From IMG/VR virus record IMGVR_UViG_3300009502_000085, positions 1-45,254 of that record: a DNA stretch of 45,254 bases; one strand, given 5' to 3'. Position numbers and translations under genes: made by a program. The stretch is from a virus. The notes under the pieces were generated by a model, which saw only the letters and a program-made list of their open reading frames with translations, did not search any database and had not been told where the DNA came from. This document shows positions 1 to 45,254 of the stretch, one piece after another; the first letter of the stretch is position 1, and the number at the start of each line of letters is the position of its first letter.

Positions 1-48
1 ATGGAAAATCTAATATTTCAACATTTAAAAATTTTATATGGAAAGTAA
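1..48 (+). CDS. possible 3' end of an upstream gene
   Basis: The first frame is open from base 1 and stops with TAA at 46-48, giving 15 residues. It is either the tail of a gene that starts before the window or a chance short frame. The next gene starts 11 bases before this stop, the kind of overlap seen throughout the window, which favours a real gene end. No function can be read from so short a piece. Confidence 0.25.
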   Translation: MENLIFQHLKILYGK

Positions 49-373
49 AGATAAAAACAAATCAAACTTGTTAATAGAAAGGTTCATGACAGAAGAACCT
101 GATGTGCTGGAAAGGGATCTGTTGAAAGCAGGAACTGTTGAATGTCTTGGACACTATCAAAGGTCCTGGGATTCACTAATACCTGTTTATGATAAGATCT
201 CTAATTTCTATTCTGAGATGACGTTTGACAGTGGAGAGATACAATCCCCTCTACAAGATGAGTGGAGTAACAGAATAGGTAGTATTACATGTGCTATTCT
301 TGATGTACATATTGAGGATACCTGGGATGAGATTGTAAAATTTATTGAATGGTATAATAAGGAATATAATTAA
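38..373 (+). CDS. conserved phage hypothetical protein, paralogue of the 5341 gene
   Basis: An acidic soluble protein of 111 residues without a recognised domain. It shares a pattern with the 117-residue product at 5341: an N-terminal LI-x-(R/K)-FM segment, a central SW-x2-L-(I/M)-PV-x2-KI motif, and a C-terminal EDTW-x3-(I/V)-x-FI segment in an amphipathic helix. The two are therefore paralogues about 5 kb apart. The family looks like a small helical accessory protein of the early region; no enzyme motif is visible. The next gene starts 11 bases after its stop, so it is probably co-transcribed with 384. Confidence 0.75.
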   Translation: MESKDKNKSNLLIERFMTEEPDVLERDLLKAGTVECLGHYQRSWDSLIPVYDKISNFYSEMTFDSGEIQSPLQDEWSNRIGSITCAILDVHIEDTWDEIVKFIEWYNKEYN

Positions 374-383
374 AACTAGAACG

Positions 384-1865
384 ATGGAACAACAAAAATT
401 TGAATGCATTAAGAACCTTGTAATGAATGGCACTGGTGCAATAGCTTTCTTTGCAGGAAGTACATATTATGGTACACTTGTAGAGAAAGATTATTATGAG
501 TTGACCAGTGAACTTGGCCCAGGTCATGGAATGCCTCTTGATTCTATGATTGAATATTTTAATATGACATATGTCCTACCTAAAAATTGGTACATCAGAA
601 GCAATAAGGAGATAGATGCTATCTTATGTAAATGGAGAGGATGTGGACATACTGACTCTGCTGAAACAGCTATATTACTTTCTACCAAAATGTGGATGCC
701 TGATAGTCAGTTAAACTTTGTTAAGAGAACAGTTACAAATCTTACAGAAATCACATGGGAACAATTTAAGAAATATGTTCTGAAGGAAGAAGAATTTGTT
801 CTTCCTGAGAAGTGGTGTATTAAATCTGGAGAACCTGAAGTTGCAGAATATTGTAGAGCATATTGGAACCATAAAAGAAGTTATAATACTGATGAGTGTA
901 AGAATGCTTATGCTCATTTTCCACCTTTTGATGGTGGTGTTACAACATCTTATTATATTAAATCAGGATATACAGAAATTACATTTGAACAGTTCAAGAA
1001 ATATGTATTAAAACAAAAGGAGGAAAAAACAGTGGAAAAGAAGATTATTGGCTATAAATTAGTAAAAGAAGAATATAGGGAAGCAGCAGCAAAGATTGCT
1101 AAAGTAACAACATTTACACTTTATAATGATACACATCTTAGTGTTAATTCTGATGCTGAACATTGCTTAAGAAAAGCAGGAGTGCTCAATCTTTGGTTTG
1201 AACCTGTTTATGAAGAGGAAAAGTACAATATTGGAGATTGGATTACCATTACAGATCTTAAACAGTTTGTAAGAGGATGTAGTGCTCTTGGCCGTGGTAC
1301 ATTTCAAGTGATTAAGTATAATGGAAGATATAATAGGGGTCTTACAATACAAGAGGATGGGTTCTTTGTTAAAAAAGGAGAAGATGTTTGGAAGATCAAT
1401 GGTGATTTTGCTGCTGCTACAAAAGAGGAGATATTGGCTGCTAAATATCCTTTCAAATTAGGAGATTGGATTTATGCTGAAAAAGGTTCAAGATTTATAG
1501 ATTATAGAGAGTCTACCAATATTCCAACATTTAAGCTGGGAGAAATAACACCATATGATAATCATAGCGATCTTTGGTTAAGGGCTAAAGTAGGAGATGG
1601 AAATGGTGTGAGAGCTTCTATTTGCAGACTTGCTACAGCTCAGGAAATTGCTAAAGCTACTGTTCCTGTTGTTAATATCAAAGGATGTACAGTTCAATTT
1701 CTTACTGATGGTAAGGTTAAGTTTAGTTGTCAATCTTATGACAAAGAATTCATCCTTACCCTTGTAAATGCCTTAAGGCAGAACGAGTTTGATGCCATTG
1801 ATAATTATGATGGCGAGTCACTCTTTTCAAGATTAGAAGCAATCGAAAAACATCTATTAAAATAG
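384..1865 (+). CDS. modular repeat protein of unknown function
   Basis: 493 residues from ATG 384. An in-frame upstream ATG at 345 would overlap the preceding gene by 29 bases, so 384 is preferred. The protein is built of internal repeats. A unit of about 70 residues, beginning VLP-x2-W-x-I-(R/K)-S and ending EIT-(W/F)-EQFKKYVLK, occurs twice in the first 220 residues. Two later units carry a GDWI motif followed 60-100 residues on by an AT-x2-EI motif. The last 60 residues resemble small phage domains with a C-terminal leucine-rich helix. No catalytic motif, signal peptide or membrane segment is visible. Large modular proteins of this type occur in phages of Bacteroidota; the role is unknown. 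Confidence 0.7.
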   Translation: MEQQKFECIKNLVMNGTGAIAFFAGSTYYGTLVEKDYYELTSELGPGHGMPLDSMIEYFNMTYVLPKNWYIRSNKEIDAILCKWRGCGHTDSAETAILLSTKMWMPDSQLNFVKRTVTNLTEITWEQFKKYVLKEEEFVLPEKWCIKSGEPEVAEYCRAYWNHKRSYNTDECKNAYAHFPPFDGGVTTSYYIKSGYTEITFEQFKKYVLKQKEEKTVEKKIIGYKLVKEEYREAAAKIAKVTTFTLYNDTHLSVNSDAEHCLRKAGVLNLWFEPVYEEEKYNIGDWITITDLKQFVRGCSALGRGTFQVIKYNGRYNRGLTIQEDGFFVKKGEDVWKINGDFAAATKEEILAAKYPFKLGDWIYAEKGSRFIDYRESTNIPTFKLGEITPYDNHSDLWLRAKVGDGNGVRASICRLATAQEIAKATVPVVNIKGCTVQFLTDGKVKFSCQSYDKEFILTLVNALRQNEFDAIDNYDGESLFSRLEAIEKHLLK

Positions 1866-1869
1866 AAAC

Positions 1870-2139
1870 ATGAATAATGTCCTTTTTGATAGTGTTAGTC
1901 GTAAAAACATAGGGGATCATCTCTTTGATTATCAATTAGAACTAGTTGATAAGAAAAGGGTTGATACCCTTGATGTTGAGAACTGGAGGTTCACTTGGAC
2001 CCTCACCAGGAATCAATATGATATCTACAGGGATTATACAATTAAATTTTGTAAAAAGACCTTTAGATGTAACAGACAGAAAGCTGTTGGTATGTTTGAG
2101 TGGTTTTATAAAGAATTTGGGCTGAGGATAAAAAACTGA
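1870..2139 (+). CDS. small conserved phage protein
   Basis: 89 residues, rich in aromatic and basic residues, with the segment WRFTWTLTRNQYDIYRDYTI in the middle and a basic CKKTFRCNR stretch near the end. No known domain is recognised. The gene starts four bases after the preceding stop and ends eight bases before an HNH homing endonuclease, so it may be the gene beside which that endonuclease inserted. Confidence 0.65.
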   Translation: MNNVLFDSVSRKNIGDHLFDYQLELVDKKRVDTLDVENWRFTWTLTRNQYDIYRDYTIKFCKKTFRCNRQKAVGMFEWFYKEFGLRIKN

Positions 2140-2147
2140 TTATCAAT

Positions 2148-2807
2148 ATGTTGTACTATACTTGTGATGTATGTAATTGCACTAAATCATCTACTGAGTT
2201 TAGAAGTCTTAACAAATGTAAATCTTGTAGAGAGTTATATTTAAAAGCTTATAGAAAACAATATTATCAACTTAATAAAGATAAACTGGATAAGATTAAT
2301 CGAGGATGGACTATAAACAATCCAGAAAAAGCTGATAATATAGCTAAGAAAACAATATTGAAAAATAAAGAAAAGCGTTATAAAAAGAGTAGAGAGTATC
2401 ATAAGTTAAATAGATCACAAATTAGTAAGAAAGAAGTAGAGAGAATAAATAGTGATATCAATTTTAAAATATTGAAAAGATTAAGAACTCGACTTTATGT
2501 ATCTATAAAATCAAAAGGTTCTATAAAACATAAATCTACAAAACAATTGTTAGGATGTAATATTTTAGAGTTAAAATCTTATTTAGAATCAAAATTCCTT
2601 CCAACAATGACATGGGAAAATTATGGAAGATGTTGGCATATTGACCACATAGTTCCTTGTTCGTCTTTTGATTTAACTCAAAAAGAAGAACAGGAAAGAT
2701 GCTATAACTATACAAATCTTCAACCATTATTTGCATTCACAACAGTCATTGATGGTATTGAATATATTGGTAATGTAAACAAAGGAGATAAATTAATTAA
2801 AGACTAG
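2148..2807 (+). CDS. HNH homing endonuclease
   Basis: 219 residues. The N-terminus has a zinc-ribbon-like pair of Cys motifs (CDVC near residue 6, then CKSC near residue 25). A long basic helical linker follows, then a C-terminal HNH core with HIDHIVP and YTNLQPL, the usual active-site signature of phage HNH endonucleases. The last 25 residues depart from the usual short NL-x-K-x-K ending and include a V-x-DG-x-EYIGNV insertion, so the 3' end may be recombined. It is flanked by unrelated small genes in the same direction and is probably free-standing, cutting related genomes that lack it. Confidence 0.85.
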   Translation: MLYYTCDVCNCTKSSTEFRSLNKCKSCRELYLKAYRKQYYQLNKDKLDKINRGWTINNPEKADNIAKKTILKNKEKRYKKSREYHKLNRSQISKKEVERINSDINFKILKRLRTRLYVSIKSKGSIKHKSTKQLLGCNILELKSYLESKFLPTMTWENYGRCWHIDHIVPCSSFDLTQKEEQERCYNYTNLQPLFAFTTVIDGIEYIGNVNKGDKLIKD

Positions 2808-2811
2808 AATT

Positions 2812-3381
2812 ATGGGAGCTGTAAATTTTATCGAGAAAGTAAGAGCAAAGAGCATGTATGAAGCTTATAAAAAAGCTAAAGAAGATGCTGAAGAAGAATA
2901 TGGACATGAACAGGGATACTCTGGAGCTATAAACTCTGCAAATAGTCCTAAAGATGTTACAGAGCATTATAAGAATTCCAAACTATCTCTTCCTAAGTAT
3001 ATAGATGATATGCTTGAGAAGGCTGGTAAGAGGGATTGTTTTGGCATCTGTATCGAGAAACCTGTAGCTAACACCAACAAGAGTAAGGCTAAAGTTGAAC
3101 ATGTTGTTGTTAAAGGAACAACCAAATGGATCCTGCAATATTGCGTATATGAAGGATCTGTTATAGGACTATTGGAAGATTCACAGCTTAAAACATTCCC
3201 TACAAAGGGACTAGCTGTAAGTTTTGCAAAGGCTCATACAGAGAAGACAGGAAGACGTACTACCATTATAATGGAGAAGCACGTTGACAAAGGATCTGCT
3301 GTTGTAGCCAGGATCTCTTATAAGAAGAGTACTCATGAGAAAGATGGACTGTATTGTTTATTTGGCATAGCACCAGATTGA
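2812..3381 (+). CDS. conserved phage hypothetical protein
   Basis: 189 residues. The N-terminal 40 residues form a charged helix (EKVRAKSMYEAYKKAKEDAE) followed by a GYSGAINS motif that recurs in uncharacterised phage proteins. The C-terminal half is predicted alpha/beta and basic. No catalytic residues can be assigned. It begins four bases after the HNH gene and is followed one base later by the next gene, so it belongs to the same operon. Confidence 0.65.
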   Translation: MGAVNFIEKVRAKSMYEAYKKAKEDAEEEYGHEQGYSGAINSANSPKDVTEHYKNSKLSLPKYIDDMLEKAGKRDCFGICIEKPVANTNKSKAKVEHVVVKGTTKWILQYCVYEGSVIGLLEDSQLKTFPTKGLAVSFAKAHTEKTGRRTTIIMEKHVDKGSAVVARISYKKSTHEKDGLYCLFGIAPD

Positions 3382-3382
3382 T

Positions 3383-3799
3383 ATGAATCTATACTTAGCT
3401 GTTGATAAAGATAAATCTGAGTGGATTTTCTTAGGAAATCCTAAACGTGAAGTTATTGTATGGATCCAAAGTGATAGAGGAGCCACAATACCTTTACCAA
3501 AAGGTTCAATAGAAAGATTGATTGAGCGTAAAATTACTTGGAAAGATAATGCTATATTCTTTGGAAAGGTAAAAATTGATGATAGATCATACGATAACGA
3601 ACCAAGTTATGATAAAAATAAGATAGCACTTCTTATAGATATGATTAACACTATGCAAGATTATATTAATCTTCTAGGTAAAGAATTGGATGATTGTGCT
3701 GTTATGTTATCAGTACATGGATGGCAGTCTAAAAGAGTACAGGAAGGAATTGATATAAGAAACAAGATGAATGAAATTAATAATAAATTAAAACAATGA
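3383..3799 (+). CDS. hypothetical protein
   Basis: 138 residues, soluble. The N-terminal half (to about residue 65) appears to be a beta-rich domain. The C-terminal 60 residues form a helical hairpin with coiled-coil character, ending in a Lys/Asn-rich tail. No family is recognised. The ATG lies one base after the preceding stop and the stop overlaps the next start, so translational coupling is likely. Confidence 0.65.
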   Translation: MNLYLAVDKDKSEWIFLGNPKREVIVWIQSDRGATIPLPKGSIERLIERKITWKDNAIFFGKVKIDDRSYDNEPSYDKNKIALLIDMINTMQDYINLLGKELDDCAVMLSVHGWQSKRVQEGIDIRNKMNEINNKLKQ

Positions 3800-4002
3800 T
3801 TCAACCAGGAGAAAAATTTGAAGTAAATGGTATAACCCTTGAGGCTGTAACCACTACAAAAGAGTTAGGATGCTTAGAATGTGAATTCCTCGTAACAGAC
3901 GCTAAAGGAATGGCAATGGGTTGTGGAGATCCGTTACATGATCATGATTGTTTTGATGATGATAAAGATCTCTTTGTAATCTTTAAAGAAGTAACAGAAT
4001 GA
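3796..4002 (+). CDS. small Cys/His-containing acidic protein
   Basis: 68 residues. The C-terminal half has four cysteines (CLEC, then single Cys residues) and a GDPLHDHDCFDDD segment, a possible metal-binding site. The protein is acidic and has no membrane segment. It starts with ATGA overlapping the previous stop. The possible metal site is an inference from Cys/His spacing only. Confidence 0.6.
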   Translation: MIQPGEKFEVNGITLEAVTTTKELGCLECEFLVTDAKGMAMGCGDPLHDHDCFDDDKDLFVIFKEVTE

Positions 4003-4039
4003 GAGCAATTAATTTCAGAAAAGTTAAAAATTGTAGCAA

Positions 4040-4249
4040 ATGACAGAGAAGATAAGTACAATGGAAACTCCAAGTTTTTCAGAGGAAGACGATAGAATTC
4101 CTGAGATGGATAAAATGTGGCTGTTGGAGAAAGAACAGGAAATGTTTGTCGAATGGCAGATGCAAGAAGATAAACTTCCTGCTAGATTAGAATTAACAAT
4201 GCCTAAACTTGAACCACATGAAGTGGAATCTGACACCCTTCCATTTTAG
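4040..4249 (+). CDS. small acidic helical protein
   Basis: 69 residues, very rich in Glu and Met. The central part is probably one long amphipathic helix (residues 18-45). No recognised family. Its 3' end overlaps the next frame by about 40 bases, more than usual here, so either its stop or the following start may be misplaced. Confidence 0.5.
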   Translation: MTEKISTMETPSFSEEDDRIPEMDKMWLLEKEQEMFVEWQMQEDKLPARLELTMPKLEPHEVESDTLPF

Positions 4250-4847
4250 GGAACTGATTGTAAAATCATATTCTCTGGATCATATATTTCTGTTGAAGAT
4301 GATACATGAGCAGCTTGATCTTTTACCTCTTATGACAGAGAGTGCAAAGATCACTGCTCTTGTACAGAGTCTTAATAGAAAAGGTTTGATTACAGATGAT
4401 GGATCTAAACTCACTACGTTAGGTCTTGAACTACTGGTCTTTATGGATTCTAAAGAACCTAGAAAGATTGAGAGAAAGAAAACAGACTCTTCTAAATTTG
4501 AAGAATGGTGGAAAGAGTTCCCATCAACTGATACTTTTGAATATAAAGGTAAGTTGTTTTCAGGTTGTCGAAATTTAAGACAAGGTAAAGATGACTGTCG
4601 TATCAAATTTGATAAGATTTTATTAGAAGGAGAACATTCAGCTCAGATTTTAATAGATGCCTTGAAATTTGACATATTGAATAAAAGAGAAAATTCTCTT
4701 AAAACAGGAATCAATAAACTTACATATTTACAAAATAGTTTAACTTATCTGAATCAACGTAGTTATGAAGGATCTATAGATCTAATACAACAAGGAATAG
4801 TAATTGACGGATCTTCTGAAAATTGTAGATCTGGAACAGATATTTAA
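4209..4847 (+). CDS. probable winged-helix DNA-binding protein
   Basis: 212 residues. An alternative start at 4218 would shorten the overlap with the upstream gene. Residues 10-80 contain a YSLDHIFLLKMI helix, a second helix with an I-x-ALVQ-x-LNRKGLI segment, and a TTLG-x-ELL turn, reminiscent of the winged-helix domains of phage replication or regulator proteins. Residues 95-175 contain EEWWKEFP and a CR-x2-KFD helix region, similar in style to the C-terminal part of some phage replisome-organiser proteins. No catalytic motif. The function is inferred from fold-like features alone. Confidence 0.5.
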   Translation: MNHMKWNLTPFHFRELIVKSYSLDHIFLLKMIHEQLDLLPLMTESAKITALVQSLNRKGLITDDGSKLTTLGLELLVFMDSKEPRKIERKKTDSSKFEEWWKEFPSTDTFEYKGKLFSGCRNLRQGKDDCRIKFDKILLEGEHSAQILIDALKFDILNKRENSLKTGINKLTYLQNSLTYLNQRSYEGSIDLIQQGIVIDGSSENCRSGTDI

Positions 4848-4898
4848 AATTAGTGACATGTTTTCCACACAAAATTTATAAAAATAAAGTAAGTACAT

Positions 4899-5078
4899 AT
4901 GAAAAAGATTAAGACAACAATCATTGTTACCTGTACACAGGAATACTATGATAAGTATTATCCAAAACTACAAGCTGAAATTACTTCTGGAGAAGTTAAG
5001 AAGAAATTTACTACAGAGCATGATAAGAAAGATGGAGTGATAGATGCTGAAATAACCATTGAAGACATAACAGAATGA
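4899..5078 (+). CDS. small hypothetical protein (59 aa)
   Basis: A 59-residue frame from ATG 4899 to TGA 5076-5078. The start is preceded by about 50 non-coding AT-rich bases, and the stop overlaps the next start as ATGA, so coupling supports it being real. The protein begins MKKIKTTIIVTC and has a charged middle and acidic end, suggesting a small beta-alpha-beta fold. No homology is recognised. Confidence 0.6.
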   Translation: MKKIKTTIIVTCTQEYYDKYYPKLQAEITSGEVKKKFTTEHDKKDGVIDAEITIEDITE

Positions 5079-5344
5079 AAAAGCCAACATTTACAGATGT
5101 AGGAGTGGTGATGATGATTGTCACACCTATCCTGGGATTAGTATTTAGTATTTGGGCATTCAATAAACTAACTGATGACGTTGGTTCATATACCAAAGAG
5201 TATAAAGACTCTCTTGGTACTAAAATTGTCCTTGCTGGAGACACACTCACTATTGTAGATTATTCAATTGTTAAACGTACAGTGATATTATCTAATACAC
5301 AGAGTATTTCTTTTGAATTTTACAAGAAAATAAAACTGAAATGA
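5075..5344 (+). CDS. small membrane-anchored protein
   Basis: 89 residues with one hydrophobic segment at about residues 9-30 (VGVVMMIVTPILGLVFSIWA), followed by a soluble C-terminal domain of about 55 residues predicted beta-rich. The basic N-terminus suggests N-in topology. A single-pass inner-membrane protein encoded in the early region could act in takeover or exclusion, but that is only a guess. Both ends overlap neighbouring genes by four bases. Confidence 0.6.
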   Translation: MKKPTFTDVGVVMMIVTPILGLVFSIWAFNKLTDDVGSYTKEYKDSLGTKIVLAGDTLTIVDYSIVKRTVILSNTQSISFEFYKKIKLK

Positions 5345-5694
5345 CACAAGAAGAAGTTATAAGAGGCAATGTATTAATTGCCAAGTTCATGCAACTTAAG
5401 AAAAAGCCACTTGCTAAAGGATTATTTCAAGAACAATATCAACATTGCTTCTCAAACCAAGGATTTAACAAGTGGATAAATGAGGAAATGCTAAAATTTC
5501 ATTATTCCTGGAACTGGTTAATGCCAGTGGTGAGAAAGATTGTAGAATATGCTTGTGATGATGATCACCAGGATGTATTTCTTTCTGACGAATATTCATC
5601 AGTGCTGGAGACAGTACCTATGGCTATTGTTGAAGATACATGGAAAGTAGTAATTGAATTTATAAAATACATCAATGATAAAAGTAATACTTGA
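5341..5694 (+). CDS. conserved phage hypothetical protein, paralogue of the 38 gene
   Basis: 117 residues. It shares the SW-x2-LMPVV-x-KI motif (about residues 59-71) and the IVEDTWKVVIEFI helix near the C-terminus with the 111-residue protein at 38. The family has only helical and acidic features. The duplicated copy sits among single-copy small genes, so the two copies probably diverged in role. It overlaps the next gene by 20 bases. Confidence 0.75.
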   Translation: MTQEEVIRGNVLIAKFMQLKKKPLAKGLFQEQYQHCFSNQGFNKWINEEMLKFHYSWNWLMPVVRKIVEYACDDDHQDVFLSDEYSSVLETVPMAIVEDTWKVVIEFIKYINDKSNT

Positions 5695-5893
5695 AGTGAA
5701 AGGGGGAATAGTCAACAATGTAATTGCTGATGGTCCTATAGAATACGTATTGGTGGATTGGGATAATCTTGAGGCAGGAGATGAGTTTCCTACAGAAGAA
5801 GATTTCAGAGGATGTCAACTTACAAGTGATATTGAAGGATCTCTTACAGGATTACGAATTGATAACATTTTAAAGAATGGAGAAGATGTATAA
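5675..5893 (+). CDS. small acidic hypothetical protein
   Basis: 72 residues, acidic, probably an all-beta small domain (alternating hydrophobic residues in the first 30). It starts inside the 3' end of the preceding gene and overlaps the next small gene by eight bases. No function can be assigned. Confidence 0.55.
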   Translation: MIKVILEVKGGIVNNVIADGPIEYVLVDWDNLEAGDEFPTEEDFRGCQLTSDIEGSLTGLRIDNILKNGEDV

Positions 5894-6053
5894 ATTCTAT
5901 AAGTTACTCGGTAATGGCAAATGGAAATATGCTGACACGTTTAACAGCACCCTTGATCCTAACTATCATGCATACATCAACTGGTGCAGGGATAATGGGA
6001 TCAAGTGGAAGCTGATACGTGTATTTGATAACAAAATAATGTTTGAAGGTTAA
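5886..6053 (+). CDS. small hypothetical protein (55 aa)
   Basis: A 55-residue frame from ATG 5886 to TAA 6051-6053. It is rich in aromatic residues (W-x-Y, NYHAYINWC, KWKLIRVF), a composition expected of a real small protein rather than a chance frame. It fills what would otherwise be a gap between tightly packed genes. Function unknown. Confidence 0.55.
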   Translation: MYKFYKLLGNGKWKYADTFNSTLDPNYHAYINWCRDNGIKWKLIRVFDNKIMFEG

Positions 6054-6057
6054 AACT

Positions 6058-6288
6058 ATGAAAATCACAATCGAAACAAACGAAAGGATATTCCTTATTC
6101 ATTTAGAAGGATGGGAAGACCAAGATTATTTTTGTAATCTTTCTCAGATACCTGAATTACTTCAGTTCAAGACTTTTAATTATCCGCCTAAAATTTATCA
6201 TTATTGGAACAAAAAGTTTCAGCGGGTTAGCAAGAAAGAGCTTAATTCATTTTTTGAGGCAAATCAAATTAAATATCAAATCAAATGA
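6058..6288 (+). CDS. small hypothetical protein
   Basis: 76 residues from ATG 6058. An upstream in-frame TTG is less likely as start because it lies inside the preceding gene. The N-terminus MKITIETNERIFLIHLEGW looks like a beta-hairpin; the C-terminal half is aromatic and basic. It overlaps the next start as ATGA. No family recognised. Confidence 0.55.
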   Translation: MKITIETNERIFLIHLEGWEDQDYFCNLSQIPELLQFKTFNYPPKIYHYWNKKFQRVSKKELNSFFEANQIKYQIK

Positions 6289-6551
6289 GAAACCCTAAAC
6301 TATTAGGCTTATTAAGGAAAGGATGTAGTATTACTTTCCCTTCAGGGTTAGTCCTGAGACAGGTTATGCAGGACGATGTCATTGAAGTAGGAGTACAAGG
6401 ATACGACAAAGAAGATTTTGTTAGTATCGATGGTTATCCTCTTAATGAGAAAGGGCTTGAAGAAGCTTTGCAATATGAGGAGTTCTATGCTAGTAGATAC
6501 GAAGATGAGGAGAGACTTAAACTTGAAGAACGAGAGGAGGAAATGCAATGA
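6285..6551 (+). CDS. small hypothetical protein with charged C-terminal helix
   Basis: 88 residues. Residues 1-60 look like a small beta domain (TFPSGLVLRQVMQDDVIEV). Residues 62-88 form a Glu/Arg-rich helix. The gene is coupled by ATGA overlaps on both sides. No function assigned. Confidence 0.6.
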   Translation: MRNPKLLGLLRKGCSITFPSGLVLRQVMQDDVIEVGVQGYDKEDFVSIDGYPLNEKGLEEALQYEEFYASRYEDEERLKLEEREEEMQ

Positions 6552-6694
6552 AGAGATTTATATTTACACTTCATTTAATTGGATTAGGTGATGACATTGA
6601 CGAAGCTTGGAGAGATGCAGTTGAAGCTACTGCTTTAGATAATGATCCACCACCTATTGATTTCAAAGTAGAGGAGGACGATGACGATGAGTAA
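6548..6694 (+). CDS. small acidic-tailed protein (48 aa)
   Basis: 48 residues from ATG 6548 to TAA 6692-6694, with a DIDEAWRDAVEATAL helix and a tail of five acidic residues. The pattern of a short beta strand, an E-A-W-x-D-A-V-E helix and an acidic end resembles small phage proteins of unknown function. It overlaps the previous gene by ATGA and the helicase start by eight or fourteen bases. Confidence 0.6.
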   Translation: MKRFIFTLHLIGLGDDIDEAWRDAVEATALDNDPPPIDFKVEEDDDDE

Positions 6695-7763
6695 TTTCGA
6701 AGAGCTGGAGAAAGAGATTCAATATGGTATGGCTGGCAGGAATAGTGGTATTCCTATGGGCTTTGACAGATTGAATCGATTTATAGGAATCAGAAAGAGA
6801 ATGTATACCCTCATTGGGGGTATGACAGGCTCTGGTAAAACTTCTTTCCTTGATGATGCTTATGTTTTGAATCCTTATGATTGGTTTATTTCCAAGGAAA
6901 ACATTACAAACATCAAGCTAAAGATCATTTATCGTTCTATGGAGCGAAGCAGGATCTATAAGCTTGCCAAGTGGACTTCAAGGAGGATATTCCTGGACCA
7001 GGGAATACTTATTCCTATGAATAGACTATTGAGTTGGAATAAGGATAATAAACTATCTTTGGATGAGCATGATCTGTTTCTCACTGTAAAAGATTATATC
7101 GATGGGCTCGAAGAGGTTATTACAATTATTGATGGACCAGAGAATCCTATTGGTATTGCCAAGCAATTGAAAGAGCATGCACTGGCTAATGGTAAGATTG
7201 AAGACTTGGATGAGTATAACAAGATTTATATTGAGAATGATCCAAACACAATTACCCTTGTGATCATTGACACTATGAACCTTCTGAAACTTACCAAAGA
7301 TCTTACCAGCAAGAAGGCAGCAATAGATAAGATGTCTGATGAGCTTAGGCACTTCAGGGATTTTTATGGAATGTCACCAGTGGTAGTCTCTCAGTTTAAT
7401 AGGGAGATTGGTAATATCCATCGACTTAAACAAGGAGATGTTGAACCACAACTTGAAGATTTCAAAGAGAGTGGTCAAACGCAGGATGATGCTGATGTGG
7501 TAATTACATTATTTGATCCTTCGAGGTATGCAAGTGTACAAGATAAGTCTGGATATAAAGTTGATAAATTTACAGACGAGTATGGTGCAAACTACTTCAG
7601 AAGTCTTAGGGTTAATAAGAATTCCTATGGAGAAGACAACATCAGGATTGGTATGGCCTTTATGGGTCAGATAGGGTTGTTTAAAGAGTTGCCTAAGAAA
7701 ACAAAGATCACAGAGGCAACCTATAGTAGTATTTTAGACAAAAGTTACTTTTTAAAAATATAA
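6687..7763 (+). CDS. DnaB-like replicative helicase (RecA-fold ATPase)
   Basis: 358 residues. ATG 6687 is chosen because an AGGAGG at 6672-6677 is nine bases upstream; ATG 6681 is only three bases from it. The protein has a RecA-type ATPase core: Walker A GGMTGSGKT at residues 44-52, a hydrophobic Walker B strand ending in IID (TLVIIDTMNLL, about residues 190-200), and a VVVSQFNRE sensor motif about 45 residues later. These are features of the C-terminal domain of DnaB and phage gp41-type helicases, which unwind DNA at the fork. The N-terminal primase-interaction domain of full-length DnaB is absent, as in several phage versions. The primase lies 6.3 kb downstream in the same operon. Confidence 0.8.
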   Translation: MSNFEELEKEIQYGMAGRNSGIPMGFDRLNRFIGIRKRMYTLIGGMTGSGKTSFLDDAYVLNPYDWFISKENITNIKLKIIYRSMERSRIYKLAKWTSRRIFLDQGILIPMNRLLSWNKDNKLSLDEHDLFLTVKDYIDGLEEVITIIDGPENPIGIAKQLKEHALANGKIEDLDEYNKIYIENDPNTITLVIIDTMNLLKLTKDLTSKKAAIDKMSDELRHFRDFYGMSPVVVSQFNREIGNIHRLKQGDVEPQLEDFKESGQTQDDADVVITLFDPSRYASVQDKSGYKVDKFTDEYGANYFRSLRVNKNSYGEDNIRIGMAFMGQIGLFKELPKKTKITEATYSSILDKSYFLKI

Positions 7764-7765
7764 TT

Positions 7766-7930
7766 ATGGAATTTCAATGGCTTAGTGAATTCCCACGCAA
7801 AAATCGTGGATGGTATTGGGAGATAGAACTTATTCCCCACATTTCAATTGTTAATAATCCTGACGAAGGATTTGCAATAGGCATAGGATGGTTATTCTGG
7901 ACAGCTGCATTATTTATTGATTTAGAATAA
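7766..7930 (+). CDS. small hypothetical protein (54 aa)
   Basis: 54 residues from ATG 7766 to TAA 7928-7930, immediately after the helicase and overlapping the next start by one base. It is Trp-rich (six Trp) and ends with a hydrophobic stretch GWLFWTAALFIDLE. It is probably a small folded protein or a peripheral membrane peptide. No function is recognised. Confidence 0.55.
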   Translation: MEFQWLSEFPRKNRGWYWEIELIPHISIVNNPDEGFAIGIGWLFWTAALFIDLE

Positions 7931-8811
7931 TGAACGATCTATTTAGCTCCCTTCCTCTTAGAGATTTACGACAAGAGGAGTTTGCTAATCTTTGGCTCAA
8001 TACAGGAAAGTTTGGTATCTTACATTTAGCTCCACGTTTTGGTAAGATCAGGACCTCTATCCTTATAATGAGGATAATGAAACCTAAAACGGTTCTCATT
8101 GTTTATCCAGACACAAAGATTAGGCAAGCATGGTTAGATGATTTCGATAAATGTGACTATCATAATGAAGGTGTAGTGTTTACAACATACATCTCCCTGA
8201 AGAAACATTACGAAGACGAATTCGATCTAATTATCCTGGATGAGATTCACCTGATATCTCCTGCTCAAACAAGATTGACAATTGAGATGTTAGGAGTGAA
8301 CAAATTTGTACTAGGGCTTACTGGTACATTATCTTCTGCAACAAAGACGTATCTGAAAGCTAATCTTAGAATGAAGGTGGTAGGAGAATATTCTATTAAT
8401 CAGGGCATAGAAGAAGGAGTGCTGGCAGATTATCAAATTGTTGTTATATCTACTCCTTTAGATGCATTCTCAAGGATGAGATATCCCAAAGGGATGTATA
8501 CTGAGAGGGAAAGATATGGGCATCTGTCATGGGCTGTAAATCAAAACACTGATAAGGAGAAAGACAGTAAGTTTCTTCGTCTTATGAGAATGAGGGTTAT
8601 ACAGAATTCCATTGCTAAAAGAAAGAAGACCATAGACATCCTTCATAAGTATGCTGATGAGAGAATCCTGGTATTCTGTGGGATCACATCAATAGCTGAT
8701 TCACTAGGTATTCCTAGCTATCATAGTAAAAGTTCAGAGAAGAATGTATTTGAACGATTTGCTACAGGTGAGGGAAATCACCTGGCTGTAGTCAAGATTG
8801 GGAACACGGGT
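7930..8811 (+). CDS. SF2 DNA helicase, exon 1
   Basis: First 294 residues of a superfamily II helicase of SNF2/UvsW type, which remodels or unwinds branched DNA. Motif I is APRFGKIRT (residues 34-42), with the Walker A lysine kept but the usual Thr/Ser after it replaced by Ile. Motif II is ILDEIH, motif III is LTGTLSS, and a helicase C-terminal domain begins near residue 230. The frame runs into AGA TGA just after GGT at 8809-8811, inside the conserved motif V (IGNTG). Joining 8811 to 9825 restores motif V and a complete 365-residue protein, so the gene is interrupted by a group I intron rather than truncated. Confidence 0.88.
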
Positions 8812-9824
8812 AGATGAAAGTTATGCCCGTTTAAAACCCCTCTAATTCGATGAAACCTTAATAAGTAATGTTGAAGGTAATGTCGAGCCAAGCAAAGAAT
8901 ATTTATATTCTTGGGCGTGTGTAGAGACTATTCCGTAAGGAAGTACACTAAATATTTTGTATATTTGGTGGAAACGGGGGGTATTATAAAAATAAATGTA
9001 CAATGTATAGAATTTATTATTTGACATCTGAAATCGATCTAAATATTCCTATGTATGTAGGGATGACTAAATTAACTTTAAAACAAAGATTAAAAGAACA
9101 TTTAGATCATAAAAAAGGACATAGTAGAAAAGATAATTGGAAGACTGAGAGAAATAAGAACATTACAATTCATCTCATTGAAGATAATTTTTCTACTTTT
9201 TCAGAATGTATAGAAAGAGAGTTATATTGGATTAATTATTGGAAAACTAAAAATCCAACATTAAAGAATTCAATAATTTATAAACTTTCTGAACATCCTT
9301 ATACAAATGCAATAGAAAATATAAGAAAGAATATTTCTAATGGAGTTATTGCAAAAAAATGTAAAGATGTTATTGTGTTAGATGTTAATCAAAATTTCAT
9401 ACAGGAATTTCAAACAATTAAATCAGCAAGTAAGATTCTAAAAGTTAAAGAAGAAATAATTTCTAAAAATTTAAGAAATCTAACTAAAGCAAACAAGTTT
9501 ATATTCATATATAAAGACGAATATGATATAAATATAAACTATGACTACAAAGTCTATAATGCTAAAGAAAGAAAGAAATGTTCTATAAAACCTATAGTTT
9601 CTGAAGAATGCAGACAAGCAAGACGAAAATCAATAAGTATTATCAATATTAATACTAATGAGAATTTTAGTTTTGATACTCAGCAACAAGCATGTGAATT
9701 TTTAGATTGTGATAACAGTCTAATATCCAGATGTAAAAAAACTGATAAATTGATTAAAAATACATTTAAAATTTTATAATAAAGACATAGTCCGATCCTC
9801 AGAGAAATCTGAGAAAAATAAAAG
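8812..9824 (+). ncRNA. group I self-splicing intron
   Basis: A 1013-base intron splitting the SF2 helicase between codons 294 and 295 (phase 0). The 5' exon end ACGGGT (8806-8811) pairs with GCCCGT in the intron just downstream to form P1, with the expected U-G wobble at the splice site. Core elements are visible: a Q-like GAGCCAAGC at 8885-8893, an R-like GTGTAGAGACTA at 8919-8930, and an S-like AGACATAGTCC near 9783-9793 whose ATAGTC pairs with GACTAT of R to make P7. The intron ends in G (9824). A GIY-YIG endonuclease gene lies between R and S, probably in the P8 loop. Confidence 0.9.
9003..9779 (+). CDS. GIY-YIG homing endonuclease encoded in group I intron
   Basis: 258 residues within the helicase intron. 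The N-terminal GIY-YIG nuclease domain begins RIYYLT, continues MYVGMT (a YVG variant of YIG), and has the following basic helix KQRLKEH and the catalytic-type Glu in ECIERELYWI. The C-terminal part has two NUMOD1-like DNA-recognition units: VIVLDVNQNF-x-QEF-x-TIKSASKIL and a second ending ACEFLDCDNSLISR. It spreads the intron to intronless alleles by cutting the helicase gene near motif V. Base composition is more AT-rich than the exons, consistent with recent transfer. Confidence 0.9.
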   Translation: MYRIYYLTSEIDLNIPMYVGMTKLTLKQRLKEHLDHKKGHSRKDNWKTERNKNITIHLIEDNFSTFSECIERELYWINYWKTKNPTLKNSIIYKLSEHPYTNAIENIRKNISNGVIAKKCKDVIVLDVNQNFIQEFQTIKSASKILKVKEEIISKNLRNLTKANKFIFIYKDEYDININYDYKVYNAKERKKCSIKPIVSEECRQARRKSISIININTNENFSFDTQQQACEFLDCDNSLISRCKKTDKLIKNTFKIL

Positions 9825-10040
9825 ATAACTTACAAACCTTTAAACAAGGTGATTATTAACTATTTTGACAGTAATGCTGAGAACATGACACAGAAGATCC
9901 TCAGATGTATGTCTATGGAATATGATAATCCTGGCAAGAAAGCTCTAATTTATATTGTTACAACAGATGAAGATGAGGAGAAAAGATGGCTGGAAAGATC
10001 ATTAAGTTTCTTTGATAAAACTAAAATTAGATATGTATGA
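9825..10040 (+). CDS. SF2 DNA helicase, exon 2
   Basis: Last 71 residues of the SF2 helicase, read in frame from ATA 9825 to TGA 10038-10040. The joined sequence IGNTG/ITYKPLNKVIINYFD forms motif V. The segment NMTQKILRCMSMEY follows and corresponds to motif VI, where the first R would be the arginine-finger equivalent. There is no good ATG at the beginning of this piece, as expected of a second exon. The stop overlaps the start of the next gene by ATGA. Confidence 0.85.
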   Translation: MTYKPLNKVIINYFDSNAENMTQKILRCMSMEYDNPGKKALIYIVTTDEDEEKRWLERSLSFFDKTKIRYV

Positions 10041-10414
10041 AAGTTAATAGGTTTAGTATTCCTCTTTATGACTACGATGTTGTATATGTAGAGATAGACG
10101 AGGATGATCCAATAGATCGTCAGGTAGCTTTTGTAACTGAAGAGTTAACAAACATGAAAACTGATAAGCAGTATCTTGACGAGACTATCCAGGAGATAAA
10201 AGAAGAATCTAAGAATGGTGGCAACCATTTCTACAATCTAAGTAAATCAGTTAGTTTTATCATGATATATCCTCACGATGATCCTGAAAGACTGAAAGCT
10301 ACTATTGCTCATGAAAAGAGGCATTTAGAGGATAGAGTTCTGCAACATTTCAGTGTTAACGATATCGAATCTGCTGGATTATTATCAGGATATTTAGCAA
10401 GATATATTCCTTAA
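10037..10414 (+). CDS. HExxH-containing small protein, possible metallopeptidase
   Basis: 125 residues. Near residues 95-100 there is HEKRH within TIAHEKRHLEDRVL, which matches HExxH. About 13 residues later comes DIESAGLLSGYLARYI, where the Glu in E-S-A could be the third metal ligand, as in small gluzincin-type peptidases. The N-terminus (residues 1-60) is beta-rich and acidic. There is no signal peptide, so it would act in the cytoplasm. Its start overlaps the helicase stop. Peptidase activity is an inference from motif and spacing; a chance motif is possible. Confidence 0.5.
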   Translation: MKVNRFSIPLYDYDVVYVEIDEDDPIDRQVAFVTEELTNMKTDKQYLDETIQEIKEESKNGGNHFYNLSKSVSFIMIYPHDDPERLKATIAHEKRHLEDRVLQHFSVNDIESAGLLSGYLARYIP

Positions 10415-10475
10415 AATTAGGAAATAACATTTTTAATTAGTATTTTTAATCTTTAATAATTATAAAAATGAGAAA

Positions 10476-11315
10476 ATGATGGAAAAACAAGAAGAGTTTA
10501 AATTGCCAACAGAAATCAGTAAAGTGAGTAAATTACCACCAAGAGATTTAGTTATTCTTTCCATTCCTAAAGCAGGAAAAGGTACAATCTTTGGAAAATT
10601 CACAGAGAAATATAATGGGATTGTACTAGATCTTGAAAATGGAGGATATGATTACATCGCTGCCAGGAAATTATCAACTTATACAGATCAGAGTACTACA
10701 CGTTGGGAAAGTTATCAAAACTATATCAAGTATAGAAAACTTCTTCTAGATAATAAAGGTGCTTATGATTATCTATTGATAGATGGAGTATCAGATCTCG
10801 ACAATCTTTCTGAAATTGGTGGTACACTTACATATATGAATTCCATTATAGGTAAGTACTTTAATAGAGTTAAACTTGGTAATGGTAATTTTGGAGAGAA
10901 ACTTGAATTTAGTGATCCTGATTGGAGATCTGTATTAACTCTTCCTGATGGAGGTGGTTATCAGCATACTAGATATTGGTTTATGCAACAAGTTGAATTG
11001 TTTAAGCAGATTGCTCCATACAGGATATGGGCTGCTCATATTCTTGATAAATATATCAAGGATAATGGTAAAGAAGAAGTAATAGGTAGTGAAATATCTC
11101 TTTCTGGTAAATTGAAGACAATATTTGCATCAAAGGTTACAGCATTGGCTAAACTAGTAGTAGATGAAGAATGTCGTTATCTCAATTTTGATGTTCAGAA
11201 CGATAGTATTGTTGCTGGATCAAGATCACCAGAACTAAAAGGAAAAGTTCTTATATCTAAACAGCTTTCTACTGGAGAGATTGAAACTTATTGGGATACA
11301 ATTTATGGAAAATAG
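10476..11315 (+). CDS. Sak4-like RecA-fold recombination ATPase
   Basis: 279 residues (start 10476 or the adjacent ATG 10479). The N-terminal P-loop reads SIPKAGKGT at residues 29-37, close to the PKxGKT loop of Sak4-type AAA/RecA-fold proteins but with Gly between Lys and Thr. It is followed by IVLDLENGGYDYI, the typical D-x-E-x-G-G strand of that family, and a Walker B strand YDYLLIDGVSDL. Phage Sak4-like proteins promote single-strand annealing and work with an SSB and an exonuclease, both encoded downstream (12308 and 25569). The 3' end overlaps a homing endonuclease start by 11 bases. Confidence 0.65.
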   Translation: MMEKQEEFKLPTEISKVSKLPPRDLVILSIPKAGKGTIFGKFTEKYNGIVLDLENGGYDYIAARKLSTYTDQSTTRWESYQNYIKYRKLLLDNKGAYDYLLIDGVSDLDNLSEIGGTLTYMNSIIGKYFNRVKLGNGNFGEKLEFSDPDWRSVLTLPDGGGYQHTRYWFMQQVELFKQIAPYRIWAAHILDKYIKDNGKEEVIGSEISLSGKLKTIFASKVTALAKLVVDEECRYLNFDVQNDSIVAGSRSPELKGKVLISKQLSTGEIETYWDTIYGK

Positions 11316-11958
11316 TTGTATATATTTATTCTCTGATGAATTTGGAGTGCCTAAGTATGTAGGTAAAGCTAAAAATTTTAATATTCGAATAAAACAACAT
11401 TTGAATAGAGATAGATTTAGATATTCCTCATATTTCTATAATTGGTTAAATAAGTGCATTTCTGAAGAAAAGGAGTATTTTATAGACATACTAGAAGAAG
11501 TAAATTCTAATAATTGGAAAGAGAGAGAAATATTTTGGATTAAACATATTAAAGAAAATGGATACAAGTTAACAAACATGACAGATGGTGGTGATGGTAA
11601 TAACAATCAAGTATTTACCATAGAAAGTAGAGCAAGAAGGTCTGAGAGAATGTTAAACCATAAAGTGACTCAAGAAACAAGAGATCGTATCTCAAAAGGT
11701 CATACTGGTAAAACAGTATCTATTAAAACAAGGAATAAACTTTCTCAATATAATATAGGAAAACCTTGTTTAGAATCTACAAAATTAAAGTTTTCAAAAT
11801 CAGTCGAACAATATGATCTAAATGGTAATTTTATACAGAGATTTATATCCTTAATAGAGGCTGCCAATTTCTTAAAATGTAGAAAATCATCATTGAGCAA
11901 TGGTATTAAAAGAAATAAGAATGGAAAATTTAAGAAGTTTTTGTGGAAGTATGTATAA
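11305..11958 (+). CDS. GIY-YIG homing endonuclease with NUMOD motifs
   Basis: 217 residues from ATG 11305; an upstream in-frame ATG at 11281 lies deep inside the ATPase gene. The nuclease domain has SCIYLFSDEFGVPKYVGKAK with the basic helix RIKQHL, and Glu in WKEREIFWIKHI. Two NUMOD3-like segments around residues 110-150 (RDRISKGHTGK, RNKLSQYNIGKP) are followed by a NUMOD1 unit (VEQYDLNGNFIQRFISLIEA). It sits directly behind the ATPase with no group I core visible around it, so it is a free-standing homing gene. Confidence 0.88.
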   Translation: MENSCIYLFSDEFGVPKYVGKAKNFNIRIKQHLNRDRFRYSSYFYNWLNKCISEEKEYFIDILEEVNSNNWKEREIFWIKHIKENGYKLTNMTDGGDGNNNQVFTIESRARRSERMLNHKVTQETRDRISKGHTGKTVSIKTRNKLSQYNIGKPCLESTKLKFSKSVEQYDLNGNFIQRFISLIEAANFLKCRKSSLSNGIKRNKNGKFKKFLWKYV

Positions 11959-11994
11959 AGTAAACGAGTATTATAACTAAAAAAGTTAGAAATT

Positions 11995-12297
11995 ATGCCA
12001 AATTTAGAAAATGCAGCAAATGGTGCAGTGATGAGAGGTGAACGAAGACCAACTGAACCTATTCAGGATCGTCCTTTGTGTGAAGAGAAAAAAGAGTGGA
12101 AACCTTCAAGAAAGGAACTGCTCAGACAACACGAAATCAATATAGGTTTCTTAGACGTAGGTTATATCATAAGGGTAGGATGTAAATCTTTTGCCTTTAA
12201 AAGTGTTGAAGAAGCTATAAATGAATTGAATATGTATGTAGCTGATCCACATACATCAATTGAGAAATGGAACAAGATTTTTAACGCAAACGAGTAA
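11995..12297 (+). CDS. hypothetical protein
   Basis: 100 residues with a polar, probably disordered N-terminal 50 residues rich in Arg, Glu and Pro and a folded C-terminal half. The segment GYIIRVGCKSFAFKSVEEAI resembles small phage proteins that precede the SSB gene, but no domain can be named. It is ten bases upstream of the SSB-like gene and is probably co-transcribed with it. Confidence 0.6.
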   Translation: MPNLENAANGAVMRGERRPTEPIQDRPLCEEKKEWKPSRKELLRQHEINIGFLDVGYIIRVGCKSFAFKSVEEAINELNMYVADPHTSIEKWNKIFNANE

Positions 12298-12307
12298 ATT
12301 TTAAAAA

Positions 12308-13189
12308 ATGAGTACAATTGGTGGAGAAAGAAGAGTAGCAACAAACTTTGCTAAGTATGTTGGACTGTTCGAAGCAAAAGTGTTGTGTGTAAATCCTGAT
12401 GCAGAAGCATACAAGGATGTTTTAGGAATTGAATTGAAAGAAGACAGTAAAGCTACTGAATATCTTGGACTGAATGATCAGAATAATGCTTATCTGCGTG
12501 TTGATATCTGGTTAGAAGATATCAAAGATGGTGGAAAGTTCCCTGTCACATTCTTCCTGGAGAACAAAGAACGTGAGAACAAGGAGTTCACAAAGAAACA
12601 GTATATCAATGATGTTGGTACCTGTACCTGGGCTGCTGATCCTAACGACTTTCCTACATGGTTTGTTGGTGGTGATGGCAAGAATCCTCCTCGTGCCAAT
12701 CGTGTTGCCTACAATGGTGAAGAGGAACTTTATAACTTCCTTCGTATATGGTTGAGTGAGCTGGATTATCGTGTGGCTGCCACAACTTTGCATATTGAGT
12801 GGAAAAAACTCATGAAAGGAAACGTGAAGGACATCGAAGAGCAGATCAATGGCGAATGGTGTTCAAACATTGTTTGTCTTGCCACTGTGAAGATGAAAGA
12901 GATCGATGGCGAGATGAAGGAGATTCAACGTATCTGGAACAAAGGCTTCTTACCTCCTTATTCTTTGAAGAACTTCAGATTGGTTAATTATAATGATCCT
13001 AAAGTTCAGCAAAACTTAAGGACCAGGAAGATGAAAGATCTGAAAGCTCATGAGAAATTTGTTGTTAATCTTACAGGTGAGTATGGGTGCAAAGACTCAT
13101 TTTTGCTAAAAGACTTACAAGAATATAACGCTAATGATTTCTTAGTAGCTAGCGACAAAGCTATCCAGACAGATGATGCAGAATATTAA
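12308..13189 (+). CDS. probable phage single-stranded DNA-binding protein
   Basis: 293 residues with an acidic C-terminus (QTDDAEY) typical of SSB proteins that recruit partners through their tail. The N-terminal 230 residues are beta-rich with many aromatic residues (YLRVDIWLEDI, TWAADPNDFPTWF, EEELYNFLRIWL). The context is strong: it lies between a Sak4-like ATPase and a primase, as the SSB does in several Bacteroidota phages. Codon use is less AT-rich than that of the flanking homing genes, consistent with high expression. A large hairpin follows immediately. The family assignment rests on context and tail, not on a clear motif. Confidence 0.55.
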   Translation: MSTIGGERRVATNFAKYVGLFEAKVLCVNPDAEAYKDVLGIELKEDSKATEYLGLNDQNNAYLRVDIWLEDIKDGGKFPVTFFLENKERENKEFTKKQYINDVGTCTWAADPNDFPTWFVGGDGKNPPRANRVAYNGEEELYNFLRIWLSELDYRVAATTLHIEWKKLMKGNVKDIEEQINGEWCSNIVCLATVKMKEIDGEMKEIQRIWNKGFLPPYSLKNFRLVNYNDPKVQQNLRTRKMKDLKAHEKFVVNLTGEYGCKDSFLLKDLQEYNANDFLVASDKAIQTDDAEY

Positions 13190-13251
13190 TCTATAAGATT
13201 TTACAAGGGCAACTTTAAAATTAATAGTTGCCCTTGTTTTTCTTATAGATT
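13188..13251 (+). terminator. large symmetric hairpin terminator
   Basis: An inner perfect 12-bp stem (13203-13214 with 13226-13237, ACAAGGGCAACT and its complement) is followed by five T residues. An outer perfect 10-bp stem (13188-13197 with 13242-13251, AATCTATAAG and its complement) encloses it, the two being separated by unpaired A/T runs. It overlaps the stop of the SSB-like gene. It probably ends or attenuates the transcript and may protect the 3' end of the SSB message. Confidence 0.8.
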
Positions 13252-13291
13252 ATAATTATCTTTACCGTATTACTCATTAATAGTTAAAAGA

Positions 13292-14098
13292 ATGAAACGT
13301 GTTGAAAGACTATTACAAGTTGCTCCTTTATGGGAACAAGGATTAGGATTAAGTGAAATAAGTAAAATTTTATCTATTTCAACAAGTTATACTTGTATAC
13401 TACTCGATGAATTATATGGTAAGGATAGAGAGTATAGGCATATCTATAAACGAAGAGTCTTTACACTAAATGAAACATTCTTTGAAAATATAGACAATGA
13501 AGAAAAATCTTATTTCTTTGGACTTCTAGCTGCTGATGGAAATTTAAGTACTTCGCAGAATTCAGTTAGAATAGGGTTGCATGAAAAAGATAAAGAAATT
13601 CTTGAAACTTTTCGAAGATGCTTAAATTACACAAAACCTCTGGTTTATATAAAGAAAAGCAGTACAGATTGGAATAGAAGTAATCAATATTTACTAGAAA
13701 TAAGTTCCACCATTTTTAGAAAAACTCTGGAAAAACATGGACTGACTCCTAATAAATCTTCTACTCTAAAATTTCCAGCAACACTTCTTCTAAATGTAGC
13801 ACACCATTATATCAGAGGATACTTTGATGGTGATGGTTGTATTCATATAGATAAAAGAAATCATGCAGGAATCTCTATAGCAGGCAGTCTTGTCTTTTGT
13901 GAAAATTTAAAGAGTATTTTAGAAATATTTAACATCAGATCAAGTATAACTAAACATTATAAAGCTAATTGTTATTATGTACGTTCATTTGGACAGTCTA
14001 ATATACTTCAGTTTTATAATTTTATGTACAAAGACGCTACTATTTTTCTTAATAGAAAAAAAGAAATATTTGAAACATGGAAACATAAACAAAAATGA
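13292..14098 (+). CDS. LAGLIDADG homing endonuclease
   Basis: 268 residues. Residues 1-45 form a helix-turn-helix-like unit (LSEISKILSISTSYTCILLD). Two LAGLIDADG motifs follow: SYFFGLLAADGNLS at about residue 71 and HHYIRGYFDGDGCIHI at about residue 170, with acidic residues at both catalytic positions, so it is a monomeric enzyme. It lies between the SSB hairpin and the primase, and its TGA overlaps the primase start as ATGA, so the invader has become translationally coupled to an essential gene. No intron core is visible around it. Confidence 0.92.
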   Translation: MKRVERLLQVAPLWEQGLGLSEISKILSISTSYTCILLDELYGKDREYRHIYKRRVFTLNETFFENIDNEEKSYFFGLLAADGNLSTSQNSVRIGLHEKDKEILETFRRCLNYTKPLVYIKKSSTDWNRSNQYLLEISSTIFRKTLEKHGLTPNKSSTLKFPATLLLNVAHHYIRGYFDGDGCIHIDKRNHAGISIAGSLVFCENLKSILEIFNIRSSITKHYKANCYYVRSFGQSNILQFYNFMYKDATIFLNRKKEIFETWKHKQK

Positions 14099-15090
14099 TT
14101 CAAGGAGTAAAAAGAACAATACTTACCCCCCAGGCAATTCTTAATAAGATTACTGAGTATGATATCTTCAGATATTATATGAAAGGAGATTGGAGGATCA
14201 ATAGTGTAACCCTTTCTCCTTTTAGAGAAGAAAAACATCCTTCTTTTCTAATAGGAACGAAGGGAGGTGGGGTATCGTTCATTGACTTTGCTGATACAGA
14301 GAAACGAGGAGATTGTTTTACATTCGTCAAGCTCTTGCATCATATGGTGTCAATGGATGATGTGCTGAAGAAGATAGATCAGGACTTTGGCCTGAATATC
14401 TATACCAAATCTAATGTTGATTACAAGACCATAGTGAAGGAGTATAAACAACCAGAAGAGATTGGGAAGAGATATTCACTTATTCAGGCTTCTACACGAA
14501 GATTTACTCATGAGGAACTTGAATATTGGAATCAATATCACCAGAGCCTGGAAGATCTCAAAGCTAACAACGTCTATTCAATTAAAGAGTTGTTCTTTAA
14601 CAGGAGCAAGTTTGTATTGAAGGATACAGAACTTAGATTTGGTTATCTCTATGATGGACATTGGAAGATTTACAGACCATTTGCTGATAGAAAGGTAAAA
14701 TGGGTTCCTAACAATGTTCCTATTACAGCCCTGGATGGACAGGATGGAATACAATGCACCAATCTAATGATTCAGAAGAGTAAGAAAGACTTCATGGTAA
14801 TGAACAAAGTGTATCCTTATAATATAGCAGTACAGAATGAGGGTATAGCATGCTTCTCCCAGGAGAACGTAACGTACATGAAAGATGTTTCTGATAAGCA
14901 GATATTATCATTTGACAGTGATATAGCTGGCGTGAAAAACTCTCAACAAATCACTAAGATCTTTGGGTTTGATTATTGCAATGTTCCTAAGGAATATTTA
15001 AAGGAAGGAATCAAAGATTGGAGTGATCTTGCAAAATCTCATGGATTAAAGATCATCGAAGATATCCTAAAACAAAAGGGAATTACATAG
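14095..15090 (+). CDS. DnaG-type DNA primase
   Basis: 331 residues. The N-terminal domain has SPFREEKHPSF (about residues 41-51) and FIDFADTEKRGDCFTFV, the layout of the primase N-terminal region but without the CHC2 zinc cysteines. The C-terminal half has a TOPRIM-like segment with ACFSQENV, then ILSFDSDIAG (Asp-x-Asp) and a final helix, which bind the catalytic metals. It makes RNA primers for the replication fork with the DnaB-like helicase upstream. The length is short for bacterial DnaG (about 580) but normal for phage primases without a helicase-binding domain. The first non-coding stretch of the operon follows. Confidence 0.8.
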   Translation: MIQGVKRTILTPQAILNKITEYDIFRYYMKGDWRINSVTLSPFREEKHPSFLIGTKGGGVSFIDFADTEKRGDCFTFVKLLHHMVSMDDVLKKIDQDFGLNIYTKSNVDYKTIVKEYKQPEEIGKRYSLIQASTRRFTHEELEYWNQYHQSLEDLKANNVYSIKELFFNRSKFVLKDTELRFGYLYDGHWKIYRPFADRKVKWVPNNVPITALDGQDGIQCTNLMIQKSKKDFMVMNKVYPYNIAVQNEGIACFSQENVTYMKDVSDKQILSFDSDIAGVKNSQQITKIFGFDYCNVPKEYLKEGIKDWSDLAKSHGLKIIEDILKQKGIT

Positions 15091-15330
15091 ATGTGTCCTG
15101 AAAGGCTGTAGATAAACTACATTGCCCTGAAAGGCTGTGCAGTGCAAGATACAGATAATTTTTGACATTATTGCAAGAAAGTCAATGATATATGTTCTCG
15201 AAAAAATAGACATATCTTAACAATTGATTGACAAATATCAAAAATTGATTGATCTAGATTCGAAAAGTTATTGACATATATCAACTTGTTAATTGATTTA
15301 CATTCGTTTTTAACAATTAAAACAAATATT
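15091..15330 (+). other. non-coding repeat region, candidate origin or regulatory hub
   Basis: 240 bases without a convincing gene, the longest non-coding stretch in the window. CCTGAAAGGCTGT occurs twice, at 15097-15109 and 15126-15138 (29-base period). ATTGATTGA occurs at 15223 and again at 15244. TTGAC is at 15162 and its inverted copy GTCAA at 15181, and TTGACATATATC is at about 15271, with a related GACATATC near 15209. Short direct and inverted repeats in a very AT-rich setting beside the primase suit a replication origin with iterons or a promoter/operator region. It cannot be decided from sequence alone. Confidence 0.45.
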
Positions 15331-15540
15331 ATGAATTTAAACAGACATGTTTGGGAAGGTTGGACAGTTCAAAAGTTTATCGATGAACTTGAACCAATAT
15401 TCAACATGATAATGTCAGGAGGATCTTGGCAAAAACCATTTACTTCAGATGAAGAGTTGAAGAAATGGTGTATGGATAATCAGCCATACTATAAAAAACA
15501 TATTCCAGAAGTTTTTAACTATTTTAAAGAGAAATTATGA
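15331..15540 (+). CDS. small hypothetical protein
   Basis: 69 residues from ATG 15331. A longer in-frame start at 15271 would translate the AT-rich repeat region and is rejected. The protein begins MNLNRHVWEGWTVQKFIDEL and has a helical character, with W-x2-PFTSDEELKKW in the middle. It is the first gene of the segment after the non-coding region and overlaps the next start. Confidence 0.6.
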   Translation: MNLNRHVWEGWTVQKFIDELEPIFNMIMSGGSWQKPFTSDEELKKWCMDNQPYYKKHIPEVFNYFKEKL

Positions 15541-15707
15541 AGTACCATTTATCAATTATGAGTATTGATCCTGATGAGGATGAAGATGACAACCATCAAA
15601 AGTATGCCAGAGAAGTAGAAGCTGCTTCTCCTGTTGAAGCTGAAAGAATTGTAAAAAGCGAGTTTGCTGAAGAAGGATTACCTGTTTACTGGATTAAATT
15701 TAATTGA
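15537..15707 (+). CDS. small acidic protein (56 aa)
   Basis: 56 residues from ATG 15537 to TGA 15705-15707, coupled to the previous gene by ATGA. It has an acidic run DPDEDEDD and a helix EVEAASPVEAERIVKSEF, a pattern found in small phage proteins that begin with a short beta strand followed by an E-A-x2-A-x-E-A helix (compare the 48-residue gene at 6548). Function unknown. Confidence 0.6.
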   Translation: MKYHLSIMSIDPDEDEDDNHQKYAREVEAASPVEAERIVKSEFAEEGLPVYWIKFN

Positions 15708-15708
15708 T

Positions 15709-15891
15709 ATGAAGAACAGAAGTTTAGACAGATCAGCAGATGAGGCAACTAATGCAATAACTGCTCTTGTAAGTGAAATAGAAAGTCTTGAAACAGAACT
15801 TGATGATCTTCAAGGTAAATATGAAGAGCTTCAAGAAAAGTTTGATGCTCTTGAAACTGATTATAATGACGTAGTAAATAATGCATTATGA
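15709..15891 (+). CDS. small coiled-coil protein
   Basis: 60 residues from ATG 15709; the upstream in-frame extension to 15664 lies within the preceding gene and is rejected. Nearly all of it is one acidic coiled coil with heptads (SEIESLETELDDLQGKYEEL and onward). It may dimerise or act as an adaptor. No specific family. Confidence 0.65.
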   Translation: MKNRSLDRSADEATNAITALVSEIESLETELDDLQGKYEELQEKFDALETDYNDVVNNAL

Positions 15892-16115
15892 GTACAGGAT
15901 CAGTAAATATCACATATTGTGATATAGAAATGCAGATAGAGTATGAAGCTACTCCATACTATCCTCAAACCTACGAACATCCTGCAGAGGGTGGAGACTT
16001 TGACATTAATGAAGTGATTGTAGGTGGTGTGAATATCATCTCACTGATTAGTAAAGATGATATGGATAAAATACAACAAATGCCTATCAATGATTTAGAA
16101 ATAAATGAAGATTAA
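15888..16115 (+). CDS. small beta-rich acidic protein
   Basis: 75 residues, coupled by ATGA to the coiled-coil gene. The N-terminal half has alternating hydrophobic strands and an aromatic YEATPYYPQTYEHPAEGG segment. The middle GGDFDINEV followed by a strand and a helix resembles small proteins common in phage accessory regions. No known function. Confidence 0.6.
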   Translation: MSTGSVNITYCDIEMQIEYEATPYYPQTYEHPAEGGDFDINEVIVGGVNIISLISKDDMDKIQQMPINDLEINED

Positions 16116-16126
16116 AACCAACAAAA

Positions 16127-16933
16127 ATGAAAGGCGTTATTTACACAACAACAAAGGAGCTGTTAATAGGCACTCCTCTTCCTTTAGAAACAAACACTTA
16201 TAAGCCTGTAGAGCACGAAAAGCTTATAGATTTGACATTAGAAGGAATTGCCCAGGCAGGGTTCAACATTGAGAAAGAAGTATATACCTCAGCCAAGTAT
16301 GGACAGGTAGCTACAGGACGATTCAGCATTAATACAGTCTCAGATAATGAGATGAATTTGCAGATTATGTTTCAGAACAGCTATGACAAAAGCTTACCAT
16401 TAAAATTCTCTATTGGTGCTATGGTGCTAGTATGTGAGAACGGTATGATAGCATTCAGAAATATTGATTCCTTTAGAAAGAAACATATGGGTGATATTCA
16501 GACCCTGGCTCCACAAAGGATTGCAGATTATATTAAGAATGCTGGGGAAATATTCCAAGGCTTACAAGGAGAACGTGACAAGATGAAGAACATCGAAGTC
16601 AACAGAAGACAAGCTGCAGAGTATATGGGAAGAATGTATATCGAGGAACAGTTTATTGAAGCTACACAATTGAACATCATTAAACGTCAGCTAGACAAAC
16701 CTACACATGATTACAAATCTCCTGGTAGTCTCTGGGAGCTCTACAATCATACAACGTTTGCCATTGGTGGTATTAATCCAGGACGTTGGATGGAGGATCA
16801 CATGGCTGCTCACAAGTTCTTCAGTGACATAGCTGAAAGTGATCATATGGCTGCTGCAACTTTGGCTGCAGATATTATCGAAGAGGCAATTATCATCGAT
16901 CCAAGACTTCAACAACTTAAAGATTATCAATAA
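16127..16933 (+). CDS. DUF932-family phage protein
   Basis: 268 residues. The central region has FQNSYDKSLPLKFSIGAMVL followed by VCENGMI, matching the S-Y-D-x-S-x-P and V-C-x-N-G-M signature of DUF932, a family on phages and plasmids with no proven biochemical role. The last 100 residues include a W-x-LYNHTTFAI segment also typical of the family. The length is normal. It lies in the replication region beside small unknown genes and starts 11 bases after the previous stop. Confidence 0.75.
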   Translation: MKGVIYTTTKELLIGTPLPLETNTYKPVEHEKLIDLTLEGIAQAGFNIEKEVYTSAKYGQVATGRFSINTVSDNEMNLQIMFQNSYDKSLPLKFSIGAMVLVCENGMIAFRNIDSFRKKHMGDIQTLAPQRIADYIKNAGEIFQGLQGERDKMKNIEVNRRQAAEYMGRMYIEEQFIEATQLNIIKRQLDKPTHDYKSPGSLWELYNHTTFAIGGINPGRWMEDHMAAHKFFSDIAESDHMAAATLAADIIEEAIIIDPRLQQLKDYQ

Positions 16934-16934
16934 A

Positions 16935-17132
16935 ATGGCTGCAACGTTTATCAAAATCAATGATGTTCGTTTGATCAAGAGTTCCATCAAACGATATATA
17001 CCTAACGGTAATACAAGTATCAACATCTATTATTGTCCATCCAGGAATAAGATGGATGTTGAGACATTTAGTTTCTCTACAAAGAAACTTAAAGATGAGA
17101 TGATTGCTAAACTTGATGGATTATTCCTATGA
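16935..17132 (+). CDS. small hypothetical protein
   Basis: 65 residues from ATG 16935, one base after the DUF932 stop; the longer in-frame extension is a shadow of the DUF932 gene. It is a basic beta-rich protein (MAATFIKINDVRLIKSSIKR) with an IYYCPSRNKMDVETF middle. It overlaps the next start as ATGA. Function unknown. Confidence 0.6.
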   Translation: MAATFIKINDVRLIKSSIKRYIPNGNTSINIYYCPSRNKMDVETFSFSTKKLKDEMIAKLDGLFL

Positions 17133-17371
17133 AAGTCAGATGTATACAACAAGGTGTAGTGTCAATGAATGTTAAACCACATCACATTCCTATAGTAAAT
17201 CAAATCTATACTATAAAGGAAGTGATTGAGAATTCAATTACTCTGCAAGGTACGAATAACAGAACTTGGTATGTACTTGAAGAAATACCTATCATGCATC
17301 ATCATTCATCAATATTTGAGGAATATGTAGAACCTCTTAATATAATCGAGTATTTAAAATCAAAAGTGTAA
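17129..17371 (+). CDS. small hypothetical protein
   Basis: 80 residues, beta-rich, with a His cluster (MHHHSSIFEEYVEPL). The pattern MKVRC...YTIKEV..NSITLQG..R.WYVLE resembles small beta-barrel phage proteins of unknown role. It is coupled by ATGA to the previous gene and lies five bases before the glycosylase-like gene. Confidence 0.55.
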   Translation: MKVRCIQQGVVSMNVKPHHIPIVNQIYTIKEVIENSITLQGTNNRTWYVLEEIPIMHHHSSIFEEYVEPLNIIEYLKSKV

Positions 17372-17375
17372 AATT

Positions 17376-18092
17376 ATGAATTGGGAAAATTTCAAAGACA
17401 AGTTTCATGAGAGCTGGCATCCAAAACTTAAACCTTTTGTTGAGAGCCAGGAGTGTGACAAGATCTATGATTTTCTTAAGAATGAGTCAAAGCGGGGTAA
17501 AAAAATAGCCCCGCTTTCACTTAACACCTACAGGTGTTTTCTTGAGACTCCATACGATCAGATTAAAGCAATATTGGTAGGGATGTGTCCGTATCACACC
17601 TTCAGAGATGATAGTCCTGTTGCTGATGGGTTATTGATGGGCTGCAGTATTACTAACTATGTACAACCATCATTAGATAAATTCTACAGAGGAATTGAGA
17701 TTGACTTACATCAGGGATTAAAGATGAATCATAGTAATACACCAGATGTGAGCTATCTTGCTAAACAGGGAGTGCTGATGTTAAACGCTGGTCTCACTGT
17801 AGAAGCTAACAAACCAGGATCTCATAATGAGATATGGGAACCCTTTATGAAATATCTGTTTCAGGAAGTGTTCGATGTTATCAGGGTACCAATTGTAATG
17901 CTGGGAAAAGAAGCTACAAATATTGAGAGGTACATCGATCCATTTACCTGGACATTTGAAGTCTCTCATCCTGCCAGTGCTGCATATTCAGGAAGTGAAT
18001 GGGATCCTGAAGGAGTATTTAGAAAGGTCAACAAGATCTTACACGATACTAATAATGAACAAATACAATGGTTAGATATAATAAATCCTTAA
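17376..18092 (+). CDS. uracil-DNA glycosylase family protein lacking the catalytic Asp
   Basis: 238 residues, similar in order and spacing to Ung (family 1). The water-activating loop GQDPYH appears as GMCPYH at residues 69-74: the catalytic Asp is Cys71 (codon TGT 17586-17588, two base changes from an Asp codon). Other elements are kept: DGLLM after the loop, PSLDKFYRGIE, the uracil-reading Asn in VLMLNAGLTV (Asn137), and the HPS loop as SHPASAAY. The protein would therefore be expected to bind DNA or base without normal catalysis, or to use another mechanism. It sits in the replication operon between small unknown genes and is intact. Confidence 0.82.
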   Translation: MNWENFKDKFHESWHPKLKPFVESQECDKIYDFLKNESKRGKKIAPLSLNTYRCFLETPYDQIKAILVGMCPYHTFRDDSPVADGLLMGCSITNYVQPSLDKFYRGIEIDLHQGLKMNHSNTPDVSYLAKQGVLMLNAGLTVEANKPGSHNEIWEPFMKYLFQEVFDVIRVPIVMLGKEATNIERYIDPFTWTFEVSHPASAAYSGSEWDPEGVFRKVNKILHDTNNEQIQWLDIINP

Positions 18093-18093
18093 A

Positions 18094-18387
18094 ATGTTAG
18101 ATTATCAAGAAATGTATGAAAAACTCTTAGCAGAGTTCGAACAATACAAACTGGAGAGTGTCAAATGGGGAACTCTTGATTTCACATCATCAGAAGTAGA
18201 TGGTATGCAAATATCAGAAGATAAAGCCCAAGATGCCTTAGAAGACATGATAAGACATCATGATTGTAATAATGGTATTACTTGGGTAACTGTAGATCAT
18301 TATCTCAGGATGTATGGGGGAAAAGTACCTGAAGGTGAAGAACAATGGAGAAAAGATTTAATTAAAGAACAAAAATCATATTCATAA
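18094..18387 (+). CDS. hypothetical protein
   Basis: 97 residues, acidic, with an N-terminal coiled-coil-like helix (DYQEMYEKLLAEFEQYKLE) and a C-terminal half including HHDCNNGITWVTVDHYLRMY. It starts one base after the glycosylase-like gene and ends 16 bases before the rIIA-like gene. No known domain. Confidence 0.6.
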   Translation: MLDYQEMYEKLLAEFEQYKLESVKWGTLDFTSSEVDGMQISEDKAQDALEDMIRHHDCNNGITWVTVDHYLRMYGGKVPEGEEQWRKDLIKEQKSYS

Positions 18388-18403
18388 TAAACAAAGAAGG
18401 AGA

Positions 18404-20767
18404 ATGATTCTAGAAAAACAAACAGAAGCTGATGTCCTCGTAGAAGGGGAAATGAGTGACACAATTGCAATGGGGCTAGACTTAGATTCTGCACAGATGA
18501 TTATGCAGATGTTAAGTAAAAATCTCTATAGTGATGAGATTGGTTCTCCTATTAGGGAGTTGGCAAGCAATGCCCTGGATAGTCATAGAAGAGCTGGAGT
18601 TGACAAACCAATTGTAGTTTCACTGATACGTAATGAACAGTACAATTATGAATTCTCTGTAGAGGATTTTGGTATTGGGCTGGATGCTGATGATATTAAA
18701 AATATCATTAGTAAATATGGAAAGAGTCTGGCTCGTACAGAAGCTAATGCTCTGGGAATGATGGGGTTGGGATTCAAGAGTCCCCTGGCATATACCTCTG
18801 CTTTCTACTTCATCTGTAGGAAAGATGGAATGGAACGTAAGTATATGATGTATGAAGGAGAGAATGGTAACTCTATCGATCCTTTATCTGAGCAAGAGAC
18901 AGACCAGCCTAATGGTGTTAAAGTTATTATGCCTATCAAATCTGGTGACAGATACTCTTTTGTTACTAAGATCAAAGAACAATTGGCTTATTTTGAAAGT
19001 GTATTCTTCAATTGTGATGGATATGTATCTAACGATTACAACATTCATCGCAGTGAGCACTTTCAATTTTCTGACATGTCACAAGATCAGAGTATGCATA
19101 TTTGCCTGGATAATGTTTACTATCCCCTTGATTTTATTAAGATGGGTATTGATAGGATCAATGTTCCTATAGGATTGAGATTCACTCTGACAGATGGGTT
19201 GTTTCCTGTTCCTAACAGGGAAGCTTTGAGATATACCCCTGAAGCCAAGCAGACTATTCTTAATAAGATTCATCAGGTAGCTGATTATTTTGTTGATAAG
19301 TATAATGAGCAAGTTGTTTATACAGATGATATCAATTCTATCTTTCAGTATTATGATACAAAGGTAAGACATGTAGTAATAGAAGGTCGTTATTATGACA
19401 TAGCTACATTAATGCCTTTTACTACAAAATCTGTTTCAATTCCTACTTATAAAGGGATGAAGTATATTGATATGAAGAATGTCTTTAATCATAAAGCACA
19501 TCTTCTGAAAGAGTATCGAGCAAACTATGTCTATCGTAATGGTAAGGTTACTGAAATTAATGAAGCTGTAAAGGCTAATAATGTAGATAACATTCATTAT
19601 TATCTATTTACTGATAAAGTATCAGGTAACAAGAGAGAATATATGAAGAGTATCTATGCAAGTAATTCTTACTTTGTAAAGAAAACCAGGCCATTTGTTC
19701 TAGGTAATCGTCACAGCACTAATACTGATAACTATCATGTACTTCTTTCACTTCACAAATATCCTAAGCATTTGTGGAGAAAGATTATTGTGGAGTATCA
19801 GACTCTTCAGCAAATCTACATTAGTCAATTTAAGGATTACGATGCAATCGAAATCCCTAAGAGCTGGCATGATGATAGAAAGAAGAAGAGGATATACACT
19901 GGAGGGGGCAGAAGGACTAAACTTAAAGGACAGATCTTTGGAAAGATTTGTACACGCCTTGAGAAACAAGTACGTGACAAGAGTTCAAAGCTTGTACCTA
20001 TTACCCTGGACCTAGAAGATCTTCACAAGTTTAAAGGACTTACTGTTTATACTTCTTATGATGATGCAGATCTACTTGATCCTTTATATAAGATTACGAA
20101 TAGGGTTAAGATAAATCTTAGGTATGTAGCATTCTCTGACAGGGAGATGAAACTTGTCAAAACATTAGACATTCACAATTTAATATCTTATGACAAATTT
20201 ATGGAAGGTAACAATATGCCATTCAAACGTCTGATCACAGCCTATCTTATCGCTGGACTGATAGATGAGCAGAAACATGTATTTAGTAAACTATCTCATA
20301 TCGAAACTGTCTCTACTACTCTTTATAACAAACTGAAAGAGTTGAAAGATTATAAGAGAGATCATTATAACAATTCTAGTGATTCTATATTCAGAGCAAT
20401 GCTTGAAGTGGCCCAGGAACATCAATTGTTTGATCCTTCTATTTATTCAACATATCTAAGTATCAAAGAATTGTTAGATAAGCTAAAGTTTCTAAACATT
20501 GTATTGAAACAAAGCATTGAAAATGGGTACAGTTACAGAAGCACTTATTTTGATGCTGAAGAGACTCATCAGCTACTCGTAGATATGTTTAAGTATCACA
20601 AACAAAGAGTCAACCTGGATAATTACAAGATCTCTATGAATCCTGATCCTATTGTATTGGATACAATAGTTGAGGATGAAGAAGATCTACCTGAGCAGGA
20701 CGATCTTGAAGAAGATGAAGCACTCACTGATGAAGTATTACAAGAATTACAAGAACAAGCAGTATAA
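18404..20767 (+). CDS. rIIA: rIIA-like protein with GHKL ATPase domain
   Basis: 787 residues. The N-terminal 200 residues form a GHKL (Hsp90/histidine-kinase/MutL) ATP-binding domain: N box SPIRELASNALDSH with Asn56 and Asp59, G1 box VEDFGIGLD (Asp88), and a glycine-rich lid GMMGLGFKSPLAY. The rest is helical and charged and ends in an acidic low-complexity tail (EEDLPEQDDLEEDE). T4 rIIA is a membrane-associated protein that, with rIIB, affects lysis inhibition and exclusion by prophages; the length fits (T4 about 725). The next gene is rIIB-like, keeping the classical pair. Confidence 0.88.
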   Translation: MILEKQTEADVLVEGEMSDTIAMGLDLDSAQMIMQMLSKNLYSDEIGSPIRELASNALDSHRRAGVDKPIVVSLIRNEQYNYEFSVEDFGIGLDADDIKNIISKYGKSLARTEANALGMMGLGFKSPLAYTSAFYFICRKDGMERKYMMYEGENGNSIDPLSEQETDQPNGVKVIMPIKSGDRYSFVTKIKEQLAYFESVFFNCDGYVSNDYNIHRSEHFQFSDMSQDQSMHICLDNVYYPLDFIKMGIDRINVPIGLRFTLTDGLFPVPNREALRYTPEAKQTILNKIHQVADYFVDKYNEQVVYTDDINSIFQYYDTKVRHVVIEGRYYDIATLMPFTTKSVSIPTYKGMKYIDMKNVFNHKAHLLKEYRANYVYRNGKVTEINEAVKANNVDNIHYYLFTDKVSGNKREYMKSIYASNSYFVKKTRPFVLGNRHSTNTDNYHVLLSLHKYPKHLWRKIIVEYQTLQQIYISQFKDYDAIEIPKSWHDDRKKKRIYTGGGRRTKLKGQIFGKICTRLEKQVRDKSSKLVPITLDLEDLHKFKGLTVYTSYDDADLLDPLYKITNRVKINLRYVAFSDREMKLVKTLDIHNLISYDKFMEGNNMPFKRLITAYLIAGLIDEQKHVFSKLSHIETVSTTLYNKLKELKDYKRDHYNNSSDSIFRAMLEVAQEHQLFDPSIYSTYLSIKELLDKLKFLNIVLKQSIENGYSYRSTYFDAEETHQLLVDMFKYHKQRVNLDNYKISMNPDPIVLDTIVEDEEDLPEQDDLEEDEALTDEVLQELQEQAV

Positions 20768-20788
20768 ACATTTAAAAACCAAAGAATT

Positions 20789-22681
20789 ATGAGTTTATTT
20801 TCGTTAGATTGGTTCAAGTCTGAAAGAGACAAAGAACTTGAACTATTAAAGATTGAAGAGCAGAGATTGAGAAACCAGTTGCTCCAGAAGATGTTAGACA
20901 CACCTGATCTATTTAAAAATTCATCCAATAGAGAGGCTAGTCATAACATAAAAGCGATTTCAACATCTGGTAATATAACTATCCACATAGATCCAGAAGA
21001 AAACGTTACAGATTCTGAAAAGAGTGTTACAATTGATGAGCAGTTACCAAGAACAATTCCTCCTCAGGATGTTGAATTGTTGAAGGAGATAACAGAAGAA
21101 AGACCTAGTGTGACAATTGATGAGTCAAGACCTTACGACTATTTGTATACAGATCAAGAGAATCGTACAGGATCTTTAGGAATAAGATACACTGATGAAC
21201 CTATTTCTGAAGACGTAGTGTTATTAGATGCTGAACTATCTCCTGAGCAAGAAGTTAAACTTAAAGAGTTAGTTGAACTTGCTGAGATTGTAGAAAAAGA
21301 ACTTAGACCAGAAATAGTAATTGAACTAATTTCTGAAGAAGCTGTTCAAGAGTTTAAAGAGAAACTTCAAAAATTTGTTGAGAGTGAGAAAGTAATAGAG
21401 AAGACTCCTCCTCCCCCAGCTACTATTTACAAAACAGCAAAACTTATCAACAATGTTATCAACGTTATCCTTAGAGATGGAACTATTCTTACAAAGGTTG
21501 GTGTAGACAGGGAATTCTTCGAGAAGGTAAAAGCTGCAGAGACAGAACAGGCTATTCGTGATCTATTCATTCCTCAGGAACAGATTAGGGAGAAGAAGGC
21601 TGATGATGTCAAGAAAGAAAAGGTAAAGAAAGAGATTGAGCAAGTTAAAGCAATACTCAAAGGAGTAGACCTTTTGAAAGACTGTCCTGATTTTAAAGTG
21701 ATAGATGATGCTGTTTATCTAAAAGGGATTGATAGGAGTATCCCTAAAGTCTTACTAGAAAAGTTCATTAGCTTATTTGCCAAGTATGAAGGATTAAATG
21801 TAACGATCACTGACGAATTCTTAGCATTAAAGAAATTTTGGCTAAAGTGCTGCTTGAATCCTAATGCCCAGAGTGCAGAAGATCTCTACTTGTTCCTGTC
21901 AAAACATCAATTCAAGATTGATAAACATGGTAATTTCTATGCATATAGACGAGTGGTGAGTCAGAATACATCTAAAGACAAAGATTTGGTTGATTTTATT
22001 TCTAATACACACAATAAAGTAAAAGCTGTATGGAAAAAGAAACCAGCTATTTTCGATGTATACTCTCGATTAGGAGAATACAGATTAGTTACAGATGAAA
22101 AAATTCCTAAAGAAGACAATCCTTTCTGGATAAAAGTTGGTAATCTTAAGGATTTGTATGAAAATCTTCCTAATATGAAGGAGAATAGTTATACAGATGC
22201 TCAAACACATTCTTATTCTTATAAAGTAGGAGAAGTAATAAGTATGCCAAGGAATGAAGGAGATGACAATAATACAGTTAGCTGTAGTAAAGGTTTTCAT
22301 CAAGCCAGTAAAGAATATGATTACAGTGGATTTGGAGACACACCTATTCTTAGCATTGTTAATCCAATGGATGTATTAGCTGTTCCAGAAGGAGAAGTAG
22401 GAAAACTTCGAGTTTGTCGATGGTTCTTTGCAATGACTCTTCCTGAGAAAGAAAAGTACATACTGGACGATGATGCATTTGATGTTAGTGACCTTGGAGA
22501 CATTTTTGAAGAGAAATGCATGAGTAATATTGAGGAACATGTAGCTACTAGTTATGCTGAAGAAGTAAAACGACATACATTTAATGTTCCTAAGTTATTT
22601 ACAGAAAGTGCAAGTTCTATAATCTCATGTCTTGGAGAAATAAATACTGTTCTTTCTAAAAGAGTATCTATAATTAAATAA
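20789..22681 (+). CDS. rIIB: rIIB-like protein with N-terminal extension
   Basis: 630 residues. The C-terminal 280 residues carry rIIB hallmarks: FLSKHQFKIDKHGNFYAYRR, VWKKKPAIFDVYSR, a CSKGFHQAS motif, and ILSIVNPMDVLAVPEGEVGK followed by LRVCRWFF. The first 330 residues are mostly charged helix with a 17-residue Pro/Glu linker at about residue 205 and are absent from T4 rIIB (about 312 residues), so this version is fused to an extra coiled domain. It is 21 bases downstream of rIIA and ends at a terminator hairpin. Confidence 0.85.
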   Translation: MSLFSLDWFKSERDKELELLKIEEQRLRNQLLQKMLDTPDLFKNSSNREASHNIKAISTSGNITIHIDPEENVTDSEKSVTIDEQLPRTIPPQDVELLKEITEERPSVTIDESRPYDYLYTDQENRTGSLGIRYTDEPISEDVVLLDAELSPEQEVKLKELVELAEIVEKELRPEIVIELISEEAVQEFKEKLQKFVESEKVIEKTPPPPATIYKTAKLINNVINVILRDGTILTKVGVDREFFEKVKAAETEQAIRDLFIPQEQIREKKADDVKKEKVKKEIEQVKAILKGVDLLKDCPDFKVIDDAVYLKGIDRSIPKVLLEKFISLFAKYEGLNVTITDEFLALKKFWLKCCLNPNAQSAEDLYLFLSKHQFKIDKHGNFYAYRRVVSQNTSKDKDLVDFISNTHNKVKAVWKKKPAIFDVYSRLGEYRLVTDEKIPKEDNPFWIKVGNLKDLYENLPNMKENSYTDAQTHSYSYKVGEVISMPRNEGDDNNTVSCSKGFHQASKEYDYSGFGDTPILSIVNPMDVLAVPEGEVGKLRVCRWFFAMTLPEKEKYILDDDAFDVSDLGDIFEEKCMSNIEEHVATSYAEEVKRHTFNVPKLFTESASSIISCLGEINTVLSKRVSIIK

Positions 22682-22692
22682 GTTAGAGTTGA

Positions 22693-22726
22693 TGATGCCC
22701 AGAGATTTTATTATCTTTGGGTATCA
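22693..22726 (+). terminator. hairpin terminator after rIIB-like gene
   Basis: A 12-bp stem (22693-22704 with 22715-22726) with two G-U pairs and a ten-base AT loop, starting twelve bases after the rIIB stop. The following T-rich tract (TTAATTTAATT) is interrupted, so termination may be incomplete. It separates the rII pair from the nuclease cluster. Confidence 0.6.
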
Positions 22727-22741
22727 TTAATTTAATTAGAG

Positions 22742-23107
22742 ATGGCTAAAAAAGGAAAGATTTTAAAAGAAAAACCGTTTGCTGATGGTACAATGACTAA
22801 TGCTGCATTTTTTGGAATGATACGAGCTGGTCTTAGAAATAAGAGTAGATGGTATCCTCCTATAAAGACTTGTAAAGATAGAAATAGAGTTCCTTATATA
22901 GGTACAAATAAACGTAGAAAATGGTCATATCGATGTGAAAACTGTCATAAATTGTTTGATGCAGAGAAGGTTAAAGTTCATCATAAAATTGAATGTGGAG
23001 TATTGAATTCTTTTGATGATTTACCAGGATTTGTAAAACGATTGTTTTGTGATAGTATATCTCTTGCTCTTCTATGCGATGAGTGTCATGTAAAAACACA
23101 CAATTGA
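22742..23107 (+). CDS. HNH-family nuclease
   Basis: 121 residues. The N-terminal part (DGTMTNAAFFGMIRAGLRNK) is followed by a basic region and a C-terminal HNH/zinc module: CENCHKLFD, then VHHKIECG, and CDECHVKTHN as the last zinc knuckle. This compact type is common in phages with RecA-like recombination genes. It could be a homing enzyme or a DNA-processing nuclease; the conserved N-terminus favours a stable phage gene. It is four bases from the next gene. Confidence 0.75.
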   Translation: MAKKGKILKEKPFADGTMTNAAFFGMIRAGLRNKSRWYPPIKTCKDRNRVPYIGTNKRRKWSYRCENCHKLFDAEKVKVHHKIECGVLNSFDDLPGFVKRLFCDSISLALLCDECHVKTHN

Positions 23108-23111
23108 TTAT

Positions 23112-23837
23112 ATGGAAAATAAACTGTTATTTCTTTATATAAAAGAAACTCCTTGTGGGCTTAAATATTTAGGAACAACTTCTAGAAATCCTTTTAGATA
23201 TAAAGGTAGTGGGAAGTATTGGTTGAGAGTTGTACGAAAATATAAATATAGAGCCAGAACTATTAAAACTACTATATTATTTGAAACGCATTCAAGAGAA
23301 GAACTTAGAGAAAAAGGTCTATATTATTCTAAATTATGGAACGTAGTAAATGATATCTTCTGGGCTAATTTGATTCCAGAATCAGGAGAAAGTAGTACAA
23401 TAGGAGCAACTGTATCTGAAGAGACTAAACAAAAATATCTTCCAAAAATATTACACAGAGTAATGAGATTATCAGATAATTTAATCTATGATTCAGTAAA
23501 TCAAGCAGCTAGAGAAAATTCTATATATCCTAGTCATTTAAGACATAGACTTAATTTAAATGATGTTTCTATAGGATTTAGATATATAGACTCAGTATTA
23601 CAAGAGAAAGCTAAAAATACTGAACATGTTAAGTTCATAAAACAAAATCTTAGAAATGTAAAAAATATACCAAAAACTAGTTCATGTATTGGAGTATCTT
23701 GGAATAAGGAGAAAAATGTATGGGTGTCACAAATACGAATTAATGGTAAAAAATCATTTTTAGGATATTTTAATAATGAGATAGACGCTCATAACATTTA
23801 TCAAGAAAAATTAAACATAATAAAAAACGCAAAATGA
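23112..23837 (+). CDS. GIY-YIG-like homing endonuclease with C-terminal AP2 domain
   Basis: 241 residues. The N-terminus FLYIKETPCGLKYLGTTSR and YKGSGKYWLRVVRKYK resemble the divergent GIY-YIG-like (Seg-type) phage endonucleases, with Glu at EELREKGLYYSKLWNVV and the WANLIPESGE block. Residues 115-160 hold a small helix-turn-helix-like unit. The last 50 residues form an AP2/ERF-type DNA-binding domain (IGVSWNKEKNVWVSQIRING, then a G-Y-F strand and an A-H-N-I-Y-Q helix). AP2 domains occur in bacterial and phage homing enzymes. The stop overlaps the next start as ATGA. Confidence 0.7.
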   Translation: MENKLLFLYIKETPCGLKYLGTTSRNPFRYKGSGKYWLRVVRKYKYRARTIKTTILFETHSREELREKGLYYSKLWNVVNDIFWANLIPESGESSTIGATVSEETKQKYLPKILHRVMRLSDNLIYDSVNQAARENSIYPSHLRHRLNLNDVSIGFRYIDSVLQEKAKNTEHVKFIKQNLRNVKNIPKTSSCIGVSWNKEKNVWVSQIRINGKKSFLGYFNNEIDAHNIYQEKLNIIKNAK

Positions 23838-24247
23838 AAAGAATGGATAATAAATATTTTGTTCCAGATATAGAGGATCTTAGAGTTGGTTATAAGTGTG
23901 AAGTTAATGCTCTTGCTACAGCTGACAGAAAAGAAGATAAATGGGTATTTACATGTATACAGAGAATTGATCATATTGAAAGAGCTGAGATAGCTTTAAC
24001 TCTTAAGTATCTAAGAACTCCCTATCTCACCAAAGAGCAAATAGAAGCTGAAGGATGGACTTGTATAGGACAGAATCCTTACATCAATAATAACTTCTAT
24101 TATTTTAAGAAGGATGGAAGATTTCTGGATTTTAATGGTGTAACTCATGAAATAAAAATAGCAGAAGATTCTGAATATCCTGATTATAATGGTGAATGCA
24201 AATCCGTAAATGAATTTCGTTTTATATGTAAACTATTAAAAATATGA
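23834..24247 (+). CDS. conserved phage hypothetical protein
   Basis: 137 residues; an internal ATG at 23843 could be the start. It contains KYLRTPYLTKEQIEAEGWTC, a segment also seen in uncharacterised phage proteins, and aromatic NNNFYYFKKDGRFL. The overall impression is a beta-rich small domain. It is coupled to the upstream endonuclease by ATGA overlap, and ends with ATGA into the next gene. Confidence 0.6.
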   Translation: MKRMDNKYFVPDIEDLRVGYKCEVNALATADRKEDKWVFTCIQRIDHIERAEIALTLKYLRTPYLTKEQIEAEGWTCIGQNPYINNNFYYFKKDGRFLDFNGVTHEIKIAEDSEYPDYNGECKSVNEFRFICKLLKI

Positions 24248-24597
24248 ATAATGAAATAAAAGAAACGGGTATGTTCTCATATACAGTAGGACGTTTGTGG
24301 GATGGATGGTTGGAATTTAGAGATGAGCAAGGAAAGAGAGCAAAGGATGCTCACAAGTCTTTAAGAGTGACAGTGTTAGCTGAACGCAAAGACTACCAAA
24401 TCATTTCTTTAAAACAACTCCTCGAATACAAAGATGAGGATTTGATAAGTAAGAAGGCAGATAATCGATTTAAAGAGGATTTCAAATTATATCGATTTGA
24501 ATGGAAGCCTTTTCAGGAGATAGGTAAAACATTAACGTTTATAGAAAAAACCAAAAATGGCAATAAAAGGGGTAAGCAAAACAGAAGCAAATTATAA
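24244..24597 (+). CDS. hypothetical basic protein
   Basis: 117 residues. It includes YTVGRLWDGWLEFRDEQGKR and a basic C-terminal tail (KTKNGNKRGKQNRSKL). No motif is recognised. Its 3' end overlaps by 40 bases a 20-codon frame beginning at 24557 that resembles the lost start of the exonuclease gene further on. Confidence 0.6.
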   Translation: MNNEIKETGMFSYTVGRLWDGWLEFRDEQGKRAKDAHKSLRVTVLAERKDYQIISLKQLLEYKDEDLISKKADNRFKEDFKLYRFEWKPFQEIGKTLTFIEKTKNGNKRGKQNRSKL

Positions 24598-24619
24598 CAT
24601 TATTAATTTAAAATTATAA
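24557..24619 (+). pseudogene. possible relic of the 5' end of the exonuclease gene
   Basis: A 20-residue frame reading MAIKGVSKTEANYNIINLKL then TAA. The SKTEANY segment aligns with SKSEKEY just ahead of the RAIVMDSSSSLKDF block of the PD-(D/E)XK nuclease about 1 kb downstream. This suggests the original start of that gene was cut off when the 62-codon gene and the GIY-YIG gene between them were inserted. The similarity is short, so this is tentative. Confidence 0.35.
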
Positions 24620-24623
24620 CAAA

Positions 24624-24812
24624 ATGAAAAATATTACAAAAGAAGAAATAGTATTGATTATTAAAGAAGAGTGGGATAATTCAAGACTAGGAAGTTATTT
24701 TACAAACAATACTCCTGATTGGATTAAAGAAATAGTTCCTAAAGAGTATATTTCTCACCCAATGGATACAATTGCTAATAACGCTGCTAATAAAATTTTA
24801 AATATGTTGTGA
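24624..24812 (+). CDS. small hypothetical protein
   Basis: 62 residues, helical, with an N-terminal KNITKEEIVLIIKEEW and a C-terminal PMDTIANNAANKIL. No family is recognised. It directly precedes the GIY-YIG endonuclease and overlaps its start by one base, and may have travelled with it. Confidence 0.5.
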   Translation: MKNITKEEIVLIIKEEWDNSRLGSYFTNNTPDWIKEIVPKEYISHPMDTIANNAANKILNML

Positions 24813-25618
24813 TGCCAGTAATATATAAAATTACATCTCCTTCAGATAGAGTTTATATAGGACAAACTTGGAGATGGTTAAAGAGAAATAACGATTATAA
24901 AAATACTAAAGCTAGAGGACAACCTCTACTTAGTAATTCTATTTTAAAGTATGGTTTTGAAAATCATAAAATAGAAATCATTGATACTCTTTCTGAAGAT
25001 GTATGTCAAAAGGAATTAGACAATAGAGAAATTTATTGGTGGCAACACTATAAAGATTTAGGATGTAACATGTTAAATGTAAGAGAACCAGGGAGAGGAG
25101 GAAAAGTTTCAGAGGAAACTAAGTTGAAGATATCTAAAAATAACAGAGGATTAAAGAGAAGTTCTGAAATTATAAATAAACTTCAAAATCTACCCAGATA
25201 TAATAAACCTGTATTATTATTATCATTAGAAGGTGAAGTTTTATTAGAATTTAATAGCAGTAAGGCAGCAGCGAGATATCTAAACACAGTAACATCCTCT
25301 TTCTCTTCAGGTTTAAAGGGAAAAGAGGTTACGTGTAAAAATCATAGAGTGATATTAAAAGAATTTTATGATCCTTTATCTATAAAAAGGATAGTTCATA
25401 AAGGATCTACTAAAATAAATCAATATGATTTAGAAGGAAACTATATACAAAGTTTTCTTAGTATAAAAGAAGCATTAAATAAGTTAAACATTAAGGATAC
25501 AGGCAATATTTCAAGAGCTTGTTCCAATTTACAAAAATCAGCATATGGCTATAAATGGAGTTACAAAAATGAAGAATATGTATACAGAAAACAATTCAAA
25601 AAGCGAGAAAGAGTATAG
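24812..25618 (+). CDS. GIY-YIG homing endonuclease with NUMOD motifs
   Basis: 268 residues from ATG 24812 (a GTG lies one codon upstream). The nuclease domain is canonical: VIYKITSPSDRVYIGQT, the basic helix WLKRNNDYK, and the catalytic-type Glu in ELDNREIYWW. A NUMOD3-like segment (SEETKLKISKNNRG) and two NUMOD1-like units follow; the last ends with AYGYKWSYKNEEY. Its 3' end overlaps the PD-(D/E)XK nuclease start by about 50 bases, so insertion seems to have cut into the neighbour's 5' end. Confidence 0.9.
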   Translation: MPVIYKITSPSDRVYIGQTWRWLKRNNDYKNTKARGQPLLSNSILKYGFENHKIEIIDTLSEDVCQKELDNREIYWWQHYKDLGCNMLNVREPGRGGKVSEETKLKISKNNRGLKRSSEIINKLQNLPRYNKPVLLLSLEGEVLLEFNSSKAAARYLNTVTSSFSSGLKGKEVTCKNHRVILKEFYDPLSIKRIVHKGSTKINQYDLEGNYIQSFLSIKEALNKLNIKDTGNISRACSNLQKSAYGYKWSYKNEEYVYRKQFKKRERV

Positions 25619-26633
25619 AGCTATTGTCATGGATTCATCGAGTTCATTGAAAGATTTTTCCATAGATAGAAAATTATATTTTAGACGTTACTTAATGTCT
25701 GAAATAGTAGAAGATAAATTTAATCAATCTCTTCTCATGGGACAACTTGTCGATTGCTTGTTATTGACACCAAACGATTTTGATACAAGGTTCTACATGT
25801 CAGCATGCATCAGTGCTCCCACTGGAAACATGTTGAAGTTTGTAGAAGCTTTGTATGATCGTACCAAGGAAGCTACTAACAACGATGGAGAGGTTACTCG
25901 TTCCTTTGAAGATATAAGCAGGAGTGCTTATATTGATGCTGGATACAAGATTCCTTTTGATAGAGTAATAAACTCTTTTGTTGGCAGTGATAACGAGATC
26001 TATTACAACGAGATCAGGAAGGTCAGAGGTAATGATATGTCTGTAGTAACTACTCAAGATGTCTCTAATGCAGACAGGATCATAGAAGAGCTCAAAACTA
26101 ATCCTATTACCAAGGATATAGTAAACATGGTGAATAGTGTCAGATACACTGTCAAGAATCAAATACAGATAGAAGCCTACAAGGTAGGAGGACATTTGTT
26201 CAAAAGCATGATGGATAAAATGATAGTTGATCACCAGGAAAAGACAATTCAGGTGTATGATCTGAAATGTGTATGGGCTGTTGAAAACTTCTATGAAGAG
26301 TACTATCTTTATCGCAGAGCCTATATACAGGCATATCTCTATTATCGTGCAGCATTAAGCTTAACAGTGGATCCAGAGGGAGATCTGTATGGATATAATG
26401 TATTGCCACCAAAGTTCATCGTATGTGATAGTACCAACTATTACAGTCCTTTGATATACACTCTTACAGAGTACGACCTTGCTGATGCACTCTTAGGATT
26501 TACATTTAAAGGACGAGATTATCCTGGTGTAAGTGACATAATCGAAGATCTTCTATGGGCTTTGAAGAATAATGTTTGGAATATTTCCAGACAGAATTAT
26601 TTAACTAACGGACTTGTAAAATTAACATCATGA
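25569..26633 (+). CDS. PD-(D/E)XK family exonuclease
   Basis: 354 residues from ATG 25569 (25578 and 25629 are other candidates; the YRAI motif lies between, which favours an early start). The N-terminus SSSSLKDFSIDRKLYFRRY and LLMGQLVDCLL match phage RecE/Cas4-like exonucleases. The core is MMDKMIVDH (Asp) and QVYDLKCVW (D-x-K), then the AYIQAYLYYRA helix with the conserved Gln and Tyr. The enzyme resects DNA ends for annealing by the Sak4-like ATPase and SSB. The 5' end overlaps the upstream endonuclease and may be rebuilt. Confidence 0.82.
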   Translation: MKNMYTENNSKSEKEYRAIVMDSSSSLKDFSIDRKLYFRRYLMSEIVEDKFNQSLLMGQLVDCLLLTPNDFDTRFYMSACISAPTGNMLKFVEALYDRTKEATNNDGEVTRSFEDISRSAYIDAGYKIPFDRVINSFVGSDNEIYYNEIRKVRGNDMSVVTTQDVSNADRIIEELKTNPITKDIVNMVNSVRYTVKNQIQIEAYKVGGHLFKSMMDKMIVDHQEKTIQVYDLKCVWAVENFYEEYYLYRRAYIQAYLYYRAALSLTVDPEGDLYGYNVLPPKFIVCDSTNYYSPLIYTLTEYDLADALLGFTFKGRDYPGVSDIIEDLLWALKNNVWNISRQNYLTNGLVKLTS

Positions 26634-26854
26634 GAACATTTAAAATTCCTGTGAGCTGGGAAGAGTATGGAATAATAGAAATAGATGCTGAGACCATTAA
26701 GGATGCTATTCGAATCTTTGATGAACAATCTGATGATCTTCCTTTACCTGAAGGTGATTATATTGATAGTTCTTTCAAACGACAGAGTAGAGAAGATTGT
26801 GAAGAATTTAATGATGTTTTTGATAAAATAAATAAATTAAATGGAGATAATTAG
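26630..26854 (+). CDS. small conserved protein, DpnD/PcfM-like
   Basis: 74 residues. The N-terminus KIPVSWEEYGIIEIDAETIK, the following DAIRIFDEQSDDLPLPEGDY and the rest resemble the small DpnD/PcfM-type proteins found on phages and plasmids, whose role is unknown. It is coupled by ATGA to the exonuclease and overlaps the next gene by 14 bases. Confidence 0.55.
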   Translation: MRTFKIPVSWEEYGIIEIDAETIKDAIRIFDEQSDDLPLPEGDYIDSSFKRQSREDCEEFNDVFDKINKLNGDN

Positions 26855-27407
26855 AACAGTAACTACTATATTTATGGTCCCAACTTTAAACATTCCAAAA
26901 GATAGTTTAAAGAATAATGGGTTTATCAATGGCTATATAAAGGATATTAGAAAAGATGTACAATATGAAAATTCTGTATATGTTCTTTTTCAACCTAAAA
27001 ATCTTGATAAATTTAGAGAATTCCTAAATAATGAGTATGATCGCACAAAAGCAATCATCGATGAATATGATTACGAAGATGGATATGTTGTAATAGTTTA
27101 TAAATTAGATTCTAATTTTAAAAAAGATTTTGATCTAATCAAATTAGGACAATATTCTAACACTTCATTAGAGTTTCAACATCTGTTTCCTGAAAAAGTA
27201 ATAACTACTCAAAATGGTCTTCGTAAGGAAGAATTTACTCTACATCATAAGATATTTAATAAGTCGAAAGATTTAATCAAGTATTGGGAAGTAGAGTTTG
27301 GAGTAATTTTTACAAAGAATCAGGAGACTTGGGAAGGATTTTTTGAAGCTAAAGAAATATTAAACCTTGATAAATTAAAAGAAAATGTTCAACGAACAGT
27401 TGTATAA
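26841..27407 (+). CDS. conserved phage hypothetical protein
   Basis: 188 residues, mixed alpha/beta. The segment YVVIVYKLDSNFKKDFDLIK followed by GQYSNTSLEFQHLFP has the look of a conserved uncharacterised phage family. The C-terminal part has aromatic residues and a Glu/Lys helix. No enzyme motif. It overlaps the next gene by 23 bases. Confidence 0.6.
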   Translation: MEIIRTVTTIFMVPTLNIPKDSLKNNGFINGYIKDIRKDVQYENSVYVLFQPKNLDKFREFLNNEYDRTKAIIDEYDYEDGYVVIVYKLDSNFKKDFDLIKLGQYSNTSLEFQHLFPEKVITTQNGLRKEEFTLHHKIFNKSKDLIKYWEVEFGVIFTKNQETWEGFFEAKEILNLDKLKENVQRTVV

Positions 27408-27678
27408 GGAGTTAGAACTACGCTATGGTATAGAAAGAATGACCTCGTTTGCAGAGATCGAAGCTACAAAGTATGACCTTCTATTTGCTGATAGTGATGA
27501 TCCTCTTAATGAAGGAAATTTTGAAAGGGATTGGTGGCTCAATAAGCATGCTGAACTCTTAATTTTTCCTATGAATATATCTGCAGTGGAGGATATCAAG
27601 AGTGTTCTTCTGAAAAGAGGTTATACAGATATCACCCAGATACGAAATCGTAACGAATTTGACGATGACACAAAATGA
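27385..27678 (+). CDS. hypothetical acidic protein
   Basis: 97 residues, acidic, helical N-terminus (NEQLYKELELRYGIERM), with a W-W pair (NFERDWWLNKHAELLIF) and a C-terminal helix-strand. No recognised domain. It overlaps the preceding gene by 23 bases and the next start by 14 bases. Confidence 0.55.
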   Translation: MFNEQLYKELELRYGIERMTSFAEIEATKYDLLFADSDDPLNEGNFERDWWLNKHAELLIFPMNISAVEDIKSVLLKRGYTDITQIRNRNEFDDDTK

Positions 27679-27835
27679 TTATGAATTCCTAAGGAACAAA
27701 GGATTTAGAGTGTACAAGATAGATAAAGAGAAGATCTGGATTAAAAACAGAAAAGGTTGGAGTCTTGTATGTGAATATTCTGAAGCTAGATGGAACGAGA
27801 TCAAAGCTCATGAAAAGACGATTATTGATTATTGA
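27665..27835 (+). CDS. small hypothetical protein (56 aa)
   Basis: 56 residues from ATG 27665 to TGA 27833-27835, basic and aromatic (KIWIKNRKGWSLVCEYSEAR). It fills a gap between the preceding gene and a terminator and is the last gene of its transcription unit. Function unknown. Confidence 0.55.
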   Translation: MTQNDYEFLRNKGFRVYKIDKEKIWIKNRKGWSLVCEYSEARWNEIKAHEKTIIDY

Positions 27836-27847
27836 TTGATGATGATT

Positions 27848-27877
27848 AGTCCCTGCGATGTGTGGGGGCTTTTCTTT
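27848..27877 (+). terminator. rho-independent terminator before recA
   Basis: A G/C stem AGTCCC (27848-27853) pairs with GGGGCT (27865-27870), with an 11-base loop, and is followed by a T-rich run (TTTTCTTT). It lies 12 bases after a stop codon, so RecA is probably expressed from its own promoter in the 30 AT-rich bases that follow. Confidence 0.7.
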
Positions 27878-27907
27878 CCTTTTGTAATTAACAAGAATAA
27901 ATTTAAT

Positions 27908-28969
27908 ATGGCAAAAAAGACTGAGAATGTAGAAGACAAGGGTAAGACAAAAACACAACTCGCCCTGGAGAAGTTGGACAAAGCCTATGGTAAAGGTACA
28001 GTGCTGGCCCTTGACAGTAGACCTTATGGTAATTACGATGTAATTAGCACAGGCTCTATAGGATTCGATTGGATCACCCTGGGAGTTGGTGGATTTGTAA
28101 AAGGAAAGCTTTATGAACTGATGGGATGGGAAGGTACTGGTAAAAGCACTGTATGTGGACATGCTGTAGCTAATTGTCAAGCTAAAGGTGGAGTAGCAGC
28201 ATATATCGATGGAGAGCATGCTGTAGATAAAATCTATTTCAAAAATCTGGGAGTTGATACAACAAAGCTGTTATTTGCTCAGCCTTCCTCAGGAGAAGAA
28301 GGATTTCAGATAGCAGAGGAGTTGATCAAAACTGGAGAGATAGATCTCATTATTATCGATAGTGATAGTTCATTGATCCCTAAAGCTGCTATGGTAGACG
28401 GTGATGTTGGAGATAGTACCATTGGTAAAAAAGCAAGGCTTAATAACAATGCCTATCCAAGATTAAAGAACGTTCTCTCTCAAAATCATGTTGCTGTAAT
28501 CGTCATTAGTCAATATAGAGAAAAGATTGGAGTGATGTTTGGTAATCCTACCACTACCCAGGGAGGCCATGCATTGAAGTTCTATTCAGATTGCAGGATT
28601 GAGATTTCCAGGACCATTGCCAAAGATGATGATCAGGCTTATGGAAATATCACTAAGCTAAAGTCTACAAAGAATAAGATGTCTCCTCCATACAGACTTT
28701 CTCAATTTGAGATTGTATATGGTAAAGGCATTGATATCTATGATGAAGTGGTCCAGCTTGGAGAAGAGTTTGGAATCATTAAGAAGAGTGGAAGCTGGTA
28801 TTCTTATGGAGAGACAAAGATTGGTCAGGGAGCTGATAGTGTAGCTACATTGCTTGCAGATAATCCAGAACTCTTTGATAAGCTTAAAGCAGCCATTATT
28901 GAGAAGATTAAACACACAGATGATCTTCCAGTAGATATGACAACAGAGGATCCAACAGAAAAAGTATAA
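27908..28969 (+). CDS. recA: RecA recombinase
   Basis: 353 residues from ATG 27908; the longer in-frame extension would cross the terminator hairpin. Clear RecA family: Walker A GWEGTGKST (residues 73-81), the catalytic Glu in YIDGEHAVD (Glu103), Walker B IIIDSDSSL, the GDSTIGKKARL loop L1 region, and the loop L2 region GNPTTTQGGHALKF. The C-terminal domain has EEFGIIKKSGSWYSYGETKI, as in bacterial RecA, and an acidic tail. It catalyses strand exchange, and with the SF2 helicase, Sak4-like ATPase, exonuclease and SSB makes an unusually complete recombination set. Its stop overlaps the next start. Confidence 0.92.
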   Translation: MAKKTENVEDKGKTKTQLALEKLDKAYGKGTVLALDSRPYGNYDVISTGSIGFDWITLGVGGFVKGKLYELMGWEGTGKSTVCGHAVANCQAKGGVAAYIDGEHAVDKIYFKNLGVDTTKLLFAQPSSGEEGFQIAEELIKTGEIDLIIIDSDSSLIPKAAMVDGDVGDSTIGKKARLNNNAYPRLKNVLSQNHVAVIVISQYREKIGVMFGNPTTTQGGHALKFYSDCRIEISRTIAKDDDQAYGNITKLKSTKNKMSPPYRLSQFEIVYGKGIDIYDEVVQLGEEFGIIKKSGSWYSYGETKIGQGADSVATLLADNPELFDKLKAAIIEKIKHTDDLPVDMTTEDPTEKV

Positions 28970-29187
28970 TGGGACTTATTTTAACAATAGAAGATGATGA
29001 TGTGGAGTTCTTCAAGAAACAATATGTAAATCTTGGAGAGCTTCACGCTGCCATTGAGAAAGCTCTTTCTGAGGAAGAGATGACAGATGGTGAACCTGGA
29101 CCACACGAACAGTGGCAACAGCGTACTAATTATCTAATTGATATGTATAACAGCAGATCACATTTTAAAAAGTTTGACAAAGTATGA
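28969..29187 (+). CDS. small acidic protein
   Basis: 72 residues, acidic, mainly helical, with GELHAAIEKALSEEEMTDGE and a C-terminal helix. It overlaps the last base of recA and couples to the next small gene by ATGA. It could be a RecA partner from its position; there is no direct evidence. Confidence 0.5.
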   Translation: MGLILTIEDDDVEFFKKQYVNLGELHAAIEKALSEEEMTDGEPGPHEQWQQRTNYLIDMYNSRSHFKKFDKV

Positions 29188-29297
29188 AAAACGAACAACA
29201 AGAAGTAGAAATGCCTGAACAAGGTGTTACTGTGACAGCTCCTAAAGAAGGATTTCATGGTACGTGTGGCGTTAGTCGTTCAAGTCTTTTCACATGA
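29184..29297 (+). CDS. tiny protein (37 aa)
   Basis: 37 residues from ATG 29184 to TGA 29295-29297, coupled to genes on both sides by ATGA overlaps, which supports translation. It has a Glu/Gln-rich start and a TAPKEGFHGTCGVSR end. Function unknown. Confidence 0.4.
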   Translation: MKNEQQEVEMPEQGVTVTAPKEGFHGTCGVSRSSLFT

Positions 29298-29749
29298 AGA
29301 CTGTGTGTAGGATATGTGGAGCGAAGGCAGAAAGTGAATTCTGCTTTCGCCACAAGCCTCGTAAGGCTATTCCTAAGAAGATAACCAGATGGGGAATTAC
29401 TTTTAATAATATGAGACAGTTCTCTCATAAAATTACTGATGGAAGACCTCCTGATGCAAACGGTGTAAAAGAGTGGGTAAGAATGCATGAATTTTTCATG
29501 TTAATATGGAAGACTCGTCATCATGTCTCAGGAGTATCTGGAACATATCTAGGAGAAGAACCCCTGATAGTCTATTTTCATCACATTCTTCCTAAGAACG
29601 ATAAGAAATTTCCTCAGGCAAAATACGATGCTGAGAATATTATTTTATTAACTTTGGAGGAGCATGAAAGTGTTGAACTTGATATGTATAAGTATTCAGA
29701 AATTAACAAAAGAAGAGAAAGATTAATTGTGAAGTATGGCATTATATAA
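29294..29749 (+). CDS. HNH endonuclease with N-terminal zinc knuckle
   Basis: 151 residues. The N-terminus CRICGAKAESEFCFRHKPRK is a zinc ribbon. The C-terminal half carries an HNH core YFHHILPKNDKKF, with AENIILLTLEEHESVELD containing the conserved Asn and His. The type resembles HNH proteins near phage recombination genes. It may be a homing endonuclease or a DNA-processing enzyme; RecA is close upstream. Confidence 0.8.
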   Translation: MKTVCRICGAKAESEFCFRHKPRKAIPKKITRWGITFNNMRQFSHKITDGRPPDANGVKEWVRMHEFFMLIWKTRHHVSGVSGTYLGEEPLIVYFHHILPKNDKKFPQAKYDAENIILLTLEEHESVELDMYKYSEINKRRERLIVKYGII

Positions 29750-29933
29750 ATTATCGTTTCCTTTATATGGAAATAGAAATATGACTATTTGGGCTAATGA
29801 TCAGTTTATGGAATATTTTCATAATACTGTAAGAGAAGAATTTGAGAAACAATTAAAAACCAACAAAAATGAATCAGTTTTATTACACAAGAAAAGAAGT
29901 TGCACAGCCCCAACCAGGAGACACAGAACCTAG
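29736..29933 (+). CDS. small hypothetical protein with long 3' overlap
   Basis: 65 residues from ATG 29736. It begins ALYKLSFPLYGNRNMTIWA and has an HNTVREEFEKQLK helix. The last 21 residues lie over the start of the next gene in another frame and are very basic, unlike the rest. A 64-base overlap is much longer than the others here. A frameshift joining it to the next gene near the AAAAA at about 29863 is possible. Confidence 0.4.
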   Translation: MALYKLSFPLYGNRNMTIWANDQFMEYFHNTVREEFEKQLKTNKNESVLLHKKRSCTAPTRRHRT

Positions 29934-30168
29934 GTTTAATGAGGGTATTGACAGTTTTAACCTGGACAAGGTTGTCAGAAGTATCCAAATGGACAATGGA
30001 GGAAGACTCATTCTTCTGGATGATATCCATGAGCGTGTTCAACAGGTAGAAGTTAAAAACTCTAAAGGTAAAGTAACAGCTATCAAACGTGAGAAGGATG
30101 CTTTTCAAAGTGAGATTCATCTAAATCCTGAAGACTCTAAAAGATTTATTGAACTTACAGCAGTATGA
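29869..30168 (+). CDS. hypothetical protein
   Basis: 99 residues, mixed composition, with DNGGRLILLDDIHERVQQVE and a beta-strand GKVTAIKREKDAFQSEI. It is coupled by ATGA to the glycosyltransferase downstream. No family recognised. It is preceded by an AT-rich leader, and the ATG is well placed. Confidence 0.6.
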   Translation: MNQFYYTRKEVAQPQPGDTEPRFNEGIDSFNLDKVVRSIQMDNGGRLILLDDIHERVQQVEVKNSKGKVTAIKREKDAFQSEIHLNPEDSKRFIELTAV

Positions 30169-30854
30169 AAGTCTTAGTATTTACATCTTCTTATTATAAA
30201 CGTACTTATATGCTTAGACAGTCCATTCTTAGTGGAATGAATCAGAGTTATAAAAATATGATACACTCTATCAATATTACATCTGATGAGACTACTGAGA
30301 CTAAAGACTTTACTCCACTGTATGAGGACCTTAAGGGAAATTTTATTGTTAATCAAAGTGAGAATGCTAAAATAGGATTCTCACACTTTAACAATATGAA
30401 GACTATTAAATTTGTTCCTGATTGGGAAACTTATGATCTCTTTGTAAAGATGGACGATGATGATATTTACAAAAAAGATTATGTGAAAAACATCGTTGAA
30501 CACTTTATTAACAATCCTGGAATAGATGTAACTTCTACAAAAGTTATGTATCAACTTAATGGATACGATCTTCGCTCAAGAGAAGGTGGACTTAATTATG
30601 ATAATTTAGGAGGAAATCCTGAAGGAACAGATTATGCAATGCCTTGCACATTTGCTTTTAATAAAAAAGGATTGGATTCTATCCTGGATCTAACTGAAGC
30701 AGATGTATGTGGACACGATGATATGATGTGGAGAGTTGCCTGGGTTAAAACTGGAATTAAACATTCACTAGTCGATAACTCTGAGGAAGTTATCTGGAAC
30801 ATTCATGGAGGCAATGCCTCAGTAGGATATTTCTTAACAAAAAAAGAGGGTTAA
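30165..30854 (+). CDS. GT-A (family 2-like) glycosyltransferase
   Basis: 229 residues. The N-terminus KVLVFTSSYYKRTYMLRQSI is a GT-A Rossmann strand with the family-2-like R-x2-ML-x2-SI helix. The metal/nucleotide-sugar motif is FVKMDDDDIYKKDYV (an acidic run like DxD). Near the C-terminus GHDDMMWRVAW gives the second acid site. It transfers a sugar to an unknown acceptor, possibly a virion protein or cell-wall glycan. It is the last gene of the rightward block and ends inside a bidirectional terminator. Confidence 0.75.
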   Translation: MKVLVFTSSYYKRTYMLRQSILSGMNQSYKNMIHSINITSDETTETKDFTPLYEDLKGNFIVNQSENAKIGFSHFNNMKTIKFVPDWETYDLFVKMDDDDIYKKDYVKNIVEHFINNPGIDVTSTKVMYQLNGYDLRSREGGLNYDNLGGNPEGTDYAMPCTFAFNKKGLDSILDLTEADVCGHDDMMWRVAWVKTGIKHSLVDNSEEVIWNIHGGNASVGYFLTKKEG

Positions 30855-30870
30855 TTCCCTCTTTTTTTTA
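30841..30870. terminator. bidirectional terminator
   Basis: A perfect 10-bp stem (30841-30850, AAAAAGAGGG, with 30857-30866, CCCTCTTTTT) around TTAATT, with T-runs on both strands, between convergent genes. It contains the stop codons of both flanking genes. Confidence 0.9.
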
Positions 30871-31471
30871 TAATCGATGTGATAGACTGACTTGAATTGT
30901 TTACAATTTCTATGTTGTCAATCTGTTCTAGCAAGAGATTGAAATTCTCAACAACTATGTGATATTGATTATCTTCAGAAATATGTTTATTCTGAAGATC
31001 TTCTAACAATTTCAAGGTGTTATTGTAAGGATTGCTATAATATGATGAATAAAATCCAGGTAACGATGTATGGAGATCTTCTAAAATATATATTCCATTA
31101 GGCTTTAGCTTTTGAAACATTATTTTAAATGTCAACTGCTGTTGTAACATGGTATGTCCTCCATCATCTATCACAAGATCTAGATCCTCAGGAAGAGATA
31201 TTAATTGTTCCTGTTCTTCTTGATTTGCAATAATCGTAGATATTTTTGATGAATCTAGATATGGATATGGATGTATATCTACTCCATATATTTTAGCAAG
31301 TGGAAAGTATTCATTCCACATCATAATAGATGCTCCATTCAAAATACCAATCTCTAACATTCTAATTGGAAGTTCTCTTAAATGAGAAAGCACTCTATCA
31401 TAAGTATCTGTATACCTATGATAGGTTGCTTTGTCAGTATTAAACTTTATACCTATCTCAGTTAAAGTCAT
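30851..31471 (-). CDS. class I SAM-dependent methyltransferase
   Basis: 206 residues. Motif I is IRMLEIGILNGASI, preceded by NTDKATYHRYTDTYDRVL, and followed by MWNEYFPLAKIYGVDI (acidic strand 2), LDLVIDDGGHTMLQQ and GIYILEDLHT. This order matches a methyltransferase family related to sugar or macrolide O-methyltransferases (MycE-like). The substrate may be a sugar attached by one of the neighbouring glycosyltransferases. It overlaps the tiny gene upstream as ATGA and ends at the shared terminator. Confidence 0.78.
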   Translation of the reverse strand: MTLTEIGIKFNTDKATYHRYTDTYDRVLSHLRELPIRMLEIGILNGASIMMWNEYFPLAKIYGVDIHPYPYLDSSKISTIIANQEEQEQLISLPEDLDLVIDDGGHTMLQQQLTFKIMFQKLKPNGIYILEDLHTSLPGFYSSYYSNPYNNTLKLLEDLQNKHISEDNQYHIVVENFNLLLEQIDNIEIVNNSSQSITSIIKKRGN

Positions 31472-31608
31472 TTTGATAACTTTTTACCAGTAAGTGGACT
31501 TTGAGGACTCTTTCCTCTGGTCTTGGCATCGTTCTCCCTCATAAACATGGGCTTCTTTTTAGGAAGAATAGTCACCTTGGGAGCTTTCTTAGGTTTGCCA
31601 CTTATCAT
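31468..31608 (-). CDS. tiny basic protein (46 aa)
   Basis: 46 residues read on the minus strand from ATG 31608 to TGA at 31470-31468, overlapping the methyltransferase start as ATGA. It is Lys/Pro-rich (PKKAPKVTILPKKKP) and ends TGKKLSK. It is in a chain of three coupled tiny basic genes. Such strongly basic peptides in a late region could bind DNA inside the head or the lysis complex. Unrecognised family. Confidence 0.6.
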   Translation of the reverse strand: MISGKPKKAPKVTILPKKKPMFMRENDAKTRGKSPQSPLTGKKLSK

Positions 31609-31697
31609 TTCTTCTTAGCGTTAGACTGTTGCATCCTAAGCTTTTCTTCAGGAGTCCACATCTTGGTTCCTGATTTGGGTTTAGGCTTCTTGTTCAT
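31605..31697 (-). CDS. tiny basic protein (30 aa)
   Basis: 30 residues from ATG 31697 to TGA at 31607-31605, with ATGA overlaps on both sides, so the chain of starts and stops is unbroken. Lys-rich, with KMWTPEEKLRMQQSN in the middle, and ends AKKK. It is too short for domain assignment; coupling is the main support. Confidence 0.5.
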   Translation of the reverse strand: MNKKPKPKSGTKMWTPEEKLRMQQSNAKKK

Positions 31698-31831
31698 TTC
31701 TTCTTAGAAACCTTTGTACCACATTTAGCTGTGGTCCTATAATTAAGGCTCTTGGAAAGATTCTTTGGAGAAGGAGTAGGCATCTTTTTTGCTGTACTCT
31801 TGGAGGGAAGACCAATAGCTGTTTTTTTCAT
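31694..31831 (-). CDS. tiny basic protein (45 aa)
   Basis: 45 residues from ATG 31831 to TGA at 31696-31694. It contains KKTAIGLPSKSTAKKMPTPS and ends CGTKVSKKK. It is basic like its two coupled downstream neighbours and starts 18 bases after the longer Pro/Lys-rich gene. Probably a virion or DNA-binding peptide; no family recognised. Confidence 0.55.
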   Translation of the reverse strand: MKKTAIGLPSKSTAKKMPTPSPKNLSKSLNYRTTAKCGTKVSKKK

Positions 31832-31849
31832 GATTTGAATTTTAAGAGA

Positions 31850-32470
31850 TTAACAACATTTTTTTGTTTTACCACCAGTTTTCATAGGAGGAAGACCTTT
31901 TCTTGCTTTAGAAGAAGTATTAACAGGAGTAGGTTTTTCTGCTGGTTTACCAGGAGGGGTATAATTCGTTCTTGCTGGAACAGTAGCTTTAGCTTGATCT
32001 ATAACATTTTTACCAGATGGACGTTCACTATAAAAACGTGCAGTTTTTGCTGGAGCATGATTTCCTAGTGGAGAAGATGCTGGCTTTCCTGGAGGAGTAT
32101 ATGTTCCTGTAGATGGTGTCTTTGGACCTGATGTAAGTTTAGAAGCAGGACTAGTACTAGCTGCACTTTTAGCAGGAGGTCTATCTCCTAGAGGTTTAGC
32201 TGGAGCTTTCTTTGCAGCTTCTTCCTTAGTCTCAGTGGTATAGCTCTTACCATTATATGTAAAAGTCTTTGCACCAGACGCTTTATTACGTTTGAAGGCT
32301 TCTCCAAAAGATTCAGCTTTCTTCTCAGGAGCTTTAGCTTCAGGAAACTTATTAGGAGGAGATTTAGAATCTTCTTTAGAGTAATTACCTTGACGATCCT
32401 GGTAGTTAGTAGAGATACCATCGTCTGCTTTTTTCTTAAACTTTGCGTTTGCTTTTTTTAGAGTTCCCAT
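31850..32470 (-). CDS. low-complexity Pro/Ala/Lys-rich protein with phage structural motif
   Basis: 206 residues, largely disordered, rich in Lys, Pro, Ala, Ser and Thr. Two copies of a YTPPGKPA repeat occur. A conserved segment ESFGEAFKRNKASGAKTF followed by TYNGKSYTTE resembles a motif (AF-x-A-x3-G-x3-F-x-W/Y-x-GK-x-Y-x-T) found in many phage structural or late proteins. It ends KTKKCC. It may be a minor virion or scaffold-type protein. It is the largest of the basic-protein cluster. Confidence 0.6.
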   Translation of the reverse strand: MGTLKKANAKFKKKADDGISTNYQDRQGNYSKEDSKSPPNKFPEAKAPEKKAESFGEAFKRNKASGAKTFTYNGKSYTTETKEEAAKKAPAKPLGDRPPAKSAASTSPASKLTSGPKTPSTGTYTPPGKPASSPLGNHAPAKTARFYSERPSGKNVIDQAKATVPARTNYTPPGKPAEKPTPVNTSSKARKGLPPMKTGGKTKKCC

Positions 32471-32472
32471 AA

Positions 32473-32613
32473 TTATTTGTTTTTAGCCATTTTTTTAAAT
32501 GTGCGAGCCAATGATTTACGTTTAGGAGTACAAGTAGCCTTAGTCATAGGGGTACAATAACCCTTATGCTTAGGATTAACTGCTCCTTGGATCCAATTTT
32601 TCTTGTCTGCCAT
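32473..32613 (-). CDS. small conserved basic phage protein (46 aa)
   Basis: 46 residues from ATG 32613 to TAA at 32475-32473. It begins MADKKNWIQGAVNPKHKGYC and has PMTKATCTPKRKSLARTFKK. This PMTK-x-TC-TP-x-RK-x-LA-x-T-x-K pattern recurs in small proteins of many phages, so it is under selection. Two cysteines and many Lys/Arg suggest nucleic-acid or metal binding. Function unknown. Confidence 0.65.
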   Translation of the reverse strand: MADKKNWIQGAVNPKHKGYCTPMTKATCTPKRKSLARTFKKMAKNK

Positions 32614-32620
32614 AACATTT

Positions 32621-32884
32621 TCATTTTTTAACTGTTAGCTTTGCCTGCATAAATTCATCTTTAGGATCTGGAATTTCAAGAACAACACCATCTTCAACAG
32701 CTTTAACCATAAGGTTTTCAAACACATTGTTAGCTTTTTCAAGAGCTAAGATACGTTGAGCTTCAGGAGTTCCCATGATACCTCTAATGGCATTAAGGAT
32801 TATTCCAAATTGATCTCCAGTAAGTTCGAACTTGTCATCTGGTATCCAGGTGTAACGTTTTGCAGGATTGTAAATTTGAGACAT
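32621..32884 (-). CDS. conserved phage hypothetical protein
   Basis: 87 residues from ATG 32884; the longer in-frame extension overlaps the upstream gene and is rejected. It begins SQIYNPAKRYTWIPDDKF, followed by GDQFGIILNAIRGIMGTPEA and a C-terminal helix and strand. This arrangement is seen in small phage virion-region proteins. No function is established. Confidence 0.65.
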   Translation of the reverse strand: MSQIYNPAKRYTWIPDDKFELTGDQFGIILNAIRGIMGTPEAQRILALEKANNVFENLMVKAVEDGVVLEIPDPKDEFMQAKLTVKK

Positions 32885-32903
32885 AATAATATAATTTGTT
32901 GGT

Positions 32904-33185
32904 TTATAATTCAATTGAGAAGGCCAGCACTCCTGAGGTTTTAATGCTCTTGGAGATATCAAGCCTAATGTTGAAGATGTTATGTAGTTTGAGGATTTCC
33001 TTGAGCAACATATCGTTGTATTTAGGAACACTTGGAGCTAGTCTGAAATGATAAGCTTTAGGGGCTTTCACGATTTCAAGACTTGCCAACTCATCTACAG
33101 AACTTAAGACCCCTTCCAGGTGTGCAAAATAATTTTCTTCGTTATCAAGCAATATTGCTGGAAAGAACCTTCGATTGATTTGCAT
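32904..33185 (-). CDS. hypothetical protein
   Basis: 93 residues, mixed alpha/beta. It includes a hydrophobic N-terminus (RRFFPAILLDNEENYFAHL), VDELASLEIVKAPKAYHFRL and a C-terminal amphipathic helix and strand. Its start overlaps the last base of the ferritin-like gene. No known domain. Confidence 0.6.
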   Translation of the reverse strand: MQINRRFFPAILLDNEENYFAHLEGVLSSVDELASLEIVKAPKAYHFRLAPSVPKYNDMLLKEILKLHNIFNIRLDISKSIKTSGVLAFSIEL

Positions 33186-33598
33186 TACGACAATGTTAAA
33201 AGATATTTAGTCTTGGAGGCTTCACCTGACAAACTCTGAGCTATATTCTCAATGTCTGGCATGTTGTTACTCCCTGCATAACTTTCTAGTTGTCTAGCAA
33301 ATATAAGTAATTCGTTGACAACTTGTGTCGATAATCCTGAAGAATAATTTTTAATAGGATCCACAGGCATAGCTTTTGTTCTAATGCCTGTGTATCCCAT
33401 CATTTTCTCAACTATCTCATCCTTCAGATCGAATACTTTATCGTATAGACTACCAAGAGCCATATGTTCTGCGTAGCTCTTTGTCTGCCAATGCAACTCG
33501 TGGATTTGCAGTTCGAAGTAGTTCATCTTAGCCTTTACACTATCTAAAGATAATGTTCCAGCATTAAGCATTTCTTTAGGAAATAGAGACTCTGCCAT
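33185..33598 (-). CDS. ferritin-like/Dps-fold phage protein (DUF5856-like)
   Basis: 137 residues, all helical. The N-terminal helix NYFELQIHELHWQTKSYAEH resembles Dps/ferritin-type helices with a His-x2-HW motif, followed by HMALGSLYDKVFDLKDEIVE and KMMGYTG, the features of the DUF5856-like phage proteins. Whether it binds iron is unknown; His residues, a Glu and an Asp lie at plausible ligand spacing. It sits among virion and adsorption-related genes. Confidence 0.6.
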   Translation of the reverse strand: MAESLFPKEMLNAGTLSLDSVKAKMNYFELQIHELHWQTKSYAEHMALGSLYDKVFDLKDEIVEKMMGYTGIRTKAMPVDPIKNYSSGLSTQVVNELLIFARQLESYAGSNNMPDIENIAQSLSGEASKTKYLLTLS

Positions 33599-33603
33599 AA
33601 TAA

Positions 33604-33843
33604 TTAACCTCCACCCCTAGTAGTTGTTGTACTAGTCGTAGTACTAGTCGTAGTACTAGTCGTAGTAGGTGCTGCTGTAGTTGTAGTAGTGGTAGTGGTT
33701 GGGTTACAGCATTCGTAAGCTTGGATTTCCATCCACTTACCAACCTTAGGCATCTTTCTACGAAAAATAAGACTGCCAGCAACCACTCTGCCCTGTCCAT
33801 CGAAACGAACATAGGCTTTAAGTTTCCTGTCGAGACTTCCCAT
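33604..33843 (-). CDS. small protein with Thr/Ser-rich tail
   Basis: 79 residues. Residues 1-47 form a compact domain (GSLDRKLKAYVRFDGQGRVV, FRRKMPKVGKWMEIQ, then CC). Residues 49-75 are almost only Thr with some Ser, Ala and Pro, encoded by direct repeats of a GTA-CTA-GTC-type unit (about 33616-33699), ending RGGG. Such tails are typical O-glycosylation acceptors, and a glycosyltransferase gene lies immediately upstream. The domain may be a virion decoration. Confidence 0.7.
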   Translation of the reverse strand: MGSLDRKLKAYVRFDGQGRVVAGSLIFRRKMPKVGKWMEIQAYECCNPTTTTTTTTAAPTTTSTTTSTTTSTTTTRGGG

Positions 33844-33848
33844 AATAA

Positions 33849-34883
33849 TTAATAGTTTAAGTGATATTTGTCAAACAATTCTTTCAGCTCTTTAACATAG
33901 TACCAGCTGCAGTACTTTTTACTATCTTCATTCTCAAATACAAAATTGATTTGAGGATCTGTAAACGGATCCTTTCCACTATGGTACTTCCCTTTGTAGA
34001 ATGTAGGATATGAGAAAGTCTCACTTACCTTCATTAACTCACTGGAGATACCAGCATTGTGATAAATAGGATGTGTTTCCAATCTATCAATAGTATCTGT
34101 TGCCCAACTAAATCCCATCTCAGGAACTACTTTAGGGGCAACATCTCTTAACCATAAATTCCAAAGAACGGACCACATATCAGCACACCAGCTTTGAAAG
34201 CCTTTATTCTCACTCTCAAAGAACTCTTTATTAATGTGTTGGAGATAGGTACGAATTACTAAACAGTCGTTCATTACCTTACTCCAAAACTTAGCATCTA
34301 TGTTCTTTAATAAATACTGTGCTCCTCCAGAATTGAGATTATGCTCTTCAGCTATCTGTCTGTTGACACCTATTAGGCTTGTAACTTCAGCGAGAACATC
34401 CCTAGTAGCATATTCTTCTTTTTTTTCTAGTAGAACATCATGCACTTTACTATCAAAATAGCTTGCATTAATGTAGCTATTTGTGTCTGATACGTAGTTA
34501 ATATCATCTTCTATGAGAGCATCAATGTTGAATCTTTCACTGAATACAATATCACAATCACAATAGAAGATAGCATCAGCAACCCTTTTAGGATTTGCTT
34601 TAAAGTATCTCCATAGGACATAAGGACGCAACACTGAAACATAAATTCCTAGTAGAGGGGTTATGTCATGATCGTCTGTATAAAACACAAATTCTGCCTC
34701 AGGATACAACTCATTAATTCGTTGCCATTTTGGTAGATCTGGAGTTCTGTCTTTAGGAGTAAACACCAGGACTATTGCATCCTTTGAGTGATTAATCTTC
34801 TTAAGACTCTCTAGCCATAGATGAACTTGCCATGTGTAGTAAGTATCATCTGGCTGAGCACAGATAAATTTGAGATCTCTCAT
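33849..34883 (-). CDS. GT-A-type glycosyltransferase
   Basis: 344 residues. The DxD motif appears as FYCDCDIVF (about residues 107-115), preceded by DDHDITPLLGIYVSVLRPYV and RYFKANPKRVADAI, and followed by LNSGGAQYLLKN and a C-terminal WSVLWNLWLRD and HNAGIS region. This arrangement is typical of sugar transferases with a GT-A fold. The substrate is unknown; the genes on both sides encode Thr-rich-tail proteins, which are candidate acceptors. It is 31 bases from the upstream gene. Confidence 0.75.
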   Translation of the reverse strand: MRDLKFICAQPDDTYYTWQVHLWLESLKKINHSKDAIVLVFTPKDRTPDLPKWQRINELYPEAEFVFYTDDHDITPLLGIYVSVLRPYVLWRYFKANPKRVADAIFYCDCDIVFSERFNIDALIEDDINYVSDTNSYINASYFDSKVHDVLLEKKEEYATRDVLAEVTSLIGVNRQIAEEHNLNSGGAQYLLKNIDAKFWSKVMNDCLVIRTYLQHINKEFFESENKGFQSWCADMWSVLWNLWLRDVAPKVVPEMGFSWATDTIDRLETHPIYHNAGISSELMKVSETFSYPTFYKGKYHSGKDPFTDPQINFVFENEDSKKYCSWYYVKELKELFDKYHLNY

Positions 34884-34914
34884 ATGTAGTTGGTTTTAAA
34901 ATTTCAAATGAACA

Positions 34915-35112
34915 TTAGGGCATAGCAGTAGTAGTTGTACTGGTTGTTGATGTAGTAGTGCTAGTAGTTGTACTAGTTGTAGTACTGGTGGTAGTAGTAC
35001 CATTAGCTACAACTTTACCTACTAAACCAATCAGTTGTTCCATTTGTTTTGATATGTTCCATAACTGCTGTGATATTGGATCTTGTCCAGTGGGTCTTGA
35101 TGGTATTGTCAT
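34915..35112 (-). CDS. small protein with Thr/Ser-rich tail
   Basis: 65 residues. The N-terminal half is a short helix (QDPISQQLWNISKQMEQLIG); residues 40-62 are only Thr and Ser (about 34927-34995), ending AMP. The composition mirrors the 33604 product, with repeated TTTS units. The GT-A gene lies next to it. It might be a minor virion peptide carrying sugars. Confidence 0.65.
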   Translation of the reverse strand: MTIPSRPTGQDPISQQLWNISKQMEQLIGLVGKVVANGTTTTSTTTSTTTSTTTSTTSTTTTAMP

Positions 35113-35143
35113 AATTAATATTTTTAATTATTTATCAAATTTA

Positions 35144-35650
35144 CTAAATGTTTATATACATTGTTCCAGGTATGAAATCTTTTTGATTATATTTATCCAG
35201 TAGGGTTGACCAATGATTTCCAAAAGTCTTCTCGAAATGAGGTTTGTCCCCCCATGATTCCCCCCAGGTCCATCCATGGTTCTGGAATATCTCAACAATT
35301 TCCATCCAGTCTGGTGTACCATCTTCATCAAAATCTTTTGCTGTATCCCAGGAAGCTGTTACTCCAGATATGAGAACTATGTCAAGAGCGAGGCCATAGT
35401 TATGATAGGATTGACCACCTTTAGCATTTGTTACTACTCCTAATCTATTACCAGCATTATCAAATAGTTTAGTCCTTCCCTGGGCATAGAGAGCATCCTG
35501 CTCTGCAAAATTTCTTAATGTATAGGCGAATCTACAATAGGTATCACTTTCTAATGCTGGAACTATCTCATTGAGATAGATTCCTTCTACTTCTGTTATT
35601 AGTTTGGGATGTAGAAGTTTGATTCGATTGAGTGTGGTTTGATCGATCAT
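35144..35650 (-). CDS. M15 family peptidase endolysin
   Basis: 168 residues. It matches the L-Ala-D-Glu/D-Ala-D-Ala peptidase family M15: RNFAEQDALYAQGRT at residues 46-60, first zinc ligands in SYHNYGLALDI (His83 and Asp90), and the last in GDKPHFE (His138). Between them, residues 106-115 read DFDEDGTPDW, an EF-hand-like DxDxDG calcium loop, as in some M15 phage endolysins. It has no signal peptide, so it needs the holin encoded next to it. The two genes overlap by ATGA. Confidence 0.88.
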   Translation of the reverse strand: MIDQTTLNRIKLLHPKLITEVEGIYLNEIVPALESDTYCRFAYTLRNFAEQDALYAQGRTKLFDNAGNRLGVVTNAKGGQSYHNYGLALDIVLISGVTASWDTAKDFDEDGTPDWMEIVEIFQNHGWTWGESWGDKPHFEKTFGNHWSTLLDKYNQKDFIPGTMYINI

Positions 35651-35874
35651 GATTTATTTTGTATTAATGTCATCGCAGAACTGCCTAATATAAGACTCAT
35701 TAAGCTATAGATAATAGGAGGGTCAATCGTAACCTTACGAAATACACTGTATAATATAATTATACAATACATCAGCAAAGCTATTAAAGCAATAAACCTT
35801 TTACTTGATTCAGGTTTCTCAGAATTAATCAGATCTTTTAAATACTGTATCATTTTCCTAAATGTATTTTCCAA
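35647..35874 (-). CDS. probable holin
   Basis: 75 residues with two hydrophobic segments, at about 27-45 (FIALIALLMYCIIILYSVF) and 52-70 (PPIIYSLMSLILGSSAMTLI), linked by a short basic loop, with charged N- and C-termini. The size and topology fit a two-TM holin, which opens the inner membrane for the endolysin. Its gene overlaps the endolysin start by ATGA, a normal lysis-cassette order. It overlaps the upstream gene by 25 bases. Confidence 0.7.
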   Translation of the reverse strand: MENTFRKMIQYLKDLINSEKPESSKRFIALIALLMYCIIILYSVFRKVTIDPPIIYSLMSLILGSSAMTLIQNKS

Positions 35875-36458
35875 TACGATTGGATGCCAAATTGTAACTC
35901 TCCATGTATATTTATTCCTGTGTATATACCATAGAGTTGGTCTTTCTTATTCTTAAGCATTATTCCAGCATTGATTTGACTAACTGGATTAATTAGACTG
36001 CCTTGTAGAGATCCTCCTATGTATAATTGATTTCGTGATGGGGGAGGAAGTGTAATTGTTTTAGTTATAATTGGATATTTTAGATTGTAACTAAACATTC
36101 TATTTGTTAATTTATTCCTGGCTAGGGTATCTGTTACATATACAAACCCTATGCTATCGACTTTAAGTGTGTCTTTGTATACATTCTTTCTGAAATATAG
36201 ATCTAAGAGATCTGTATATTGTTTTCTTAGTCGAACACAATTTGTGTCTGGAACAAATGTAGGTGGTACTTCTTCAGGTTTTGTATAGACGATGTGAGGT
36301 TTACCAGGCACAGTGTCAGTATGATTAACCCATACAGTATCTATATGGATTGTAGGTTTTGCAGGCTCAGGTTTAGGTTGATTACATCTACTGAGGATTA
36401 ATAAGACTACAAGTAGTCCTATGATTAAAAACAAAAAGTTCTGTTTTATAAAGTTCAT
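35850..36458 (-). CDS. spanin candidate (envelope protein)
   Basis: 202 residues. The N-terminus has a hydrophobic segment (residues 9-25) ending in LILSRCN, which could be a lipobox-type cysteine or simply a TM end. A Pro-rich periplasmic linker follows (PTIHIDTVWVNHTDTVPGKP), and the C-terminal 65 residues are beta-rich (IGGSLQGSLINPVSQINAG, QLYGIYTGINI). One-protein spanins in Gram-negative phages join both membranes, so this fits by place and layout in a holin/endolysin cassette. Alternatively it is a lipoprotein. Confidence 0.45.
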   Translation of the reverse strand: MNFIKQNFLFLIIGLLVVLLILSRCNQPKPEPAKPTIHIDTVWVNHTDTVPGKPHIVYTKPEEVPPTFVPDTNCVRLRKQYTDLLDLYFRKNVYKDTLKVDSIGFVYVTDTLARNKLTNRMFSYNLKYPIITKTITLPPPSRNQLYIGGSLQGSLINPVSQINAGIMLKNKKDQLYGIYTGINIHGELQFGIQSYWKIHLGK

Positions 36459-36556
36459 GATAATAATTTATCAATTTCTACAGAATACTCATCTGTAATA
36501 TCTACTTCAATTATTCTCTGAGAAGTCTTCTCAACCAATTCATCAACCTCTGACAT
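36455..36556 (-). CDS. tiny protein (33 aa)
   Basis: 33 residues from ATG 36556 to TGA at 36457-36455, coupled by a stop/start overlap to genes on both sides. It is acidic and helical (EVDELVEKTSQRIIEVDI). It may be a small regulator or a translated spacer. Support is from coupling only. Confidence 0.4.
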   Translation of the reverse strand: MSEVDELVEKTSQRIIEVDITDEYSVEIDKLLS

Positions 36557-36909
36557 TAGTTCCCTCCTCTATCTCTAAATTTAAATAACTCATCGAGTCT
36601 TTTTACAAATATTTCTGCTTCTGTTTTAGGATCTGCTCCTTTACGAACATTGTCAAAAGCTCTGTTTCTTTCTTCCTCGATATATAGTATTTGATTTCTT
36701 GTAATGTAAAACTCGAATAAATATTGTTTGGTAATTTGCTCTCTTTTTATTTCTTCCTGACTAATGACTATATCATTTATTTTATTAGTATTTCTTGCTT
36801 GAAACTGACATATAAAGAATAACATAATGACAATGATGATCAGTAAAGTTGTCATTGTTATGTCATATAATGTGGGTGGTTTAAAGTGAACATACTCTTT
36901 TAAATTCAT
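36556..36909 (-). CDS. single-pass membrane protein
   Basis: 117 residues with one strong TM segment at about residues 18-36 (TMTTLLIIIVIMLFFICQF), followed by a charged helix-rich domain with coiled-coil character (ISQEEIKREQITKQYLFEF). It is in the lysis cassette region. It may be an accessory lysis or membrane anchor protein. Confidence 0.6.
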   Translation of the reverse strand: MNLKEYVHFKPPTLYDITMTTLLIIIVIMLFFICQFQARNTNKINDIVISQEEIKREQITKQYLFEFYITRNQILYIEEERNRAFDNVRKGADPKTEAEIFVKRLDELFKFRDRGGN

Positions 36910-36911
36910 AT

Positions 36912-37205
36912 TTATTTTAGTTTAACTGTAACAGCTTTTAAATAAGCAACATCTGATATGATGTTCTGTTGGTTTGTTTGAATGGTTGTTTGATTTATTT
37001 CCATTATTTTTAATTTCTCCATCACCCCTTTTTGATTGGTGTCTATTCTAACTATGTCTAATCCCTGAGCATTTTGTGTTGTCTTAATACTATTCAAGTC
37101 AGTAATAATATATCCACAAAGAAGAATAACTAGTCCTGTTAGAAGTGAATTGAATGACTGTAAGGAGATAGTCTTTTCGCTTTTATCTAGTGTCATAAAT
37201 TTCAT
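36912..37205 (-). CDS. single-pass membrane protein with coiled coil
   Basis: 97 residues from ATG 37205; an upstream in-frame start at 37265 lies in the divergent spacer and is less likely. One TM segment (SLLTGLVILLCGYIITDL, about residues 20-37) is followed by a Gln/Asn-rich coiled coil (MEKLKIMEINQTTIQTNQQN). This resembles phage proteins with a short N-terminal tail, one TM and a long coil. It is the first gene of the leftward late operon. Confidence 0.6.
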   Translation of the reverse strand: MKFMTLDKSEKTISLQSFNSLLTGLVILLCGYIITDLNSIKTTQNAQGLDIVRIDTNQKGVMEKLKIMEINQTTIQTNQQNIISDVAYLKAVTVKLK

Positions 37206-37330
37206 GTTATAGTTAAATGAAGACACCCATCCCTTGATAAAAAGAGTGGGTGTAGATTGTAACAAAACTAAGTATTTATTTTAACATTATCAACATTTTT
37301 AATTAATTTTACACTTTAAACCAATAAATT
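37206..37330. promoter_or_regulatory. divergent intergenic region, probable promoters
   Basis: 125 bases between a leftward and a rightward gene, with AT-rich stretches (TTTTAACATTATCAACATTT). Divergent orientation implies two promoters here. No consensus that I can assign with certainty is visible. Confidence 0.5.
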
Positions 37331-40300
37331 ATGCCAACCAGTTACAACTTCTTTAAACAAGAGATCAAACAATGGTTTCTTGAGAACATTCCTACCTCTA
37401 AAAGGATCCTGGATGTAGGTCCAGGAGAAGGAACTTATGCTACTCTACTTCATTCTATAGGATATAGAATTGATGCTGTCGAAGTCTACGAACCTTATGT
37501 ACAACAGTTTGGTCTTAGACGTAAATATGATAATGTTTACGTCAAGGATATTCTAAATTTTGACATACAGGATTATGATGTGATTATCCTTGGTGATGTA
37601 CTAGAACATCTTGACATACCTTCTGCAAAAGAACTAATCTGGAAAATTAAAAAACACAACAAGCAATGTGTGGTTGCTGTACCATACACGATGCCCCAGG
37701 GAGAAGTTGATGGAAATATACACGAGGCACATCTGCAGGAAGATCTAACTCCTGAAGTAATGACGTTGCGTTACCCAGAACTTAGGTGTCTGTATAGTAA
37801 TGAGCATTACGGATATTACGAACTTCCAGACCCTAAACTGGAAAAAGCATTTGTATTATATGCAACGATTAATTATCTAAAGACAGTTGAAGGGGCTGTA
37901 AATGCTCTGAAAGCAGTTAGTAAGATTCCTATCATTGTATATCTGATGGATGGCTATTTAGAGATAGAAGGGGCAACTGTTGTTCGATGGGAATGTAATG
38001 TTGCAAACCTTCCACAAGGAGAATTCATAGACAGATCAGTGTCGTGTCTTTATAAGATGATGATACAACGACCTCTTATTGTAAAAGATGCCCTACAGAA
38101 ATATGCCAAAATTGTAGCTTATATAGACTCTGATTCTGTAGCAACAACGTATGCAGATCGTATATTTGAACTTGCCAGGACAACAAAAGGAATTCCTTAT
38201 TTTACAGAAGGAATATATGATTTTATGTTTTCAAATGGTAAAGGAGGAGTTGATCCAAGTGAACGTCTTGAAGTTCCTTCTTGTAAATTATTTAATGTAC
38301 CTATCACAAATCAATCATATAGACAAACAGGATATTTTGTAGCCAGTGAACACTCTATTTCATTTTTGGATGAATGGAGTTGGATGTGTAATCATCCAGA
38401 AGTATTAAAGAATCCCCAATGGTATGCTCCTTTTCATGAGGAAACAATTCTTAACGTATTACTTTGGAAGTATAATATTACAAGTGGTCTTCCGTTAGTT
38501 TATATGAATATAAGATTAGATAATCTGGATAAAGTATTAAAAAATCCTCAATGGGGAAAAGAGACTGATATGTGGATAAAGTATCCAGAAAAATCTGAGA
38601 ATCTTTTATTCTATCATGGAGAGAAAAACCTTGATAACATGAACAAAATGATTTGTGTACAACCACAGATGAAGAAATCAATGAGGGTACTGTTCTTAGC
38701 ACCTCATCTATCTACAGGAGGGATGCCTGCGTTCCTTCTGAAACGTATAGAAAGCCTTCTGAATTATGATGTGGAGATTTTTGTGGTTGAATGGCAATGT
38801 GTCAGTGGTGATTTTGTTGTTCAGAGAAACGCTATAATGAAATTAGTTAGTAATTTTTACACTCTTGGAGAGGATAAGTACGAACTAATGAAAATTATTA
38901 AAGATAACGAAATTGATGTAGTTCACATTGATGAGATGATAGAGCATGTTGGTAATTGTCCTTTCAGGTTAATGAGCCAGCTTTATGCCAATGACAGGAC
39001 CTGGAGAATTGTAGAGACCTGTCACAATGTTGTATTCAAACCTGATACAGAGAAAAAGTTTAATCCTGATGCTTATGCCTTCTGTACTCCTTATCATATG
39101 GAAGTGTTTAAGAATATGCCTTCCTACAAAGAGGTTATACAATTTCCTATTGATAACAATACCCATAAGGTATGGGATAAAGGAGAAATTAAGAATCTTC
39201 TTGGAATGGAGAAGGGAAAGAAACATGTCCTTAACGTAGGACTTTGGACCAAGGGGAAGAACCAGGGAGAAGGATTAAGGATTGCCAGTAGATATCCAGA
39301 TATGCAGTTTCACTTTGTAGGAAACAGAGCTGGAAACTTCCAAGATTATTGGAAACCTCTTATAGAACATCTTCCTTTGAATGTTACAATATGGGATGAG
39401 AGGGCTGACGTTGAATTATTCTACCAGGCTGCAGACATCTTCATGTTTAATTCTACATTTGAATGTAGCCCTTTGGCTCTTCGTGAAGCTATTGGATATG
39501 GATTACCTATCGTTGCCAGGGATTTAAAAGAGTATGGAGACATGTTTACTCCTTACTTGCAATCTCTTGATACTGACCTAAATATAATCGAGCGAGAATA
39601 CGATATTCCTGAGGATTGTACAACAGATTTATTTGGTGGACTTCACAACGAGTTATACTTACGATTACAGAATAAAGAAGTGGTAATTTCCAACGTAACT
39701 GTTTCACCTGTAAAGATCACTCAGCATTTTGTAGATTATCCTTTCCTTGAGATAACAGGACCTAGTGATAAGATGTATAGAGTAGAATTTTATGATGAGA
39801 ATGAATTGTGTCATTATAGCACTACTATTGAATCAAATCATTGGGTAAGACTTGATCGTAGATATTTCATCAAATGGACTGCCAAGGTATGGGAGAATGA
39901 CATCCTGATTTATCAAAAGACCCTCGACTTTACAGGACAACGTGTATTCATATCATTTGATAGTTCTTCCTTAGGAGATAATATTGCATGGATACCATAC
40001 GTTTTGAAATTTAAGGAGAAACACAATTGTCATGTGATAGTATGTACGTTTAAGAATGCTCTGTTCAAGAGTGTCTATCCAGAACTTGAATTCGTAGAGC
40101 CAGGATCAACTGTTCATAACATCATAGCTCAATATAAAATTGGCTGGCATTATGATCCATTGAGAGAACCTGAGGTGCCTAACACTATTTCTCTGCAGAA
40201 GTGTGCTAGTAACATTCTAGGACTTGAACATGAAGAGATTCAACCAAGGATAGCTTATAAGATAAACAAACTTCCTACGTCAAAACCTTATGTAACAATT

Positions 40301-40771
40301 GCTACAAATAGCACATCTGGTTGTAAGTTCTGGCAGAAGGAAGATTGGCAGAAAGTTATTGATTGGTTACATGGGAAAGGATATGAGGTAATCAATGTTT
40401 CCAAAGAGAAAAATGAGTTCAGTCATACCACACAACTCTTTGATGATTCCTTAGGAAACACAATGAATGTTATTCATCATAGTAAACTCTTGATAGGACT
40501 CTCTAGTGGTTTATCCTGGTTAGCCTGGGGAATGGGAAAACACACAATCATGATCTCTAACTTTACAGAAAAAGATCATGAATATGTTTCAAACTGTACA
40601 CGAATTGTTGATACCACTGTCTGTCATGGATGTTGGAACAGACCTGATATCAAGTTTGATAAAGGGGATTGGGATTGGTGCCCTATTCACAAAGGAACTT
40701 CTAGACAATGGGAATGTCAGAAAGCTATAACAGGAGAACAAGTAATTGAAAAACTTCAGAATTTACTATAA
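37331..40771 (+). CDS. four-domain methyltransferase and glycosyltransferase fusion
   Basis: 1146 residues. Residues 20-165 form a class I SAM methyltransferase (RILDVGPGEGTYATLL, VIILGDVLEHLD). Residues 175-430 form a GT-A-like domain with AKIVAYIDSDSV as DxD. Residues 448-780 form a GT-B transferase of family-4 type (VLFLAPHLSTGGMPAFLLKR, then NVGLWTKGKNQGEGL, FECSPLALREAIGYGLPIVA). Residues 880-1146 resemble bacterial autotransporter O-heptosyltransferases (GT9-like): SFDSSSLGDNIAWIPY, SSGLSWLAWGMGK, then four Cys (1098, 1101, 1117, 1129) in CHGC, WCPIHKGT and WEC. The substrate is unknown. The protein stands alone between two leftward blocks, with a terminator after it. Confidence 0.85.
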   Translation: MPTSYNFFKQEIKQWFLENIPTSKRILDVGPGEGTYATLLHSIGYRIDAVEVYEPYVQQFGLRRKYDNVYVKDILNFDIQDYDVIILGDVLEHLDIPSAKELIWKIKKHNKQCVVAVPYTMPQGEVDGNIHEAHLQEDLTPEVMTLRYPELRCLYSNEHYGYYELPDPKLEKAFVLYATINYLKTVEGAVNALKAVSKIPIIVYLMDGYLEIEGATVVRWECNVANLPQGEFIDRSVSCLYKMMIQRPLIVKDALQKYAKIVAYIDSDSVATTYADRIFELARTTKGIPYFTEGIYDFMFSNGKGGVDPSERLEVPSCKLFNVPITNQSYRQTGYFVASEHSISFLDEWSWMCNHPEVLKNPQWYAPFHEETILNVLLWKYNITSGLPLVYMNIRLDNLDKVLKNPQWGKETDMWIKYPEKSENLLFYHGEKNLDNMNKMICVQPQMKKSMRVLFLAPHLSTGGMPAFLLKRIESLLNYDVEIFVVEWQCVSGDFVVQRNAIMKLVSNFYTLGEDKYELMKIIKDNEIDVVHIDEMIEHVGNCPFRLMSQLYANDRTWRIVETCHNVVFKPDTEKKFNPDAYAFCTPYHMEVFKNMPSYKEVIQFPIDNNTHKVWDKGEIKNLLGMEKGKKHVLNVGLWTKGKNQGEGLRIASRYPDMQFHFVGNRAGNFQDYWKPLIEHLPLNVTIWDERADVELFYQAADIFMFNSTFECSPLALREAIGYGLPIVARDLKEYGDMFTPYLQSLDTDLNIIEREYDIPEDCTTDLFGGLHNELYLRLQNKEVVISNVTVSPVKITQHFVDYPFLEITGPSDKMYRVEFYDENELCHYSTTIESNHWVRLDRRYFIKWTAKVWENDILIYQKTLDFTGQRVFISFDSSSLGDNIAWIPYVLKFKEKHNCHVIVCTFKNALFKSVYPELEFVEPGSTVHNIIAQYKIGWHYDPLREPEVPNTISLQKCASNILGLEHEEIQPRIAYKINKLPTSKPYVTIATNSTSGCKFWQKEDWQKVIDWLHGKGYEVINVSKEKNEFSHTTQLFDDSLGNTMNVIHHSKLLIGLSSGLSWLAWGMGKHTIMISNFTEKDHEYVSNCTRIVDTTVCHGCWNRPDIKFDKGDWDWCPIHKGTSRQWECQKAITGEQVIEKLQNLL

Positions 40772-40777
40772 TATGAT

Positions 40778-40810
40778 AAAGGGTACGCTAATATAACGTA
40801 CCCTTTTATT
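40778..40810. terminator. bidirectional hairpin terminator
   Basis: A perfect 10-bp stem (40778-40787, AAAGGGTACG, with 40797-40806) and a T-rich tail (TTTATTTTT) on the + strand, between convergent genes. On the - strand its T-run is shorter, so termination from that side may be weaker. Confidence 0.85.
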
Positions 40811-40815
40811 TTTCA

Positions 40816-41253
40816 TCATCCCTCTACAGAAGATTCCTCTACTATTGGAATTTCAGGTTCAATAGTAACAGCTTGAGAAGCAGTTGTATAAAGTGGTGTA
40901 AGCATTTCTACAAGAGCAACCCTCTCAGCAATAAGTTCATCTACTTTAGGTTTAGCCAATAACACATCTGCTTCTAAGGAAGCAAGGGTACCTTTAGCTT
41001 CTTCAACAAGCGTAGCTAATTGTGTTTGTAAAGTGATGAAAGAATTCTTCTTGATGTCAGAAAGTACAAGTTTCCAATTGTTATTAATCCATTCTGCCAG
41101 ATATTTAGCAATGACAGGGCCTCCTGAGACGTCTATCTGATTACTAGGTTCAACTTTTTCATTGTACCATACAGTAACTTTATGGGTTACAGATAATTCT
41201 GTTGCATTCTGTAACTGTGTGTATTCTTGTTTTAAAAGATCAATTTTTTCCAT
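40816..41253 (-). CDS. small tail-region protein, possible fibre chaperone
   Basis: 145 residues, mostly helical with long coiled stretches (LQTQLATLVEEAKGTLASLE) and an acidic end (PEIPIVEESSVEG). The N-terminus MEKIDLLKQEYTQLQNATEL followed by WYNEK matches that of the 36-residue frame just upstream. It is the last gene of the adsorption operon, a typical place for a tail-fibre assembly protein. No specific family recognised. Confidence 0.55.
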   Translation of the reverse strand: MEKIDLLKQEYTQLQNATELSVTHKVTVWYNEKVEPSNQIDVSGGPVIAKYLAEWINNNWKLVLSDIKKNSFITLQTQLATLVEEAKGTLASLEADVLLAKPKVDELIAERVALVEMLTPLYTTASQAVTIEPEIPIVEESSVEG

Positions 41254-41266
41254 GATGTATATTATA

Positions 41267-41377
41267 TTAAAGGATTTGATGAACGTTATACCACTTTTGA
41301 ACGATTGCAGTAGCGGTGAGTGTTGTTTGAGCTTTGAGGATTTCGAGGTCTGATTTGAGTTTGTTGATTGCTTCCAT
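41267..41377 (-). CDS. tiny protein (36 aa), partial paralogue of the 40816 gene
   Basis: 36 residues from ATG 41377 to TAA at 41269-41267. It reads MEAINKLKSDLEILKAQTTL and then VQKWYN, which aligns with MEKIDLLKQEYTQLQNATEL and VTVWYN of the next gene downstream. It looks like the remnant of a duplicated first domain, or a short paralogue. No other support. Confidence 0.45.
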   Translation of the reverse strand: MEAINKLKSDLEILKAQTTLTATAIVQKWYNVHQIL

Positions 41378-41429
41378 AATATTGAGTTTTAAATTGTTTG
41401 CTATGTTGGATTATCTTCGATAGATTGGG

Positions 41430-43277
41430 TTAATTGGTGTCGTTAAGTAATTTATTTTCATCAGCATCTAATACCCGACTCCAATATTTAACACTATTAA
41501 TTCTGCCATTAAAATAATATGTACCATCTGATGGGGATAATCCAAAAATGACCCTTGCAGTATTAGAAAATGATGTAAATCCAGACCCAGCAATGATTGT
41601 GGTTGTGGTTGTGACAGCCAACCCATTAATATAAAATTGACCTAATAATCCACTTTTAAAGGTATATGTAAGCGTGTAATCTATATTTGGAGAAATGACC
41701 CCAGTATTTGAATTAGAGTATTGAAAACTAGCCGTTCCTCCGCTATTAAATAAATAGATCGTTACTTGTCCGGTTGTCATATTTATTAGAATTGTATATT
41801 CTCTTTTACCTACTTCGTCTCTGGTAAGTAACGTGTGATACCCCGATGTTCCAATACATCTAAATTTTACACTAATTGTGAAATTGCTATTTGGTAAAAA
41901 ATTCATTACCCCATAATCCAAATACGAAGATGACCCATTAAAATACGTCGCCCCCAGATTACTCGCTGGCGGAATAACAGGCGTTGCCCCTACTACTGTT
42001 GCCTCATGGTTATTGGTTAAATCCAGCCAATACCCAGCGTTATAAGCTAGGGTCGAAGGGTTTTTGGCTAATCCTGAGGGGGAGAGATCGAGGCAGCAGC
42101 CTGCCTGTTTAACTGAATAATTATCAATCTGACCACTCCATGATGTGTTAGCAACTAATCCAACATAAACAGATGTAGCTAATCCAGTATATGACTTTAC
42201 ACCAGACGTCGTTATTGCTCCAGCAAACAATCCACTATACATGGTTAGATATGACCCGTCAACCGTATGCGTAATCGTAAATGTTTCATTGTATTTTTTG
42301 CCAACTGTTAAAAAGTTATTTTTATACAACGAATGGCCTGATCCATTAACGCAATATGCCTGTCCGTCATGTATAGACCATCCCCCATCTTTAGACCACC
42401 ATGTATCAGAAGCAAAGTCTGTGTTTCCAATCAATTCGGCAGTAGATGTAATCCTATCCACCGCTTCTATCGGATACTCTGGACGGGAGTAGTTGGCTAT
42501 TTGGGTAGGGGTGAGGGTGTAGTTGAAGATGCGGCACATGGAGATGGAGCCCTGAAGTGGGTAGTATGTTCCATAGGTTGCTAATGTACCTAAAGTAAGC
42601 GAGGCTGTATAATTTACATTATCGGTAATTCCACTATTAGTTATGTCGGTAATTAATGTGCCTACATTAGAGGTTCTTTTATATATCAATGTATTAAGCC
42701 CAACGTGAATTTGCCCATAATCACCTATTGGACTACCTCCAGTATTTGTAAGTTTTATCGTCCCATTGGAATTTATAAGCAAAGCTAATGCCCCAACACC
42801 TCCCCCAGTTATGGCATAAAGAGTAGATGGCAGTGATGTAATATTGAATTGCACAATTACCGTAAAATCTCCAGTCCCAAAAGCAGGAATATTCGGTAAC
42901 GAAACATAATCACTGCTGCCATTAAACGAAAAGTACCGATTACTTCCACTTCCTTGTCTGTCGGGGACGTTGTAGGTTGCTGTCTGTATCCCTACTGCCT
43001 TACTTACCTGATCAACATATCCATAGTTCTGCTCCCTTAACACACTTGCATGATCCCAATGTGTAGGTGTAGTTCCCGTTGCCACAAACTTAATCCCTGT
43101 TGCATTACTCGCAGCACCTACATTAGTGAAATCATCATTAGTATTATAAGTTACTATTAAATAGGATCTCCCAGAAACTAATGACCCACTTGTTAATAAT
43201 GGTCCTGGAACTACTGACCATTCATCTAATGATGCATGAAAAATTAATCCTTTTTGAAGTTCGCTTATTTGATTCAT
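41430..43277 (-). CDS. LamG-type lectin tail/adsorption protein
   Basis: 615 residues. Two concanavalin-A-like (LamG/laminin G) domains are visible: about residues 90-270 (FSFNGSSDYVSLPN, TGDFTVIVQFN, SISMCRIFNYTLTPTQIANY) and about 430-615 (ATYFNGSSSYLDYG, NSNFTISVKF, GRINSVKYWSRVLDADEN). Between them lies a beta-rich carbohydrate-binding-like domain (IGNTDFASDTWWSKDGG, NYSVKQAGC). It probably binds surface sugars of the host. The gene looks richer in G and C than its neighbours, which suggests recent exchange of the host-range module. Confidence 0.8.
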   Translation of the reverse strand: MNQISELQKGLIFHASLDEWSVVPGPLLTSGSLVSGRSYLIVTYNTNDDFTNVGAASNATGIKFVATGTTPTHWDHASVLREQNYGYVDQVSKAVGIQTATYNVPDRQGSGSNRYFSFNGSSDYVSLPNIPAFGTGDFTVIVQFNITSLPSTLYAITGGGVGALALLINSNGTIKLTNTGGSPIGDYGQIHVGLNTLIYKRTSNVGTLITDITNSGITDNVNYTASLTLGTLATYGTYYPLQGSISMCRIFNYTLTPTQIANYSRPEYPIEAVDRITSTAELIGNTDFASDTWWSKDGGWSIHDGQAYCVNGSGHSLYKNNFLTVGKKYNETFTITHTVDGSYLTMYSGLFAGAITTSGVKSYTGLATSVYVGLVANTSWSGQIDNYSVKQAGCCLDLSPSGLAKNPSTLAYNAGYWLDLTNNHEATVVGATPVIPPASNLGATYFNGSSSYLDYGVMNFLPNSNFTISVKFRCIGTSGYHTLLTRDEVGKREYTILINMTTGQVTIYLFNSGGTASFQYSNSNTGVISPNIDYTLTYTFKSGLLGQFYINGLAVTTTTTIIAGSGFTSFSNTARVIFGLSPSDGTYYFNGRINSVKYWSRVLDADENKLLNDTN

Positions 43278-43366
43278 TCTTTTATATTATAAAGGTTAAT
43301 ATAATATTGAAATTGTTCAATGTTTGTTTAAATGTTTCTTGTATCATTATTATTTTATATAATTTA
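43278..43366 (-). other. AT-rich spacer between adsorption genes
   Basis: 89 bases without a gene, almost all A and T. It may hold a promoter or leader for the lectin gene; no defined hairpin is seen. Confidence 0.4.
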
Positions 43367-43873
43367 TTAAAAACTACGAATAGCTCTAACTCTAAAAGGA
43401 GATTCTTTATCTGCCTCATGTAAACCTCCTCTAAAATTTTGTTCCCATGCAGTATTAGAATCATTTTGACTTGAGGACCAATAATAATCTCCTACAGTAA
43501 ATCCACCAATAAGATTTTGGTTTTGAAATAATTTAACTAATTCATCTTTAGAGGGCAAATACCAATCAGTATAACCACCTTCAGATAAATCACCACACAA
43601 TCTTGCTGCTATTCCAGCAGTTGCACAACCAGTCATAATGTCAATAGTATTTTGATTACCAGTTCCTATTGTAGTGTCATTTGCTCCTGTTATTAAAGTA
43701 CCTTTACATCCCCACTCAGCTCCAGCAGAAGTATCGGCAACAGTAGCAACAAGACCATGTTGAGTTCCAATTTCATATCCAGGATCGCCAACCTGTAGAA
43801 TATATGCAATTTTACCACCTAATGCTGCCTGACCAATTACATATTTTCTTTTAGAAATATAATTTAGTCTCAT
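43367..43873 (-). CDS. DUF1566 / Lcl C-lectin-like protein
   Basis: 168 residues. It has the DUF1566 signature: GGKIAYILQVGDPGYEIGTQ, HGLVA, GNQNTIDIM, CGDLSEGGYTDWYLPSKDEL, YYWSSSQND and RVRAIRSF, a C-type-lectin-like fold found at the C-terminus of surface proteins including the Legionella collagen-like adhesin. Probably displayed on the virion for sugar or surface binding. It overlaps the upstream collagen-like gene's stop by ATGA. Confidence 0.82.
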   Translation of the reverse strand: MRLNYISKRKYVIGQAALGGKIAYILQVGDPGYEIGTQHGLVATVADTSAGAEWGCKGTLITGANDTTIGTGNQNTIDIMTGCATAGIAARLCGDLSEGGYTDWYLPSKDELVKLFQNQNLIGGFTVGDYYWSSSQNDSNTAWEQNFRGGLHEADKESPFRVRAIRSF

Positions 43874-45254
43874 GTTCTTTTGATTTTAAGACTTCCACGA
43901 ATTAATGTAGGAGCACCAGTATAAGAAGTGTTGGTTACTAACACAACCTTGTCTGTAGCTACAACAGTATTCGCACCAGTAGCTGCAGTATAGTCTCTTG
44001 AAGTGTCTACAGTGAGCGTAGTGAGACTAGTAATATCTGTTGAGTTAATCTTGATATGAACATCAGTGAGAGTACCAGTGTCAACTTCTAACACTATCCC
44101 CTCAACGGTATATCCATAAAAAGCATAAAGGTCAAGTTCATATGTCTGTGATGTTCCCGCTGTAAGATCCCTGAATTCGAATGGAAGAGCTTCAATAAGT
44201 CCTTTCATAGAACAAGAACCAATGTCTATCTTAAGTGTATTCACTCCTCCTGATCCATCAGATAAAGCAGATACCTTAAACAATCTCTGTCCAGCTACTG
44301 TAATGCTTACCCCATGTTCTGTTCCACTAGGAGAGGAAGCATCAATAGGAATATCTACTATATCGTGTAGAGGAGCATTTAATACATCATAGAAACTGTC
44401 TATCCCTATAGGATTAGCAAATTCAACAACATTATCTTTGGATAATTTTACAAGATTAGCAGGATTTCCTGCATAATCATATGTAGGAAGCCATTTGTCA
44501 TTTAATAGAGGGAAGACAGACATTCCACTCGTTCCTGCTGTACCACTTGTACCAGTAGTACCAGAGGTACCTGAACTACCTGATGTACCTGTAGTGCCTG
44601 AAGTACCTGACGTAGCAGAGGAACCACTAGAACCACTTGTACCTGTTGTCCCACTGGTAGCAGAGGTGCCACTAGATCCTGATGTACTGCTAGATCCTGA
44701 ACTGCCACTAGTACCAGTAGTACCTGATGTTCCACTAGTTCCACCTGTACCATTAGTTGCTGATGTTCCACTACTTCCTGATGTAGAAGAAGTGCCACTA
44801 CTTCCACTTGTGCCAGTAGTTCCAGAAGTAGCACTGGTTCCACTTGTGCCAGTTGTACCTGATGTTCCACTGCTACCAGAACTTCCACTAGTTCCAGCTG
44901 TGGCTGATGTACCTGATGTACCACCTGTACCATTTGTTGCACTAGTGCCTGAAGTACCTGTTGTACCACTCGTTCCTGAGGTTCCTGTTGTACCTGAAGA
45001 TCCTGCTGTAGCACTAGTACCAGAGGTTCCACTTGTAGCATTGGTTCCACTGGTTCCACTAGTTCCAGTAGTCCCTGAAGTACCATTTGTACCATTTATT
45101 CCACTACTTCCAGATGTGCCACTTGTCCCAGTTGTACCTGATGTAGCAGATGATCCGCTACTACCAGAAGTACCAGTAGTTCCACTCGTAGCAGAAGTAC
45201 CACTTGTTCCACTTGTTCCATCAGTGCCAGAGGTACCTGTAGTTCCAGACGTAC
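43870..45254 (-). CDS. collagen-like Gly-Thr-Ser repeat fibre protein (partial)
   Basis: The frame is open from the right edge of the window leftwards to the stop at 43870-43872, giving at least 460 residues. From the edge to 44524 it is a repeat of Gly at every third residue, mostly GTS, GSS, GTT, ATS, GTN (about 243 residues). A C-terminal domain of 217 residues follows (SVFPLLNDKWLPTYDYAGNP, then beta-rich). The Met at 44523 is inside the protein, not its start. It is probably a trimeric collagen-like tail fibre; the Ser/Thr-rich repeat is a candidate glycosylation acceptor. The N-terminus is outside the window. Confidence 0.82.
   Translation of the reverse strand, partial: TSGTTGTSGTDGTSGTSGTSATSGTTGTSGSSGSSATSGTTGTSGTSGSSGINGTNGTSGTTGTSGTSGTNATSGTSGTSATAGSSGTTGTSGTSGTTGTSGTSATNGTGGTSGTSATAGTSGSSGSSGTSGTTGTSGTSATSGTTGTSGSSGTSSTSGSSGTSATNGTGGTSGTSGTTGTSGSSGSSSTSGSSGTSATSGTTGTSGSSGSSATSGTSGTTGTSGSSGTSGTTGTSGTAGTSGMSVFPLLNDKWLPTYDYAGNPANLVKLSKDNVVEFANPIGIDSFYDVLNAPLHDIVDIPIDASSPSGTEHGVSITVAGQRLFKVSALSDGSGGVNTLKIDIGSCSMKGLIEALPFEFRDLTAGTSQTYELDLYAFYGYTVEGIVLEVDTGTLTDVHIKINSTDITSLTTLTVDTSRDYTAATGANTVVATDKVVLVTNTSYTGAPTLIRGSLKIKRT
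44524..45254 (-). repeat. GTS triplet repeat coding tract
   Basis: About 731 bases of nine-base units encoding Gly-(Thr/Ser)-(Ser/Thr/Asn/Ala) triplets on the minus strand. The codons of neighbouring units vary, so the tract is kept by protein selection rather than by recent slippage alone. A parallel frame on the same strand reads as Val/Leu/Gln/Pro-rich and is only a shadow. Confidence 0.9.

Follow-up and report, generated by a model that had tools for sequence, protein, structure and literature searches.

A TibC-like fusion enzyme as the probable O-glycosyltransferase of a serine/threonine-rich collagen-like phage fibre

The known systems closest to the phage locus described here are the bacterial TibC/AAH enzymes, the glycosylated collagen-like proteins of bacterial spores and of Mimivirus, and the glycosylated virions of mycobacteriophages. 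The repeats of the spore protein BclA are of the GPT type, with proline, and in Mimivirus collagen is glycosylated on hydroxylated lysine by an unrelated enzyme. The glycans of BclA-type proteins (Bacillus exosporium; SgtA in C. difficile) are carried on the collagen-like stalk, where they are thought to help a hydration network and stability (PMC8968730). The same source credits Mimivirus, a giant virus of amoebae, with the hydroxylation and glycosylation of its own collagen-like proteins (Luther et al. 2011, via PMC8968730). For mycobacteriophages, the account of Freeman et al. 2023 contained in PMC12619734 describes glycans on structural proteins, at capsid and tail-tube C-termini of actinobacterial phages, attached by other enzyme families. 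In the TibC/AAH family (BAHT; TIGR04414, PDB 4RAP), whose partner is a Ser-repeat β-helix autotransporter, Asp110 of TibC serves as catalytic base, Thr226 and Lys230 bind the donor phosphate, Trp305 is a further donor residue and Arg286 contacts the adenine (PMC4358343).

The window, by which we mean the whole analysed stretch of 45,254 nucleotides, represents part of a tailed-phage genome (rIIA/rIIB, UvsX, crAss-related primase). It encodes a TibC-type fusion enzyme, starting at position 37331, and a collagen-like fibre protein (Table 1). We consider, with good though not full confidence and on the grounds of sequence, that the phage uses this enzyme to O-glycosylate a protein of its own, the Ser/Thr-type collagen-like fibre. 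The TibC-like relationship, together with the adjacency to Gly-Thr-Ser fibre genes in many related phages, leads us to propose that phages with both elements probably sugar-coat their own fibres. The phage locus shares with TibC/AAH the family score, the catalytic Asp, the Thr/Lys pair, the Trp, the four-Cys iron finger and a Ser-rich repetitive surface protein encoded close by. It differs in that the domain is phage-encoded and fused C-terminally to GT-B, GT-A and methyltransferase domains, and in that the partner is a collagen-like G-T/S-S fibre instead of an autotransporter. With BclA it would share glycans on a collagen-like stalk, known there and proposed here for a phage fibre, although the glycosyltransferases are different and BclA belongs to a spore; with Mimivirus, as that system is summarised in the source above, it would have in common that the virus itself modifies the collagen-like proteins it encodes.

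Table 1. Position of the enzymes, candidate acceptors and fibre genes in the window
Feature	Coordinates	Strand	Evidence
Module-A protein (KLKAYVRFDG...AYECC, 48 aa) with TTTTTTTTAAPTTTSTTTS tail, candidate acceptor	33604..33843	-	
GT8-like glycosyltransferase (phrog_4417)	33849..34883	-	AF2 and Foldseek
Module-B protein (IPSRxxGxxxxxxLWxISKQxE) with TTTS tail, candidate acceptor	34915..35112	-	
TibC-type fusion enzyme, 1146 aa: methyltransferase, GT-A, GT-B (GT4-type), TibC/AAH-like O-glycosyltransferase	37331..40771	+	
SAM-methyltransferase domain, N-terminal (residues 1-170)	37331..37840	+	PF13489, E 1.3e-8 (match at residues 16-98)
GT-A domain (residues 172-462), DSDS (DxD) motif	37844..38716	+	AF2 and Foldseek
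GT-B domain, GT4-type (residues about 463-800)	38717..39730	+	PF00534, E 3.6e-9 (match 619-741)
TibC/AAH-like domain	39773..40768	+	TIGR04414, residues 815-1144, 259.2 bits
Laminin_G_3 (lectin-like) protein, between enzyme and fibre	41430..43277	-	PF13385, 1.1e-15
Lcl_C domain protein	43367..43873	-	PF07603, 9e-11
Collagen-like fibre protein, C-terminal part only (gene leaves window)	43870..45252	-	PF01391; PHROGs

The first-pass annotation had read the enzyme as a methyltransferase, GT-A, GT-B and heptosyltransferase-like fusion, and PF13489, AlphaFold/Foldseek, PF00534 and TIGR04414 recover these four domains. The GT-A stretch has no Pfam match, and its AlphaFold model (pLDDT 88) retrieves GT-A enzymes in Foldseek, with GT6 at the top and glycogenin also present (E 6e-8; GT6/GT8); in its DxD motif D95 is invariant and D97 nearly so (homologue alignment A5). 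PF00534 is found in 42 of 45 homologues, while the methyltransferase domain is an optional module, present in about 12 of the 45 (about a quarter); the remaining homologues carry FkbM, pyruvyltransferase or PIG-L modules in its place, or none. The C-terminal domain clears the TIGR04414 (NCBIfam) cut-off of 200 bits and matches the PDB structure of TibC (4rap) with E=3.7e-45, which confirms its suggested likeness to the enzymes that O-glycosylate Ser/Thr repeats of autotransporters.

Within this domain, the equivalents of TibC D110, T226, K230 and W305 are D883, T995, K999 and W1063, identical in all 45 homologues except for T226, which is kept in 44. The iron-finger cysteines C1098, C1101, C1117 and C1129 are likewise identical in 45/45. 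Two differences from TibC concern the donor and the assembly. The adenine-contacting Arg286, whose state in bacterial TIGR04414 members is drawn from PMC4358343, is replaced by T1044, with Thr in 39/45 homologues, and the F265/V266 tip of the β-hairpin thumb is absent: this insert falls in a gap when the domain is aligned to TibC, as it does for nearly every phage row of alignment A1. Given this deletion, the phage enzymes may not form the dodecamer ring, and the replaced Arg makes a heptose donor uncertain, so that the domain may use a nucleotide other than ADP as donor carrier. That it uses ADP-heptose exactly like TibC/AAH, a narrower form of the proposal, is doubtful on account of this Arg-to-Thr replacement (adenine contact: PMC4358343), even with the TIGR04414 equivalog score, the retained phosphate-binding Thr/Lys and Trp, and S1058 at the position of TibC P300, which is Ser as in AAH.

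The fibre protein consists, in the part inside the window, of a G-T/S-S repeat (44524-45252) and a 217-aa C-terminal domain. The repeat matches Collagen PF01391 with 84 bits, the protein matches tail fibre PHROGs 5073/1806, and the repeat is encoded with mixed synonymous codons, so that a DNA microsatellite can be ruled out; the Gly-Thr-Ser fibre announced beyond 44524 is real. Uninterrupted Gly-X-Y runs reach 11 triplets in the window and more than 100 in relatives. The repeat is nearly free of proline: fibres at TibC-type loci follow G-[T62/S28]-[S79], with Pro below 0.5%, whereas random phage collagens follow G-x-Q (73% Q). Of the two genes between enzyme and fibre, the Laminin_G_3 protein is likely a virion or fibre component, and the Lcl_C domain is joined to module A in one polypeptide in relatives (locus L046 fusion).

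The co-occurrence survey proposed in the first-pass annotation supports, at several levels, its inference that the enzyme acts on a Ser/Thr-rich fibre. The Gly-Ser/Thr repeat is present in 41 of 44 viral records with the domain and in none of 38 random viral contigs (Fisher 6e-20); conversely, 19 of 30 contigs picked solely by the repeat have the domain, against 0/38 random ones (Fisher 2e-9). The 44 records are not fully independent: grouping them at 90% domain identity leaves about 30-34 groups, one of them wholly negative. A lineage control relied on the primase alignment, since endonuclease 13292, dropped as sole core-gene marker, yielded only 4 relatives. Among the resulting 30 primase-related phages, a loose pattern finds the repeat in 4/5 with the domain and 0/25 without it (Fisher 2e-4); direct reading finds it in 5/5 of the domain carriers, and the repeat occurs only together with the domain. 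The looser pattern and direct reading were added as the strict pattern missed imperfect fibres (G108, G109, G115). The repeat lies downstream of the domain in 30 of the 39 loci having a full 10 kb there, at a median distance of 1.7 kb, and upstream in 4 of 52. Three of the domain-bearing records are without the strict repeat. The first contig stops 324 bases beyond the enzyme match, and the second encodes proteins with Thr-Pro repeats in its place; the third, the 636-kb phage LR756504, whose domain is the most divergent, counts as a true exception. Eleven of the 30 repeat-bearing contigs lack the domain, some of them being fragments; GT4 (PF00534) shows no clear enrichment as a substitute enzyme in these (3/11 vs 8/38 random). 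Two bacterial contigs with Gly-Ser-rich stretches near a TibC-like gene were left out of the counts: the stretch of L109 belongs to an ORF that overlaps an mnmA-like gene at its end, and L110 showed no clear fibre gene.

As the domain and the fibre share one genome region, co-transfer could explain part of the association. A stronger version of this view holds that the enzyme's targets are host surface glycans (O-antigen/capsule), modified to exclude superinfecting phages, and that the fibre link reflects a common exchangeable host-recognition island. In its favour are the GT4, GT-A, pyruvyltransferase, FkbM and PIG-L modules, of the sort that polysaccharide clusters typically encode, and the adjacency to fibre genes; yet the family of the constant C-terminal domain acts on protein Ser, not on lipids or polysaccharides (PMC4358343), and the link is specific to Ser/Thr collagens, with no domain in the 11 random-phage G-x-Q collagen records tested. 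The link also recurs in unrelated settings and across different gene arrangements, in a TGA=Trp phage (L014), Microcystis phage Mel-JY01 (L025) and a 735-kb phage (L026), which branch outside the main clade. In Mel-JY01, an isolated phage, the TibC-type protein is encoded at PP395634.1 4750-8430 and the Ser/Thr collagen stretch some 5 kb upstream of it. We therefore judge the host-glycan reading unlikely. Far less probable still is hypermodification of phage DNA bases, a role often ascribed to phage glycosyltransferases (PMC12619734) and compatible with the methyltransferases: the family is one of protein O-glycosyltransferases, no hydroxymethylpyrimidine-type enzyme was found among the PHROG matches of the window (a fragment contig, with part of its ORFs scanned), and this reading gives no reason for co-occurrence with Ser/Thr collagen.

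Under the preferred reading, glycosylation of the phage's own fibre, what the enzyme acts on, in which order, with which sugar and to what benefit is inferred as follows. The TibC/AAH-like domain would work in the cytoplasm of the host, before the fibre trimerises or while it does so, and place the first sugar on the hydroxyl groups of Ser (or Thr) in the Gly-Thr/Ser-Ser repeats. The other domains of the fusion, GT-B, GT-A and, in the present phage, the methyltransferase, would then extend or cap the glycan. With so little proline in the repeat, the sugars probably serve to stabilise and shield the rod, by analogy with what is thought for BclA. Environmental phages commonly have collagen-like fibres, and a dedicated glycosyltransferase partner offers a testable explanation of how a Gly-Thr-Ser repeat with hardly any proline could make a stable rod. 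Phage glycosyltransferases, mostly presumed to target DNA or host LPS, would gain a role in protein modification. The proposal also suggests a compact enzyme with which collagen-like proteins could be glycosylated. The phage clade of TibC-like transferases spans more than 500 IMG/VR loci, on contigs of up to several hundred kb, and if the proposal is true many environmental virions have sugar-coated fibres, with a bearing on adsorption, protease resistance and recognition. It is nearly an even question whether this amounts to a widespread unrecognised modification system in aquatic and large phages, in which dense O-glycosylation of proline-free Ser/Thr collagen fibres by the TibC-like clade would let sugars replace hydroxyproline as triple-helix stabiliser, and lineage-specific tailoring modules (methyl, pyruvyl, extra sugars, deacetylase) would diversify the outer glycan, rather as fibre tips diversify host range.

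The first-pass annotation went further and joined the genes at 30165, 30851, 33849 and 37331 into one self-contained system that puts methylated sugars on both GTS and TTTS fibres, perhaps to evade host binding or immunity. Methylated sugars and immune evasion are speculative here, and only about a quarter of the homologues have the methyltransferase domain. The genes all lie within 15 kb, and the TibC-type protein of Mel-JY01 has a stretch 30% identical to 30851. The methyltransferase call for 30851-31471 is sound (phrog_21658, 6e-29; Methyltransf_24, 2e-5), and two of the three supposed glycosyltransferase genes hold, 37331 and 33849 with its GT8-like fold; 30165-30854 has a marginal GT2 match only (E 0.003, below Pfam's cut-off). 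However, no homologue of 30165 was found at any TibC-type locus and homologues of 30851 occur at only five, so that they are not conserved neighbours, and related phages have 33849 without the TibC-type enzyme. A single system of this kind is thus quite improbable, and of the proposed acceptors the GTS fibre keeps its link to 37331, whereas the TTTS proteins are tied, if anything, to 33849.

The product of 33849 has neither a Pfam nor a PDB sequence match. Its model (pLDDT 92) retrieves glycogenin, UGGT and WbbM in Foldseek, a GT8-like GT-A fold (E 4e-6), and D109/D111 of its DxD motif are invariant. It is a lineage core gene, found in 11/12 close primase relatives, and, being present regardless of the TibC-type enzyme, forms a separate module. 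We read it, tentatively, as another virion glycosyltransferase that works independently of the first and may act on the TTTS tails. These tails are real, as originally described, and both Thr-rich proteins belong to modular display families, whose members combine the same N-terminal modules with interchangeable TTTS, GTS or folded tips: module-A homologues in 27 loci have Thr-rich tails or folded tips, and those of module B end in TTT, GTS or folded tips. In most related loci 33849 adjoins the module-A/T-rich gene. It is homologous over nearly its full length to the phrog_4417/prophage pi2 protein 34 family, which in Firmicutes phages is encoded among virion structural genes. In those phages the gene sits among head and tail genes, where it either follows the major capsid gene or precedes tail genes; here it lies beside the Thr-rich module-A/B proteins.

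The enzyme encoded at 37331 is a fusion of several domains (see table), of which the C-terminal residues 815-1144 belong to TIGR04414, the family of the TibC/AAH autotransporter O-heptosyltransferases (NCBIfam, 259 bits versus a cut-off of 200), TibC itself being the best PDB match (E 3.7e-45). The structure of TibC (PMC4358343) presents a catalytic Asp110, a phosphate-binding Lys230, Trp305, Thr226 and four iron-binding cysteines, together with Arg286, which contacts the donor adenine, and a thumb tip that helps to build a dodecameric ring. The equivalents of Asp110, Lys230, Trp305 and the cysteines are identical in 45/45 aligned homologues and that of Thr226 is kept in 44; this set was preselected by a motif search, which biases conservation at the motif positions themselves, and Asp883, Lys999, Trp1063 and the cysteines of 37331 lie outside those motifs. 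In contrast to TibC, the phage-type domain has Thr in place of Arg286 in 39 of the 45 homologues, and its thumb tip falls in an alignment gap. Loss of these two features with retention of the catalytic residues points to an apparently active family member, whose donor and assembly possibly differ from those of TibC. The GT-B and TibC core is mostly constant among the homologues (GT4 in 42/45), and the N-terminal modules are variable (methyltransferase in about 12, FkbM in 3, pyruvyltransferase in 2 and PIG-L in 1).

Features of the enzyme and the collagen-like fibre
Feature	Position	Strand	Basis or remark
TibC-type enzyme	37331-40771	+	single 1146-residue ORF
Methyltransferase domain	residues 16-98		Pfam
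GT-A fold	residues 172-462		stretch without annotation; AlphaFold and Foldseek
GT4-type GT-B domain	residues 619-741		Pfam
GT9-like domain	residues 972-1075		Pfam
Gly-X-Y protein, C-terminal part	43870-45252	-	PF01391, 84 bits; tail-fibre PHROG matches

The most economical reading is that the enzyme O-glycosylates the collagen-like fibre of its own phage: it would place sugars on Ser/Thr, and the fused domains would extend the glycan. Among bacterial collagens, BclA is known to be glycosylated, and PMC8968730 ascribes to its sugars a probable role in hydration and stability; virion glycosylation is known from mycobacteriophages, according to work cited in PMC12619734. A literature search on the family name and 'phage' found no paper on the association of TIGR04414 enzymes with such fibres. 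The window's Gly-X-Y repeat is written in mixed codons, which indicates that it is kept at the protein level. Across 9,541 triplets at TibC-type loci, X is Thr (62%) or Ser (28%), Y is Ser in 79% and proline stays below 0.5%, whereas the Gly-X-Y runs of random viral loci differ in type, 73% of their Y positions being Gln. Phages have two chemically different kinds of collagen-like protein, G-x-Q and G-T/S-S (random viral loci L124, L130, L160, L175 and others); no TibC-type enzyme was found with the former, and one is usually present with the latter.

The repeat was scored as a row of five G-[ST]-[ST]-type triplets; the pattern used, GGN WSN WSN, also lets through Cys, Trp and Arg codons. Of 44 domain-bearing records with a length of 50 kb or more, 41 have it; the 44 are partly redundant and make up about 30-34 groups when domains are compared at 90% identity. 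None of 38 random viral contigs (35 kb or longer, chosen by an arbitrary 14-mer) has it. In the reverse direction, the domain is found in 19 of 30 contigs chosen by the repeat alone and in none of the 38 random ones. By the co-occurrence criterion that the first-pass annotation itself had put forward, these counts support its proposal that 37331 acts on the Ser/Thr-rich fibre. Among 30 records related through the primase, a lineage-matched control, five carry the domain and all five have a Ser/Thr collagen stretch: it adjoins the enzyme gene in three (G108, G109, G115, by direct reading), lies at a distance of about 6 kb in G113 and, provided the contig is circular, spans the contig ends in G116. 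A looser pattern appears in 4/5 of these and in 0/25 relatives without the domain. The repeat lies downstream of the enzyme in 30 of the 39 loci with 10 kb available on that side (median 1.7 kb), and upstream in only 4/52. Viral records in the survey are often fragments; the one clear exception is the 636-kb phage LR756504, with the domain and without the repeat. Since domain and fibre genes lie close together, their co-transfer may contribute to the association. Some loci without a nearby Gly repeat have Thr-Pro repeat proteins instead; at L031, L034, L045, L048 and L055 these are large proteins with the repeat TPTNTPTQTSTPT, encoded close to the TibC-type gene and possible alternative acceptors.

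In the domain tree, whose deep branching order is unsure owing to long branches, the main viral clade forms a single group. Three loci fall outside this group, each with the repeat nearby: L014, L025 (a Microcystis phage) and L026 (a 735-kb phage). In L014 and L025 the repeat is on the enzyme's strand, unlike in the main clade. In one motif scan, at least 534 viral loci proved to encode the domain, against only four contigs from 84,980 genomes of bacteria and archaea; as the search favours the phage clade, these counts show that this clade is viral, not that bacterial autotransporter heptosyltransferases are rare in bacteria. In the L014 gene (IMGVR_UViG_3300025659_000002, 10001-14413) TGA occurs in frame 16 times, in several cases where Trp is conserved, and the gene is stop-free when TGA is read as Trp; L014 and L015-L020 apparently form a group of large phages, with contigs of up to 205 kb, recoded in this way.

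The same annotation had placed 30165, 30851 and 33849 in one system with 37331, which the comparison does not support. The GT8-like gene 33849 sits between two Thr-rich protein genes, an order conserved in many relatives, and its homologue is present in 11/12 close primase relatives with or without a TibC-type enzyme; it is therefore a separate module, core to the lineage. Neither 30165 nor 30851 is a conserved neighbour of the TibC-type gene; 30851 is a methyltransferase by family match, as annotated, and 30165 does match GT2 glycosyltransferases, but marginally. Homologues of 33849 in Firmicutes phages lie among head and tail genes, which suggests a virion target. Homology to 33849 gives the family phrog_4417 a GT8-like fold; its genes stand next to head/tail genes in Enterococcus and Lactobacillus phages (phiFL2B, iLp84 and 9183; L360-L362), where virion glycosylation is also possible, and its annotations range from unknown to major tail protein. 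Both Thr-rich proteins are built from modules: two small N-terminal ones (window 33604-33843 and 34915-35112; L005, L046, L077, L107) serve as plug-in bases on which the C-terminal part is exchanged, be it a Thr-rich tail, a GTS repeat, Lcl_C, an S74-like tip or another folded domain. The 48-residue module A bears a Thr-rich tail, Lcl_C or another folded tip; module B bears TTT, GTS or folded parts.

The window, a virus contig of 45,254 bases from IMG/VR, carries DNA-metabolism genes and rIIA/rIIB on its plus strand, and the enzyme and fibre are located in a mostly minus-strand part. By its primase, which is similar (mostly 25-34% identity) to the primases of crAss-like, Flavobacterium and Cellulophaga phages, the virus likely has a Bacteroidota host. 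A Dps/starvation-inducible-like protein (33185-33598, phrog_858) is kept in the virion-gene region of about 22 related loci, and the 206-aa product of 31850-32470, which matches no family, is of low complexity and rich in Lys, Pro and Ser.
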